From: Rutstroemia sp. NJR-2017a BVV2
Taxonomy: Eukaryota > Ascomycota > Leotiomycetes > Helotiales > Rutstroemiaceae
Length of the DNA: 64,000 bases
Direction: 5' to 3'
NCBI GenBank assembly: GCA_002946415.1
Contig: NJPS01000054.1
Location: 1,111,578 to 1,175,577, forward strand
Shown here: positions 1 through 64,000 of the stretch, piece by piece
How the letters are laid out: every line of letters begins with the position of its first letter
Numbering within the stretch: the first letter of the stretch is position 1
Notes under the pieces: generated by a model
Told to the model about the DNA's origin: nothing
Databases searched by the model: none
Seen by the model: only the letters and a program-made list of their open reading frames with translations
Position numbers and translations under genes: made by a program

Positions 1-354
1 TACCCATGGTCGCCCTTATTTGTCGCGCTTAATTCCTTCGGCCCGCAGATCCTCGCTGCGTCCGCGGTTCCGCTCGTCGTGTTCTGGAAACAGAAACCGA
101 AGAAGAGGGGTCTGTTGAAGGCGGTTGCGGCGGCGCTGGCGTGGCATGTGCTGTATTATGCTGTTGTCGGGCTGGCGACGACTATGTGGGCGGGTTGGTT
201 GAGGAGACATCTTATGCTTTATAGGGTTTTCAGCCCGAAATTCATGACGGCGGCGGCGGCGCTGGGGGTGGTGGAGTTGGTTGGGATCTTAGTGGTGCTT
301 TTGGGGGTGAGGGGGAATATTACGAGTGTTGGGAATGTCTTTGGGTGGCCGTGA
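1..354 (+). CDS. GPI13: GPI ethanolamine phosphate transferase 3, C-terminal end (partial)
   Basis: The frame is open from base 1 and stops with TGA at 352-354, so only the last 117 residues are in the window and the 5' part lies outside. The visible part is hydrophobic, with about three membrane segments, and carries a LRRHLMLYRVFSPKFM-like stretch followed by a helix and a VGNVFGW end. This pattern is characteristic of the C-terminus of the Gpi13/PIG-O family. Those ER multi-pass enzymes add ethanolamine phosphate to the third mannose of the GPI anchor precursor. The catalytic alkaline-phosphatase-like domain is not visible. A Gpi7-type transferase is the alternative; the RRHLM..FSP.FM signature favours Gpi13. 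Confidence 0.72.
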   Translation, partial: YPWSPLFVALNSFGPQILAASAVPLVVFWKQKPKKRGLLKAVAAALAWHVLYYAVVGLATTMWAGWLRRHLMLYRVFSPKFMTAAAALGVVELVGILVVLLGVRGNITSVGNVFGWP

Positions 355-919
355 GGGTTGGTGGAACAAGGGACACAATGTTGGACAATATATAGGAGAT
401 GAGATAGCTGTTTGGGCAGCGTTGAGTGGTGAGCCGGAACGGGGGGGAGGGTGTAGTCCTGAGCTCATGCTTGGGAGATTGTGTGTATTTTTGCATAGCA
501 TGGCGTAGCGCAAGGGTTTGGAATATTGATGAGGAGGTAATGCAGTCAATGTGCAATGATTATTTTCAATTTCCTGAATATTTTATAGCAAGCTATTGTC
601 GCAGTGGTGGATGCAATTAAGGCTTCACATTACTATCAAGTTTAAATGATCTTGTGTAGCCATCTGGAGCAATGTGACAAAGCTCAACCAGGCGTCCATG
701 TCCCTGTGCCATTTACTTCGCGACACCTATACGGAAATCGAAACTGCCGGGTTTTCCTTGGAGTATGTGCAAGTGCATGTGCTGCTACGGGATCTTTCTC
801 AGATCTTATATTCATATACAATATTACCTCACTCCTCATCAACTAACCAGCTACGCTACACTACACCAGGCATCTAATACCTGCCCTCCCAACCTTCTGT
901 TAACCATAACCCCACAAAC
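355..919. other. Intergenic, convergent 3' ends
   Basis: Space between the end of the GPI transferase gene and the end of the carboxylesterase gene on the other strand, so it should hold both terminators. The short open frames here look random. I see no gene. Confidence 0.6.
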
Positions 920-3027
920 TCACTCCGGCACATACCTCCCCACCTCCGCCCAAAACCTACATCTCTCCCCCCTCCCATCCTCCCACGAAAACGCATCCAC
1001 CACCTCCAAATCCGCCTTCAACCCCGGCCCCGCCGCCTGCGTCACATTAAAACTCCAACCTCCCGCACTCGTGAACAGAACCTGCGTTTCATGACCCCCT
1101 GTTACATTGAGCTTGAGCATTCTGTAATCCTCCTCGCTATTTCCCGTCCCCGTCCTCCACAAAGGCCACACCCCCGTCTCCGCCGCGCGATACTCGTCGC
1201 TTGTTTCCGTGCCGTTTCCCACGCTGATGATGCTGGCTATCGCATCCGCAGACAACCTCGGATCATCGTTTATAATAAAACTCCCCCAGATTCTCTGCAC
1301 AGCGGCGCTGAACCCTGCGGATAGCGTTCCCTGCCCTAATGCTTCCCTGTTGCCGGCTAGATACGCATCGTAGTCTGCGCCGTGCTGCGCGGGGGGTACG
1401 TCGTATTCGTATTTCCATGCTTGGCCGGAGGGGAGCAGAGAGAATGCTGTGGCGCTCCAGTACGAGGGGCATACGAATGTCGTTTCGGCGTAGAGGTTGT
1501 TGGCGCGTTGTTGTTGGCCGGTGGCGAAGATGGATTGGTTGAGGGCGGAGGGGCCGCGGTTGCCGAGGGTGCTGAAGCGTGGGCCTGGAGTAGTGGGAGG
1601 GATGGAGTAGAGGGTGCGGAGGGCGGTGAGGGTGGAGGGGGGCATGAGGGGGAAGAGGGTGCTTGTGTAGGTGTCGAACGCGAGGGAGGTGGTTATGTTT
1701 TGTGGGACAAAGATGGGTCCTTCGTTTGCGTTGTTCTGTGAGATGTGAGTTCGTTGGATGTACAAATGGAATGGAAGAACATACACCAGATAATATCCTC
1801 AGCCCATTTACCCTGCCAGCCAAAAGCTGTTCACTAGGTCTTGATACCAGAAACTCCCCATCAGTCACAGGCAAGAATCCCCACTGTCCATACTCTCCAC
1901 TCGCAGAAACATACGCACTAGCATTCTGCAATGTAACTGTATCCTTCCCCACTAAACACTCAAATACACTCCCATTCCCTTTTCCCCCACACCCCACCGC
2001 CCCCACAAACTTCCTCCATCCCTCCTCTGGCATCAGTCCATCATAATCATACTGCATTGGCAGATACGGACTAGCCACAATTGCATTATTCCACAGGTTA
2101 GTTCCAACCGTCCCATTATACGCCATTGCCATCAACATAACCGCACCCCCACCAGCCGACTCCCCCGCGATCGTCACACGGCTTGGATCGCCCCCGAATT
2201 TTGAGATGTGTGTTTGCGTCCATTCGAGCGCAAAATACATGTCATGGAGCCCGGCATTGGGGATTCCACCAGATGAGACCAAGGAGGACGAGGAGAGGAA
2301 ACCGAATGCGCCGAGGCGGTATTGGATTACGACTACGATGAAGCGATGGGAGTTGGTTAGGAGGAGGGGAGAAAAGTCGAAGTTGCCTTGACCAGTGCCG
2401 TAGCCGCCACCATCTGGGAGAACGGGTTTGGGTTAGTTGAATGTGAGGAAGATCTGGTGTCAATATAGATGAAGGGGGGATATGAGCGACGTACGAATCC
2501 AGAACATAACGGGGAGATTAGTGGCATTTGGAGGGGCCCACACGCTCAGATATAGACAGTCTTCGGTCCCAAGACCAGATCTAGTGAAATTGTAACTTGA
2601 TGCCCTAGGTCCGTCAGCTTGTGATTCTGCAGTGGTTAAGGTGGATGAAAATACAGCGGTGCATCGCCACTTTGCGGACATCTCGGAGGATATGCGGTTG
2701 TTAGAGAAGTCAAGGTTCTGTTGGTGGCTGGTGTTTGAGGTTTTTGCCAACGTAGATTTCCGGTTGGGGGTGCCGCATAGCGAATTCTGCTGCCTGTTAG
2801 GACTTTTTCCTATGGATAGCAGTTTGGTGTATATACCCTTTGAAGATGTTGAGTTGGGAGGTGGTGTTGTAGTATCCTTTATAAACGCCATATCCAAGAT
2901 CGACAACTAAGGATGATGCATTGCTACTTTGTCGTGTCTCGTGCTGGAAGACTGGGGTACCTATGACTCTGGAGCAAGAAAGCAGTACTATGCTAAGTTT
3001 CAAGATAAGTAGATGGATGGACACCAT
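920..3027 (-). CDS. Secreted type-B carboxylesterase/lipase (alpha/beta hydrolase)
   Basis: Five exons fit: 3027-2837, 2786-2655, 2604-2495, 2413-1785 and 1735-920, giving 625 aa with every junction in frame. The N-terminus (MVSIHLLILKLSIVLL...) is a signal peptide, so the product is probably secreted. Family hallmarks in order are NIFKG-IRYAAPP, CPQSG, a GTEDCLYL motif, the oxyanion loop HGGGYG created by splicing the third intron, the nucleophile elbow GESAGG, and NNANEGPIFVPQN. Many NxT/S glycosylation sites are present. Enzymes of this family hydrolyse carboxylic esters of lipids, sterols or plant polymers; the substrate cannot be read from sequence. It converges on the GPI transferase gene and shows no link to the metabolite cluster. 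Confidence 0.85.
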
Positions 3028-6000
3028 TTCTGAACAGGAGACGAAGCAACAGCACCACCTACGAATATGTATGGTAGTCGAAGAAGACAAAAACATGAAT
3101 ATAGCATCGTATATGCTCTTTATATTTCCCATGTATATGACTAGTATCGATTCCTTCCGTCCGATATGCAAAACAGCAAGAAGCTAAAAGACTGCAGCAA
3201 CGATTTTGACGATTTCATTGCTCGAGAAAAATGAAAGAGCTTCTGGAATGATGCAATGCCGGAAAATAAGTCCTTCTGGGAAAGATTCGGGCTTGTATAC
3301 GCCGAGGAATTGGGGCAGGCAGGGCAGGCTACTGCAGGTCCCCAGTAAATGCGGGGTACACAGGAAGCGACTCGTCTCGACCACGGCACACTCAGTGAGG
3401 CCGACCAGCTTTCTCTAATCCGTCTTTTGCTATGTCCATGAGTTGAAAGTCAGCGGCCCAGTGCTGCCACGATTGACACGGGACACGTCAGATATTCAAT
3501 GTTGCTGGTGACCTTGCCAACATGTTTAATTAATTCTTCGAGCTCTTGTCCTTCTGCCGCTAGTGTCTTCCTGTTGTATGAATGAAGCGGTTTTCGAAGC
3601 TGGAGGATTGTATGCGAAGTATCCTGTGTTCCCCAAGTAACGTTTCTAACCCATGAATATGAAAGCAGTCTTTGACTGTTACATGTCAGCCGCGTATCGG
3701 CTTGCTTTCGGTCTTGGCACGATCAAATTGGGAAGGCACGGCGATACAGAGAATGTGAGAAGACGCGCCTTCTATACCAAGAGCTTCGTAAGGACTACTT
3801 CTATCAGCGGTGTTTTGGAATCATCTTACTTGCACTTACTCTTGGTGTGTGAGCTTTATTGGAGTCATAAAGCACCTGCTAGTATCACCACGCAGTCTCC
3901 AAACTTTTGATAGCCTTCCATTGATGAAGGCGCAAAGACCGGTCGTAGGAGCTGCCCGGGGAGCATCATACAGGTGAAAAGATCTCATACCGAGGCTGCG
4001 GAGGAACTCTATCGCATCAGTGTCGAGGGTACCATTCTCAGCTAAAGCGCCGGTAAGGAGGACTTGCACAAGAAACTCTGACTGGAAACATGTATGACGG
4101 TGGCGAGAGAGGTGCGGCAGTCGGTCATGGCTAATATTTCTGTCGGAAGCAAGTAAATTTCGGTTACACCGATCTGAGACTGGCATAGCTGAAAAGAACA
4201 GCTACAAATCTTAAACCCCCGATGCTGAGTCTATGGTATTGAGTATGCGAAAAAGTAAGTCGATTTAAGCTGTGTATTATCACAGAGCCTGAGATAGGAT
4301 CATTCTATCTCACAGATATCGTGTCCATGGCTGAGTTTTCCAAAGTAAGTGACGCGGTGTTAGAAAAAGATTGGTTAGAACTACTTAACTCTGAGCTAGT
4401 TTTGCTACCTGAAAACACGCTTGCAGCGGAATTGAGAGCCATCGTGTATGCTTGCTAGAACCTCACAAGTTAGAAACCAAGTCGACGGCGGCAACGGAGA
4501 TTTAGCATGAAGCGGTACGATATTCAAGGGTGGCTTTCCGTATTTTCCGCAAACGTAAGTAAGTGAGGGAGATGGTCCCCGAGACTAGCTAGAAACACTT
4601 CACAAGAGTGACAAGACTGCGTCTTACAAACGCATAATCATCCTTTCGCCCACGTTGTCATAAAAGAATAACTCAAGATCAGGTTAGAAGCAAGCACTCG
4701 CTAGTTCCTGCCGAACGAGAGAATTCTTTTGAATCATCTTTGAAAGATTCAGACCATGCCACTCTCGAATCAAACCCGTTTCATTTCTAATTGGTTGCAA
4801 GATTAGCAAAAGTATCATCTTACTTCGAACTTCTAGTCTTTTACGCATCGCGCTCTTTACGTGCAGGAGACGGACGGATCTCAGCTAACCTTGCTGCAAG
4901 AACTATGAAACAAGCGCGATTTGATTCTTCGAATAAGGTGATTGCTCGCCGACTTGATGGCTTGTATTCTATCCAGATAGATGACAGATACGCTCTCACA
5001 CAATCTGGAGTGCCATAAGATTTATCCAGGGCAAGTTAAATTGGAAGGAATATCTAGAATACAAAATACATATCGAATCCAGTCCCCAACTCAACCGATC
5101 ATATAGATACTTGTAGCGTAAACTTAGGCGGCAACACTCGCAGTGCCTGACAAGCGGGACTGAAAAATCAAGTGGGAGAATGATACTTGGCGCAAATTAT
5201 CACATCATGAACCTGGAGACGAGTTGGAGACTTGGAGTAAAAGCCCCAGGTTTTGCGACAGCACCATTCACTTGAAGGCCACTGAAACCTGTTGGTATAT
5301 TAGCCAGGGACTGGGCCAGCTTCATTGACTTGTTATGCGGAGAAGCTGCCCAGGAATAAGGTATTTGGCGTGCGAAGCCTGGAGTTTACGTGCGGAGACG
5401 ATTGACCGGATGCTCATCAACATTCTCTCGGGCAGAAAGAAGAGGCCGGTCTGGCAGAATGAGTCGGGGCTGAGTACTGTTGTCGAACGAAAGTCCTAAA
5501 TAATATAAGACAATGTAATGTTTTCATTGTCCTAATCTCCTTCAGATGTTGTGGCCGGCCTGCTTTTTCTGCCCTGTAGAGACATTGAATGTTTTCATTG
5601 TCCAAATTTCCTCTGGGTGTTGTGGTCGACCTGTTGTTTCTGCACTGTAGAGACATTGTACCAACCTCAATAGTCAGCAGGACCACAGACAATCACACAG
5701 GAGCATCATTATGGATGTGGTGATATAAAGTATTGACCATAAGACCGTAGCGTTCGACCTGGAGATTTCCAAAAGCAACATATCTCATCGCCAAGGATTG
5801 ACAACTCCAAGCGGGAATTAGTTGGGTGTCTAAAACAGCCTGAGACAATCACATTTCGAAGATTATGAGAAGTCCGAGAAGGCATATATCGTCTCTGAGA
5901 TTACTACAAGTAACTTCCTAGTGCTTTTTCTAAACTAAGTTCTCATTTCCATCATTTGGTATCTCTGATGCGCTGTCTACCTTCTGCAAGAATTCGTCAA

Positions 6001-6035
6001 CATGATTAATCACGTTATGATCCTCTACACACGGT
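3028..6035. other. Gene-poor region without a supported gene
   Basis: About 3 kb with only short open frames. A 116-codon minus frame at 3836-4186 and a 75-codon plus frame at 4791-5018 have no recognisable motif and no convincing splice partners. The base composition is more AT-rich than in neighbouring genes and many GTAAGT-like strings occur, which could be remnants of decayed genes. The one clear structure is the 71-bp tandem repeat at 5517-5658. The left end should contain the carboxylesterase promoter, the right end the helicase 3' region. Confidence 0.5.
5517..5658. repeat. 71-bp imperfect tandem duplication
   Basis: Two adjacent 71-base units, 5517-5587 and 5588-5658. Both begin AATGTTTTCATTGTCC and end CTGTAGAGACATTG, with scattered substitutions between them. 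No gene lies across it. Confidence 0.85.
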
Positions 6036-8736
6036 TCAGAATCGCTTCTTGAACATGGGACAGTCTTCTCCGAACCAATGAGTGTTGACGTCGCATCTGT
6101 TGCACATCTTGTGAGGACATTTATCTAAAGTGTGAGCAATGGTATCACACTTCTTGCAAAATGGTTCTTTGCAGTAACGCTTCGAATGGCCTTTCTTTAG
6201 ACATCGGCGACACGTCCTATGAACAGTACGTTCTTCTGGGATAAAATCAGGTCTAGTGATAGCATCAGTGCATTCGCTGTAAGAATGACCGAGCGCCATA
6301 CCTAGGTCGAAAGTTAGAAGGGATATCATGGCTTATGGTGTAGATGGTACTTACAGTTGTGACAGAGCTCACCGAGACTAGGATCCAGTGGACATTCTGA
6401 TGTTGTATGACCAGTCTCCCGACATCTGTTGCAGTCATTGATGTTGCGAAGGGGGAGTTCACGGAGTCTATTCTCTTGGAATGCGAAGCCTGCGAGTAAA
6501 CAGATGATGTTCCCGGTACCCTTGATCTTTTCGGCACGAGAAGCACCATATGTTTGTGGAGAAATGGCCTTCTCAGAGGAAAGGATAATGCATCCATGCT
6601 TATGACGAGTGAGCGCCACTAAAGCGTTCTTCGCATCGTCAGAAAACTTAGTAGAACCGTGCGCGTTAGTGAAGCCCAAGATGGTGACGTTTCGACCGAT
6701 GCCTTGAACTTTTGCGAAGGTGTTGCATACCACGCGGTCATCCTTCAGGCCCTCAACAAGAAGACTGGTTTGTTGTACTTGAGCTTTGTACGGAGACAAT
6801 ATCTCAATGCTAAACTTCTTCTTGTCAAACTCTCGTTTAGAATTGTCGAGATAGTGGACAAGGCGGCGAGCGATACCAACAGCAGCATGCTGATGGTGAA
6901 CATTGAAGGTGGAGGTTCCAATATCTTGCTTGGATGAACGGCTATCAACGGTATAGAAATGTAACCAGTTGTCAGGGCCATGGACGCCATATTCATCAGC
7001 CAAGAAATCATTGAACATGTGATATTCTTCCGGCCTGGATTGGGTGGTAGTGCCATCTTCCAAGGAACAATCATAAAAAGATGCCGGCAAATAAGCAGTT
7101 AGACTTGGAGTGTGCATACGGTGCTGTTCCATGAAGTATGTCTGACTCTGAGTAACTTCGTTTGCGATGGTCAAAGCAGAACGCTTTCCATGATGAGAGA
7201 ATGGGTTCCAAAAGTCCATATTCTTGTGAGTAGCAAAATAGACACCCTTCTTAAGTCAGAAAGTCAGAATTCAGTATAATAGGAACAACTGAGGATACAT
7301 ACTTGTTGGGAAGAGTCTCCATCCAGGACCCAGGTAACAGGATCATACGCACCAACAAGACCCAGAAATGCAGCTTGCCCAACCTTGCCAGCTTCATCAA
7401 TGATCCCAAACTTGATAAGAGGGGCGACCATCTCAATGAATCTAGGTCTCAAAGCTGTTGCAATAGTACAGACCAGAGCATCGGCCTTCTCGATACAGTG
7501 AAGCGCAAGTTGGGATAACAGCATGTTGAGCTCTACTTGATTGGCAGCGGCGAGTCCAGGATTTTTTTTCATGTCTTCGAGAATGCTTAGAATTCTATAA
7601 CATCCTGTCGCGTCTTCTCCAGCGTCCTCTCCAGCGTCCTCTCCAGCGTCCTTTATCTCTGACCACATGAACTCACTCAGAGTGAGGTTCCTGATTGCCG
7701 GAGTACGTCGTTTATCTCCCAGTCGACGTTGCTCGTTGGTTCTATGAGCTAAATCATAGAGATGTCTCTCGGCCTCGCCGATAAAGTTTTTGATAATCTC
7801 ATCAGACTCCTGGAAATTGTTGTGGAAAACAAGCGGAATAACTTTGGACTTGACAAGCTCAATTTCAGCTTTCTGTGGGAGCAGTCTGATAACGATACGA
7901 GGTTCGGATGATTTCGAGAGAATATCTACCAGCCCACTTGCTGCAGAGTCGACTCCAAGATTGGTTTCGACAGTGCACAAGACCTTGTGAGATGTTTCGG
8001 GATTCTCGATAGCACAGGCTGCGGCGATAAGAGCCACCGTAGTCTTCGCCGAAGCAACACACCCATTGACAACAACAAGGCCACGATCAGAACGAAGCTC
8101 TTGGAACAACTTTAGCTGATATGGAGCAAGATGACCGGTAAGCTTTTGCCAATCTGGGGTAAAAACTTGACCAACGGTACCAAACAAAGGACGATCATGA
8201 AACTCCAAATTAGGATCTCTGGTCACCAAATACTCACTCAAGTGAGCTTTCACAGACACCAAATTCTGTTCTGGGGGGTACACGGTTTCTGCAAACCGGG
8301 TAACGCCAGCAACCACTAGAAATGTTAGCAGGGGGAATTCAATTGTTAGATACTTGCGATTAGGACATGACTTACAGTCTTTATACCCTTGCTCCGAGTA
8401 ATGTGGTCTCATGAGGACTTTGTGTGCAACAGCCATTTTCTGCTCTTCCTGAAGACGACCGATATAACGGAATTTAGTGCTGTAAGTCGGGATGATGGTG
8501 TTGACACGCGGCTTTTTGTCCTTTGGACCTCTCCAACGAGGGTCAAGCGGACGCTGGATAACAAGTTCGATGTCAACATCATTGACACGAACGACTTGAC
8601 CACGCCAGCAACGAGCCATCTCTTTGTCACTCTGTTCTTGCTTTGCTTTAGCTTCATCGGCGATTTCCTGAGCACTCTTTCTCGGATTGACAATTTCATT
8701 TCCGTTGCCTGAAACATCATCTTCTGGCTCTAGAAG
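6036..8736 (-). CDS. SF1-type (Upf1/Dna2-like) helicase core with C-terminal CCHC zinc knuckles
   Basis: The frame is open from just after an in-frame TAG at 8737-8739; the first usable ATG on this side is at 8619. Introns fit at about 8375-8316 (60 nt), near 7297-7222 and near 6353-6315. The last one rebuilds a perfect CX2CX4HX4C knuckle (CHNC-x4-H-x4-C). Motif I is unusual, VNGCVASAKTT, keeping the P-loop lysine but with Ala for the last Gly. Motif II is IIDEAGK. The second RecA-like domain contains an EQHRM-type motif and an AVGIARRLV region. It ends with several zinc knuckles (CNRCRETGHTTSEC, CRRCLKKGHSKRYC, CNRCDVNTHWFGEDC). Such proteins are RNA/DNA helicases linked to RNA surveillance or silencing; the substrate is unknown. 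It most likely forms one gene with the frame upstream (8737-10162). Confidence 0.7.
7611..7651 (-). repeat. 12-bp coding repeat (GEDA units)
   Basis: Three to four tandem copies of a 12-base unit within the helicase reading frame encode a short DAGEDAGEDAGEDA acidic run between the two helicase domains. It is a likely site of length polymorphism. Confidence 0.85.
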
Positions 8737-10162
8737 CTACCAGCCATCTCCTTCAACGCCTTCATGCTTTGGACACTCTGGTATTTCGAACGAGAAAAGG
8801 TCCAATTGCACCCATGAGCCGACATCGGGGATATCGCGATGTGCCTTTGAAAGAGTGACATGGCAGTGATATTGCTTGGGGAGGTCATTATCGCCATCAT
8901 GTTCCTTGAAAGATGTGCCGGGCAATGCTGCAAATGTGGCTTTCAGGGTATCATCGTGCCACTCGGCAGCAGCGGCTCGCGCGTAGTCGTTCTCACCCAC
9001 AATAGCATAAACGACATGGACTTTCATGTCGAGTACGTCCTGGTATGCTTGCTTTGGGTTCAGAACTAGACCTTCGGTACTCAACGGAGGCCTGGTGGTT
9101 GGAGCGTGGATGTTGCCAACCCCCAGCTGCAGTTTGTTTGGACTGTCACGAATCCAAGCTCTGAGCGGATCAAGAGTACGGTCTCTTTGCCATGCATTTG
9201 CCATTTTAGAGACAAGCATCCGCTGCTGCACATGCTCGTTGCCAATGATGAAGGTGAAGTGATGATGTTGACCGAGCTTGTTGGTTTCATTGACTTTGGA
9301 CATGAAGTCACGCAGCATATCTCCCGCAGCAGGAACAAAGGTGTCCGGAACTTGGACCTCTGTGAACTGAACATTGGATGCATCGATCTTCAAAAATGCC
9401 AGCTCCTCAAGATCGAGCTTCATGTTTTCGGGAAGAGCAGCCTTGACAAATTCGGGAACAGTGTTTTCGGAAGCAGCAGTCCATTCCATGTCCACAATGC
9501 TCTGGGTGGGAATAATTGTACGCAATGTAAACATTCGTGGAAGAGCCAAAGGGGATGTGGGCTTAAGAAAAACCAAATGAAAGATTGTCACTGTCTGTTG
9601 TTAATCACTGTGCCTTTTTTCGGACGATCTAACTGCAGATTGACTTACGGTCTGACCTCAGTGAGGTTTCCTGGCAGTTGAATGCAAGTTTTTCGCCCGC
9701 ACATGCTTTTCCGTCATAGCCAGCGAGATTGGCGTGTGCAATAAGACCAACGGGATAGTCGTTGTAGAAGCCTGGTACAGATCGATCAGTATGCTGCACA
9801 AAGAAGCTATTGCTTGGAGAATTGTTTGACTTACAGAATGATCCCTCTTGCCGGGGGATTTGTCTGACCGGTCTAATGATCTTTTTAGGAGCCGCAGCAT
9901 TGACTGGTCCACCATCCCAATCAACGCCATCCTTGTTTTGGACGTCAACTTCTTCTTGAACGGCAGCTTTTTGAACGGCAGCTTCTTGAATGGCTTCTTC
10001 TTGGACGGTGGTTTCTTCTTGGACGGTGGTTTCTTCTTGGACGGTGGTTTCTTCTTGGACGGTGGTTTCTTCTTGGACAGTAACTTCTCCTTGCGATAAG
10101 CTACCTTGAACGGCATCAATTGCAAGAGATTCTTGACTTTCTGAATTGATTGATTGGGCCAT
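8737..10162 (-). CDS. N-terminal part of the zinc-knuckle helicase gene, ending at an in-frame TAG
   Basis: Starts at ATG 10162 (MAQSINSESQ); upstream in-frame ATGs at 10219 and 10234 lie in a 15-bp repeat. Two introns fit: a 63-nt one (about 9841-9779), and one ending just before 9590 that restores the frame into TIFHLVFLKP. The N-terminal 100 residues are low complexity with VQEETT repeats. The rest (about 280 residues) is globular and its last part, VGSWVQLDLFSFEIPE, resembles the start of a beta-barrel that continues past the stop (WRGQVVRVNDVDIELV). The frame is the same on both sides of the TAG. I therefore think this and 6036-8736 are one helicase gene broken by a nonsense codon, read through, or (less likely) two genes. 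No domain of known function was recognised here. Confidence 0.55.
9995..10079 (-). repeat. 18-bp coding minisatellite (VQEETT)
   Basis: About five near-identical 18-base units in the helicase N-terminal region encode repeated VQEETT hexapeptides. The next units degrade to VQEEAIQEAAVQKAAVQ. The copies are almost identical at DNA level, which points to recent expansion. Confidence 0.9.
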
Positions 10163-11137
10163 TGCGTCCGTAGATCGACCAGACCACGCGTGGCGAAAAC
10201 TGAAGTTGAAGAAACGCATGTTGAAGAAACGCATGTTGAAGAAACGCGTGGATACGGAGGTTTAAGAAAAGTAATGGGTATCTTGAAAGTGTTGTATCGA
10301 AATGGTGTTATTGGGATTGAGTTGATTTTCGATCGAAAAGGGTGGATGGAAGGTGAGGAAAGATGAAGATTTTCGATTGTGGGAATTGGGAAAAGGTATT
10401 GTGGTAGAGAAAATCACGCTACTGGTTACCTGAAGGACTTTTGGATAGGTAGCGAGAAGGTATATGAAAAGCGGCGAGTGAATTAGAATGAGCTGAGCCT
10501 GAAGAAGAAGAAGAAGATGGAATTTTAAGAACAAGTGAGAGGAGTAAGATGAGAGGGCGAGGATGGTTGAAATCCAGCAATTTTGCTTGCCTAAATCTAG
10601 TCCGATACCAGGAGGCGTTCGTGGGCGACTTCCACTAAATACTGGTAAAGAAATTGGAGTAGGTGTCGCCGGTAGGAGGGTGATGGAGAGTTCGATCTAG
10701 GTCAGCTGTTCCTCTCAGTCAGTTAGCCAGATAAAGAAAATATGCTGGAACAGTTCTTACATTAACAAGAGTTGATAAACGGTCAAAGATCGAGAGATTC
10801 AGTGAGGGGAATCCGTAATGAGGATATTAATTTTAACGACGCCTGAAGATTTGAAAGATGAGAGGTGTTCTGTGATATATATTTCGATCGGGCAAATGAT
10901 TGTCCGGCTGGCTGTCTGGTCTCCACAGCAGCCAGTGGCCCAGTTCAAAGGAGAGGTGTCCGGGACATTCACTATTGGTGTTAATTTGCTATTGCACCGG
11001 TAGGGTTGCACTAAACAGCATGTCGAAACTTCGCACATAGCTCTAGTCACACTTCATTGTGCATGTTGCCCTGCTCCTTGTTGCAACCTGTGAAATCAGA
11101 GTGTAAGGCCACACTTGGATTAAAGAAATTGTGCTTT
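10163..11137. other. Intergenic: upstream of helicase, downstream of the 11.1 kb gene
   Basis: Contains the probable promoter of the minus-strand helicase gene and the 3' flank of the next minus-strand gene. Short frames at 10262-10534 and 10799-11050 show no motif. A 15-bp repeat (TTGAAGAAACGCATG) sits at 10203-10247 at the possible 5' end of the helicase reading frame. Confidence 0.5.
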
Positions 11138-12174
11138 TTATGGCTGCTTCTCATACTCTTCCATTGGCTCAGCATCCCTGTCCATGCAGCTGTTGATTTT
11201 CTCTACCACCTCGCCCATACTTTCCGATTCCTCTTTATCCTTCTCTACTTCCTCATCACTGACTCCTTCATCCTCCTCTGCCCAATCCTTTTCAAACTGT
11301 TCTGCCTCATGTTCATCAAAAGCACCTGCCGTCCTCAGAGCAGACGCTTCCAGAGCTTGTCTCAACCAATCGACATCATACCTGCCATAGGCTCCATTTT
11401 CTTTAAACGCAGCAGCAGTCGTAGCAAGCTCTTCGCTCGTCATGTAGTCAAATGCATATATTTCGCTTTCGTCCTCGCCTGTGACAGTTTCTTTGGTCCG
11501 TGGATGCAAAAGAATGCCCTGTCCATAATAAGTGATGAGCTTGTAATGATATGACCGGACCGACCTTGATATTCGCAGTTTCCTTGAAAATTGGCGATTT
11601 GATATCAGAAAGTAATGCATCAACATCGTCAAACATATCTGCTTTTCCCTTCTTACGTGCTCCACCTACAGCACCACCTCGTCTTCTTTTCGGACCACCT
11701 CCACTAAGATGGACCTTCTCAATCCGTAGAGAAGAAGTCGTCATTGGCTTGCCATCAACATTGATCATGTTACTTCTTGGGCGAGCTTTCTCAGGTGAGC
11801 AGCCTAGAGAGTTGTAAGCAGGAGTGTATGAATTGCAGGAGGAGAAAGGAATCCTATACTGACCATGTAATGAAGTGCCCGTACTCCGATTTTGAGCAGC
11901 TGAGACCATCTGTAGTAGACATTAATTGGCTTGCATACACGTGACTGAAGTATGGCTTTACAGGTTGAAATGACACTGCGTTTGAGAACATGCTATCCGT
12001 GTCCATTACATTGGTATACGTCGTCGAGGATGACTTGGAGATTGGAACAGGCGCTGATGCTATTGCTACTGGCTTTTGCTGCTGCGCCTCAGTCTCTAAA
12101 ACAGCTGCTAGAATGGGAGAGGTCGGTGGAGCTAAGGCGCGAGGAGGGATGTTGTTGTCGATGACCATTTTCAT
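11138..12174 (-). CDS. Unrecognised acidic/basic protein, about four exons
   Basis: I do not recognise a family. A consistent model starts at ATG 12174 (MKMVIDNNIPPRALAPP) or the upstream in-frame ATG 12258. Three introns fit: near 11961-11910, one just after 11862, and near 11556-11510. It ends at 11138. The first part is Pro/Ser/Ala-rich. The middle has a basic GGGPKRRRGGAVGGARKKGK stretch that could be a nuclear localisation signal, followed by DMFDDVDALLSDIKSPIF. The C-terminal half is strongly acidic and helical (EHEAEQFEKDWAEEDEG, then EEVEKDKEESESMGEVVEK). The reading frame is maintained across junctions, which argues for a real gene. A nuclear role is only an inference from composition. 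Confidence 0.6.
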
Positions 12175-12680
12175 AGATCTGCAGCTGGAAAAGCGCAAAG
12201 ACTGGCAATCTCCCAAGACGACGGATCGCAAAACGAGTGTGGAATTGACAGACTTCAAACAGGAACAATTTAAGCAGTTAAATAAATAACGAATGGAGCG
12301 CCCACCGAAGTGGTTTGCTCAAGACATACAAACATTCTAGCCTTGCATCTGTGAAGTAGTAGCCTCGTGCTTGTTCTGGCATGGCGTCATGCCAGTATCG
12401 GCAATATATTTCTCCGGGCAAGATCTAGAACCAGGATCATGAATTATCTGGTCTGCTAACTTGGTGATCCGAACAGCTTTCGCATTTATTGGGAGAGCTT
12501 TCGACACTTCATTTCTTTCACGACTACAATTGTTTTTGCATAATTCACGCCTCGGAATCTGAAGCTGTGTTACGATTGACTAGAATTGTAGCCAAACTTT
12601 TACTGTTCTCTAAAACACCGCAACAACACCGCCAATAGCATCCTAGACAAACTGAGGAGCGCAACACAGAAAGAGCCAGG
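12175..12680. other. Divergent intergenic region upstream of SEC22
   Basis: Lies between the start of the unrecognised minus-strand gene and the SEC22 start, so it should hold both promoters. I see no open frame or repeat of note. Confidence 0.5.
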
Positions 12681-13794
12681 ATGATTAAGTCGACGCAGAT
12701 TGCTAGGCTGGATGGTAGGATACGCTCATATACCTAAGTTATAGTAGCAGAGCTAATTATGACTTTAGGCCTTATGCTGTGCGCTTCAGTCGACGATGAA
12801 CAGGTGTGCAAGGCCCAGCTTGGTTGAAGATGTTGAGCTAACAAGAGAACTCCCAGACTGAATCCTCGCTCGCTGAAATCAAGTCGCAAGTCAAGATGGT
12901 GCTCAGGAAGATCGACCGAAACTCTGCGGATCAGGCGACCCTCGATAGCGGCCCATACACTTTACAGTAAGCTGAGACTTCTACTTTCTTTGGGCTTGTT
13001 TGGAACTGTTGCTACCTCTCGGCGGTCATCAGTCTCATATATTACAGTGCAGGCTCCTGCACATAGCTTCGAGTGTGCTCCTACGTCTATATTGTGGCTT
13101 GGGGGCGAACAAGGACATATAAGTCGTTCATGCACTGTCAGAAGCTCTGGTATCTGTCTTGTGCAGAGGAGAGAAGTGCGCATTACCGCGTTTTCTCTTT
13201 AGCATCTTGCTTTTTCCATTCTTCATTGTCTAGCTACATATTTCATTTCCTGTTCTTTTCCAATAACTCTGCCAATTTCTCAAATACCTAATATCGGCGC
13301 GTTCCATGCTAACATGCTTTCCAAGCTACATGATATCGAACGATATCGTCTTTCTCTGTATCTGCGAGCGTTCATATCCGCGAAAGCTTGCATTCACATA
13401 TCTCTCCGATCTCTCCACCGAATTCAATACCACCTACCCCGCGACACAAGTACATTCACCAACGCTACGCCCATACGCCTTTATGGATTTCGATACTTTC
13501 ATCTCAAGGACGAAAGCCACATACTCGGATACACGAGCGACACAGAACTTGGATAAGCTAAACGACGAGCTTCGGGACGTAACTAAAGTAATGACGAAGA
13601 ATATAGAAGATCTTCTTTACAGAGGAGACAGCTTAGAACGTATGGGGGAAGTGAGCAGCAGATTAAGGGAAGACAGCAAGAAATATCGCAAAGCTGCCGT
13701 GAGGATAAACTGGGAACTCATGCTGAAACAGTATGGACCTGTCGGCGGACTAGGACTCATAATGATCATTTTCATCTGGTGGAGATTTTTCTGA
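12681..13794 (+). CDS. SEC22: Sec22-family R-SNARE (ER-Golgi v-SNARE)
   Basis: Four exons fit exactly: 12681-12714, 12769-12803, 12857-12966 and 13326-13794, giving 215 aa, the usual length for Sec22. The first exons encode MIKSTQIARLDG / LMLCASVDDEQ / SSLAEIKSQVK, the N-terminal longin domain. The fourth exon has FLCICERSYPRKLAFTYL, then the SNARE helix (LDKLNDELRDVTKVMTKN, NIEDLLYRGDSLERM) with the central R of an R-SNARE, and a C-terminal membrane anchor (GLGLIMIIFIWWRFF). Sec22 mediates fusion of vesicles in both directions between ER and Golgi. The third intron is unusually long (359 nt) for this window. The two 5' exons are only 34-35 nt and are easily missed by gene finders. Confidence 0.95.
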
Positions 13795-15650
13795 ATAATA
13801 TGGTAGTCGAATGAGACTTGGTCGAGTAAAAATGGGGAAGTACTGGCGTTCTGATAGAGAGGAGTTCGCTTTGAACAGCAGCAGCTTTCGCATCATGTAA
13901 AATGATTCCCAATGCATCGCAAATTTCATGCATTTTACATTATATATTTCCTGATAGGTCTCCAAGGCCGATATTCTACCACAACGAAACGGTGAATAAC
14001 CTAGTCTGATCTGGCGGGTTTCAAAATGCCACACCGCGGATGCTTATTTATGGGAGATGTTGCCTCAACTGCAAAACGGCGCAGATATCACCTCAGGTAG
14101 TTCCAACGCACACTTATTATGTATGTAGGCCCTTCGGTAGTCGTTATTTCTCCGCCCAATGCTGTCGTTGCTGCTTGATGACGAGTTGTGTCTTTGATTG
14201 AAGCCCGCCAGATTGAAAGCAAACCAGGCGGTGAACTGTTGCCCCAACAGGGACAGACATCGCGGGGTCGTACTGAGAGTGTCTCAGACATTTCTGCGTC
14301 AGCGAAACTGTGGACTTTTGTACTGCGTTCACCACCCCGCATCGACGTTGGGTTTTGGACTTGTGGGAGCCACAGCAACGGGACTTTGCCGAGACGCAGA
14401 CGGGGGAGAGAATGGAATGCTTGATGTATCTGTCTTACGATCATGGTAGTAATTATTTTGCGGTGATGGAGTTAGAGTTTGTAATGCATGATAATACGAG
14501 GAGATGGGAGGTGCGGTGGGACGATGTCTAGGTTGGCTGTTGATGTCGAACTAGGATCTAAGTTACAAGATTGAACTTTGCTTGAGTTTTGAAAATCCAC
14601 ACTTGTTCCTCAAGAAGACGAACTGCATGACTTGGTTTCCTGATTGCCTCTGTACACTGTACAGCCCAACCGAACCTTATTCCCTGCCGGGTAGCGTCCG
14701 AATAGTCCCGTCGACTTTTTGCTTGGTCGTATGTGCTTCTGTATGGCCTGACGTGGGTGTGGTTTCTCGCCACTTTTGCATAGAAAAAGTTCTTTGACCA
14801 GGGGGACGAATGAATGAGTCGCAAGTCCGAGAGTCCGGTCTTGCGGCCTTGTAAAGATCGCAGGTCTTTTTGCTTTTTGCTTTTGCGTTCTGGGAGCGGC
14901 ACAGGTAGATGTAGACAAGCTAACATGACTATACCCCTCTTGTATTCTTACCTTGCGCGAAAGTCTAATGCTTGATAATGGTAATGGAGGCATTTCACCG
15001 AGTAGGCCCATGGATATACTCTGGCAGTCTTGGGGGCCGGGGGCCGAGAATCCGTGATAGCTGTTGCGGCTCTGGCATAAATCCTGTGTGTCTCCTTGTA
15101 TCGGCTTTCGTCTGTCAGATTGATGGTAAGCTTAGTCGGACAATGGTTCGTCTTTGAAAAGCGCTCGAGGATAACCTGGTCCTAGTCAACACGAGGCTAG
15201 CACGCTTCCTAAAAGTCATCCTTCTGTCCGCGCTAAGCCGCCGTGGCAGATTGGAAAGCATCAGCCCTACTCCGGTCGGATTTAGCCCTTCACCAATTGC
15301 ACCCACTTCACCCACTTCACCCACCTCATCCACTCGAGCCACTTCCACACCCACACCACATCCACCCCAACCCCTGAATGACATCTAGCAGCGAGACAGC
15401 CTGGTCGTGCATGCAAATCTATGCCCCTTTCGGCCAATTATGCCACCGCTCGATATCTTTTCGGCCAAAAAAATATCTCACCGCTGCGTGCTGGAAGTAT
15501 TTCTTTTCCGCCCTTTCGCACCGCACCGCATTACATTACGTTGACCAATTCTTTCGTTGTCGGAGCAGTACAGGACAGGATCAGTAGAGCAACACAAAAA
15601 TCACTGCGGAAAAGCGTTACGGGAAGAGAAGCACAACACAGTTTGTTACA
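13795..15650. other. Intergenic 1.9 kb before the PABA synthase gene
   Basis: Several open frames of 60-130 codons occur on both strands (for example 14088-14444 minus and 14610-15011 minus) but none has a family motif or splice partners I trust. The right end should contain the promoter of the PABA synthase gene. Confidence 0.45.
15296..15345. repeat. Short (CACCCACTT)n-type tandem repeat
   Basis: Three to four 9-base units around CACCCACTT, grading into related CACC/CACA sequence, about 300 bases upstream of the PABA synthase start. Confidence 0.7.
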
Positions 15651-18293
15651 ATGCTGATCCAGAAACCTTTGATCCTCTTTATCGATGCATATGACAGCTT
15701 CTCGAACAATATCATTTCCCTGCTTGAAACGACGCTCACCGCCTCGGTACGAACGGTCAAAATCGATGACCCAATCCTGTTAGAGTCAGACGATGCCTTA
15801 CACGAGGAATTGAAACATTATGTAGCGGTAGTGTGCGGGCCTGGGCCTGGAAATCCGGAGAATGAGAGGGATATCGGCATCATAAAGAAAATCTGGAGTC
15901 TTGCTGACGATCAGATGCTGCCAGTTCTGGGCATCTGCTTGGGATTCCAGAGTTTGTGCCTGGAGTTTGGGGGCGACATTCGAAGACTACATGGGCCACA
16001 GCATGGGATGATTAGAAGAGTCGTGCATGCAGGAGAAGCAGGCGTTGGGACGCAGTCTATATTTTGTGGGGTTGGTGAGATCACAGCAACCCTATACCAG
16101 AGCTTATGCGTCGACATTGGTCAGCATGATATTCGAGACGAGGAATGGAACACTACGCGTTGGCAGCCAACGATACGCTGTCCTGATTTGATACCATTGG
16201 CTTGGGTTGAATCTGCAGATCTTGAGGCTGAAATAGCGCGAAGTTGCGGTGTGAAAGACAACAGAGTTCTGGTCGGTGTACGACACGCAATGAAACCCTT
16301 TTGGGCATTGCAATATCACCCTGAGTCGGTCTGCACTAGCGATTCCAGCAAAGAAATCTTTATAAACTGGTTCAAGTCGGCTCAGCAGTGGAATCGAAGT
16401 TCTAGAAAGACGGAGATTATATACGACGGCACCATGCACGGCCAATCTGCTACACGAGTCAGCCTCCTGCAACAATTCGAAGCTCTACAAACAATGCCTG
16501 CATCGTCGACTAGCGATTCTTCCGTCGACAACATGAAGCCTCGAAATATGTGTTTGTCTAAAACGATCGATTTGCCGGAAGGTCTCGCTGTACCTGATAT
16601 TGTGGAGGCTCTACAGGATATGGGGAGGGACCACATTCTTTTGGAATCAACAAATGCAAACGAAACATTCGCTGGATCTGCAGACGTCAAGGGCCGGTAC
16701 AGTATCATTGGCCTAGACATTGACGATTGCTTGAAGTTCGAATACCGTGTCGGCGACGATTATGTTACTAAAATTCCTGCGACAACAGGAGAACATTTGG
16801 CCTCCAACGAAGAAATTGAATTGAAATCTTGCGGTGGAGTATGGTCGCTACTGGCACAGCATTTGGAGGACGCTCAAGTTCTTGAGGGCAACGATGAGTC
16901 GCCATTCTGGGGTGGTTTCATGGGCTATACTACATACGAACTGGGCTTGGAAACCATCGATGTCAAAATCGATCGCTCGACTATTGAAAAAAACCGACCG
17001 GATCTCTGCTTCGCCTGGGTTACTCGCAGTATTGTTGTCGACCATCTCAAGAATGTTATCTACTGTCAGCAACTGGCAACCGCAGGGGATAGTCAAAGCG
17101 ACTCGGCTTGGATGGAAGCTGTTGGTCCAAAAATTGAAAAGTTGTCTCAACCAAGAAACTCGGTCAAGAGCGCTCGTCAAACATCTCTTAGACCAGGCCA
17201 ACTCGTCCTACAGTGCGATCGCATCAAGGTATCCCGCCGAGAGAAGCGAGCCTGGTCCCCTGTTCGCAGCCCTGCCTCCAAGTTCTCCATGATCGTCACT
17301 CAACCCACCGCCGATTCTTATGAATCGAAGGTTCGCCGCTGTCAGGACAAGATTGCGAGTGGCGATTCCTACGAGTTGTGCCTTACTGATCAAACCACCG
17401 TTACTCGTATCCGCAGCGACCCGCCTCACACAACCACTCACAACACCACCGATTCTATCCTCCTGTACAATAAGACCCCTCGACCTGCTCCTGCTAAGGG
17501 TGCTTGGTCACTGTATAAGAGCCTTCGCGCACGTCAACCTGCTCCTTTCGCTTCTTTCGTTCGTCTCGGTTCAGCCACTTTGGTATCAAGCTCCCCGGAA
17601 CGATTCCTTAAATGGGATAACCGTCGTGGAAAATGCTCTCTTCGTCCCATGAAAGGCACCGTTCGCAAGACTGAACAGGTTTCTACTCTTGCCGACGCGA
17701 TTCCGCTCCTTAACGATCCCAAAGAGAAGGCCGAAAACCTCATGATTGTCGATCTTGTTCGACACGATTTACACGGTGTTTGTGGCTCCGGTAATGTTAC
17801 TTCTCCTCAGCTCATGGTTGTTGAGGAATATGCATCTGTTTTCCAAATGGTTTCAGTGATTGAAGGAACCTATTCGAAATCTGGCCCCGATGATCTTTCT
17901 GCCCAGCTATCTTCGCTCTCCTTGAAGGAGGACAAGAAGACCAAGTACACCGGTCTCGACATTCTGGCCGCATCGCTCCCTCCTGGATCCATGACCGGAG
18001 CTCCAAAGAAACGCAGCTGCGAATTACTTCAGGACATCGAGCACCACAAACCACGATCATTATACTCGGGTGTCGTAGGTTACATGGATGTCGGCGGACG
18101 AGGCGACTTCAGCGTTACCATCCGATCCATGTACCGCTGGGACGACGAAGACGGCGTCATCGAAGAGGAGGAGAGAGATACCGAGAAATGGCACATCGGT
18201 GCCGGGGGGGCTGTTACTGCTCTCAGCACACCTGTTGGTGAGCGTGAGGAGATGTTGACAAAGCTTAATGGCACATTGGGAGTTTTCCGTTAA
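15651..18293 (+). CDS. ABZ1: Bifunctional aminodeoxychorismate synthase (PabA-PabB fusion)
   Basis: Single-exon 880-aa frame. The N-terminal 240 residues are a class-I glutamine amidotransferase: GPGPGNPENERD, the nucleophile loop GICLGFQSL (Cys96) and the catalytic YHPES. The C-terminal half is the chorismate-binding enzyme: GGFMGYTTYELG, SSSPERFLKWD, LRPMKGTVRK, AENLMIVDLVRHDL and LPPGSMTGAPKKRSCE. Glutamine-derived ammonia converts chorismate to 4-amino-4-deoxychorismate, the precursor of p-aminobenzoate and folate. The fused arrangement and the length are normal for fungi (yeast Abz1). A region with scattered insertions (about residues 530-600) separates known motifs. It acts in primary metabolism and I see no sign that it belongs to the neighbouring gene cluster. 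Confidence 0.95.
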   Translation: MLIQKPLILFIDAYDSFSNNIISLLETTLTASVRTVKIDDPILLESDDALHEELKHYVAVVCGPGPGNPENERDIGIIKKIWSLADDQMLPVLGICLGFQSLCLEFGGDIRRLHGPQHGMIRRVVHAGEAGVGTQSIFCGVGEITATLYQSLCVDIGQHDIRDEEWNTTRWQPTIRCPDLIPLAWVESADLEAEIARSCGVKDNRVLVGVRHAMKPFWALQYHPESVCTSDSSKEIFINWFKSAQQWNRSSRKTEIIYDGTMHGQSATRVSLLQQFEALQTMPASSTSDSSVDNMKPRNMCLSKTIDLPEGLAVPDIVEALQDMGRDHILLESTNANETFAGSADVKGRYSIIGLDIDDCLKFEYRVGDDYVTKIPATTGEHLASNEEIELKSCGGVWSLLAQHLEDAQVLEGNDESPFWGGFMGYTTYELGLETIDVKIDRSTIEKNRPDLCFAWVTRSIVVDHLKNVIYCQQLATAGDSQSDSAWMEAVGPKIEKLSQPRNSVKSARQTSLRPGQLVLQCDRIKVSRREKRAWSPVRSPASKFSMIVTQPTADSYESKVRRCQDKIASGDSYELCLTDQTTVTRIRSDPPHTTTHNTTDSILLYNKTPRPAPAKGAWSLYKSLRARQPAPFASFVRLGSATLVSSSPERFLKWDNRRGKCSLRPMKGTVRKTEQVSTLADAIPLLNDPKEKAENLMIVDLVRHDLHGVCGSGNVTSPQLMVVEEYASVFQMVSVIEGTYSKSGPDDLSAQLSSLSLKEDKKTKYTGLDILAASLPPGSMTGAPKKRSCELLQDIEHHKPRSLYSGVVGYMDVGGRGDFSVTIRSMYRWDDEDGVIEEEERDTEKWHIGAGGAVTALSTPVGEREEMLTKLNGTLGVFR

Positions 18294-18880
18294 AACATAA
18301 AGATTTCTTACATAACGACGCGAGTCGGACTTTTCACTTACGCATTTACGACTTTTTTTTCTTCTTCTTCAACATAGCGGAATATGGGAGTACGTTATAT
18401 TCTTCCGGCGTTTTTGTCTTCGATCTTCGAGATGAGATAGATATATCTTGATTCGATTTTTTCCACTCCGCACTTGGCGTCGCGGTCTTAATCGCGAGCT
18501 TAAATACCTCAACGTATTCTTCTTTTTGATATCATATCATACAGAGAAAGAGGATTGGAATTTTATGGAATTTTTAACGACATTTACGACATTGGGTTGG
18601 CGCTTTGTGAGATTTGTTTTTTCGACTTCTTGGGGGTTGGGAATGATATGAGGGATGGATGGATGGGCTTGGGATTTTTTATATCAAAGTCTGTATGGGA
18701 CTAGTTTCTGGATTCGGGATGGGGATTGGGATAGGGATTTGAAAGAAAGAGAGAGAAAAAGCTCCGCACAATTTTAACATATGTGGATGAGATGGCACAT
18801 ATAAGTTAGCAATTATAGTATTTTATAGAAAAAGAAAATTGGGGAGATCCGCGAGGGTCGAAAGTGTATTAAGTGGTGGG

Positions 18881-18948
18881 GATAGATAGATAAGCAGGTA
18901 GATAGGTAGTGGATGATTGAATGAATGGATGAATGGATCTATGGATCT
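18881..18948. repeat. GATA/GGAT/GAAT microsatellite
   Basis: Degenerate tetranucleotide repeats: GATA units, then GTAGATAG, then GAATGGAT units. Confidence 0.75.
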
Positions 18949-19140
18949 TGACTCTAGATTTTGGGATGATTTGGATTTAGATTGTGGTTGCTTGGTGCGT
19001 GGTGTGAATTCTGAGGTGCTTGATTGAAGTGTGCGTGTTCAGTGATGCGGAAGAAGATTCGTGTTGTGGTCTTGCTGGCGGGGCTTCCTCTTTCACTTTC
19101 CCCCTTCTCTGTGTCTTTAGTTTTTTGCTTTCTCTCACCT

Positions 19141-19208
19141 TATTCTGTTTCTCTCTCCACTCTCTCCCCCACCCCCTCCCTCTTCCTCTCCCTCTCTCCT
19201 CCCCCCAC
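19141..19208. repeat. Pyrimidine-rich (CT/CCCT) tract
   Basis: Nearly uninterrupted C/T on the plus strand with CTCTCT and CCCTCCCTC stretches, in the intergenic region downstream of the PABA synthase gene. Confidence 0.75.
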
Positions 19209-19839
19209 TGCGCAGAATGAGCACAAAGACCAGGTCCCAGGTATCTGAACCCGGATTGATTGCAAAGCCATTCAAGACGGACGATCGATTCCCCATCGAG
19301 CAAAACGGTGGTGTCTGAATACTGCGGTCGTGTGAGCTGAGAGTGGTTGGTGCAGCAAGAAAGTGAAATTGACTTGGAGAAAATATATTTCTCTTAAATA
19401 TAGGTACAGGAGTAAGATTACAGTCGAGAACAGCAACGACCTTCACTGAACATCACCCAAAGAGAAACTATCCTTTGCTCTGCCATACCCATCCCAACTT
19501 TGATTACCCTTCCCTAAAATATAGCTGTTCGGTCCTCAGATTCACCTTGAACCGGGGCTTGATCACTCGCGTGTTTCCTCCCAGGCAACTCTCGTGAGAT
19601 GGAAGGAATTATACGTTTGCAATAAGGTTATGTTAAATAGTGGAGATACGCGATAGTTAAATATAGCTACAAGATAGTCAAATATAGCAAAGAAACGTAT
19701 ATCAATACCTCTTTAACCAAGTATGAATATGAATATGCAAATGAAAATAGTTCTACCTGTTGCTATTTGCATTTTGATATATCCATAATAAATATGATGA
19801 CATCGTCCTTGCCCGAAGCTGATCCTGCCACAGCAATAC

Positions 19840-22008
19840 CTACTTCCTCTTCGTCGCACCACTCTTTTTCGCACTACCAGAAGCCTTGCCAAGAACTTCA
19901 TCCGCCATCTCCGAAGCCTTCTTCGCACCTTCAATTCCAACTTTCACACTGGCATCCCCGCCGGGAATACTCGTAAGAGGCTTGTTTGCAATTTTCTCCT
20001 CGACTTCTTCATCATCACCTCCTTGACCAAACTCATTGACTCGAGTGTAGTCAATCTTGTATTTCCAACTTTGATACAAGTACACGAAAAAGATAACATC
20101 GTCTCTCAACGTGGCCAAGCGATGAAGCGTGGGCATCTTGATGGTAAAAGCAAAGAGATCATCGATGAAGGTATTCAAGAACTTGTACATCATTGCTTTG
20201 GCCGGCATGTGCGCAACGCTCTTGAGACGGTAGTTGATGTAAAGTGATGGAACCATCATAAGGAATCCATATGCGTAGACAGAACCGACGAGAGTAGCGA
20301 TGACGAACGAGTACCACGATTTGTGGGTATCATATTTGAGCGAGTAAATGCCGTAAGCAATGAGGAGAGGAACGGCGATCATGTACATATATTTGAATGC
20401 GACGGCATCGTATTCCTTGGTCTTCTCCTCAGTCTCCGAAAGAACATGCTTGTCTTCGAAGGCGATGCGGTAAGGAATGATCGAATTTGGTGCGTCGCGG
20501 ATGCGGACATTGACAACCGTTGTAATTTTCCAAAACTCAAGCACAATTCCCATACCTTGTGTAAACAGAATCATCCAGCCTGCATATTCGTTAGTGAATT
20601 GACATAGTATTCAGCACGGATGACTTACTGGTGTTCTCATTGTTGTCCAGAAGATACAAGAAGATAACTCCTTGCATGAAAACATTACCCAAAATCGAAC
20701 GAACAGATATTCCCACGTTGTTCTTCTTGTTGCGGTAATGACTAATATCAGACTTGAAAGCCATCATTTCGAAAATCATGTGCAAGATACTGACAACAAC
20801 GGTAGTACCCAAAAGATAGATGTTGGTATCAAGCAAAACCTCCTTGATCATCTCAAATTCGGTGCCATCACCGCCTCCAGGAGGGGCTTGGCCTTGAGCA
20901 GCGTTTCTAGCAGTTTGCTTGGCGCCTTCGTCAACACTTGCCATCAAGGAGAACTTCCAATTGGCAAAGTTTTGCAAATCAATATGGATAGGTACTCTTT
21001 TGACAGTGGAGTTCAAGACGGTCATATGGCTCTTCAATTGCCAGAATGTGTTGACATATAGCACAGGATAATACCATCCATTAAGCCCAGTCTTGTCTCT
21101 AGCACCAGTTGCTTCCAAATGAACATATTGACGAACTGCTGGGTGCAAGCTTGGGAAGATCATTACTCCGGAATCAGGAATGAAGGAGATCGTAAAGTTA
21201 GGATGATAGTGAGATTTGATGATGGGACCAGCGGGAAGTTCTTCCTCGGGCTGCGGGCGTATCAGTAAGATAGTCCTCTGACTTAGATTTTTCATAACTT
21301 ACCTCATCGGCGTCTTCAGTCGCGGCCAAAAGATTCTTCGTCTTCCTGACCTTCTTCTGAGCGATATATTGAGTCAAGGGGTGTACGAAATGGAAAGCTC
21401 TGGAAGGGTCGTAGCCTGGTGTAGAAGGATCCAATTTACTTCCAGTAATTCCAACATAGAAGTGGCCCCAAAGTGTACCGTTATTCTGCACCTCCACAGG
21501 CATATCGAAGCTTGCATCAATTGTCCTATGTTGTTCAAAATCCCCAAGCACAAATCCCATTTCATCCAGGACAATTCTCTCTTTTGGAACCTTTGAGATC
21601 GGCTCTGCAACAAACGTAGGCGAGACCACAATTGTGACATCGAGAGGGCTATTGTTTGGCCATATTGGAGCTATTCTTTGGGGAATAGGACTCCATGTCG
21701 CACCTTCATCCAAAGAATCGGGTCTTGCATGGAAAGGTGGGATTTCGGCAGTATTGGCTGGCACATTGATGATTGCACCGGAGGAGTCTGTTGCGGTCGT
21801 GGTCGCGGGTGCTTTCTTCCCGGTTATCTGGCCCATAAGAAACTGCATTCCGAAAAATATCGCGAGACCTTGAACGGCAGACTTGATCATCGGCTGTCAA
21901 ATATAGCGTCAGCACTGTGAATTATGAAGTTTTCGGAAAGCTTACGCTCATCCCGCCGCCGTCTTGAGCTTGTGCAGCCGCAGCTGCAGGAGCTGTACCA
22001 GCAGGCAT
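19840..22008 (-). CDS. CLPTM1-family multi-pass membrane protein
   Basis: Four exons fit: 22008-21946, 21893-21303, 21250-20629 and 20579-19840, giving 671 aa, the expected size for the cleft-lip-and-palate transmembrane protein 1 family. Recognisable blocks are a first membrane segment AIFFGMQFLMGQITG, NNGTLWGHFYVG, NGWYYPVLYVNTFW, FEMMAFKSDISHYRNKKN, FWKITTVVNVRI, VPSLYINYRLKSVAHMP and FLNTFIDDLFAFTIKMPT. The C-terminus is Lys-rich. Family members sit in the ER or plasma membrane; human CLPTM1 and CLPTM1L act in receptor trafficking and, for CLPTM1L, scrambling of a GPI precursor lipid. The exact role in fungi is unknown. The tail (KASGSAKKSGATKRK) is cytosolic-like and poorly conserved. 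Confidence 0.9.
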
Positions 22009-22684
22009 ATTGAAATTGTCAGTTTGCCTTCTGGAGCTGGGGTAAAAGGTATGAAAGTATTCGTGGAGAAGAGGTGTTCGTCCGAACAGAAATTATGTGG
22101 ACGATATCTGACATTTGGGGTAAGGCGCCAATTGCCCGGAACTTCTGTTGTTCCGATTCCGACTCTATCAACGCGTATTTAGGGAGCACGTGGGGGGACG
22201 GTCAGTCTACACGGTCCAGTAGCAAGCACCATGAACTTATATACGTATGCTACGAGTAGCAGGTCCTTGTAAGTACTTATTTGATATTCTTAGTTATAAT
22301 TATGACTGCAGAGTGGACCGATAACAGGATCAGGGGGAGGCCCTGCTGCAGTGTTTTAAACGCAATTCGAGAACACAGGAATAGAGAAGCAATTCTTCAA
22401 AGCTAAGATCACGAACTAAAGAACTGTTTTGGATTTAAAAGCATTCATTTTTGCTTGTCAAGAAACTCGGGTTGCGGTACATTCTAATCCTCTTCATGAA
22501 CCGGTCTATATATATCAATTGGCCACTGCCGAAGATGGTACCTTCAACTACAAGTCTGCAAGAGGCCAACATTCAAAGAAAATACCCTGAACGCCTAACT
22601 CATGACTTTCTCAATGCCACAACATTGATAACAGAGTTCGCACTAGAGTACAACCAAAACATGAATCCTATAGCCTTCCTTCCT
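22009..22684. other. Intergenic between CLPTM1-family gene and prenyltransferase
   Basis: Contains the promoter of the minus-strand CLPTM1-family gene and the 3' flank of the prenyltransferase gene. This is the left border of the metabolite locus. No gene seen. Confidence 0.5.
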
Positions 22685-23650
22685 TTACAACTTCATGCTA
22701 GATCTAGCATCATCCAACAAGCGGGCCAATTCTTCCGACACGGGACCCCTCACATTCTGCACCCAAGTCTGTAGGTTTCCAGTGTAGCTCGACTCGCCCT
22801 TCATGTATTTCTTATCTCCAACCCCGTAAGACCACCCGATAGTTCGTGTTCGCTTCTCATCATACGAAGGAGCTTCAGCAAAGAACTTACGCAGGCGGTC
22901 ATTTGTGGTCGCTGGCAAGGGCCCTTCTGGAATATTCAGAGCGTAGAAAGATACACGGGTGATCTCTCCTGTCTTGTACTTCATTGTAACGGCAAAGGCG
23001 AATCGGTGAGGGGGGATGAACTTCTCAAAGTCCTCAAACTCCTCATCAGTCGGAGGCTTGCACTGAGCTAGAGCGGCGTACGCAGCTGCTTGAGGCTTGG
23101 TGATGGAACCTGGGGCGGTGAAGTAAATGTTCAAGGTTCCGCCGTGGTAGTCGACAGCGGTGAAGTGAACGAGCTTCAGACCCAAGTTGTGGAAGGTGGA
23201 GCGGTGCGCCCGGACGGATTCTGGGACTTCGTCCGCGTCCAAGATGTCATCGATTGGTCGTTGACCTTTCATGAGGATCCAAGTCTTGGCTACGCCGTCT
23301 TTGGGATCCAAATCGACCCATTGCACGGTGTTACCGTTGTACATCTTGCTCCAAGAAGTTGCCAGTCGTGCCATGGGGTCATCGGCCTTGATGTAGCCGG
23401 CCTTGACAGCAAGGTCAACGGTGTCCAACTGACTCTTGATGTAGAATCTGTAGTTCAACACGTCGTTGGCCCGGCTTGTCCCGCGCCAGGTTACGGTTCC
23501 TTCCCGCAAGCACTCGTCGAAATTCTTCAGTGTTCCTTCAAGTACCGATTCGGAATATGGAGAATCAAGGGCATCTGCCGTTCTCTTGAAATCTTCCAAG
23601 AACTTCTCTGGAGTGAACACACTCGGAGCTGGGGTGTCAACGGCAGCCAT
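22685..23650 (-). CDS. Fungal CloQ/NphB-type (ABBA) aromatic prenyltransferase
   Basis: Single-exon 321-aa frame starting at ATG 23650. Length and features fit the soluble ABBA-barrel aromatic prenyltransferases of the CloQ/NphB family (SCOP PTase_Orf2): no DDxxD motif, TWRGTSRANDVLNYRFY, a DPKDGVAKTWILMKG stretch, AVDYHGGTLNIYF, GLKLVHFTAVDY and TIGWSYGVGDKKY, with basic and tyrosine residues that line the diphosphate tunnel in relatives. Fungal members from Botrytis, Sclerotinia and Aspergillus terreus have been shown to dimethylallylate 2,7-dihydroxynaphthalene, though native substrates were not known. The enzyme is probably cytosolic and metal-independent. It lies next to a nitroreductase-like gene and a non-reducing PKS, and a cluster-type CGG-N4-CGGG motif sits 430 bp upstream. 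The natural acceptor being the PKS product is my inference. Confidence 0.88.
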   Translation of the reverse strand: MAAVDTPAPSVFTPEKFLEDFKRTADALDSPYSESVLEGTLKNFDECLREGTVTWRGTSRANDVLNYRFYIKSQLDTVDLAVKAGYIKADDPMARLATSWSKMYNGNTVQWVDLDPKDGVAKTWILMKGQRPIDDILDADEVPESVRAHRSTFHNLGLKLVHFTAVDYHGGTLNIYFTAPGSITKPQAAAYAALAQCKPPTDEEFEDFEKFIPPHRFAFAVTMKYKTGEITRVSFYALNIPEGPLPATTNDRLRKFFAEAPSYDEKRTRTIGWSYGVGDKKYMKGESSYTGNLQTWVQNVRGPVSEELARLLDDARSSMKL

Positions 23651-24813
23651 GATTTCGGTCGATATGAAGCAAAAAGAAGTAGAGTGACTGAGTTATTGTG
23701 TGAAGAACCGGATTATTGAAGGCTCTGAATTATGTGTGGATGATCCAGAGATCAATTGAATTATGAACAGAAGAGTCCTTTTATAATATTGTGTACATAC
23801 CACACCAAGCACGTCGGTATTGCACACTAGGTATCTACGTATGTAGTGATATCAAGCTTCTCCGAGTCGCGAACACGGCAAAAAACATTTCGTTGATACT
23901 CAATCCATCAGGATCACAAATATGCGCGTCAGCGCAGAGGCCGACTCCTATCCTGCGCATCATCGGTACTGGATGATGGATTGCAAGAACAGCTTCAGGT
24001 GAAATAGATAGGAAGCTAGTAGGGAATTGTAGGTGTGAGATCGATGCTGACTCAGCCACACGCGATGTAACCTTTTTGAGTCCCGAAGGCCGATTGCTCA
24101 ACACAGCAGTATGAGACCCGATGTTAAGAAAACTCAACCAAACAACTGGTAATTCCGAACTTTCCAAGAATAGAATCTGGCCGTACCTCAACGTACTTGA
24201 GTTCTCTTGTTGGTCGCGGGCAGTTGGAACAGTATCGCCAGTTCAATTTTCAATTGAGGTATCACCACTTACACCTCACAGAATGCCACAATATATTCGA
24301 AGTACTTCATGATTTCTGTACTCCAACAGACTGCATAGTTGTAGTCCAATCACTCTTATTTCTAGTAATAATAAACTCTCTGTTTGTATGCTCTAGTACC
24401 ACGTGACTCACAATTAAAATAAGGTATTGTCACGAGGTGTATATGTTTATGTTATTCTCGGTAGTTAATTGTATAAGAAGATAAAGATAGATCATGATAT
24501 AGGGCTGTTTGATTATGGTCTAAGTAGCTAGTGTTCCTAGTGCTTGACCTGCATTAAGGGTCCTCTGGGTCCAACCCACTATCGCATATAAGAGGTATCC
24601 GCCTAGGTATTCATGGAAATGATAGGACCGGCTTCACGATGTAGATACTTTGGGTCAAGTTGGATCTATTTCAACTAAATCTAAATGCTATTTACGTTTC
24701 TATACATACTATCACTAAGAGAAATTCTATTCCCTACAAGCAAGTGACATGAGATCTTTCTATAACCTTCCGAACCTCGTGCTGAATCTCTTCTTCTCCG
24801 ATTCCCCACCTTT
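23651..24813. other. Intergenic upstream of prenyltransferase
   Basis: Promoter of the minus-strand prenyltransferase and 3' flank of the nitroreductase-like gene. The only notable element is the cluster motif at 24078-24093. The right part is AT-rich with no coding frame. Confidence 0.5.
24078..24093 (-). promoter_or_regulatory. Cluster motif CGG-N4-CGGG, prenyltransferase copy
   Basis: On the minus strand this reads TCGGCCTTCGGGACTC. It differs by one base from the best copies in the PKS/MFS and SxxK-enzyme promoters over CGGGCTTCGGGACT. It lies 430 bp upstream of the prenyltransferase ATG. Confidence 0.5.
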
Positions 24814-25573
24814 CTAAGCTCCATATACCTTCATTCTTTCCTCAACGGGACTGTATTCCTTCTCCGCGAATCGGGGTCCCGTAGGCTTTCCAAATACCAT
24901 CTGGGCGTTCAGGGACCAATCGGCTGGGATATCCCACTCCTTGGCTGCCGCAGCATCCACCATTGGATTGTAATGCTGGAGACTTACGCCGAAGCCCTCT
25001 GCCGTCAGCATTGTCCAAATGGTATATTGCAACATTCCGCTTGCATGTTCTGTCCCTATGTATGAAGTTAGAACCTCTTATATTCCTACTTTGTCGTGAC
25101 TTCTGCTACTTAGCATAAGGTAACTAGCGTGGGTCCTTACATTGGGGCATCTTGTCCTTCACGATGGGCATCCTTTCACAGACCGCTTGCATTGCGTTGC
25201 CACTCTCATAGAACAAGATCTGAACACATAAGCACGTCAGAAAAAGTCGTCTAGTCAGGGCCTTGGTAAGACTTACTGTGCCGTAAGCTGCGCGGAACAT
25301 CTTAATGCGTGGCGCGAAAACCTTCTCGAAGACCGCCGCAGGAACTTTGCTCTTGGCAGAGTCGTGTGCCAAATCCCAGAACTTTTTATGTTCTGCCTTC
25401 ACAAGCACTACAGCACGACCAGATTGACAGTTGAACGGAGTAGGCGAGTGAAGGATACCTTCACGGACAATTTCTTGCACGCGTGAATCGGGGATGTCGA
25501 CATCGTCTGAGAGCGTGTGCAAGGAACTTCGTCCTTTGATGGCGTCGAGAAGACTAATGGTGGAGGGCGACAT
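24814..25573 (-). CDS. Nitroreductase-like flavoprotein (Frm2/Hbn1 type)
   Basis: Three exons fit: 25573-25277, 25219-25141 and 25055-24814, giving 205 aa, the normal length for this family. Motifs are KGRSSLHTLSDDVDIP (the nitroreductase RRSxR-type N-terminus), SPTPFNCQSGRAVVL (FMN phosphate contact), ILFYESGNAMQAV, and, built across the second intron, WTEHASGMLQYTIWTM, with GFGVSLQHYNP near the end. Such proteins bind FMN, use NAD(P)H and reduce quinones or nitro compounds; yeast Frm2/Hbn1 act in oxidative and lipid stress. It has the same strand as the prenyltransferase (about 1.16 kb downstream). A pathway role as quinone reductase or self-protection is possible but unproven. Confidence 0.85.
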
Positions 25574-25779
25574 AATTAGGCGTAGGTTGAGGGTAATCTT
25601 TTGATCCTTGGTTGATGAAAACGGACAAATAACTTTAAATTCAAGAGAGTCAGACGAGCGGAAAGACGAATGAAAAGGGTATTCAATGGTCTGACTTAGA
25701 TACAAAAGCTTGTTAATAGAAGACGGTAGTTCCATTTGGAAGTCAGCTCAGTGCCGACTAAGATATATTACTGCGCCGC

Positions 25780-25797
25780 CGGGCTTCGGGGCTCGGG
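25780..25797 (+). promoter_or_regulatory. Cluster motif CGG-N4-CGGG, nitroreductase copy
   Basis: Reads CGGGCTTCGGGGCTCGGG, an exact CGGGCTTCGGG core followed by a further CGGG. It is about 207 bp upstream of the nitroreductase-like ATG. Confidence 0.5.
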
Positions 25798-25969
25798 TAT
25801 CGACAAGGTCGAGGCTGTAGTATATCTACAACGTCGTACTAACAGCGGATACCAGATAAGATTTCAGCTCATACAAGCGGGTATCACGTCAGACGGATGT
25901 ATTTCCCCGAGGACCCTGAAGATCAGACCGCCAACAACATTCATTATGGACAGCACCAGCAATACAATA

Positions 25970-25998
25970 TCTAGAATTTCTAGAATTTCTAGAATTTT
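25970..25998. repeat. Three copies of CTAGAATTT
   Basis: A short perfect tandem repeat of a 9-base AT-rich unit in the intergenic region. Confidence 0.8.
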
Positions 25999-27225
25999 GT
26001 TTCTGTTATCTTTCGTGGTATTGAGTGTCCAAAAAGTCGGTATGCCTAACACGTGATTGACCTTGACTTCTGGTATTCTGGACGAGCCGATGTCGAAGCG
26101 TGCTCTGTAATTTCGATGCGCGGAAAGCTGAACAAGATGCTGCGCATAATCCGCGACAGAGGAATAACAAAAATTGACGTTTTCATCAAGGGTTTCTGCT
26201 GGGTTTAGATGCAAACAAACTAATGCACCTAACTGTGTACTGTGTCTTTCTATCCACCATATAACCGTCGAAGGACTAGTTTATGACGGCTAGAACTAAA
26301 CAGAGGGATGTTCCGACAGCTAGAGGAGGTACAGTACCACGAAATATAACCTGGTACGACCAAATTGAACCAAGCAACCTTGCAGCGTCTTTTAGTGAGT
26401 GTCCTTCTACTGGGCTGTAATCTTACACCACAGCACTTGTGCAGTAGAGGTCCCTGGTGCCTCTTCAAGGGTAAACTTTAACCAAATCGCTAGATTCGAG
26501 ATAAAGGTAGCCTAATGTGGTACTCACGAAGCTTTCCCCATACAATGAGCACCTGTGTTGCTGTAAACAAACCGGCGAAAATGTAATTGTAGAAAAGAAA
26601 TTTCAGCCCTACAGTAAGGTAAATTGCCACGTGATTGCCTAGGGCCCCACTAAATTGTGATGGGCACGGCTTCCCCACCGGGGCGCGTTCTATCACTTTT
26701 CAATTATCAAGATCTCCACATGAATCTCAACTGCAGCTCGTTCAAGAAAGCAACGAGACATATCGTTAACACGCATAAATTCAATCTCATCGTGTCCATG
26801 TCGCTCTTCACTACCTAGCCCCTTATACTAAGAGCCTCAAAATCCTTTATGCCACGTCCCGACTTGCTTGTCGACTTCCTTCGAGTAAGGCCTTTGCGAA
26901 CAGAGGAATGAGGGTATCGGCAACCTCTTCCAGAACATTGCCGGCTCCCAACTATGGGCTTGGGGCTCCATCGCAAGGTGGAAAAATCCCCAGTCATGTC
27001 AAAAAATCATGGTAAAGAATGACTCAAACGCCATCTACGAGGCTGACAGTTCATCAAGAGTCACAGATGTGGGAGAAAGAGAGCAGTGCTGCTAAGTAAA
27101 ACTAGCTTGATTAATTCAAAATACAGAATTTCCAATTTCGAATACATGCAAAACGACCAATTATCAGACCCAGTATTCTATGAAAGGGAAAAGGAAATGT
27201 CATCTAATCATACAGAAGGAAGTGA

Positions 27226-27270
27226 ACCCAATATAACCCAATCTAACCCAATCCAACCCAATCCAACCCA
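27226..27270. repeat. 10-bp AACCCAATCC tandem repeat
   Basis: Four to five imperfect copies immediately downstream of the PKS stop codon, in its likely 3' untranslated region. Confidence 0.8.
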
Positions 27271-27294
27271 TAGCTCCGAACCTTTACCAGCCGC

Positions 27295-30200
27295 CTAAGC
27301 CCCAATGGACCTAGCAAGGAACTGGCTCAATCTGTATCCTCGTGGACCGTCCATCATAGTGAAGTGGTTCGCTCCTTCTAGAACCTCTATGTTCAAGCTT
27401 TCCGTCCCGACCAGCTGATCCCATCCATTGGGGCCAAAGTTTGTGCGGTTATTCAGCAACCACATCATCTCGCGTGTATCATCGGGCTGAGGTTCCAATT
27501 TCTTTCCTCCAGTCGAGTTATAGACACCTTCCGCTGCCCAGATGGCGTGTGTCACCGGTGCCGTTCCTTTTGGCATTGGCTTTGGCTCATAAAGGGCCAG
27601 CGCATCGATGAAGGCCAAAAAGTGAGGTAGGAGCCACTCAGGTAGAGCTTTTGTACTGCCAGATCCGAACATGCCGGCACTTGACAGGAAGTCGTACATG
27701 CGTACAGGTAGCTTCTGGAGGTTTATAGGATTGGGTGAGTCAATTAAGACTAGTGATGCGACCTGTTCACCTTCTCCAATTAAGGTAGCAGCGGCATCAT
27801 AAGCACAGATACCACCTGCTGACCAGCCTCCCAAATAGTACGGCCCATGTTCCTGTCGACGGCGGATCTCGGCTAGGTATGGGGCAGTCAGGTCTTGCAG
27901 AGCGCATTTCATGTCTTGCGGCCGTCTCATATATGGGCAGTTCAGGCCGATCACAGCAGTGTCGGGAGCAACAACTGGGAGTGGGGCGTAGGATGTTGCT
28001 GAACCAGAGCCGTCAGGGAAGAGGAAGAGGATCTTGCGCGCAGTTCTGAGACGTCCCTGAAGTACGACTGACGTTGCTGGTGGAAGTGTGACCGAAGGAG
28101 GTGAGTTAAAGACCGGCTTAGGTACAACAGCCAATTGATCCGAGGTCTGAGGTGTGGATGATTCCCCAAAAAGCGACTTCTTGATAGCTGCCATGTCGGC
28201 ATCAAAGAAGATATCCGAGGGGAGATCGATATTAAGGTCCTCTCGTAGCCTTCCGATGATATCCAAGGATAAAAGAGAATCAAGGCCCAGCTCTGCAAGG
28301 GAGGGTGCTTTCCAAACTTCCTCCAACGTCACTCCGATCTCTTCACTCAGAACTGTGGCAATTGCGTTGATGGTTGCTACCTCCTCAGCGTTCCCACCGG
28401 TCGACTTTTCGGCATGGTCGTCCTCGTCCAGGTCAGTGATTTCAGTGGCCGCACTGTCACTGTCGCTAGAAGAGCTTGATTCTATGATCGAGGACTTGCA
28501 ACTGTCCTCGGAAGCTTCTGCAGACCCAGATGATCCGCCGAGAAGCTTCTTAAGTTCTCCGACGGTTGGATAGTCCATAAACACCGATGAACTCACGTCG
28601 ATGTTCAGTTCCTCCCGAAACCTGCCGGTAATTGCCAAGGACAGAAGTGAGTCGACTCCAACGTCATCGAATACGATGTCGTTCTTTAGCTCGGCCATAG
28701 TGATACCGCTCTCCTCGACAATTATATTCATAGCTTGCATAACCACAAGAGGCTCTGAAATCTTGTCTTGTTGGGGTTTCACGGGAGCTTGCTCCTTCAC
28801 TGGCTTCTTCGAAATCTCCGGCTGGCGGACGACACTCTTGGGTGCCGCACTAGAACGCTCTCTGGAGACGGTGCTTACATCTTTTACTGTCTTCGCCCCA
28901 GTAGCTTTAGCCTTAGGGAGAATGATGTCCAAAACCTTTCGGGGCACCGTTTGGAACTAGGTATAATTAGCAAATTGTGCATCGACTTATTCGGGAGAAT
29001 TCTCATATACTTACCGCTACGCCTTGGTTTACACCAATGACGGTATCGCCATGGAAGATATAGACGTCACCAACGAATTTCTTTCCGTCTACGGAACGCA
29101 TTTTGACGTAGGTATCGTACTTGTTTTCCGTTGACAGCTTAACCGCGCATCTGATTGACTCCCAACCGTGGTTAAGGAACACCTGCTCCTTGTAATCGAA
29201 TGACTCAGTAGCGTTCATAATGAAGCCTGAGAGATGGCCAAGACTGTCGATGTAGTAAGGGTTGCCATAGAAGCAAGTGCTTTCATCCTTGAGTGCGACA
29301 CGGGCTGTAGCTTCGTGGCTCTTACTGTCCAAGTACACTTGCTCGATGCCCTGGAATTTCTCTCCATACTCGACACAGTTCTCGAACAACTTGTACACCA
29401 ATCCACGCTTGATCAGATGGTACTGGCCGCTTTGGGTAGCATCGCGGAGGTTCTGCATGCGTGATTGGACGAGATATGCTGTTCGGTTCCACTCAGAAAT
29501 CCAGGCAGCTGGGTCACCGAATCGAACTGTGCAAGTTGCATGCTCTATAGTTTTCTCACCGTGCGAGCCAACACTGTAGAAGACGAGTTGAGCAGTCTGA
29601 GATGCCCAATCGGCCTCGGCGGAGACGCGGAAGAGTTCTGGTGTGCCCGGGGTCTTCATCAATAGTGGCTTGGTGGTAGACATATTTGCAACTTCAACAC
29701 CGTGGTTTTTCTTCATTGGGTTGCCACCTTCGTGCAAGTAGTCACCCAGGGTCATAGCAATATCGGCATAGACGGATGAAGGACATAAGATTGCGCCGTT
29801 CACCTTGTGTGCTTCGAACACGGCCCTAAGATCGGGATGAGCGATGTCCGACTCAATCAGCACCGATGATTTTTCAGGTCCATGTTCGGACTCCAATACC
29901 TTCTGGCATGTGGCTGACAAGAAGATAGGTGCAGCGGCTGGAGCGGGGAGAGCCTTGGTGACGACGGCAGGAGCATCGCCTTTAGTCAAGCACCAGTTGT
30001 TGACATATTGAATCCAGTGGTTCTTGTAGTCCCATTGGTAAGAAGGCAGGGAGATAACCTTTTGGGAAGCGTCGAAGTCTCGATGGAATTCGTTCCATTG
30101 AATCTCCAGACCGGATTGGTAGAGGTTCGAAAGAGCCTCGCTCATTGTAGCCCAGATGCTGTCGTTCTTTCGGACTGTAGCGAGTGCCTTGATGGATGAG

Positions 30201-33200
30201 CTGATAGTAACCTTCAACATTCCCATCACGACAGGATCCGGTCCAATTTCCAAGCAGACGGTATCCGTGGATATCATCTTCTGAGAGATGGCAGATTGGA
30301 TAGCACCGACCATATCAACAGTCTCGCGGCAATGTCGTGCAAGATACTCAGTGCCGAATTTGCCCTCCTCAGTGATGACTTCAGCCAACAAGGGTGAAAG
30401 AATGGGGATTTTTGGCTCCTTGAAGACGATGCCGCGAGCGACTGTCTTGAACTCATCGATAACAGGTTCAACCTGAGAGCTGTGGAAGGCGAAATCAGTC
30501 TTCAACCTGGTTGTTCTGATACCGCTCGGGGCTAGTGCTTCTTGAGCGCGATCAACATCAGCCGCCAAGCCAGCGAGGACGGTCTGAGAAGGACCATTGA
30601 TACACGCAACCTCGAGACGATAGCTTTCTAGCACCTGGGTAAGAGAATCCACAGGAGCCTTGACAGCCAGCATGGCATGGGTTCCGGCTGAGCATCTTTC
30701 CTGCATAATGCGAGCCCGCGATCCAACGAGGAAAACAGTGTCTCGGGTGGAGAGCACGCCAGCCGCATGCATAGCCGCATATTCGCCGAGACTGTGTCCG
30801 ACAACTACGCTAGGAACAACTCCGAAAGATTCCCAGAGACGAGCAAGGGCAATCTCGAAGCAAGTCAATGCTAATTGGGTAGCTTGAGGAGTGTGGTTCA
30901 TGATGTCATCTGGGGTGCTGCTACCGTTGATTAGGGGCAAGAACGAATCAAACCCGAAACTCTTGGCGATAGCATCTAGACGTTGAATCTCCTCGCGGAA
31001 AACACGGAAAGACTCAAAGAGGTGCTTTCCCATTCCATCGTAGACCGAACCTTGTCCTGTGAAGGCAAAAGCAACGCCGGGGGTGTTGCGAGGAACTGGT
31101 TTGGCCTCCACTGCGGCAGCCTTTTCGAGAGCGGTCCTCACTTCGGCAATTGTGCGTCCGCTAACAGCCAATCGATAGTTGTAGTGCATTCGTCGAGCTG
31201 TAGTTGTGTAGGCCAAGCTTGCAAGATCCGTATTAGGATTCTGTCGGAGGTGCTCTGCAAGGCGCTCGGCGTTCTGACGAAGGGACTTGGTGGTTCTTGC
31301 TGACACAGTAACGAGGTGAACGTCTCTCTTGTCTTCCTGTAGAGCAGCTTCGACTGCTGTAGGCGGCTCCTCAAGAAGAAGTGCTGAGTTACCACCGGCA
31401 GCGCTGAAGTTGTTCAAGAAGGCGACCCGCTTACCATCGGTTGGCGCCTTCCATGGTGTTGCTTCCATGGCGATACGGATTCCACGCTCGTTCAAATCGG
31501 TTGGGAAACCGGTGTTGAGCTTGGTTTTGATTCCGACGTGGGGTGGAATCTCGCTGTTCTTCATCATCATCATCACTTTGATGAGCGATGCTACTCCGGA
31601 TCCAGACTCGGCATGACCAATGTTGGCCTTGACTGAACCGAGGTAGAGTGGCTTGTTCGCAGTGCGGCCAGAACGGCTGCCTGTGAACACATCGAGGACA
31701 GATCTCATTTCTACCGCATCACCGGCTTGTGTCTATTGAAATTGTCAGTCTCTTATATTATCTTCAGTGAATGTTAGGATCACTTACGCCTGTGCCGTGC
31801 ATCTCAATATAGCTCACATCCAGAGGATCGTAGCCGGCGTCATTAAGAATACGACGGAAAATGGCGGACTGTGCGCCGGTGTGTGGACGAGTGATGGACT
31901 CAGCTTCGGCGGAGTGGTTAGTGTATGCTCCGCAGATGACAGCTTGAATTGGATCTTTGTCTGCCAATGCGTCTTCTAGCCTCTTGAGGACCACTGTCCC
32001 GACAGCATCTGCACGGCAGTAACCGTCGGCACCGTCATCGAAAGTCTTACAGTTGCCGGTGTGAGACAGGAAATGGCCCTTGTCCAAACCAGTGAAGTTG
32101 TCAGGGTTGGTCATCACGTTGGTGCCACCTGCAAGGGCAGTATCACAATCGTTTCTCCAGAGTGAGTTGCAAGCCATGTGGATAGCAGCGGCACTTGAAG
32201 AACATGCTGTGTCAACACTGACACTAGGTCCGGAGAATTTGAAGTGGTAGTTGATACGTCCTGGGGTGAAAGCACGGTTGCCACCGGGGATGAAGTATGT
32301 GCCGATGTTTTGCCCGCTGTTGACTTCACGCCAGTCATCACTGGTCATCCCATAGAAAATTCCTACTCGGTCGCGTTGGGTGGAGGGAGTTCTGTCAGGA
32401 ACAACACCGGCCATCTCGAGGGCCTCATAAGCAGTCATCAAAGCGAGTCGCTGTCCAGGATCAGATTGGTCTGCCTCCTTGGGGGAGAGGTTGAAAAAGC
32501 GGCTATCGAAAAGACCGGGCTCGTTGATGAAACAACCATTTCGAACTCCTGATGCGTTCTTCGTCTTGCCAGTTGGGTCAAAGTGCGCATTGACGTCAAA
32601 TCTGTCTGCCGGTATTTCACGGTGAACATCGCGTCCTTCGTGGAGAAGATTCCAGAGACTATCGGGATCAACGGCATCAGGAAATCTGCCTGAATATCCG
32701 ATGATTGCAATCTTGGATTGTTCTGGTCGTCCTCCGGTTCTTACAGCGGAGTTTGGTGTGCTTGTGATGTTCTCAACATTGACTGTAATGCCTTCGATCT
32801 CAGCGAGGGCACTAGCAAGGATCTGCGATGTGTTTGTGCCAACGTAGTAAACAGTCCATTGTGGGCACAAGGTTGCTTGGCAGAAGTTTCCGACAGATTT
32901 GATGATTCTATCCAATCGGAGAGGCATCATGAGCATCTCCTCTAAAGCAATAGAAAGTAGCTCTCCATATGTAGCAGCTGCGATTGGCTTTCCAGTTGCG
33001 CCAGAGAGAACTGGGAGTTTTGCGGTTGTCATAGCGGCGGCCTCGGAAAGGGGTCTTAGGATGTCTTCGATGTCCGATGGGGTATAAATATTACCCTCGT
33101 GATACGGAGCATAGACCGTGGCGGGGAAATACTTGAGATCGCTCATGATGGGGGAGCTGAAGAAGTCTTTCAGGACCCGAGGATGTCCAAAGATGGAGAC

Positions 33201-33938
33201 AGTGGTTGGTGTTACTGTGCCAATCCATGGTCTTGAGCCAACTGGTAAGTTCTGCTAAGAGTTAGTCGAAGCTCATAATACAATTGCTGGAGTGGAGGGA
33301 GGCTTACGGCTGATTGGGAGAATTGTTCAATCCGCGATGCAGCAAGATCAACTTGAAGCTTCGGGACGATGTAGGCCCATTCCTTGTTCTTGTCGGGACC
33401 ATTCTCGAGAAGTTCTCGAGTTTTGGTGACGTGGAGTCCTGTGCGGAATGCAATCACCACTGCCTCTACGGCCAACTTCGCAAGCTCGTTGATGTTGGAA
33501 GCGGATGCGACGGTACAGGCGGCGAGTTGGCCAGTGCACAAGCCAAGCATAATATGGCTCTGACTGGTAGGATATTGCTTGGAGCCATCTCCGTAGTAAC
33601 TGAGGTTTGTTAAATTGTGAATGGATAAGACTTTAAAGATCAACATACTCTATGAAGCTACCAAGTTGGTAGATTACTGTGAGAGTGCTCGCGAGTATTG
33701 GAGCCGAGTCTGCGTCGGTCGAATACTTGGAGAGTAAGTCGACGATTCTCGAGAATCGTGGGAATAACTCTTGGGTTTCCCGAGTCTGCTGAGAAAGTTC
33801 TCGTCGTAAGGCAATGTGTGCCTTTTCGAGGAAAGACAGAAGCAATGGGCTGTCCTTCACGCGAAGTAGTTGTCGCAAGCCAGGAACGAAATCAGTCGTC
33901 TGGTCTCGGAAGAGGTAAAGGCGTCCTTGGTTCCTCAT
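27295..33938 (-). CDS. Non-reducing polyketide synthase, SAT-KS-AT-PT-ACP-ACP-TE
   Basis: Five exons fit (33938-33649, 33599-33308, 33251-31788, 31732-29015, 28956-27295), giving 2141 aa with all phases correct. Domains in order: SAT with GLCTG (Cys about 118); KS with DTACSSS (Cys about 544), then HGTG and NIGHAESGSG; AT with GHSLGEY (about 995); product-template domain with AHKVNGAILCPSS (His) and YIDSLGHLSGF (Asp); two ACPs (VGVDSLLSL and LGLDSLLSL) joined by a Ser/Asp-rich linker; and TE with GWSAGG, an Asp and a GANHFTMM His. This architecture and the N-terminus (GRLYLFRDQTTDF) match the clade making THN or naphthopyrones such as PksP/WA. It has no reducing domains, so a fused aromatic polyketide is expected. 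Divergent from the MFS gene. All catalytic residues are present. Confidence 0.95.
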
Positions 33939-34746
33939 TTTGAATCTGTGCACCGGTCTAAAGTCTAAAAAGTCTAAATTCTATAGATGAAAATGAAAAG
34001 GTAGAAAGAATGAATGAGAGATGGTGCTCTGGTTGCTTGCATAACAAAAATATTTAGAATGAGAAGAGACCAACGTCGACCATCTTATATCAAAATATCA
34101 ACCAAATTACTCATTGTCGGTGATTATGGCCAAATAGAAGGAACATGTGATTTTCGCGAGTTTCTACGCCTCTCAGCACGACATTGAGTTCCGACCACGT
34201 TATTTCCACATGGCTTAGCTTGAGGCTGTAGAATAATCTAGGATTTCTAGATGCATGCAGGTCCGGTTATCACGTTTCCCCCTTTCGCTTACCGGGGTGT
34301 GCTAAAATAAGCGAGATCTAACAGGCCCACCGGGACCGAAGTGGGGCGGGCTTCGGGCTTCGGCGGGCTTCGGGACTCTTTCCAGTCAGAGTCTCATATC
34401 TCGCTCATACCATCGGCCTAACGTCACCGTTATCACTGACTGTACCGACGGTCTCAGCTTCGAATAGTAGTATGCAAGCACATGTTTCTTAATATAGTTC
34501 ATCTCATGCCCTTTCTTTACAACGTGGTCGCGGATGAAACGTGTTCCGAGCACACAGCCTGCAGCAGTCCCGTACTTTCGCCAACGACTCGATCGGATAG
34601 TCGGCACAATCGTTTGGTTTTGTACAAGAGTGGTTTTGTACAAGAGTAGGATAACTTCTTTCTAGCTAAAGCAAAAACAGAAAGGGAAGAGATTTTGAGT
34701 TTGATTTTGAGGCATAGACCGATAATTTCCTTTCCCTCAAAGCGCC
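33939..34746. promoter_or_regulatory. Bidirectional PKS/MFS promoter region
   Basis: 808 bases between two divergent start codons. It contains the strongest cluster motif array (34347-34378), almost midway, about 400 bp from each start. A TATATCAAAATATC AT-rich patch lies on the PKS side near 34086. A minus-strand open frame at 34386-34643 has no motif and I do not count it as a gene. Confidence 0.6.
34347..34378 (+). promoter_or_regulatory. Cluster motif array, PKS/MFS copy (two cores)
   Basis: Two exact CGGGCTTCGGG cores at 34347-34357 and 34364-34374, 17 bases apart, with an overlapping half-copy between; the second is followed by ACTC. As direct CGG-N4-CGG repeats they are the kind of site Zn2Cys6 dimers bind. 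Confidence 0.55.
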
Positions 34747-36558
34747 ATGGACACTACCGCACCACCCCCACTCCCATCAGGGAAAAGGCTGGCCTTGATC
34801 ATTTTCTTTGCTTGTATTGCGCTTCTTCTTCAGGCTTTGGTAAGTTTGCTCCATTCGGGCCAAAGCGAACACAGAATCAGCTGCTAACAACTTCAAACAG
34901 GACACTACCATTGTTTCCACGGCGATTCCAGCTATCACAGACGACTTTAACACGACGGCGGATGTTGGGTGGTATGGCTCGGCTTATTTCCTTACACAAT
35001 GCGCGTTCCAGATCTTCTGGGGTCGGCTATACACTTTCTACGACCTCAAGACGATGTATGTTGTGGCGATCGGAATATTTGAGGTTGGAAGTCTTCTGTG
35101 CGCTGTCGCACCTACCTCATCCGCCTTCATCGTGGGACGAGCGTTTGCCGGTGTAGGTGCTGGAGGGGTATTCACTGGCAGTTTCATCTCCGTCGCTTTC
35201 AGTGTACCATTGCAGAAACGGCCTATGTATGCTGGCATTCTAGGAACTGTATATGGTGTTGCGAGTGTCCTAGGGTGAGAATCTCCGTGCTTCTAGCACT
35301 CTTGAACTTCATGATTGGCACCTACTGACATCCTGCGTACAGACCACCCATCGGCGGTGCCTTCACCACAAACCTCAGCTGGCGCGGTTGTTTCTATATG
35401 AACTTACCGCTTGGTGCCATCGTGGTTGCCGGCTTGATACCATTCTTCCCATCTCCGCAGGCCGCCGCCCGTCTCGCGAGTCTGCCGTCCAAAGAGAAGA
35501 TTAAGCGTATGGATCCACTCGGGACGGTGATCTTAGTCGTGGCTATCACCTGCTTGCTTCTGGCCCTGCAATGGGGTGGCTTGAAGTACTCCTGGTCAAA
35601 CGCACGAATTATCGTTCTATTCGTCATTTTCGCAATTTCCATGATCGCGTATATAATCTGGCAAATATACCTGGGTCCTGTGGCTACTATTCCAAAGAAT
35701 ATCATCACCCAACGAAGCATGTCCTTTGCGACCTTTTACTCCTTCACGCAGGGCGGTGTTAATTTTGGTATCCTCTACTACGCACCTGTCTGGTTCCAGG
35801 TCGTCAAAGGCCACAGTGCCCTCCACAGCGGTCTCGATATTGTGTCCTTTAGTGCCGGTATGACGGTGACGATGCTGGTGACTGGTTATATTCTCACCAA
35901 GGGCGGCTACTCGATGCCATTTATGGTTCTGTGCGTCGTGATGGTTAGCGCCGCTTGTGGGTTACTTACAACGTGGACTCCTAGCTCTAGCGATGCTATG
36001 GTCTTTGGTTACTTGACCTTGTATGGTCTCGGCCAGGGCTTTGGCTGGCAGCAACCTATCCTCATTGCACAGACTATGCTTCCAGCGGCCGAGGTCCCTA
36101 CCGGAACTTCTCTCACAACTGTGTGCAAGCTTCTTGGTGGCACAATTTTCGTGTCTGTCGCCGAGAGCTTGTACAGCAGCAAACTACGTGACCTATTCAT
36201 CGAACGCCTTCCACAGCTGGATCCGGGGCTTTTGCGATCTGAGGGTTCCGTCGAGCTACGTGAGAAGGTAGGAAAAGTTCTTCTCCCGACGTTGATTTCC
36301 TGTTACAACGATGCTCTAAAGCAAGTCTGGTGGTTGCTGCTGGGTCTCAGCGCCGCCAGTCTTATTGGTGCGCTAGGAATCGAATGGAGAAGTGTGACGG
36401 ACAAGGTTGCGAGTGGCCCTCCGCCTCAAGCCGCACAATTGGCTTCGCCGACGAACGATGATTTGCAACGGCTTAAGGATCCTATGCCCATGGACATGAG
36501 AAGTAAGGATCATCTTCCGGATATCGAATTAGCCCAAGTGCGAGAAAGAGAATTTTAA
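34747..36558 (+). CDS. MFS drug:H+ antiporter, 14-TM (DHA2) type
   Basis: Three exons fit: 34747-34839, 34901-35274 and 35343-36558, giving 560 aa. The family signature ALDTTIVSTAIPAITDDF spans the first junction. WYGSAYFLTQCAFQ, a motif-A-like GRLYTFYDLKTMYV, GRAFAGVGAGGVFTG and, across the second intron, PPIGGAF..LSWRGCFYMNLPLG are typical of the 14-helix export group that includes AflT and CTB4-like transporters. It is a plasma-membrane or vacuolar proton-coupled exporter. In this position it is likely to export the cluster product or give self-resistance. The cytosolic C-tail is hydrophilic. It shares its promoter region with the PKS gene. Confidence 0.92.
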
Positions 36559-37329
36559 GGCTACCCATGGAACGGTGAACGGTGTTTCGGGTTTCTGTAC
36601 AACAATAACACGGCAGCGGAATCAGAACGAAAATGAATTGGGAAGTCGGGTGTAGAATATCAGTTTTCAGGCCCTTGTTGCAGTAGGGTGGCATCGCTTG
36701 ACAGGCGTTTAAGCATGGCTACACGGGATGGTATTACATCAGCGAATTTGGTGGCGGTTTGGAAGCAAATTTATGACATTAGACGAACCCCAGCAGATTA
36801 TGTAAAGTACTTTTGATTTAGTTAGAAATTCATGTTTTTTTTTTGTAATAAATTGTCTTCGAATCAATTGTGTGATTTAAAGTATTAAGTTTACCCTTGT
36901 CGACACTCTACTGTACAGTCGAGGAAGGTGCCTCACACCACTTATTTACACCTAAAATAGACTAGCTTAGATGGGGATAAAATCCCACATCGGAGAAATC
37001 CTCATCCTTGTCTTTAATATTACCAAATCGCTTTACATCCACTTACTTTTCTGTTATAGTACCGGTTAATTTACATAAGGCTAGGTGTAAGGTTGTCGCG
37101 TCGCCTTGTTTACAAGAATCCGTTTCAGATACAAAACATAACTTCATTGTGTCCACGACAAGATCTCAGGATAAATATATCACCCGATGATGCGGACGGA
37201 TCCCGAAGTAGCAAGAGTATGGGAGAGGAAAGAAGGAGAAGGACGTAGAGAAAAGAGAGAGGGAGAAGGAAAACAGGAGGAGGCAGCGAAACTGGCGAGG
37301 GTGGCGAGAGCACTGCTGCAAGATCTAGG

Positions 37330-37553
37330 TACGGAAGGGGGTTGCCATAATTCGTGCAACAAAGACGGTGAAGAATTTTGCTGCTGCTTTAATTCTATAA
37401 TCTTCCATCATCATCATCATCACAACAAACACCTCGATATGGGATATGTATATCCTTTATATTAAAACAGCAAGTAGTTTTTACTATATATAGATTAATA
37501 ATAGTGGCAGAAAAACCCCTGCTGTTGCACGAATTATGGCAACCCCTTCCGTA
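37330..37553. repeat. 30-bp inverted repeat around a 163-bp spacer
   Basis: The left arm at 37330-37360 and right arm at 37524-37553 are reverse complements (core GTTGCACGAATTATGGCAAC) with one extra G in the left arm. Weaker similarity continues outward (GCACTGCTG against GCATCTGCTG). Could be a small MITE-like remnant or a hairpin. No transposase or clear target-site duplication is seen. Confidence 0.75.
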
Positions 37554-37784
37554 TTACGGAGGACAGCAGATGCAGAAAAACGGCACGGGTACGAGAGGAA
37601 ATGCTATGAATAGAAAGGCTTGGAAGGGTACGCCGCACTTCCTCTTACTGCATAGAAGAGATTCACTGCACGTCAGTGGTGAGTATGTTGATCCTGTTAA
37701 GCCAGCCTCGCTGCCGTACCGTTTACTCAAAAGCCATTACCAGCCCACCTTTCGGGAGTCGTATATCGGTGGTCGTATGCAAGG

Positions 37785-37833
37785 GTCTTGTGAGGGTCTT
37801 GTGCGAGTCTTGGCACGTGTCTTGGCACGTGTA
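37785..37833. repeat. Short tandem repeats (GTCTTG-type)
   Basis: Two related arrays in a row: GGGTCTTGTG-like units and then TCTTGGCACGTG twice. Confidence 0.7.
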
Positions 37834-37973
37834 GTTGCTGACCATTGGCGATGAGGCTGGTGTGCTAAATTGCTGACTATTTTATTAGTGTAGGATTTTT
37901 GTCAGCACGGCCAACCCGTTCCAAATAGGGGCATTTTACATCTCAAGGTGCTAATCTCGCCAATCTCGAATCT

Positions 37974-37984
37974 CGGATCTCGGG
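37974..37984 (+). promoter_or_regulatory. Possible cluster motif variant, oxidase promoter
   Basis: CGGATCTCGGG keeps the CGG-N4-CGGG frame but the spacer differs from the other copies. It is 159 bp upstream of the multicopper oxidase ATG. Weakest member of the set. Confidence 0.3.
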
Positions 37985-38142
37985 CATGGCAAGGAAGATG
38001 AACCTGGCTCGGTGGGAGAGCACTTTATATAATTGACCATGGTACCGCAACGTGGCTATCACGAGCATCCAGCATCTTCATACTGTTCTCTCTCGTTTCT
38101 AGAAACACTTCCCGTCTATTATTCTCTTACCAGGGCTTCAGC

Positions 38143-40122
38143 ATGCTACGAAATTTTTTGGGAGGCCTGGCATTGGCCTCAGCCTTGCCGTTCACACTGG
38201 GCTATCCCTCGGCCGCCGGGTATGGCAATGGCAGTAGCAATGGCCCTCGTCAATTCGACCTGACCCTTACTTGGGAAAAAGCTTCTCCAGTTGGTGTTAG
38301 CCGAGACATGATCTTGATCAACGGGCAGTTTCCCGGCCCGTTGTTGGAGATCAATGAAGGAGACGAAGTATGGGTCAATGTTCACAATAAACTGCCCTTC
38401 AACACAACTATGCACTATCATGGTATGTAACCGAAATTTGTCAATACTCACAACATAGATCACTTTCTGAACCTAGTTGACTAATGCTATACACAGGAAT
38501 CGAGATGGTTGACACTCCATGGTCTGATGGTGTACCCGGTTTATCGCAGCGAGAGATACTTCCAGGGGGGTCTTTCTTGTATAAATGGAAAGCTCTTCAG
38601 TACGGCGAATACTGGTATCATTCCCACCACCGAGGACAGATTGATGATGGCCAGTTCGGACCGCTCATTATTCACCCCAAGAAGAGCAGGCCAACGCCGT
38701 TCGGGCTCATATCCCAGGATAAGGACACTCTTGCCGCCATCCAGAAAGCTGTTTCCAAAGTCCAGCCACTGATGCTGAGTGACTACCGAAATCTTCCTTC
38801 GAGCGAGTCCTGGGATATCGAAGTTGCAGCTCAAATGGAGATTCCGTGTTACGACTCTCTGCTCATCAATGGCAAAGGGAAGATTGACTGCTGGTCCGCA
38901 AATAAAACTGCATCACTTCTCAGTGCGCAGCAGAAACAACTCCTCGGCGCGGCAGGCAATAAGGCGTTCACAGCTAAAAGGTATGCGTTTCTTATTCCCC
39001 ATGCTATCTTAAACTAAAATCGTCCATAGTTGTCTTCCTAAAGACGCCCAAGCCAAGATTATCGCGGGCAACCGACCAGGAATCAATCTCTCAGCGATAC
39101 CAGCCGAGATATTCGATGTTTGCACGCCCACGAAGGGGTCCCAAACTATCATCGAGATTGTAAAAGACGATTGTGATGATAAGAATGGAACATGGGCTGC
39201 ATTTGAAGTAGTTGGTGCTTATAGCACCCTGACTACAGCCTTTTCGATCGACGAGTTGGATTTGTGGGTATATGCCGTAGACGGAGAGTACATAACTCCT
39301 CAGCGAGTCAACGCTATCACTGTCACCAACGGCGATCGCTATTCCTTCCTCGTGCATCTCACTGCTTTCAAGGATTATACAATCCGACATGCATGCATCT
39401 TACCAATTCAGTTAATCAGCGGGCAAGCAACACTTTCATACCGTAGCGGCGACAAACATTCGGCGCCCGCAAACCAAACCTCGAAGCCATATATTAGTGA
39501 CGGAGGAGTGGCCCTAAACGCAGGGGTAGTTTTCTTCAGTCAGAACGTGCAGAAATCATATCCGCCTTTCCCTGTCGCACAGAAAGCGGATCAAACCGTC
39601 CTCCTCGAGATAGGAAACACCGAGACCGCCTACCAATGGGCCCTTAACGGAACATCACAGCCTATGACGCTTGATTCAAGCAACCCAATCTTGTTCGCAC
39701 CGCAACCCAATGTCATGAACAACCTGACTATCACTACGCTCAACAACACATGGGTCGATATCATCTTCGCGACCGTGCAGGTGCCACAGCCAGCTCACCC
39801 AATCCATAAACACGGAAATAAAATGTGGCTTATTGGATCGGGCCAGGGGGCGTTCAAGTGGAGCAGTGTTGAGGAAGCGGCAAAGGCTATGCCCCAGAAC
39901 TTCAACTTCGTGGATCCTCCACGACGTGATGGATTTTCAACGGTCGATGCCCCGAGAGCCCCAACATGGATTGCAGTACGTTACCATGTAACCAACCCAG
40001 GTGCCTGGATGATTCACTGTCATGCTACAACCCACTTGTTAGGTGGTATGAGCATGGCGATCCAAGATGGCATTGACCACTGGCCGCAGGTGCCCTCCAA
40101 CTATGTGAATTACAATGCATAA
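38143..40122 (+). CDS. Secreted multicopper oxidase (pigment-type laccase)
   Basis: Three exons fit: 38143-38422, 38497-38980 and 39030-40122, giving 618 aa. An N-terminal signal peptide (MLRNFLGGLALASALPF) is present. The copper ligand motifs are complete: L1 HYHGIEM (built across intron 1), L2 YWYHSHHRGQ, L3 HPIHKHGN and L4 HCHATTHLLGGM. The HPxHKHxN form of L3 and the HCHxxxHxxxGM ending are found in ascomycete pigment oxidases such as Abr1/Abr2-like and cercosporin-cluster enzymes. Such enzymes oxidise or couple phenols with O2 outside the cell or in the secretory route. In this cluster it could make a quinone or dimerise the naphthalene product. Methionine in L4 suggests moderate redox potential. 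Confidence 0.93.
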
Positions 40123-40923
40123 GTTCAGTCCTAGGCCATCTTTCCTTTACATTCAGCATAGAACGCCTTGATTTTACATCTTAAGGCAACATTCTCATTT
40201 ACATTCGATGCATACGGAAATGACTAGGGAGGACAAAATTGTGTATTTAATTCCGAGGCCAATATACATCCTGTATATAGTTTATGTACGACTTGATCGG
40301 GCTCTTGGTAACTCATAGGATACTCTAGGGTGCACTGAATTCTTTTTCAGACTACCCAAATAGGTTTTAGGTCCCGCGGTAGAGATTCATCTCTCAAAAT
40401 ACTTAATTGGAAGATATGAAGCATGCTTAACTTGGTCTCATTGACTCCTGTACTATGTGAATCACTAGGAAGGTATGCATGCAGTCACTAAGGTAATTCC
40501 TAAAATTATTAACTTGTCCCCATGTGCCTCACCAAGTTCTCTCCCTTGCTCCATTACGTCAAGTTCCAAGCAGTAAACTATTGCTTCATCTATTTCTATG
40601 GAATAAAAGGCTTGCTGGAAACAACATAGAATTCCATCACTAGGTTATCTAGATGTGAGTATAATCTCACTGCTGTTGCAACTGTTTACACGACTATCAA
40701 CACCGGATCAAAGAAACCTCTAGAAATACACAGGAAAAAAAGTAGTTGGAGTTCTAAATTCTAATCATACAAAATTGACAGTTACATAGGATCATTGGTA
40801 TCAGACCGCAAACACATCATACAAGCACTCCATGTTGCAAAATGTCCTGAACATAACCGATTGTCATCCTGAAGTAAGTCTAGTCAGCAATCACAACGCC
40901 ATCATAAAGGGGTCTCTGGTATC
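40123..40923. other. Convergent intergenic region
   Basis: Between the 3' ends of the oxidase and the EthD gene. AT-rich; nothing seen beyond presumed terminators. Confidence 0.55.
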
Positions 40924-41352
40924 TCACTTTGATCTCTTGGTATCAGCAAAGTTCTCATGATCCGCCATAATGGATCTCTTGTACTCGGGGTCCGCCTTGA
41001 GCGCCTTGAACTGTTCGATATTGCGGAATTGAATTTGTACAATGCAGTCGTAATCCGTTACATTGGCGAACTGAGGATCGAAAAGCTCACCCATCAGAAC
41101 CCGCGTAGAGAGTGGTGTATGTGACTATCCAAGTAATTTGTTAGACTATTGAACTCATATAACACTAGATAGCGCCCCTTTACTTACCATGCTGTACTTG
41201 TCAATGCCATGCTTAACCATGAGGCCCTTCACCAACGGCGCGTGCTTGTTGATCATATAGTCGCGGTACTCCTCCTCACTCATGCCCTCTTTTCGATAGG
41301 CACACATAGTGAGGCAGAGCATCGGTCCATCCTTTTGAATTCCAATCGCCAT
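40924..41352 (-). CDS. EthD-domain small enzyme (dimeric alpha-beta barrel)
   Basis: Two exons, 41352-41188 and 41124-40924, encode 121 aa. MLCLTMCAYRKEGMSEEEY, then DYMINKHAPLVKGLMVKHG and, after the intron, the C-terminal DYDCIVQIQFRNIEQFKAL and DPEYKRSIMADHENFADTKR give the EthD pattern (R/K-xGMS-x-EE, conserved HAP, and D-HENF-D). EthD-type proteins in fungal aromatic polyketide clusters include decarboxylases (for example TpcK-like) and oxygenase-like or cyclase-like helpers. The gene is divergent from the FAD monooxygenase, which strongly suggests co-regulation. The precise reaction here cannot be fixed; decarboxylation or rearrangement of the PKS product fits best. Confidence 0.9.
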
Positions 41353-41780
41353 GATGAATGATGTTGGTGGTAGTTCGTTGGGTTTGAGGTGTTGAAAAGT
41401 GGTACAGCAGAAAGATCCAGAATCAGGAGACTTACCCGCTTTTAAGATGGTTCGATACGTAGTTACAGGAAGATATATTATCAGCGCTATTTATGGTGCG
41501 GTTGTGAGCCCCGATTCCTGTCGTAAGCCTAACAACATACCATTTTCCATCTCACTTCCCCGTAGTCTGCGAACCCCGAACCCCGATGATCGATCCATTC
41601 AAAATATCGGCTACTCTTTTAAGGGGCAGTACTGATGATATATGATCTAGAATTCTTGTCCTGATCTAGAGCTTCATCCAACAGTCTTATCTTCATCTTC
41701 CAATCTTTCATTTAACCACAATACAACCACAACACAACACAAACTTTAATACAACACAAACACAATACAACATAAACACA
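41353..41780. promoter_or_regulatory. Bidirectional EthD/FAD-monooxygenase promoter
   Basis: 428 bases between divergent start codons, with a cluster motif at 41570-41587. The monooxygenase side ends in a repetitive ACAACACAACAC leader close to its ATG, an A/C-rich 5' untranslated sequence common in highly expressed fungal genes. Confidence 0.6.
41570..41587 (-). promoter_or_regulatory. Cluster motif CGG-N4-CGGG, EthD/FMO copy
   Basis: On the minus strand it reads ATCGGGGTTCGGGGTTCG; the core CGGGGTTCGGG matches CGGGCTTCGGG at 10 of 11 bases and is partly repeated. It lies roughly 200 bp from each start codon. Confidence 0.5.
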
Positions 41781-43013
41781 ATGGGATCTGTAGAAGAGGA
41801 AATTCTCATCATTGGTGGCGGGCTAGGAGGGCTGTGTTTGGCACAGGGTCTTCGTAATGCCGGTATTCCATTCCGTGTTTTCGAGCGCGACGCAAATGCG
41901 TCCTGGAGACCTCAGGGTTATCGCCTTCGCATCAATGGAGAGGGTGCGAATGCGCTGAAAACAACGCTTTCACCCGAGTTGTGGGAGAGGTTTGAAAAGA
42001 CCTGCTCTTCCACGGAGCTGGGCGAGACTGATATCAACGCTATCGATGGAGGAGTTATCGCTAGCCGCGCCGGTGGCGGTCCTCAGATGAAAGGACTCAA
42101 GCCATACACTTGCGATCGGATGGTATTACGGGATATACTCCTGACAGGACTCGAAGAGAAGATATCGTATGGCAAGACGCTGGCCCGCTATGAGATTAAT
42201 GATAGCGGAGTCATTGCCTACTTTAAGGATGGCACAACTGCACGTGGAAGATTCCTCGTCGGTGCCGATGGCAAGAGTTCTGTAACGAGAAGACAGTATC
42301 TGCCGAACCACCAACCTCTCGATACTGAAGGAATGTGTATCTACGGAAAGACCCCTATGACCCCTGAACTACTCGAAAGGTTCCACCCACGCGCCATGCG
42401 ATGGATGACGCTCGTCGTCGATCGCACTCCCATCACACAAACGCTTGACATCGACGACTCAGCTGTCACCCTCCTGCTAGAGCCGATCCGCTTCCAAAAG
42501 AAGAACGACGAATTCGACCAATACTTGCCAGCAGACTACATGTACTGGGTATTGATTGCTCGAAAGCACATCTTCGGCTCCGCAAGCGAAACACCCGTTT
42601 CCAAACGCACACCTGAAGATAGCGCTGCTTTGTCGCTACGTATCACCGAGTGCTGGGATCCCAGCATTCGCTCAATCCTGCACTTGCAAGATAAGCAACA
42701 GTCCAGCCTGCTCAACGTTCTGTCCGCAGATCCAGAGATGGAGGCCTGGACTTCGTCCGATAAAATCACATGTATTGGAGATGCAATCCATGTAATGAGT
42801 CCCAGTGGAGGTGTGGGAGCAGTGACGGCGCTAATGGATGGTGCCAATCTTGCCAAGATCATTTCCACACAGGGCATCTCGACAGAGAGTATCGGTGAAT
42901 TCGAAAGGAACATGCGTGAATATGCCGGCGCCAATATTCGTAGGAGTTACTTTGGTGGCCGCAAGTTGTTTGGGCAGAGACCATTCGAGCAGTGTAGCAA
43001 GTATGAGGGATAG
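41781..43013 (+). CDS. FAD-dependent aromatic monooxygenase
   Basis: Single-exon 410-aa frame. The N-terminal dinucleotide fold IIGGGLGGLCLAQGL with FERD at the end of the second strand binds the FAD ADP part. FLVGADGKSSVTR is the DG motif, and CIGDAIHVMSPSGGVGAV is the GD motif contacting the flavin ribityl. Length and order match group A flavin monooxygenases (salicylate/PHBH type), which hydroxylate phenols or turn hydroquinones into quinones using NAD(P)H and O2. It is paired head-to-head with the EthD gene. The expected substrate is the naphthalene or naphthopyrone from the PKS. No N-terminal signal peptide, so cytosolic. Confidence 0.93.
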   Translation: MGSVEEEILIIGGGLGGLCLAQGLRNAGIPFRVFERDANASWRPQGYRLRINGEGANALKTTLSPELWERFEKTCSSTELGETDINAIDGGVIASRAGGGPQMKGLKPYTCDRMVLRDILLTGLEEKISYGKTLARYEINDSGVIAYFKDGTTARGRFLVGADGKSSVTRRQYLPNHQPLDTEGMCIYGKTPMTPELLERFHPRAMRWMTLVVDRTPITQTLDIDDSAVTLLLEPIRFQKKNDEFDQYLPADYMYWVLIARKHIFGSASETPVSKRTPEDSAALSLRITECWDPSIRSILHLQDKQQSSLLNVLSADPEMEAWTSSDKITCIGDAIHVMSPSGGVGAVTALMDGANLAKIISTQGISTESIGEFERNMREYAGANIRRSYFGGRKLFGQRPFEQCSKYEG

Positions 43014-44028
43014 GACAGGGTTCACTGAGGAGCTGGAACTGGGTTGAACGATGGTGCGAGGCTTTGGTTGCTTGGAAATTTCCTGAGCGGGGAGTTGATC
43101 CTCCGACGCCAATGCCGATCTGCGGCGCTGTTATTTCATTGTCCTGTATACTTTATTTTGCAGTTTTAAAAATATAAGCTATGATATATTATGCATCGTT
43201 ATTACAGGGAATCGAATCCAGCGCCTTGTAATCTACTCCGTCATTATTCCCCACTCCCAGACGTCCCACACTCTATCTGCTCATATAGTCTCGCTCCAAA
43301 CTAGCACGCTAGGAAATTATTTGTGTTACTTGCGGGTACGAAGTTGATCCTAGGAAATCTTGACTTTCGCGGGCGCTACCAGACCAATGCAACCCTGCGG
43401 TCAGATGGAAGATGAGAAGGAGCGCAAGCCCTTGCCTATACATCAGCGGGAATAAGCTTCTGTGGAACGTCGAGAGACACAGGGGCTAGGTTTAACCTAG
43501 CGAGCTTAGTCAGAGGAGTCACTCCTCATCCATTGAAAGGGCGGTCACTGAGACAAGATGCCCCGTATTACTGTGTTAAAGCTTGAAGCGTTGAACTCAG
43601 CACGCGTAAGCTCGGTATTGCAGCCATTTTTCTTGGCTTGTTGGATTTCTTTGTGGCTGCCGGCAAATACAAATCTCACCGGCGCTATCATCACCATCTC
43701 ATGCGTCACCGGGCTTCGGGACTGGAATACATCTTCGAGTCCCCAAATTCTTGTACGGCATCGGAATGCCGGTGAATTATGTGTGCTTGCTCGGCACCCA
43801 GCGGTGTAGGTAGATACAATAACACTCTGTAATGTCGGTCTATGTCAGGGGATTACCAAACTGTGATTCCATACCAGCTACCAAGAGCAAAATCGTACTT
43901 GCCTACCAACGTCGGCCTCTGAACATTTCAGATACATAAGGAGTTCTCGGTTTCCTTGAATTTATTCTTGATAATAGATCGGTCTCGAGCCGTCTAAACG
44001 GAAGAAAGATAGGATTTACAAAATCAAA
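43014..44028. other. Intergenic, promoter of the SxxK enzyme
   Basis: FAD monooxygenase 3' flank and the promoter of the next gene. One strong cluster motif at 43710-43723. A short plus frame at 43558-43809 crosses the motif and has no family signature. Confidence 0.5.
43710..43723 (+). promoter_or_regulatory. Cluster motif CGG-N4-CGGG, SxxK-enzyme copy
   Basis: CGGGCTTCGGGACT is identical over 14 bases to the second copy in the PKS/MFS promoter. It sits 319 bp upstream of the ATG at 44029. Confidence 0.6.
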
Positions 44029-45599
44029 ATGGGGAGTACAGAAACACCCAATCAGGACAGTCTCAGCCGGATTTTAGAGGCGCACGTCAACGGCGAGAGC
44101 CCTGCACTGCATAATGCATGCTTTTCCGTGGCAGGGAAAGACGGTGAGTACACTTATCTCAACCAAGAACGGATTGCAAAGAGCAAGATAACTGATAAAA
44201 ATTCGCGCAGCAGGTGTGCTCTATTCTGCAGCATATGGCTCGCGGGATTTAGCGCGGTCACAGCCTGTCACAACAGACTCTGTGTTCTGGATTGCATCCC
44301 TCACGAAGCTTTCCACTGCGATCGCTAGCTTGATTGCCGTTGAGAAAGGCCTCGTCACTCTCGACCAGAACGTCAGAGAAATTGTCCCAGAACTTGCTCA
44401 ACTCGATGTTCTTGAAGGGTTTGATGATGATGGTACACCACGCCTGAGAAACTGCACGTCCCCTATTACTCTACGGTAAGAAACAAACTAGATGAGAAGG
44501 TCTTTACTGAAAATCCCATGCTGATATCAAGCGATAAGCCAACTGCTTTCACACAGCAGCGGCTTCTGCTACGACAAGCAACATGAGGGTCTTCAGCGGT
44601 GGGCAGCGTACGTTGGAAAGACAGAACACACTTTCACAGGATCATACGTGAGCAATTTCCCTAGATCCGTGTACCTCAACTGGGAAATGAGCAAGTACTG
44701 AAGCACTACCTTGGTTGCAGGCAGGATACCTTTACCCCCTGATTTTCGAGCCTGGGCAGGGCTGGGCCTACGGTTCTGGAATGGACTGGGCAGGCCGCAC
44801 GGTGAGCACTCTTCATCACATAACTAACCCCCTGAACAATTTTCTATCTGCGAAATCCAAAGCCGCGATTAAGGTACTCCCCGAAACTGACGATACCTGC
44901 AGGTCGAAGTTGTTGCGAAACAGAATCTCGAAGCCTTCATGAAAGCCAACATCTGGGATCCACTTGATATGGACTCGACCACCTTTCAGCCGTGGACACG
45001 ACCAGACCTTGAAGCTAGGTTTGTTGAACTAGCTTTCCGAACTCCAACCGGCACTGTCGTTAAGGGAAAATCTCCCTACGCCTACCCGGCACCTGACTGC
45101 TGCGGTGGTGTTGGTCTCTATAGCACTCCTGCCGACCAGACAAAGCTCCTTTCCGCGTTAGTAAGCGGCGGCTCTAGCATCATGAGTGCGGCGAGCATGA
45201 AGGAGCTGTTAGGGCCACAGACTTCCGACCCCTCTCATTTTCTCTCGGTGGTTTGTGGTACAAACAGGGCGCATTTGGGTCAGACCTGGCCAGATGGAGC
45301 GGTCGGTGACTTTGGACTCAGTTCATCCATTAATGCAGACGACTTCCCTGGTCGAAGAGCAGCGAAAAGCGCAAATTGGCAGGGTATGCCGGGTGTTCAT
45401 GCGGTGAGTCGCTAATCTCATTTCTCGTCCTTCTATTTCTCTCTGCTAACACTTGGCGCAGTGGCTTGATCCTACGACAGGCTTGGCGGGACTTTTCGTA
45501 ACCCAACTTCTGCCTCCCGGAGATAAGGTGGTTACTAAGTGTTTCGGTGATCTGGAAAGGGTAGTTTACCAATTGTATGGGTCATCCACGAGAGAATGA
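44029..45599 (+). CDS. LovD/EstB-like serine enzyme of the class C beta-lactamase fold
   Basis: Six exons fit (44029-44143, 44214-44475, 44539-44647, 44721-44801, 44903-45403, 45462-45599), giving 401 aa, close to LovD (about 413). The catalytic SxxK is WIASLTKLSTA; the tyrosine motif is WAYGSGMDWAGR; SHSSGF and a W-DPTTG..G.F.TQLLPP ending are family traits. Members are esterases or, in lovastatin and related pathways, acyltransferases that use an acyl-S-carrier and acylate a polyketide hydroxyl. Here no partner acyl-making PKS is present, so esterase or acyltransferase both remain open. No signal peptide. The cluster motif in its promoter ties it to the PKS. All catalytic elements are intact. 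Confidence 0.9.
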
Positions 45600-46219
45600 A
45601 GCGCTGTTCGTATATCTCAGATCCTTAGGAGTTTAGGATCTTCCCTCTACCAGTATATAGAATAGACAGGCGTATTTCTCACTGATCTCGGGCCAATTTG
45701 TTCTGTCCATCGTGACATAAAACATGATCATTGTTGTAAATATAGTCATTCGTAGAAAGAATGATCACATACAGACGGCACTTCGATGTGAGATTCTCCT
45801 ACAGAAATGTAACCTGATGTCTTTGTTTGGCAATCTAGAGCCAAGTCAGATAACAGTTGGGAGCCTCTTCGTGAAACTTAGATGAGAATAACGGGGTCCT
45901 GAAGGAGAGAATCACGACTCTCCGACGAACACCTCAGCTCTACCTGATGTATGTGGTGCTGGATTGGTGAAGGAACTTTTCTTACTCAGCACGTCGAGTC
46001 ATTGCGCAACAGAGACCGCCTCAGCCTTCGTGCGAGTATTGCAATGGCCATACCCGAAAGCTGTTCGGTGTTTGTAGAGTTGCGACAGCGAAGCTGCCCC
46101 ATTGTTTTTCCACCGATCAGGTGATTTGGCTGACCTTCTAGAACAATTTCTGCCCTACAACATGGGGGTTTTAGGCTGAGGTCGGGTCACCTCCTTCTAC
46201 CACTCGATAGTTACACGAG

Positions 46220-46230
46220 CCCGAGGCCCG
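46220..46230 (-). promoter_or_regulatory. Cluster motif CGG-N4-CGGG, thioesterase copy
   Basis: On the minus strand CGGGCCTCGGG, 10 of 11 bases as in the consensus core, about 275 bp upstream of the thioesterase ATG. Confidence 0.45.
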
Positions 46231-46310
46231 ACTACCGACACCCCGGTATTCACCACATGGCAAAGGAATGGATCTTGAACCTCAAGGCGCCATCTCGATC
46301 TTGGTCCATG

Positions 46311-46374
46311 TTTAGCTGCATACCAACAGTTTAGCTGCATACCAACATGTCGGTCATGTCGGTCATGTCGGTCA
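46311..46374. repeat. Adjacent 19-bp and 9-bp tandem repeats
   Basis: TTTAGCTGCATACCAACA occurs twice (46311 and 46330), directly followed by three TGTCGGTCA units. Between motif and TATA element of the thioesterase gene. Confidence 0.85.
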
Positions 46375-46502
46375 TTGTGCGTAAAAGATGCATATAAGAT
46401 TGTACATATATGATGGAGTAACCCCGGGAACGACAGTTTTATATAGTATCTGAACGTTCTATACACGTCTTAGAGAATCACCGCACTTTTACAGTTTTCA
46501 AC

Positions 46503-47446
46503 ATGATCGTCACAGCAAGTTCGGTCCTGCTCCAGGGCAACGTCCCTACATCAGTTAGCAACTTGTTCCTCTTTCCCGGGACATTCAACGGCTTCCCGGT
46601 CTTCGCTGCATTGCCTCCAATCGAGCTCAACCGTATCGCAGTCTTCGAACTAACTTGTTCCTTTGCCCATACCCCAGAACATCTCAGCAGCATCAGTATT
46701 CCCGAACTGGCATGTCTTTATCTCGCCGAGATCCAGCGACGACAACCCCACGGCCCTTACTCATTGCTTGGATACTCTGTTGGCGGTGTCATTGCCTACG
46801 AGGCAGCTCGACAGTTACTTGAGGCTGGAGAAGCGGTAGAGCGGATTTATCTCGTTGATGCACCATGCCCCATGGGTAATCGACCTACGTCGCACAGTCT
46901 GACACAGGTCATCGATTCGAAACACGATAAGCAGAGGGAGGCGGAGCAACAGTCAAAGATGTCAATGAAGCTGATGGGCGCACTCCACGCGACACAAAAA
47001 CTACTCAGCCTTGAGACATACATGCCCCCGTCAATATCATCATTCCCAGGCCACCCCATCCCCAAAACAACCTATTTCTTCGCTAAGCAAAGGCTCGATT
47101 CCCACAACATGCTGAAACGACCAAAGGACTCAGAAAGTGACCTAGGCTCCATGTCCTGGTTTCGTGAAGAACGTGAAGGATTCGGAATGACTGGAGATGG
47201 GTGGGAGAGATTAGTGGATAGAAGCAAGCTGAAAATCGTTCCTCTGAACGGAAACCACTTGAGCATTATGGAAGAACCAAATGTGAGTTGCGGATACTTC
47301 TTTCTTTTCCCGATAGAATTGGTCACTGACTTTCTCCCTTGTAATAGATCTCAGAATGGGCAACGGAAATACGATCTTCGTATTGGGATTCAGCTTTTCC
47401 ATTCAAAACAAGAAGTACCCGAAGAAGAGTGCTAGAAAGATATTAA
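46503..47446 (+). CDS. Free-standing PKS-type thioesterase
   Basis: Two exons, 46503-47282 and 47348-47446, encode 292 aa. SSVLLQGN, LFLFPGTFNGFPVFAALPP and YLAEIQRRQPHGPYSLLGYS match, block by block, the TE domain that ends the neighbouring PKS (SVVLQGR, ILFLFPDGSGS, YLAEIRRRQEHGPY, GWSAGG). The nucleophile is in GYSVGG, the acid in LVDAP and the histidine in GNHLSIM. It lacks any ACP. It probably arose from an NR-PKS TE domain. It may release, hydrolyse or edit PKS-bound chains, or act on the finished product as the A. fumigatus Ayg1 does, although Ayg1 is a different family. The substrate is unknown. Confidence 0.9.
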
Positions 47447-48072
47447 AATTTGGTAGAAGTTAGATCAATAAAGTCTGTAACATAGCTATTTAGGGAGTTT
47501 TTGAGTTGGTTGTGAAAACATTTAGATTGCTAGAGGAGGATATATAGAAGGCTTGGCGATGTAGGGCCCCTCGAATTGAACTGCTCAAACATGTGTACTC
47601 TTAACATAAACTATATATAGAAATGATTAGGAGCAAACTTCTATTCTATTGGTAGCATGTGACCTTTATCTGTACATCCTAGATAGCTTATAATTACCTT
47701 GTAGTTAGATGCTAACTTTGCTTCCCTTTCTCAACCGGCGGAGGAGGGGGACTCTTGATCAGAGCAACGCCCGAATCGCTTTAAGCACAGAATGCTTTCC
47801 AACTACTACCGTATATATATAGTACTACCTTTAGTTAGCTTAGCACATCTCTATACCCTTCGGGAGGTGATAGGACAGTAGGTTAGCCTATTGCCCGCCA
47901 GACGAAAATGACCACTCGCTCTCTCTCTCTTTATCTGTACATCTAGGAATTATTGGAAGCAAACTACTATTCAATTGGCTCCATATGACGTCTATCTGTA
48001 CATGTAACTCTAGGTACTAGTAATATTCCTTCAGCTTATATGTAAAGAAATTTGCTGCGCTATCTACCACTT
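47447..48072. other. Convergent intergenic region
   Basis: Between the ends of the thioesterase and the regulator genes. A CTTCGGGAGG half-motif at about 47858 is noted. Nothing else. Confidence 0.5.
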
Positions 48073-49558
48073 CTAAATATCCATTGTCGGCGAAGGACTC
48101 CTAAGCTCACACGCCGCTTTAATTTTAGTATAACGATGCTTGATAAATTGACCAAGTGCTGAGTAAATAAACCTGTCTTCACCGAGCTTCTCATCTCGTC
48201 CCCCCGCCGAGTATTTGTCTGAAAACAGCTGCACCACACCTTCCAGCTTCGATAATTCGTGCAAGACCAACTGGGCTCGCAACCGCCCCTCGATTTCCCC
48301 GTCCACGTTGTACGCACCGAATCGGAGCGGGACCGATACGAAAGCGCTCTGCTCCTGCGGCATTTGTTGTTTTGGAATGCTGCCAAAGTTAAAAGGTGTG
48401 GTGTCGTCGATTTTGGCGATCGCTCCGTATGCTGCTAGCACTTGAGAGATAATAACGGAAAGGAGGAATGGCAGGTAGGCGTTGGCATCGCAGGAACACT
48501 GGAGGATGTCTATTAATTGCTGGGTGATACTCGAGCACATCAATAACGCTTGGTCGGTGGTGATTATCGGTTGTGGACCGCCCATTATGTTGTGTTCCTG
48601 CTGCATCGTATCGCCCCGGGAAGCCATTATGATGACGGATTTCTGAAGTGATTTTGCAGCACGTAGACAGCTGTGCCCATATGGTGGCGTTTGGGGCTGT
48701 TGGTGTAGACTTGGATTCATAAATAAATTGCTGTCATCGGAAGGGTGATTGAAGTTGTTGGGGGCGGTAATGTGATTGTGCCACGAAGGTTCGGGTTTTG
48801 TGAAATTCAAATGGGGGAAGAAGTCGGATTCTATCGTTGATGAAACAGAATTCGAGAAGTTGGGAGATGGGGAGTCGAGTTCCGGCATTGTGAAGTCATC
48901 TCCGTTTGTGAAAAGGTAGTCCATGATATTCATACCATCCATTGGATCATGGCCAGGTGAACCTGTACTGTGTCCCGGTTGTACACCCATGTCGTTATCC
49001 AGTGTGGTTGGTATGGGCTGGAATGGAGAGATGGGGTCAGGCAGCCTAATCTCACGATCCAAACTCAAATCCAGGTCTGGATATTGCTCCTTGGGTATTG
49101 GTGAAGGCGCTGATTCGGAGGAAGGTGGTGTTAAAGTCTTGATTGCGCTGTCTGGAAGTTGGCTCTGCTCTATCTGAGCGGCTGCCCTTAAACACTGGTC
49201 GGCGTCTGATGGCCCTGAGCCATGAGAAGTAGGTGGCATCTGCAACTTGCCAGCGTTGAGGGCTTTGATAAATTCGATGGTCGGCTTCCCAGTCCTCATC
49301 GAGACGCTGTAACGGCAGTTGCTGCCTATTCGAATACAACGACCACATTGTGGGTGCTGTTTATCACAGCGAACCTTGGCCTCGGTGCATAAATCACAAG
49401 ATCTTTAGAACGATGTCCGTTAGCTTTCGAAGTCTCAAACTATCTAGCCACTGGCGACTAGACTGAGGACGAGTTACTCACGAGCGAAATATAACGGCTG
49501 GCAGCTTTGGTTGCCGAGTCTTGCGAGTTTGCTGTGGAGTATTCTCTGATGGTGCCAT
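48073..49558 (-). CDS. AflR-like Zn2Cys6 transcription factor (pathway regulator)
   Basis: Two exons, 49558-49482 and 49402-48073, encode 468 aa. The zinc cluster is SCDLCTEAKVRCDKQ followed by CGRCIRIGSNC, a complete CX2CX6CX6CX2CX6C. It is followed at once by a short basic stretch (RYSVSMRTGKP), as in AflR-type regulators. The C-terminal half has SVPLRFGAYNVDGE, RLRAQLVLHELSKLE and FSDKY, the pattern of AflR-family C-terminal domains. The middle is Pro/Ser/Asn-rich, likely an activation or linker region. It lies at the end of the cluster and is the obvious candidate to bind the CGG-N4-CGGG motifs. I found no motif copy in its own upstream 600 bases. Confidence 0.92.
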
Positions 49559-51125
49559 CGTGTCTATACAATGAAGAGGGTTGCCAGCAGAAGACTCTCA
49601 GTGTGACGACTGATAAATATAAAAGATTCTACAAGCCAAGGCTACCACCTAGAAGTTTGCTTAGCTTGCAGTTAGAATTAAATTAAGGTGGACGATTATT
49701 CGAAGGATGTCGCTTAGGTATGTTGAATATCAAAGAGGATTGGAATAACTGAAGAATTATATCCACGAATATGTAGGACTTTGACGTAGCAAAATGCGGT
49801 GACATAAGAGAATCAAGGTTCTTTTAAAAAGGCAACGGTCAACGCTATTCAAGTTTTAAAGAGTTATTCATGGACTACCTTGTATGTTAAACTTCAGGTC
49901 AGCGAAGGGCAGCTTCGTAAACATCGTATACCAGGGTCCTCATGCATCCACTTGGTTGCTCATCTTCCTTCGTTTTCTTCATAAGGTTACGGTCATGCTG
50001 AACGGGTTGCAGGTAGAAGAACGGCGAGGAAAACACAAACCCTTGAAATGCATGGACTATGCAGGAAGGAATCCTTTGCCTTGAGAGGCTGACAGGAAGT
50101 TTTTGATTACTGCGGCAGAGCAGGCGCATTAGCTCTACAGCAGAGTAAGATACTAAGAACATGTGTATGGCTGGGGTAGTTAGCGTGATAGGGGCGATAA
50201 GCGTAAGCACTTAACCGTTTTAGTTCCTTGGGCCAATCAAATCCGTGAGTTGATTGTTGATCTGCTTTGTTAGTCGGTGTAAAGGTTACAATCTCGCTTA
50301 TTGAGGATTCCGTCCCATACAAGGCCGAGCACGTTTAGCCCACAGGTTATGTAAAGTAAAAAGTGACGCCACTTCTAAGAGGGACCAATGGAGCCAGATG
50401 TGTGGTTTCACAAGAACAGAGGAAACCCAGTTCTGTGAGGCATACTGTGTGAGACATACTGTGAGACTATTCTAATGCTCTTGTGAGATTATTTTCTGTG
50501 GTGAGAACACCCTCTGTAGCTGGGATATCGTTTTCATTGGAATCTATGCTCTTTTTAGCCCACGTCAGCGAGCTGTCGTTCGATATGTATGTTGTCCCTG
50601 TTAGCACATTTGCCCAGAGATATATCGAGATCCACCGGTCGCCTTGAACCGGCTAGGCAAAGGCTTGCTTATTAGACTAGCCTCATGGCCAAATTCGAGG
50701 AAGATCAGGCTATAAGGCGACATTTGCGGGTATGCGTGGGGCTGATGTGCAGAGTTCTGAGAGCCAAAAGCGTCGAAAGCACACCAGTGACCCCAAAGGA
50801 AAACACATGTGTGCACCGGTGTTCCTACACCAATTTACGTACATCAGATGAACAGCCTTGCGGACAGGACTCCTTGTCCATACGAGGCAGCGAGAAAAGA
50901 ATTATAAATGTCACGTGCTTCGGAAAAGCTAAAATCCGGTAGTATAAGCGGCCAATCATACCCTTGTCTTCAAACCCAACCTTAATTAATACAACAGCAA
51001 CAGCAGGAGCTTCATCAGCGTAGCTGCCTCGAAGCCAATGGTAATAACCTCATCCTCACACAACCGCCCATCCATAAACCTTCTCCATCATTTCCCCTCT
51101 ACACTATCTCATATAAGTCTTCACG
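49559..51125. other. Intergenic 1.6 kb, right border of the metabolite locus
   Basis: Promoter of the regulator and of the proteasome gene. Frames at 49899-50210 and 50685-50942 lack motifs. Nothing else supported. Confidence 0.5.
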
Positions 51126-52036
51126 ATGTTTCGTAACAATTATGATAACGATTCGGTTACATTGTATGCTATTGATTGCTATCATCTCACTCGACCAGTT
51201 TGCTGACCTTGAATACATAGCTCGCCGCAAGGTCGTATCTTTCAAGTCGAATATGCCTCCGAAGCCGTCAAGCAAGGTAGTGTGGTTGTCGGCATAGTGA
51301 GCAAATCGCATGCGGTGCTCGTCGCTCTAAAGGTAAGCTTTCCCCATTCCATTCGCCTCAATCATGTTCGCATCTGTGAATCAAGACTTACAATTCCTCA
51401 CTCCCATAGCGCAATGCAGAAGAGCTCTCCTCATACCAAAAGAAAGTCATCGCCATCGACGAACACGTTGGCCTTGCACTCGCCGGTCTCGCCTCTGACG
51501 CCCGCGTCCTCTCCAACTTCATGAAAAACCAATCGCTTTCCTCCCGCTTAACCTACGACCGCGCGGTACCCCTCTCCCGCCTCGTCGCCAGTATTGGCGA
51601 CCGCGCTCAAACAAATACGCAGCACTATGGCCGCCGACCGTACGGTGTAGGATTGTTAGTAGCCGGTGTCGACGAGACAGGTCCACATCTATTCGAATTC
51701 CAACCGTCGGGAATGACGCAGGAGATGGTAGCTTGTGCAATCGGAGCGAGGAGTCAAATGGCAAGAACGTATTTGGAGAGGAATTTGGAGCAGTTTGCGG
51801 ATTGTGGGAGGGAAGAACTAATCAAACATGGATTGAGAGCTTTGAAGGAGAGCCTGGCTCAGGATAAGGAGCTTACGGTGGAGAATACGAGTGTGGGCGT
51901 GGTGGGATTGAAGGGGAAGGGGGAGAAGGGTATTGAGGCTTTCAAGCTCTATGATGGACAAGAAGTTAAGCCGTGGGTTGATTTGGTAGCGGATGGTCAA
52001 GAAGAGGGTGGTGATACAATGGAGGTTGATCAGTAA
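51126..52036 (+). CDS. PRE5: 20S proteasome alpha subunit (PSMA1/Pre5)
   Basis: Three exons fit (51126-51163, 51221-51332, 51410-52036), giving 258 aa, the family length. [19 protein letters not shown] with [15 protein letters not shown] is the alpha-subunit N-terminus (the YDND..TFSP.G...Q.EYA signature). [51 protein letters not shown] and [10 protein letters not shown] match PSMA1. The acidic tail ([11 protein letters not shown]) is typical of this subunit. It forms part of the outer gated ring of the proteasome in nucleus and cytosol. Highly conserved single-copy gene that marks the return to housekeeping territory. Confidence 0.95.
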
Positions 52037-52520
52037 GTGGATGTGCTGGATGGACATGGGGGAGGTTGATCCGGAGATGTGTTCCTTGGGCATGGGGACT
52101 AACTCGTGGAAGGGATAGGGGGTATGTACAATTAATTTTGATACAGCATCAAATCAGAGGAGAAGAAAAATACCAGATGATTTATGACGTCGATTGCCTA
52201 AATGGTAGTTTCCATACTTGGTCCATATCTGAGAATTGTGCGAGCTTACGTAAAATCAACCATTAGATGTTGCCAGATTGATTATGAGCAGGCTTCACAT
52301 TGTTTTGCAAGAATTGAAATCCAGCATGCACAGCCTTGTTCCTCTACTGAAGTGGGTATGATATCTCGATCCTCCTGAACCCTTCCAAGCTTCTATATTA
52401 AACCACTAAATTCAACGCCAGTATGAACATCCATGTAGATCTATCTAGGTCTAACCACTTATGCCCAAAATTCACCACACCCTACCGATCCCACCAAGCC
52501 TCCGTTTCCGTTCATCATCC
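52037..52520. other. Convergent intergenic region
   Basis: Between the proteasome and LOG-family gene ends. No coding frame or repeat of note. Confidence 0.5.
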
Positions 52521-53300
52521 TTATTCATTCCCCCACTCCAACTTAAAACGCCCTTCACTCACTTTATAATCGCGCAGCGCCTTCACCGCATCCTCTGCAG
52601 TCGCAACATCAACCACAATCCCTTTGCTCCCCTCCCCTACAAACCCCGCTTCCACACTCCCCTGTATCCATGCCATCAACCCATCCCAGTAGCCCTCTAC
52701 ATTCAACACCACCACCCCACGATTATGTATCCCCAACTGATTCCAAGTCACCACCTCCATCAGTTCCTCCAACGTGCCATACCCTCCACTCAGCGCTACA
52801 AACCCGCTGCCCGGCCCGCCCGCCAGCACCTCCTGCGCCATCATCGCTTTCCGCGTGTGCATATCCTTCACCACCGTCGTCTTGCCATACACCGCGTACT
52901 CAGGCAGTCCGGTACCGTTATCCTTCGTCTCGCTGGAATGCGCGGCCGCGCCCTCGCTGTTGGGACCGCGCTCGTATTTCACGAGCGGAGCCGGGATGAT
53001 GCCGTGCACGGAGTCGGGCCCGGATAGGGACACAAGCGTGCGTGCTACTTCGCCCATGAGACCGACGGTGCCGCCGCCGTAGACGAGGGAGATGTTGTTC
53101 GCGGCCATGTTTTCTGCTAGCGAGCGCGCCATCGCGAGGTGGGCGGGGGATTTGCCCGGGGAGGCGCCGCAGAATACGCAGATTTTGGTGGGGGGTGGCG
53201 TGCTGGAAGAGATGCTGAGAGGAGAGGGTTGAGTGGTGTTGGAGGAGTGTATGAAGGGGACTGGAGAGGAGGGCGCGGGGGATACGCCGCCGGATGCCAT
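52521..53300 (-). CDS. LOG-family nucleotide phosphoribohydrolase
   Basis: Single-exon 259-aa frame. KICVFCGASPGKSP, LVYGGGTVGLMG, MHTRKAMM and GGYGTLEELMEV form the LOG signature; the usual PGGxGTxxE motif appears as SGGYGTLEE with Ser for Pro. Family members release the base from cytokinin nucleoside 5'-monophosphates or act more generally on nucleoside monophosphates. They are often mis-annotated as lysine decarboxylases. The first 38 residues are Ser/Pro-rich and probably disordered. In fungi this can produce cytokinins or clear damaged nucleotides; which applies here is unknown. Confidence 0.9.
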   Translation of the reverse strand: MASGGVSPAPSSPVPFIHSSNTTQPSPLSISSSTPPPTKICVFCGASPGKSPAHLAMARSLAENMAANNISLVYGGGTVGLMGEVARTLVSLSGPDSVHGIIPAPLVKYERGPNSEGAAAHSSETKDNGTGLPEYAVYGKTTVVKDMHTRKAMMAQEVLAGGPGSGFVALSGGYGTLEELMEVVTWNQLGIHNRGVVVLNVEGYWDGLMAWIQGSVEAGFVGEGSKGIVVDVATAEDAVKALRDYKVSEGRFKLEWGNE

Positions 53301-56074
53301 TGTGTGTGCGATATGACGGTTGAAGCTGAGGTTGGGGAAGTAGAAGGTGAGGAGGATGAGTCGTTCGCGGTTTGTAAACTCGATAACTTGGCTCCGTCAC
53401 TGTATTTAAGCCCGAATTGGAGAAAGATAAGAAGGAATTGCGGTGGAAAGATGCAGCAGGTTAGGTGCAGATGCTGGCCTGTGAGCGAGAGAAACGTGGT
53501 TGATATACTAATGCCAATGTGTTGTTATTCACACCGAGTTGCAATTCATATGATAAGATGATAGTGAATTGAGCGTATGAGCATAGGTAGTCGTCGTCGG
53601 TCTTGGTATGAGCAAATTCGGATATTGGATCATGAGTATTTTATTTTTTGACTATGTCATCTTGTAGCCGCAAAGAGTGCGGTCCCGAGATGCGGGGTTG
53701 TAATTGGCTCATCCACTTCGGATGACAGAATACGCAATAAAATGTTCCGATCATCCTCTTAAATCAACAACATCTAACTACTTCCAAGCACCAACTATTT
53801 TTGAGGTTATACACCAGGCTTCCGAAACATGTACAGCGAGTTCTTAATAGTGAATTTTGCAACTCATTATTTCACCCTTGTTTTCTTCGTATATCTCGTT
53901 GGTACAATCGTATCAGAGCGCCCAAGGAATGAATATGCAGGAGGAAGATCCTCCCTTTAGAATTTTCGATGCTCGCTATTCACGCCCTGTATCTACAGTA
54001 AGCTTTTACGTGGCGGAGAAACAGTCCTCCCGAGTGTGATGCAGGTGGCTGATAGGAGCTGAGCAACTAAAGTTCCTTGGTTTTTATGATTCTCCACGGA
54101 ACACTACAGAGTAGATCTGGGCTGACTGGTAATACATCGGCAATCATATGTCTAGGTGTGATCCACTTGCTATATATATCTTGTTTTCCTAACGGCGTCG
54201 CGGCTGGAAACTCTGTCCCTCTTAAGGGCCAATGCCCACTCGTCGCAGTCCTTACTGTACCAGAAACTAATGCGGGGGCATATCTAGCTCGCTCTTTTCC
54301 TCAGCCCTGAGCGTGAGCCACGATTATACTGCTATATCTCTTAGTTTTGCCAGAGTTATTCCATCCTTGCGCAGAACATTTATAGCCATAATGTTCGATC
54401 GCCAACCCCGTTACTTCGCCAAGCACTATACAATACTTGCTGAAGTAACATTTAGATAAGCCACTTTGCTTTTCGGCTGGCATTCACCAATCTCGTTGTC
54501 GCCATCCCAAGTACCTTGTTGACACTATTTCGCAGGAATTGCTATCCTGCACACTCATCCCACGCCAATAAATACGTACTGCACTGTCTCTCGTACCGCC
54601 AGGTTGATATTCTAGGGACTGGTACCTTCCGTATTATGTGTGATTTTGGTCTAGCTAATTCAGCACTAGCCCCACCTGCGCATCTACAGAGCTAAAATGA
54701 AGTGGGATCTGGCCGCACTGTGCCGTTCCGTACTGCTCGGCCCTTGAAACATCGGACCCGACAACCTTGTCGGATCCGCGCGTTAGCCTACACGTATGCC
54801 CCGATAATCTGACTGTTGGAGAAGGATTTGCTTAGGGATGACAACTGGAGCAGCTCCAGGTTTTAGTCAAAAACGGGATTGGAAATCGAGTCGGTAGATC
54901 AATGAAACGTTGTCAGGGCATACCCTTAGATATCGCTGCCTGCCTTTGCCAACTGAAAGCTGTTGGAACTTAGAAGCAGCATTGGAAGGCTTTAGAACGA
55001 AGGAATAAAGCGTGCGTAGGGGGCTTACATCAGCCAGGCAGTATCCGTCGATCAACACTTTCCTCGCTTTCGTGCACCAAATACGTATCATCATCCTAGT
55101 AGGGATATGTCTCAGGTTACACTACAGTATTGTATCCGGTATACATCATCCTATTGGTCAGGGACATTGAACTCATATGATGGTATCACATGATGACAAC
55201 GACGAGACCCTGGGTCATATGACTGTACTCATCTTCGGAAGCAAAGATACCCGCAAAGCTGTCAATTCAATATCACGACATATCAACACACATGACAGTT
55301 GCAGTCTGAGTTGAGACAGACACGGATAGTTCGGACACCTGCTCGCGTTACACCAATCTTCCAGTTCATTCGTTCTTCATCGAATAAGACACTTCCACTC
55401 GTACTGATCTTGACCTTACGAGCGTACCCCATGAGGGTAGTTTGAGAGCAGAGCAGCAACAGTGAAACCGCAACCACGCAAGCCAAACGCTCGTTTGTCT
55501 CCAAATGTGCCAGATGAAAGAGGCGCTTTATCATCGCCTGAAAGTTGCGAGTGGCGCACTCCGTACGTTTTATGGGACTATATTTCCCACATGTCTATCG
55601 GAGACTCTGATAGAGCTGTGGAAGATGAGATGTAGACCACGCTGAGCTTCCAGGTCCTCATTGCCGCCGCGGAGAAGTTCGCAGGCATAAAGTGAGGCCA
55701 TAAAATGCAACGTCTCATGATGATACTAGACGTCGCGCTTAACTGTGGAAGTTGGGAGGCGAGATCAGGATCGTGATGTCAATGGCTCGGTAACAATTTG
55801 GTCTCATTGAACTGTTCTCCTGCCACGAACCAAAATTTGTGATCTTGTTAGAGAATTGTAGAACCCCAGAGTCGCCAATATGCTGGTGAGAGATGATGAA
55901 CTACCCCACAGAACTTAAGCTTCCTTGGGACTTCTTGACCCAGGTGTTCCTGCCTCAGGCAGTAATTCTTGTTCCCTGATGACATGAATATGAATTCAAT
56001 TCTTGATGATGCCTTCTGCATTTCGTAACTCACACTGGGAATGTCTTAAAATCTAAGAGACTCGATTTCTTGAT
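53301..56074. other. Long intergenic region without a supported gene
   Basis: 2.8 kb. Contains the LOG-gene promoter and the neurochondrin-gene promoter. Short frames with no motifs; a minus frame at 55283-55534 has a hydrophobic N-terminal segment and a Cys-rich end (CLNSDCNCHVC), but no splice partner or other support. A lone CDFGLA string at 54635 is judged chance. Confidence 0.45.
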
Positions 56075-58137
56075 ATGACAGAAACATCTCAAAATGCAGG
56101 TCATTCGACCTCAAGTCCTGCAGGACTCGTCGACGCCCATGCGACCTTCCAAAAAATGAAGGATCTTCTCATGGCGAAAGACGATACATCTAGGTTCGTA
56201 GGATTAGCTCTCCTCAAATCCGTTCTTGATAATGAACAACAACTTGTCAAGAATTCAACATTATTACAATCGCTATGGGAAAGTATTTCTCCAAAATTCT
56301 TGGACCGACTGCTTCGAGCCCAGGTGAATGGAAAAGTCGAGAAATCACAGGCCAAGGATATGGTAGATCTGGCGGTTGCTGTTCTGCATACATTCTCCAT
56401 CTTGCTTCCCGAGAGCTCAAGGAAAGGCCCACGGCTTATCGAGAGGACAGAACCGCTGATTAAGGCTCTTCTGCAAAGGTAAGTTTGGGAATCTTCCCTG
56501 GAATGATCAAATGCTGATATCATCTAGTTCTCCTGAAACCACACCACTTATCTTACAAACACTCTTAACTATAGTCAGTCAGCCAGAAGGGGCTTTGAAG
56601 TTGTTGAAAGTAGATGACCTGTCTCCTATGACAGAGATAGCTGCACAAAATCCTCTCGTTCTCGAAATTCTAAACTTCACCTGGGCAAATGCATCGACCA
56701 TTATTAGTGAAGTCCAAGTGGTTAAAGCAAGTATCAACGAACTGATTCCCAAATTGCTACTGGTTTTCAAGGGGACTGATGCCGTCACGTTTCTATCATT
56801 CATTGCAAATTTATTTCCAAAAATTCCTCCAGAGGTAGGGGTTGTCAATTCCTCACATTTCATGTCAGAACTGACTTGTATAGGCACGTCCCGGCAGTCC
56901 AAAATGGCTCCCATCCTTACTACTTCTCTTGAGAAACTTAGTCACAAGCAGACCAACTGCCGCTGGTAGAGCAGCATATACGCAAGCTGCCGCAGCCCTC
57001 CTTCAAGCATACCCCGAGACGTGTCCATTATTACTATTCAAAGACGATACCTCTAAGAATTCAGACAGCAAACCCTTCTCATACCTCTTCATTAACCTTC
57101 TCTTGATCGATCTACGATCCTCTTTCCCATCACTTCTAGCAAAATTAAACAGCAGCGATTACTCCAGCATCGCACAGCGATTGGCAGCCGCATTTGACAT
57201 CATATCAAGTTTCATAGGATTTCTCGTTCGCAGTCTAGACGATGAGGCCGCATCTTTCAGCATGCCGCCAGATCTTTTACTAAAGCTGCGCAAGGACATC
57301 GCTGAAACAATGTCCCTCTCGATCGAATACATGCGCGACCGTTGGGACGCCTCGATCGCTGGAGCCGCAGGCCTACATCCCTCCGCACGCCCCGGAACTG
57401 CAGCGACATCCGAAGGCACACGCCTCACATTAACATGGGAGTCCATGACCGACAAAGTCACAGCCGACCCACTAATCCTGTCAAGTGTTCAAGCCCTAGC
57501 TATATGGATCCGCGAAGACACCAACGAAAACCTCCGGAAAGAAAGCGCGGGTATGATGGACATGTTCATGGAACTGTACAAAATGAGTTCAGAGCAAGAA
57601 ACCGACTTCAGATATCCCATCTTGCTTGCACTTGAGGGAATCATGAGTCTCGAAGACGGCGTTGAATCGTTTCTCAACCACGACGGATGGCAAATCGTCT
57701 CGGAAGACCTTACTACTATTCTCAAAAACACCGAAAGCGGCACCCCACTTACTGAACGTTTCGTGATCTCGGAATCCGCACGCGGTCTCCAAGTCATCAC
57801 CATCTTGTTTGCGGTCGTAGAAAATGACGCACCGTGGAGACTCGAAAATCCGCCTGTGATTATAAAGGAAGAGTGGATGAATATCGTGGCTACCGCGGCA
57901 CAGATGAAGATCCCAGGGTCTTCTATGCCGCCGATTGTGTTTGAACTCCGGTTGGGTATGATGCAGCTCTGTGCTACGTTGGCGAGGCTGGCGGGTGCGG
58001 GTATGAGGAAAAGGTTTGAGGGACAGTTTAAGGAGATCAAGAACTTGGTTGGGCCGTTGAGGAAGAGGATTAAGGAGTTGGGGGATAGGGAGGAGGCGGA
58101 GGTGTTGGGTGGGATTTTGGATGGGTTGGTTGCGTAG
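56075..58137 (+). CDS. Neurochondrin-family protein
   Basis: Three exons fit (56075-56478, 56528-56834, 56884-58137), giving 654 aa. The sequence is all helical with armadillo-like repeats. ALAIWIREDTNENLRKESAG and MMDMFMELY, plus ILLALEGIMSLEDGVESFL, are the recognisable neurochondrin blocks. Fungal members are conserved but poorly studied; in animals the protein regulates signalling and traffic and lies in the cytoplasm. No signal peptide or membrane segment. The third exon begins ARPGSPKWLPSLLLLL, which restores the frame after intron 2 exactly. Confidence 0.85.
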
Positions 58138-58866
58138 TGGAATGGTATTTGTTCATGAACATGAAAATACTCTCATTTGAGGTGTATATGTGAATATGTG
58201 TTAGTGTTACTGTCCGCAACCTGTTAAGTAGCAAAGACCAGGCAGGTCGAGGAGATGTCCGGGATGATCATGTGCGGAACGGGAAGCTGCAACATGTATT
58301 TCTTGAACGACAGTGTAATACCATGGCTCACCGTAGCACTGTAAACCGATCTTCTCCATAATTGGTGCCCGGTTGTACACAATAGTGCAGGGGGAATATG
58401 TGACAGCACGAAGTTAGAATGACGGCGAAGGCTAGAAAATAACAACTCACAGTATTGCTGAGTGCTAGGAGGAAAGACGTAGCCTGGACGTGATTTCACT
58501 ACAGTGTGCAGGACTGCAAAAGGCCTAGCACGCTATGTAGTCCGCAGATCGGTGTTGTTTGCAGAGTAAGAAAGGAGGAGCAATGGACCGTTCATAATAC
58601 AATACTGTTTCATGTCAAAGTAATATCATTCACTCAGTGGCCAGTCCCATCACCCCAGTGCTCTGCACATGTTACGAAGGCAAAATGCTACATTAAACTC
58701 GTTCTTAAATCTAAATATAATAACATAAACCGTATCCCCACCTTCCATGTGTCAAACCCAACTCCATTGCTCAAACCGATTCCAACTCCCCAACCCCGTA
58801 ACTCCACTCATAAATACACATCCCCTATCTCACCCCCATTCCATCCCACACACCTCATCTATCCCT
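58138..58866. other. Convergent intergenic region
   Basis: Between the neurochondrin and the Mso1-like gene ends. The right part is C/A-rich and low in complexity. No gene seen. Confidence 0.5.
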
Positions 58867-59574
58867 CTATCTCAACCTCGGCCCACTAGGCAAACCCGGA
58901 CCTCTCCTCCCTCCCGCTGGCCCACCGCCCTGCAAGCCCATCCTCCCAGCACTCCCACCCCGTCCCGACTGATCATACCCGCCCCCCGTAAACTCCGCCT
59001 GATTACTCGCCCACGGGCTCGTCGCCGCCATAAACGGTCTCTCCCCCCCAGCACTCTGCTCATAACCGTCACTCCCGCCGCCTCCCCCCACCGCACTCGC
59101 ACCCCCCTTTGACCTCCCCATCTTCAATCTATCCCTCGCAGACAGCGTCTGCGGTTGCTGCTGCACAGGCGGCGGTCCCCCACCCAAAGCACTCCCACTC
59201 CTCGCCGCCGGACTCTGGCCTCTTCCCGTTCTCAAACTGCCTGCTAGCGGCGGACTCGCAGTATTTGGTCTCGCGGGCGCGCCGCCGAAGAGACTGTTGA
59301 AATCGGCTTTCGACGCCGACGCGGGTGCAGCGCCGTAGCCTGCTCCCACCGACGGCGAGTATACGGGTTGGACGATAGGGGCAGGGGGAGGACCGCGAGG
59401 ATCGGGAGGGAGCCATGGAGGGAAGGGCGCTTTCTTTTCGTTGGTGTAGTAGGTGCGCAGGACGCGGCAGAGATAGGTGTCGTCTTCGGTGTCGCCGTCG
59501 GCTTCGCCTTGCAGGATGTTTTGTCGGATGCTGTTCACTTTGGAGGTAAACGAGTTGAGGTAGGAGGAGTACAT
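58867..59574 (-). CDS. Sec1-binding Mso1-like protein
   Basis: Starts at ATG 59574 (MYSSYLNSFTSKV); an upstream in-frame start at 59643 is less likely because the family begins at the MYSSY-like motif. 235 aa, single exon. The first 70 residues match the Mso1 Sec1-binding region: RQNILQGEADGDTEDDTY, then LCRVLRTYYTNEKKAPFPPW and LPPDPRGPP. The rest is Gly/Pro/Ser-rich and disordered, with short RDRLKMGRSKG near the C-terminal half. Yeast Mso1 binds Sec1 and SNAREs at sites of exocytosis and supports membrane fusion. The role here is inferred from the N-terminal domain alone. Confidence 0.85.
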   Translation of the reverse strand: MYSSYLNSFTSKVNSIRQNILQGEADGDTEDDTYLCRVLRTYYTNEKKAPFPPWLPPDPRGPPPAPIVQPVYSPSVGAGYGAAPASASKADFNSLFGGAPARPNTASPPLAGSLRTGRGQSPAARSGSALGGGPPPVQQQPQTLSARDRLKMGRSKGGASAVGGGGGSDGYEQSAGGERPFMAATSPWASNQAEFTGGGYDQSGRGGSAGRMGLQGGGPAGGRRGPGLPSGPRLR

Positions 59575-60134
59575 TTTTGTATTAGATGGTTGTGGTTGGA
59601 GGTTGTGGGTGGTGCGTTTGTGCTTAAGGGCGAGTATGACCACTTAAGGAGTTGGGAATTTGGTGGTCGCAATTGCGGTCGGGTAGTGCCTTCTTGACTC
59701 GGTAGATTTGTGGCCCCAGAAGGGTTGTTTGTCTTTACTCGATATTGTGCCTTCAATGTATTTGCTTTGTACAGGTTTGGTGTGAATATTTTCGAGGGTT
59801 GTCAATTGTTGAAGTTGGATTCTGAGGTTGCGACTTGTTTCGCGATCTTGAAGGAGAGATCTGAGCTGACCCCACTACGATGGAACTAAATCCCTAGACA
59901 AGAAACAGGTGAATTACGAAACAACGTGGTTGCAACAAGACAATTGCTATTACGAAAAGGTGTATATTATTGTATTCTACACCTTGGCCTACTTTGGAAA
60001 TGTTTTCTTTGAAAGACCACGATTCGCCTGCGGAAGTACCATAACTAACAACCATTTCTAATAAATCGGGAAGAGGGACCTGCAACAACGCCCAAACGCC
60101 AGGCATAACGGAAAATAGTATCTGCCGAGACAGT
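59575..60134. other. Intergenic between Mso1-like gene and MAK16
   Basis: Promoter of the Mso1-like gene and the 3' flank of MAK16. Nothing else seen. Confidence 0.5.
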
Positions 60135-61153
60135 TCATGCCAATTGTCGCTGTGGACCCTCGATTTCCTCTTCGTACTCGATCTCCATTCTTGGGAACTT
60201 CTTCGGTTTCGCTTTCGACACAGGTGCTTTCTTCCTCTTTGCGCCAGCGGCACTCTTCTTCGCCTTCTCATCCTCACTGCTATCGTCTTCGCTGTCCTCA
60301 CTGTCATCCTCGCCGGTCGCCTCCTCATCATCACTTCCCAACCAATCCTCAATATCACCCAGATCCTCTTCATCCTCTCCCAAATCACTCACGTATTCAA
60401 CATCGCCAACACCTTCCTCATCCTCGTATTCTTCCTCATTCTCGAATTCTTCTTCTTCGATGCCTTCGTCCATGTCTTCATCTCTCGTGCCCTCACCACC
60501 TCTCTCCAATCCCTTCAGAACCTTCTTCCAAATGGCTTCGCTGACATTCAATGGCTGATCACCATAGGCGCCACTCCTCAATCGTTCGATCAACTCTCTT
60601 TCAATGGCCCGCTCAACCTTGGCTGCAGCCTCAGCCTTCCTCTCTCTGGTCTCCTCTCTCCTTCGAATCTTGGGAGCCAATCTCGGTACGAGCTTTTCAC
60701 CCAATCGCTCATCCTCTTTAGCAAGTCTGCGCATCCGTATCGCAACTTGTGTCAGCCTGGTAAGCCTCTGTTTGCACTTATGAACAAGGAATTTAGGCCA
60801 GTAGATCAATCGTTCATCGACCTGCTCCAATGCTTTCGCGTAGTTTTGCGACAACTTTATGCGTTCCCATAGTTTCGATGGCATGTGCGCTCGTTCAATT
60901 GTCTTCATGTACAAGTAGAGAGTTCCAGAGCCGGGATGCGCACGGATGGTGGCATATCTTGAGTTTGCGAGAGGGCATGACTGTCTGTTGCAGAGACCGG
61001 TGACATTGTACTCATTTCGACAGAAATTCTTTTCCTTGGTAGTTCTAGTTTTGTTAGAATAGCCACCTTGAAGGAATATTGGAGCTCTTACTTGAGCTTG
61101 AAGGAGCAGAACTGCTGATTGATTACCTGCCAAACAATCTCATCCGACGACAT
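60135..61153 (-). CDS. MAK16: MAK16 ribosome biogenesis protein
   Basis: Two exons, 61153-61092 and 61044-60135, encode 323 aa. The first exon gives MSSDEIVWQVINQQFCSFKL and the second TTKEKNFCRNEYNVTGLCN and RQSCPLANSRYATIR, the strongly conserved Mak16 N-terminal domain with its zinc-binding cysteines (CSF, FCRN, LCN, SCP). ERAHMPSKLWERIKLS and KFLVHKCKQRLTRLTQ follow. The C-terminal third is highly acidic, then Lys-rich, as in other members. Mak16 is nucleolar and needed for early 60S subunit assembly. The short first exon would be missed by an ORF-only search. Confidence 0.95.
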
Positions 61154-61527
61154 CTTGCTTGAAACGTATGGGTGGCGTCGATTGTGTTAAACTCAGATCG
61201 TTGTACCCTCAGAATGGGTGAATGAAGACAACTTGATAAGAGGCGTCGAACAATTTTCCTCGAACTTTTTTACTGGGGCTTCGCAGGTTCTGCCTAGCTG
61301 ATTCTGGGCGGTATATCACGTGAATAATCACACTGAGGCTGAGTTTTGAAACTCTGGATTCTAATTGGCCGATAATCGGTGACAGCTAGCTAGCGACTAT
61401 CCGAGCAAAAGTTCACCAGCATGAGTTCATTTCGTGTCGTGATTTCATGCATTTTATTTATGCGATATTACCATCCTATCATTATCATTATCATTACATT
61501 ACTATGCTCATTTACATCATCCGATAT
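61154..61527. other. Intergenic, MAK16 promoter
   Basis: About 370 bases between MAK16 and the next minus-strand gene. AT-rich ATTATCATTATCATT run near 61483. No gene. Confidence 0.5.
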
Positions 61528-62689
61528 TTAAATCTTCGACGCTCGCCTTCTCGATTTGGCTGTTGATGTCGTGTTAGTGGAGTGTCTGCATCAGGAGATT
61601 TCACGTGAAGATACTTACCCTCCATATCTCTCTTCCTGGCTGCAAATATAGCAATCGGCGCGCCGTGCACAAACCTTTCCGCCAACGCATCGAGAGAATT
61701 GTATACTGCCAACATCCTTGTATCCCTCAATGGTATGTTCTGTAGTCTCTTTGACTCCATCATACTTTTCCCATCGTTTATCTTCAACATATGGTGCAGA
61801 TACTGTATCATCTTCTCTTCAAAGTGCTCTTTCTCAAAAACCTGATTGACAAATCCACATGATTTAAGCTCGCTGGCTTCAATCTTCTTTCCAAACATAA
61901 CGAACTCATTGGCACGATGAACACCCATGGATTGTGACAGTGTGGTGGCTGAACCACATTCAGGAACCAGGCCCAACGCAGAGAATGGTATCTGAAGATA
62001 TGTTGAAGTTGATGCAAGAACAATGTCAGAAACTCCCGGAAACCAACTACAACAGAATTCGATCAGTCCATATCAGAATCAAGAAAATGAAGCATGTCTG
62101 AGAGGTCCAGACTGTCACCGGATGGTGAGGCGATAGTCAGAAATCGGATGTACTTACGCTGCTCCAGCACCTACGGCTGGTCCATTCAGAGCAAGAACGA
62201 AGACTTTGCGGTGATCGATGATAGATCTCATGATTTCAAGTCCTGGTTCAAAGTCAGCACCATAGCCGATGAATCATGCGGATAACTTGCCCTCAATGAA
62301 TCGGCTCAGGAATGCCAACTTCTTCTGGGCAACAGTGCCATTCTTCTCGGTTTCGGATAGTTCCCAGCCTGAGCTAACGTAAGATTGATATCATGCCAAC
62401 AGCAGTGTTCCAAGACAAAGTGAACGTACTTCTAACATCTGCACCGGAACAAAAAAATCTTCCTTCGCCTGTCAAGACCGTAAAGACAGTATCAGGATGT
62501 TCATTCAGTTCCCGGATAGCTTGAATACTTTCGGACAATAGGTTGCCACCAAAGGAGTTCAAAAATTGCGGACGGTTGAACTGGGAGATGTCAGCATTGA
62601 TCCGGTAGGTTTTGGAAAATACTAACCTTGATGATACCAATACGATCCTTGATTGTAACGACGATATCTTTATAGCTGCTCCCAGACAT
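61528..62689 (-). CDS. Peroxisomal enoyl-CoA hydratase/isomerase family protein
   Basis: Six exons fit (62689-62627, 62580-62430, 62368-62291, 62242-62158, 62046-61619, 61559-61528), giving 278 aa. Family motifs: FNRPQFLNSFGG, VLTGEGRFFCSGADVR (first oxyanion loop), LALNGPAVGAGAAW (second loop) and FSALGLVPECGSATTL. This fits Delta3,Delta2-enoyl-CoA isomerase or a related hydratase of beta-oxidation of unsaturated fatty acids. The last exon ends in SKI, a PTS1-like tripeptide, so peroxisomal import is likely. The third intron only works with a GC donor (GCAAGT at 62290), a GC-AG intron. That model loses no catalytic residue. An unspliced reading near the 3' end gives a different tail, without SKI. 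Confidence 0.85.
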
Positions 62690-63278
62690 GATGATCTTTA
62701 TTCGTCGCTTAGGATTGCAGAAAAGCCAAGATGGTACACCGGCTCCTGATGTTATTGCGGGATGAGATGCTGTTTACGAATTCTTAGGAAACGGAAGTAA
62801 GACGACTGTGCTGATATCTTACTCTTACCGCACTATCAACTGTTGAAGATATAGCTTAGACACACCATCGCACGCTATCCATTTTTCTCGGTACAGTGCG
62901 GAGAACGAAGCCGAGGCAACTGTTTAATCCTCCATCCTCACTTACCGCGTCAGGGCATCTCTTGTTCTTGGCCAACACGCGACAGCGAGCGACAGTGATC
63001 ACCCGCCATGATTGTCTATCGTCAATGGCACCAAAACAGCCAACACATCTTTGGCAGATAGCGCTTGTATCCAACGGTCCCCGAGTATGCTCCACATCTG
63101 TCAGTATGTGTCAAGAACTTGTATGTTTCCATAGAAAATATGGAACAGGCAGATGGATATTCTTGGACTGCCAGTGACATACCAAGATCCGCTCGTGGCG
63201 CAATGGGGTCTGAGAATTGCACTCGGTATAGAGATCTGCCTGTCCCTTCTATCCCTAACTAACAAATCATAAAACAGT
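62690..63278. other. Intergenic, promoter of the hydratase/isomerase gene
   Basis: Short frames on both strands without motifs. The segment 63150-63278 could hold an upstream exon of the fragment at 63279, as it ends in a splice-acceptor-like AAAACAG. Confidence 0.4.
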
Positions 63279-63570
63279 CCCATCCCACTAGCTGAACACG
63301 GACCCGGTGGTTCCACGATATTTATGCAATGCAATGTAGCGGTGCATATGTGCGACGGATATATCGAGGAAATCAGTCCGCGGAAGATTATGCACGCACG
63401 AGTCTGGAAATACGATCTGCATACAGTCCCATTTGAAGGTGGTGAAGGGAAATGTTATACCAGTATTGGATAGTTATGAGAGGACGGGGAGGAATCCGGT
63501 TCCATTGGGGGAGAAGTACTTGGTGTGGCATGCATTAGGGAGGGCTGAGAAGGGACGAAAGAGAGGATGA
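63279..63570 (+). pseudogene. Unrecognised coding-like fragment with a frame change
   Basis: From an acceptor-like AAAACAG at 63271-63277 a plausible protein frame runs (STIFMQCNVAVHMCDGYI, then EEISPRKIMHARVWKYDL) until TAG at 63471. The +1 frame from about 63436 continues with VIPVLDSYERTGRNPVP and LGEKYLVWHALGRAEKG until TGA at 63568. Both look like real protein and they meet near 63435. A 26-nt intron is too short, so either a one-base frameshift or a sequence error is suspected. I do not recognise a family. It stands just before the poly-G tract, where sequence quality may be poor. Confidence 0.35.
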
Positions 63571-63641
63571 GATTGGGTGAGGGGCTGGGGGTTAGAAGAC
63601 TGGAGGTTAACTCGGCGAGGGAGATATGGATGTGCTTGGTG

Positions 63642-63642
63642 T

Positions 63643-63677
<35 letters not shown>

Positions 63678-63712
63678 GGGGGTGGGGGGGAGGGGGGGGG
63701 GGGGGGTTGGGT

Positions 63713-63745
<33 letters not shown>

Positions 63746-63885
63746 CGCGGGGGGGGGTGGGGGGGGGGGGGGGGGGGGGGGGGGGGACGGGGGGGGGGGG
63801 AGGGGGGAGGAGGGGAAGGGGGGGGGGGGGGGGGGGGGGTTGGTGGGGTTGGGGGGGGGGGGGGGGGGGGGGGGGGGGAGGAGAG
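63642..63885. repeat. Near-pure poly-G tract, about 240 nt
   Basis: Almost all G on the plus strand, broken only by single A, T or C residues about every 5-30 bases. The polyglycine and polyproline frames it creates are not genes. It may be a real G-rich tract with G-quadruplex potential or an assembly or sequencing artefact. Confidence 0.9.
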
Positions 63886-64000
63886 AAGGATGAGAACAGA
63901 TGAAGTATGGGGTGTATTAAGGGGGGCAAGAAGTCAAACATACCTGACTAGTACAAACTTTATTAAAAGCAACGAAAGCAAACGTCTGCGCAAGCATAGT

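Follow-up and report, generated by a model that had tools for sequence, protein, structure and literature searches.

A candidate gene cluster for a prenylated aromatic polyketide in Rutstroemia, pairing a non-reducing polyketide synthase with a CloQ-type prenyltransferase

A block of ten genes at positions 22685–49558 of the 64,000-nucleotide stretch of DNA analyzed here (the window) is probably one co-regulated cluster whose product would be a naphthopyrone or naphthoquinone of heptaketide type, prenylated and oxidised; the clade of its non-reducing polyketide synthase (NR-PKS) gives neither chain length nor ring pattern. The case rests on the gene content of the block, on a promoter element that the prenyltransferase gene has in common with the rest of the cluster, and on the linkage of related genes in other ascomycetes.

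Gene content and the prenyltransferase

The block was delineated by Pfam searches and by our own gene models, all ten of which start with ATG, have GT..AG introns and contain no internal stops in the final model check. It is flanked on both sides by conserved housekeeping genes, CLPTM1 (19840–22008) and a proteasome alpha gene (from 51126 onward). The NR-PKS (27295–33938, minus strand; 2141 aa, five exons) has the domain order SAT-KS-AT-PT-ACP-ACP-TE and was assigned by Pfam, motifs, clade and gene model. To its right lie an MFS transporter (34747–36558, plus; 560 aa, three exons, with PF07690 on the long exon) and a three-domain, laccase-like multicopper oxidase (38143–40122, plus; 618 aa, three exons; PF07732, PF00394 and PF07731). 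The nearest solved structures to the latter are fungal laccases and multicopper oxidases, and its N-terminus looks hydrophobic by eye, so that it is probably secreted. These are followed by an EthD-domain protein (40924–41352, minus; 121 aa, two exons; PF07110, 92.5 bits), an FAD-dependent monooxygenase (41781–43013, plus; 410 aa, one exon; PF01494, and 4hb9 with E 8e-39) and a LovD-like serine beta-lactamase-family acyltransferase or hydrolase (44029–45599, plus; 394 aa, six exons; PF00144, 113.4 bits), which matches Pc15g00720 (E 1.5e-42) and LovD (E 4.7e-41). A free-standing thioesterase (46503–47446, plus; 292 aa, two exons at 46503–47282 and 47348–47446; PF00975) is 30–35% identical to the TE domains of NR-PKSs, and a Zn2Cys6 regulator with an AflR domain (48073–49558, minus; 468 aa, two exons; PF00172 and PF08493) closes the block. 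These genes and the prenyltransferase were all found where the original prediction had placed them. Its set was not complete, however, as it had overlooked a nitroreductase-family protein between the prenyltransferase and the PKS (24814–25573, minus; 205 aa, three exons; PF00881, 53.4 bits), the nearest solved structures of which are the nitroreductases 1ywq and CinD. An NCBIfam search with four of the proteins gave nothing over the curated cut-off among the matches listed, and neither Rfam at the gathering threshold nor a tRNA scan returned anything.

The prenyltransferase (22685–23650, minus strand; 321 aa, one exon) matched PF11468 over its whole length with 259.5 bits, against a cut-off of 22, and CloQ with whole-length similarity (E 6.7e-56). 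Its predicted structure (pLDDT 93.6) superimposed on CloQ with a TM score of 0.90 at 34% identity, and a Foldseek search with the model placed CloQ at the top, followed by AmbP3/AmbP1, FAMD1, NphB and EpzP. Judged by this model, the protein is a member of the CloQ/NphB-type ABBA family with a predicted ABBA barrel fold. It had been described beforehand as CloQ/NphB-like; the kinship with CloQ was borne out, but NphB is much less alike, both in sequence and by Foldseek. While it resembles CloQ and NovQ of the Streptomyces aminocoumarin pathways in fold and sequence, it differs from them in having a fungal NR-PKS as its neighbor and a Zn2Cys6-type element in its promoter, and 4-hydroxyphenylpyruvate is an unlikely acceptor for it.

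Fungal ABBA enzymes reportedly prenylate 2,7-dihydroxynaphthalene, those tested in vitro being said to come from three species, A. terreus, B. cinerea and S. sclerotiorum, and the physiological function of the fungal CloQ-type enzymes was reportedly unknown. We take these 2,7-dihydroxynaphthalene prenyltransferases to be the fungal PF11468/CloQ-type group. The three species were absent from the named rows among the 40 prenyltransferase rows listed, many of which are nameless. According to a passage of PMC4684245, ABBA genes outside well-defined clusters had until then been seen only in fungi; unlike the fungal genes described there, the prenyltransferase gene of the window lies inside a cluster.

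Association of the prenyltransferase with the PKS

The direct repeat CGG-N4-CGG occurs 13 times in the 11.3 kb of intergenic DNA of the cluster, where 2.3 sites would be expected. N4 was clearly enriched as a direct-repeat spacing, and other repeat spacings were not comparably so, with the exception of N11 direct repeats (7 vs. 2.0). The N11 count includes a contribution from overlapping N4 sites. Sites are found upstream of nine of the ten genes, including the prenyltransferase, and in seven of eight distinct upstream regions, the PKS and MFS genes having one region in common and the EthD and FAD-monooxygenase genes another. The prenyltransferase promoter has one site (24083–24092, minus strand; CGGCCTTCGGGACT), and two overlapping sites lie upstream of the nitroreductase gene (25780–25796, plus). 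There are three in the shared PKS/MFS promoter (34347–34373, plus), one, matching the consensus less well, upstream of the multicopper oxidase (37974–37983, plus), one in the divergent EthD/FAD-monooxygenase promoter (41576–41585, minus), one upstream of the LovD-like gene (43710–43719, plus; CGGGCTTCGGGACT) and two upstream of the free thioesterase (46221–46237, minus). The remaining two of the 13 do not fit this arrangement, one (22468) being in front of CLPTM1 and the other (36573) just past the MFS stop codon, and the promoter of the AflR-type regulator itself has none.

Since the motif was picked post hoc, only a test that left the prenyltransferase out is free of that bias. A consensus, CGGGCTTCGGGRCT, was built from the nitroreductase, PKS/MFS and LovD-like sites and searched with at most one mismatch in the 43.4 Mb, giving 24 matches, 21 of them beyond the three defining ones. 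One of these 21 fell in the 1163-bp region upstream of the prenyltransferase gene, where about 0.0006 would be expected. The sequence CGGSYTTCGGGRCT has eight exact matches in the 43.4 Mb, four of which are in this cluster, that in the prenyltransferase promoter included. The classical AflR site, TCG-N5-CGA, showed no enrichment (one in 7.9 kb of upstream DNA vs. nine in 30.3 kb of flank). The shared promoter motif that had been proposed for the locus is thus real and, as far as the sequence can tell, is an enriched, regulon-like element whose reach includes the prenyltransferase gene.

Linkage in other fungi was assessed at the contig level only, from identical reported contig sizes of rows, each row being a cluster of proteins at 90% identity and many of them lacking a species name. 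A prenyltransferase row and a PKS row of the window's clade were found on contigs of identical size in five of the six named species that had both; in the sixth, they came from different records. Prenyltransferase, PKS and FAD-monooxygenase rows occur together on same-size contigs in Astrocystis (665086), Echria (1225698), Trichoderma barbatum (235332), Hypoxylon FL0890 (824548) and Xylariaceae AK1471 (571498). In Hirsutella, the prenyltransferase (HIM_06867) and the FAD monooxygenase (HIM_06872) are five locus tags apart. A prenyltransferase row and an FAD row also have a reported contig size of 31297 bp (ENA) in common, and in Clarireedia the FAD monooxygenase (ACMFMG_004563) and the PKS (ACMFMG_004567) are four tags apart, as in the window. 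A prenyltransferase (P0034, 14477 bp) and an FAD monooxygenase (P0185, 14478 bp) whose contigs differ by one base were left out of the counts. A named prenyltransferase row was missing for 12 of the 18 named species with a PKS of this clade, which is weak evidence because each row stands for proteins grouped at 90% identity and many rows are nameless. Metarhizium rileyi and Podospora didyma have PKS and FAD rows on a same-size contig and no named prenyltransferase row. Pairwise identities (15 pairs from six taxa) correlated with r = 0.68 for prenyltransferase and PKS, 0.54 for prenyltransferase and FAD monooxygenase, and 0.82 for PKS and FAD monooxygenase. The prenyltransferase thus tracks the other two less well than they track each other, and gains or exchanges of it may have been more frequent.

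The genome contains two other PF11468 copies, 44% and 31% identical to the prenyltransferase of the window. No NR-PKS was seen within about 30 kb on each side of either, and no SAT on their contigs among the 14 matches listed. They were rejected as further prenyltransferase–PKS pairs: the neighbor of one (C59) is a long NRPS-like gene and that of the other (C36) an O-methyltransferase-like gene, both as read directly from the sequence.

It is conceivable that the locus produces a naphthopyrone-type pigment or quinone without a prenyl group and that the prenyltransferase at its edge is a neighbor serving another pathway. The prenyltransferase is indeed the outermost gene, adjoining CLPTM1, and the 12 species without a named row, M. 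rileyi and P. didyma among them, would be expected if this were so. However, the presence of the cluster's rare element in the prenyltransferase promoter by the held-out test, the same-size contigs in five of six species and the close tags in Hirsutella all argue against it, and we consider it unlikely. The original prediction had derived the link between the two genes from proximity and the promoter motif and had taken their separation in most relatives as one sign that would speak against it. The link is strengthened by the common contig in five other ascomycetes, whereas the 12 species and the two paralogs with no NR-PKS nearby detract from it.

The PKS and the class of its product

Every domain of the PKS has its expected catalytic motif, for all the motifs looked for, and the synthase is complete, as had been claimed. 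In a quick tree, it falls into a separate, fully supported clade of 19 rows within a fork (97*) of 41 rows, to which the PksP/wA (YWA1) synthases belong as well. Rather than PksP/wA, the closest neighbor of this clade (91, unstarred) is a group of eight rows that contains another PKS of the genome (C68); PksP/wA is the nearest group of nameable function. The PKS is 96% identical to a relative in Rutstroemia and 89% to one in Clarireedia, several close relatives having been named automatically as “polyketide synthase for naphthopyrone YWA1”. It is 47–51% identical to the Aspergillus YWA1 synthases PksP/Alb1/wA and has the same domain order, but, unlike in PksP/wA, members of the window's clade, and they alone among the rows listed, share same-size contigs with a prenyltransferase row.

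Prenylated phenalenones are known from Leotiomycetes. The product could be such a compound, of the herqueinone or sclerodin type, if a PhnA-like heptaketide synthase and a PhnB-like flavin monooxygenase were followed by prenylation. That prenylated phenalenones exist is documented in part of PMC9608606, and the phn cluster of Penicillium herquei (herqueinone/phenalenone) has a heptaketide NR-PKS with an identical order of domains and a flavin-dependent enzyme, according to a section of PMC8727740. A legend of PMC6568001, shared by phn and a Fusarium cluster, names an O-methyltransferase and an ADH, whereas the domain search found neither in the ten genes that the housekeeping genes enclose. 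The window cluster also differs from phn in its additional multicopper oxidase, EthD, LovD-like, thioesterase and nitroreductase genes. A prenylated phenalenone is quite unlikely.

The PKS, earlier assigned to a naphthalene or naphthopyrone type, shares a fork with the YWA1-type synthases but stands apart from the rows that we labeled as DHN-melanin synthases. These rows fall into a different clade, about 42–43% identical to the window PKS, in which two other PKSs of the genome (C38 and C19) group. A DHN-melanin (T4HN) synthase was rejected on this position in the tree, and a prenylated T4HN or flaviolin, as a fungal counterpart of the Streptomyces naphterpin/furaquinocin pathways, appears improbable, even though the reported prenylation of 2,7-dihydroxynaphthalene by fungal ABBA enzymes would suit it. 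So would the bacterial enzymes in the portion of PMC7253389 on NphB and naphterpin, where Fnq26 takes flaviolin and DHNs, and NphB takes DHNs. It is very improbable that the cluster is cryptic or decayed, given ten open gene models, an intact set of PKS motifs and the high identity of the PKS to its Rutstroemia and Clarireedia relatives.

Proposed route and significance

For the favored product, a prenylated and oxidised naphthopyrone or naphthoquinone, the PKS would release a naphthopyrone-like aromatic by Claisen cyclization, like the PksP/wA synthases, and the ABBA enzyme would place a dimethylallyl group from DMAPP on an electron-rich carbon beside a phenol. The FAD monooxygenase might then hydroxylate the ring towards a quinone and the multicopper oxidase oxidise or couple phenols, while the nitroreductase and the EthD protein could act on quinone or cyclization intermediates. 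The LovD-like protein and the free thioesterase may transfer or remove an acyl group, the MFS protein would serve in export, and the AflR-type protein would drive the CGG-N4-CGG promoters.

The naphterpin, furaquinocin and merochlorin pathways of Streptomyces follow the same logic of an aromatic naphthalene polyketide, a soluble ABBA prenyltransferase and oxidation, and the window cluster would work alike. Their PKS is of type III, whereas the fungal counterpart is an iterative type I synthase; the likeness meant here is one of working. We see about an even chance that the locus represents an ascomycete cluster family (Leotiomycetes, Sordariomycetes and, through Microsporum canis, perhaps Eurotiomycetes) in which a CloQ-type ABBA enzyme prenylates a naphthopyrone or naphthalene from a type I NR-PKS, possibly giving a laccase-coupled dimer. 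If so, fungal CloQ-type enzymes would have their first natural pathway, and fungi, by means of another kind of PKS, would have a counterpart of the naphthoquinone meroterpenoids of bacteria. No characterised cluster with a fungal CloQ-type prenyltransferase and an NR-PKS was recognised in the literature, most subscription papers and MIBiG lying outside the search.

The intact synthase, the common promoter element and the linkage in other species allow the question of what these fungal enzymes do to be put to a direct test with a single PKS and a single prenyltransferase. The pairing of the two here and in several other fungi suggests a natural role for the little-understood fungal CloQ-type enzymes and names a concrete class of acceptor, the product of one identified PKS.

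The cluster locus and its genes

The window corresponds to C50:1111578–1175577 in the 43.4 Mb, 79-contig genome. The block at 22685–49558 holds ten genes flanked by two conserved housekeeping genes: CLPTM1 at 19840–22008 and, from 51126, a proteasome alpha-subunit gene. From left to right, these encode the CloQ-type prenyltransferase (−), a nitroreductase (−), the NR-PKS (−), an MFS protein (+), a multicopper oxidase (+), an EthD protein (−), an FAD-dependent monooxygenase (+), a LovD-like protein (+), a free thioesterase (+) and an AflR-type regulator (−). Gene models came from a simple purpose-written predictor and inspection of the DNA. All ten final models are open with GT..AG introns, and Pfam backs the family of each gene, bearing out the gene set originally predicted; that list was nevertheless incomplete, having omitted the nitroreductase. 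Elsewhere in the window, 15588–18290 encodes a fusion of glutamine amidotransferase and chorismate-binding domains, probably a 4-amino-4-deoxychorismate synthase, and an ORF with an AAA_12 helicase-type domain (6329–7255) lies within a predicted gene at 6197–10234.

The prenyltransferase matched PF11468 (259.5 bits) and CloQ (E 6.7e-56). Its AlphaFold model (mean pLDDT 93.6) was closest among solved structures to CloQ (TM 0.90), followed by AmbP3/AmbP1, FAMD1, NphB and EpzP. Forty relatives were listed, including one at 99% identity. Two further copies occur in the genome, on contigs C59 (44% identical) and C36 (31% identical). No NR-PKS was seen among the predictions in the 60 kb around each, and none of the genome's 14 SAT matches fell on either contig. 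The lack of an NR-PKS beside these copies puts the base rate for a prenyltransferase next to an NR-PKS in this genome at one in three. The C59 region (49767–75567) also contains a predicted 4056-residue NRPS-like gene and ABC transporter-like and 2-oxoglutarate-oxygenase-like genes; judging by sequence, this looks like another fungal ABBA gene in a cluster, there with a peptide system. The divergent third copy (C36:395357–396208) adjoins an O-methyltransferase-like gene.

The catalytic motifs looked for were present in all seven PKS domains. The protein shares 96% identity over 1748 aligned residues with its Rutstroemia sp. NJR-2017a WRK4 counterpart and 89% with the one from Clarireedia jacksonii, which would make the source a Rutstroemia or a close relative. 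A 55-row tree was built from the window PKS, six of the seven paralogs fetched from the genome and 48 rows (90%-identity protein clusters) chosen from 120 listed of 197; the C46 paralog was left out because its model was too short. The tree was made by a quick method, and it gives very long branches to three of the genome's paralogs. One of these three, C2a, barely aligns, and its model may not even represent an NR-PKS. The window PKS falls in a fully supported clade of 19 rows, which a 41-row fork (97, starred) unites with the PksP/wA groups; its nearest neighbor there is an eight-row group including the genome's C68 PKS (91, unstarred). A separate fork holds rows that we take, by their species, to be DHN-melanin synthases, and with them two further NR-PKSs of the genome, C38 and C19.

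A shared promoter element

A short-dyad search over the upstream regions of the ten cluster genes gave CGG-N4-CGG as the top pattern, with 15 occurrences spread over nine regions, where the flanks would predict 1.3. PKS and MFS share one promoter, as do EthD and FAD, and each of these was counted twice, so that seven of eight distinct regions have the site. Non-overlapping intergenic DNA contains 13 sites in 11.3 kb, whereas the density in 221 kb of sequence elsewhere would give 2.3 (Poisson 1.2e-6, uncorrected for the roughly 2000 patterns examined), and N4 was outstanding among the CGG repeat spacings compared. Eleven of the 13 lie upstream of cluster genes; the two misfits, at 22468 (before CLPTM1) and 36573 (just past the MFS stop), are without the fuller consensus. 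The multicopper oxidase site is weak, and the regulator's own promoter has no CGG-N4-CGG.

The fuller consensus, CGGSYTTCGGGRCT, occurs eight times genome-wide (once when read backwards), four of these in the cluster, upstream of the prenyltransferase, nitroreductase, PKS/MFS and LovD-like genes. Because CGGSYTTCGGGRCT was derived from these very sites, a second pattern, CGGGCTTCGGGRCT, was built from the other three with the prenyltransferase site excluded. Allowing at most one mismatch, it gave 24 matches (11 backwards), three defining and 21 further, one of which fell in the 1163-bp prenyltransferase upstream region, where 0.0006 was expected. The looser CGGNNTTCGGG was hardly enriched genome-wide (230 versus 197 backwards). 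Four exact CGGSYTTCGGGRCT copies are located elsewhere in the genome, three of them within predicted genes. The fourth (C62:231209–231222) is about 0.55 kb upstream of a gene at 231765–233034 (+) predicted to encode a pyridine-nucleotide/FAD oxidoreductase, which on inspection looks AIF/FSP1-like, with Pyr_redox_2 under the cut-off (first 90 residues). This gene is a possible unlinked member of the regulon.

Linkage and co-divergence in other species

As a proxy for linkage, we took equal reported size of the longest contig among the prenyltransferase (40), PKS (120 listed of 197) and FAD monooxygenase (120 listed of 936) rows of one species. Among the matches listed, all three were on equal-sized contigs in Astrocystis sublimbata, Echria macrotheca, Trichoderma barbatum, Hypoxylon sp. 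FL0890 and Xylariaceae sp. AK1471. The original prediction was open to challenge if prenyltransferase and PKS were separated in most relatives. On one side, contig sizes were equal in five of the six named species with both a prenyltransferase row and a clade PKS row among the matches listed, the rows of the sixth, Xylaria arbuscula, coming from different records. On the other, 12 of the 18 named species bearing a clade PKS had no named prenyltransferase row among those matches, which is weak evidence of absence because each row is a 90%-identity cluster named after one member.

PKS and monooxygenase shared a contig size, with no named prenyltransferase row, in C. jacksonii (tags four apart, the window's spacing), Xylaria acuta, X. 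cubensis, X. telfairii, Metarhizium rileyi, Xylariaceae FL0255 and Podospora didyma, the last being weak since its contig is 5.3 Mb. It is quite possible that M. rileyi and P. didyma lack the prenyltransferase. Prenyltransferase and monooxygenase were on an equal-sized contig in Hirsutella minnesotensis, five tags apart (six genes in the window), and a 31297-bp contig size (ENA) was common to one row of each; in M. canis the two genes come from separate records.

Over 15 pairs from six taxa, pairwise identities correlated at 0.68 for prenyltransferase and PKS, 0.54 for prenyltransferase and monooxygenase, and 0.82 for PKS and monooxygenase. The prenyltransferase thus tracks the PKS less closely than the monooxygenase does, which fits its later or repeated recruitment. 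Among the matches listed, the Dothideomycetes Lentithecium fluviatile (1715727) and Clohesyomyces aquaticus (141023) have a monooxygenase relative and a more distant PksP-like synthase on equal-sized contigs; the PKS–monooxygenase pair may therefore predate prenyltransferase recruitment.

Proposed chemistry and relation to known clusters

Judging from the protein families, the PKS would make a heptaketide naphthopyrone, which the ABBA enzyme would C-prenylate with DMAPP as donor. The monooxygenase, whose nearest solved relative is 4hb9, then AbsH3 and others, would hydroxylate, and the multicopper oxidase would oxidize or couple. The nitroreductase and EthD protein may act in quinone or cyclization chemistry. 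The LovD-like protein (nearest solved relatives Pc15g00720 and LovD) and the free thioesterase (30–35% identical to NR-PKS TE domains) may transfer or hydrolyze acyl groups.

FogH, a DMATS-type enzyme, is related to a Xylaria enzyme that adjoins an HR-PKS. That Xylaria enzyme is termed ABBA-type in a passage of PMC11161606, and ShPT appears in part of PMC10344970 as a DMATS enzyme with very low similarity to CloQ/NphB. A passage of PMC4684245, citing Haug-Schifferdecker 2010, places ABBA prenyltransferase genes outside well-defined clusters so far only in fungi. The phenalenone alternative was weighed using phn cluster content from sections of PMC6568001 and PMC8727740. No characterized fungal cluster combining a CloQ-type enzyme with an NR-PKS was recognized in the literature searched.

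The link between prenyltransferase and PKS, originally drawn from proximity and a shared promoter motif, was the weakest step of the prediction. That the two belong together is now backed by two independent lines and is supported, not proven. The locus is a known kind of cluster in a new variant form.
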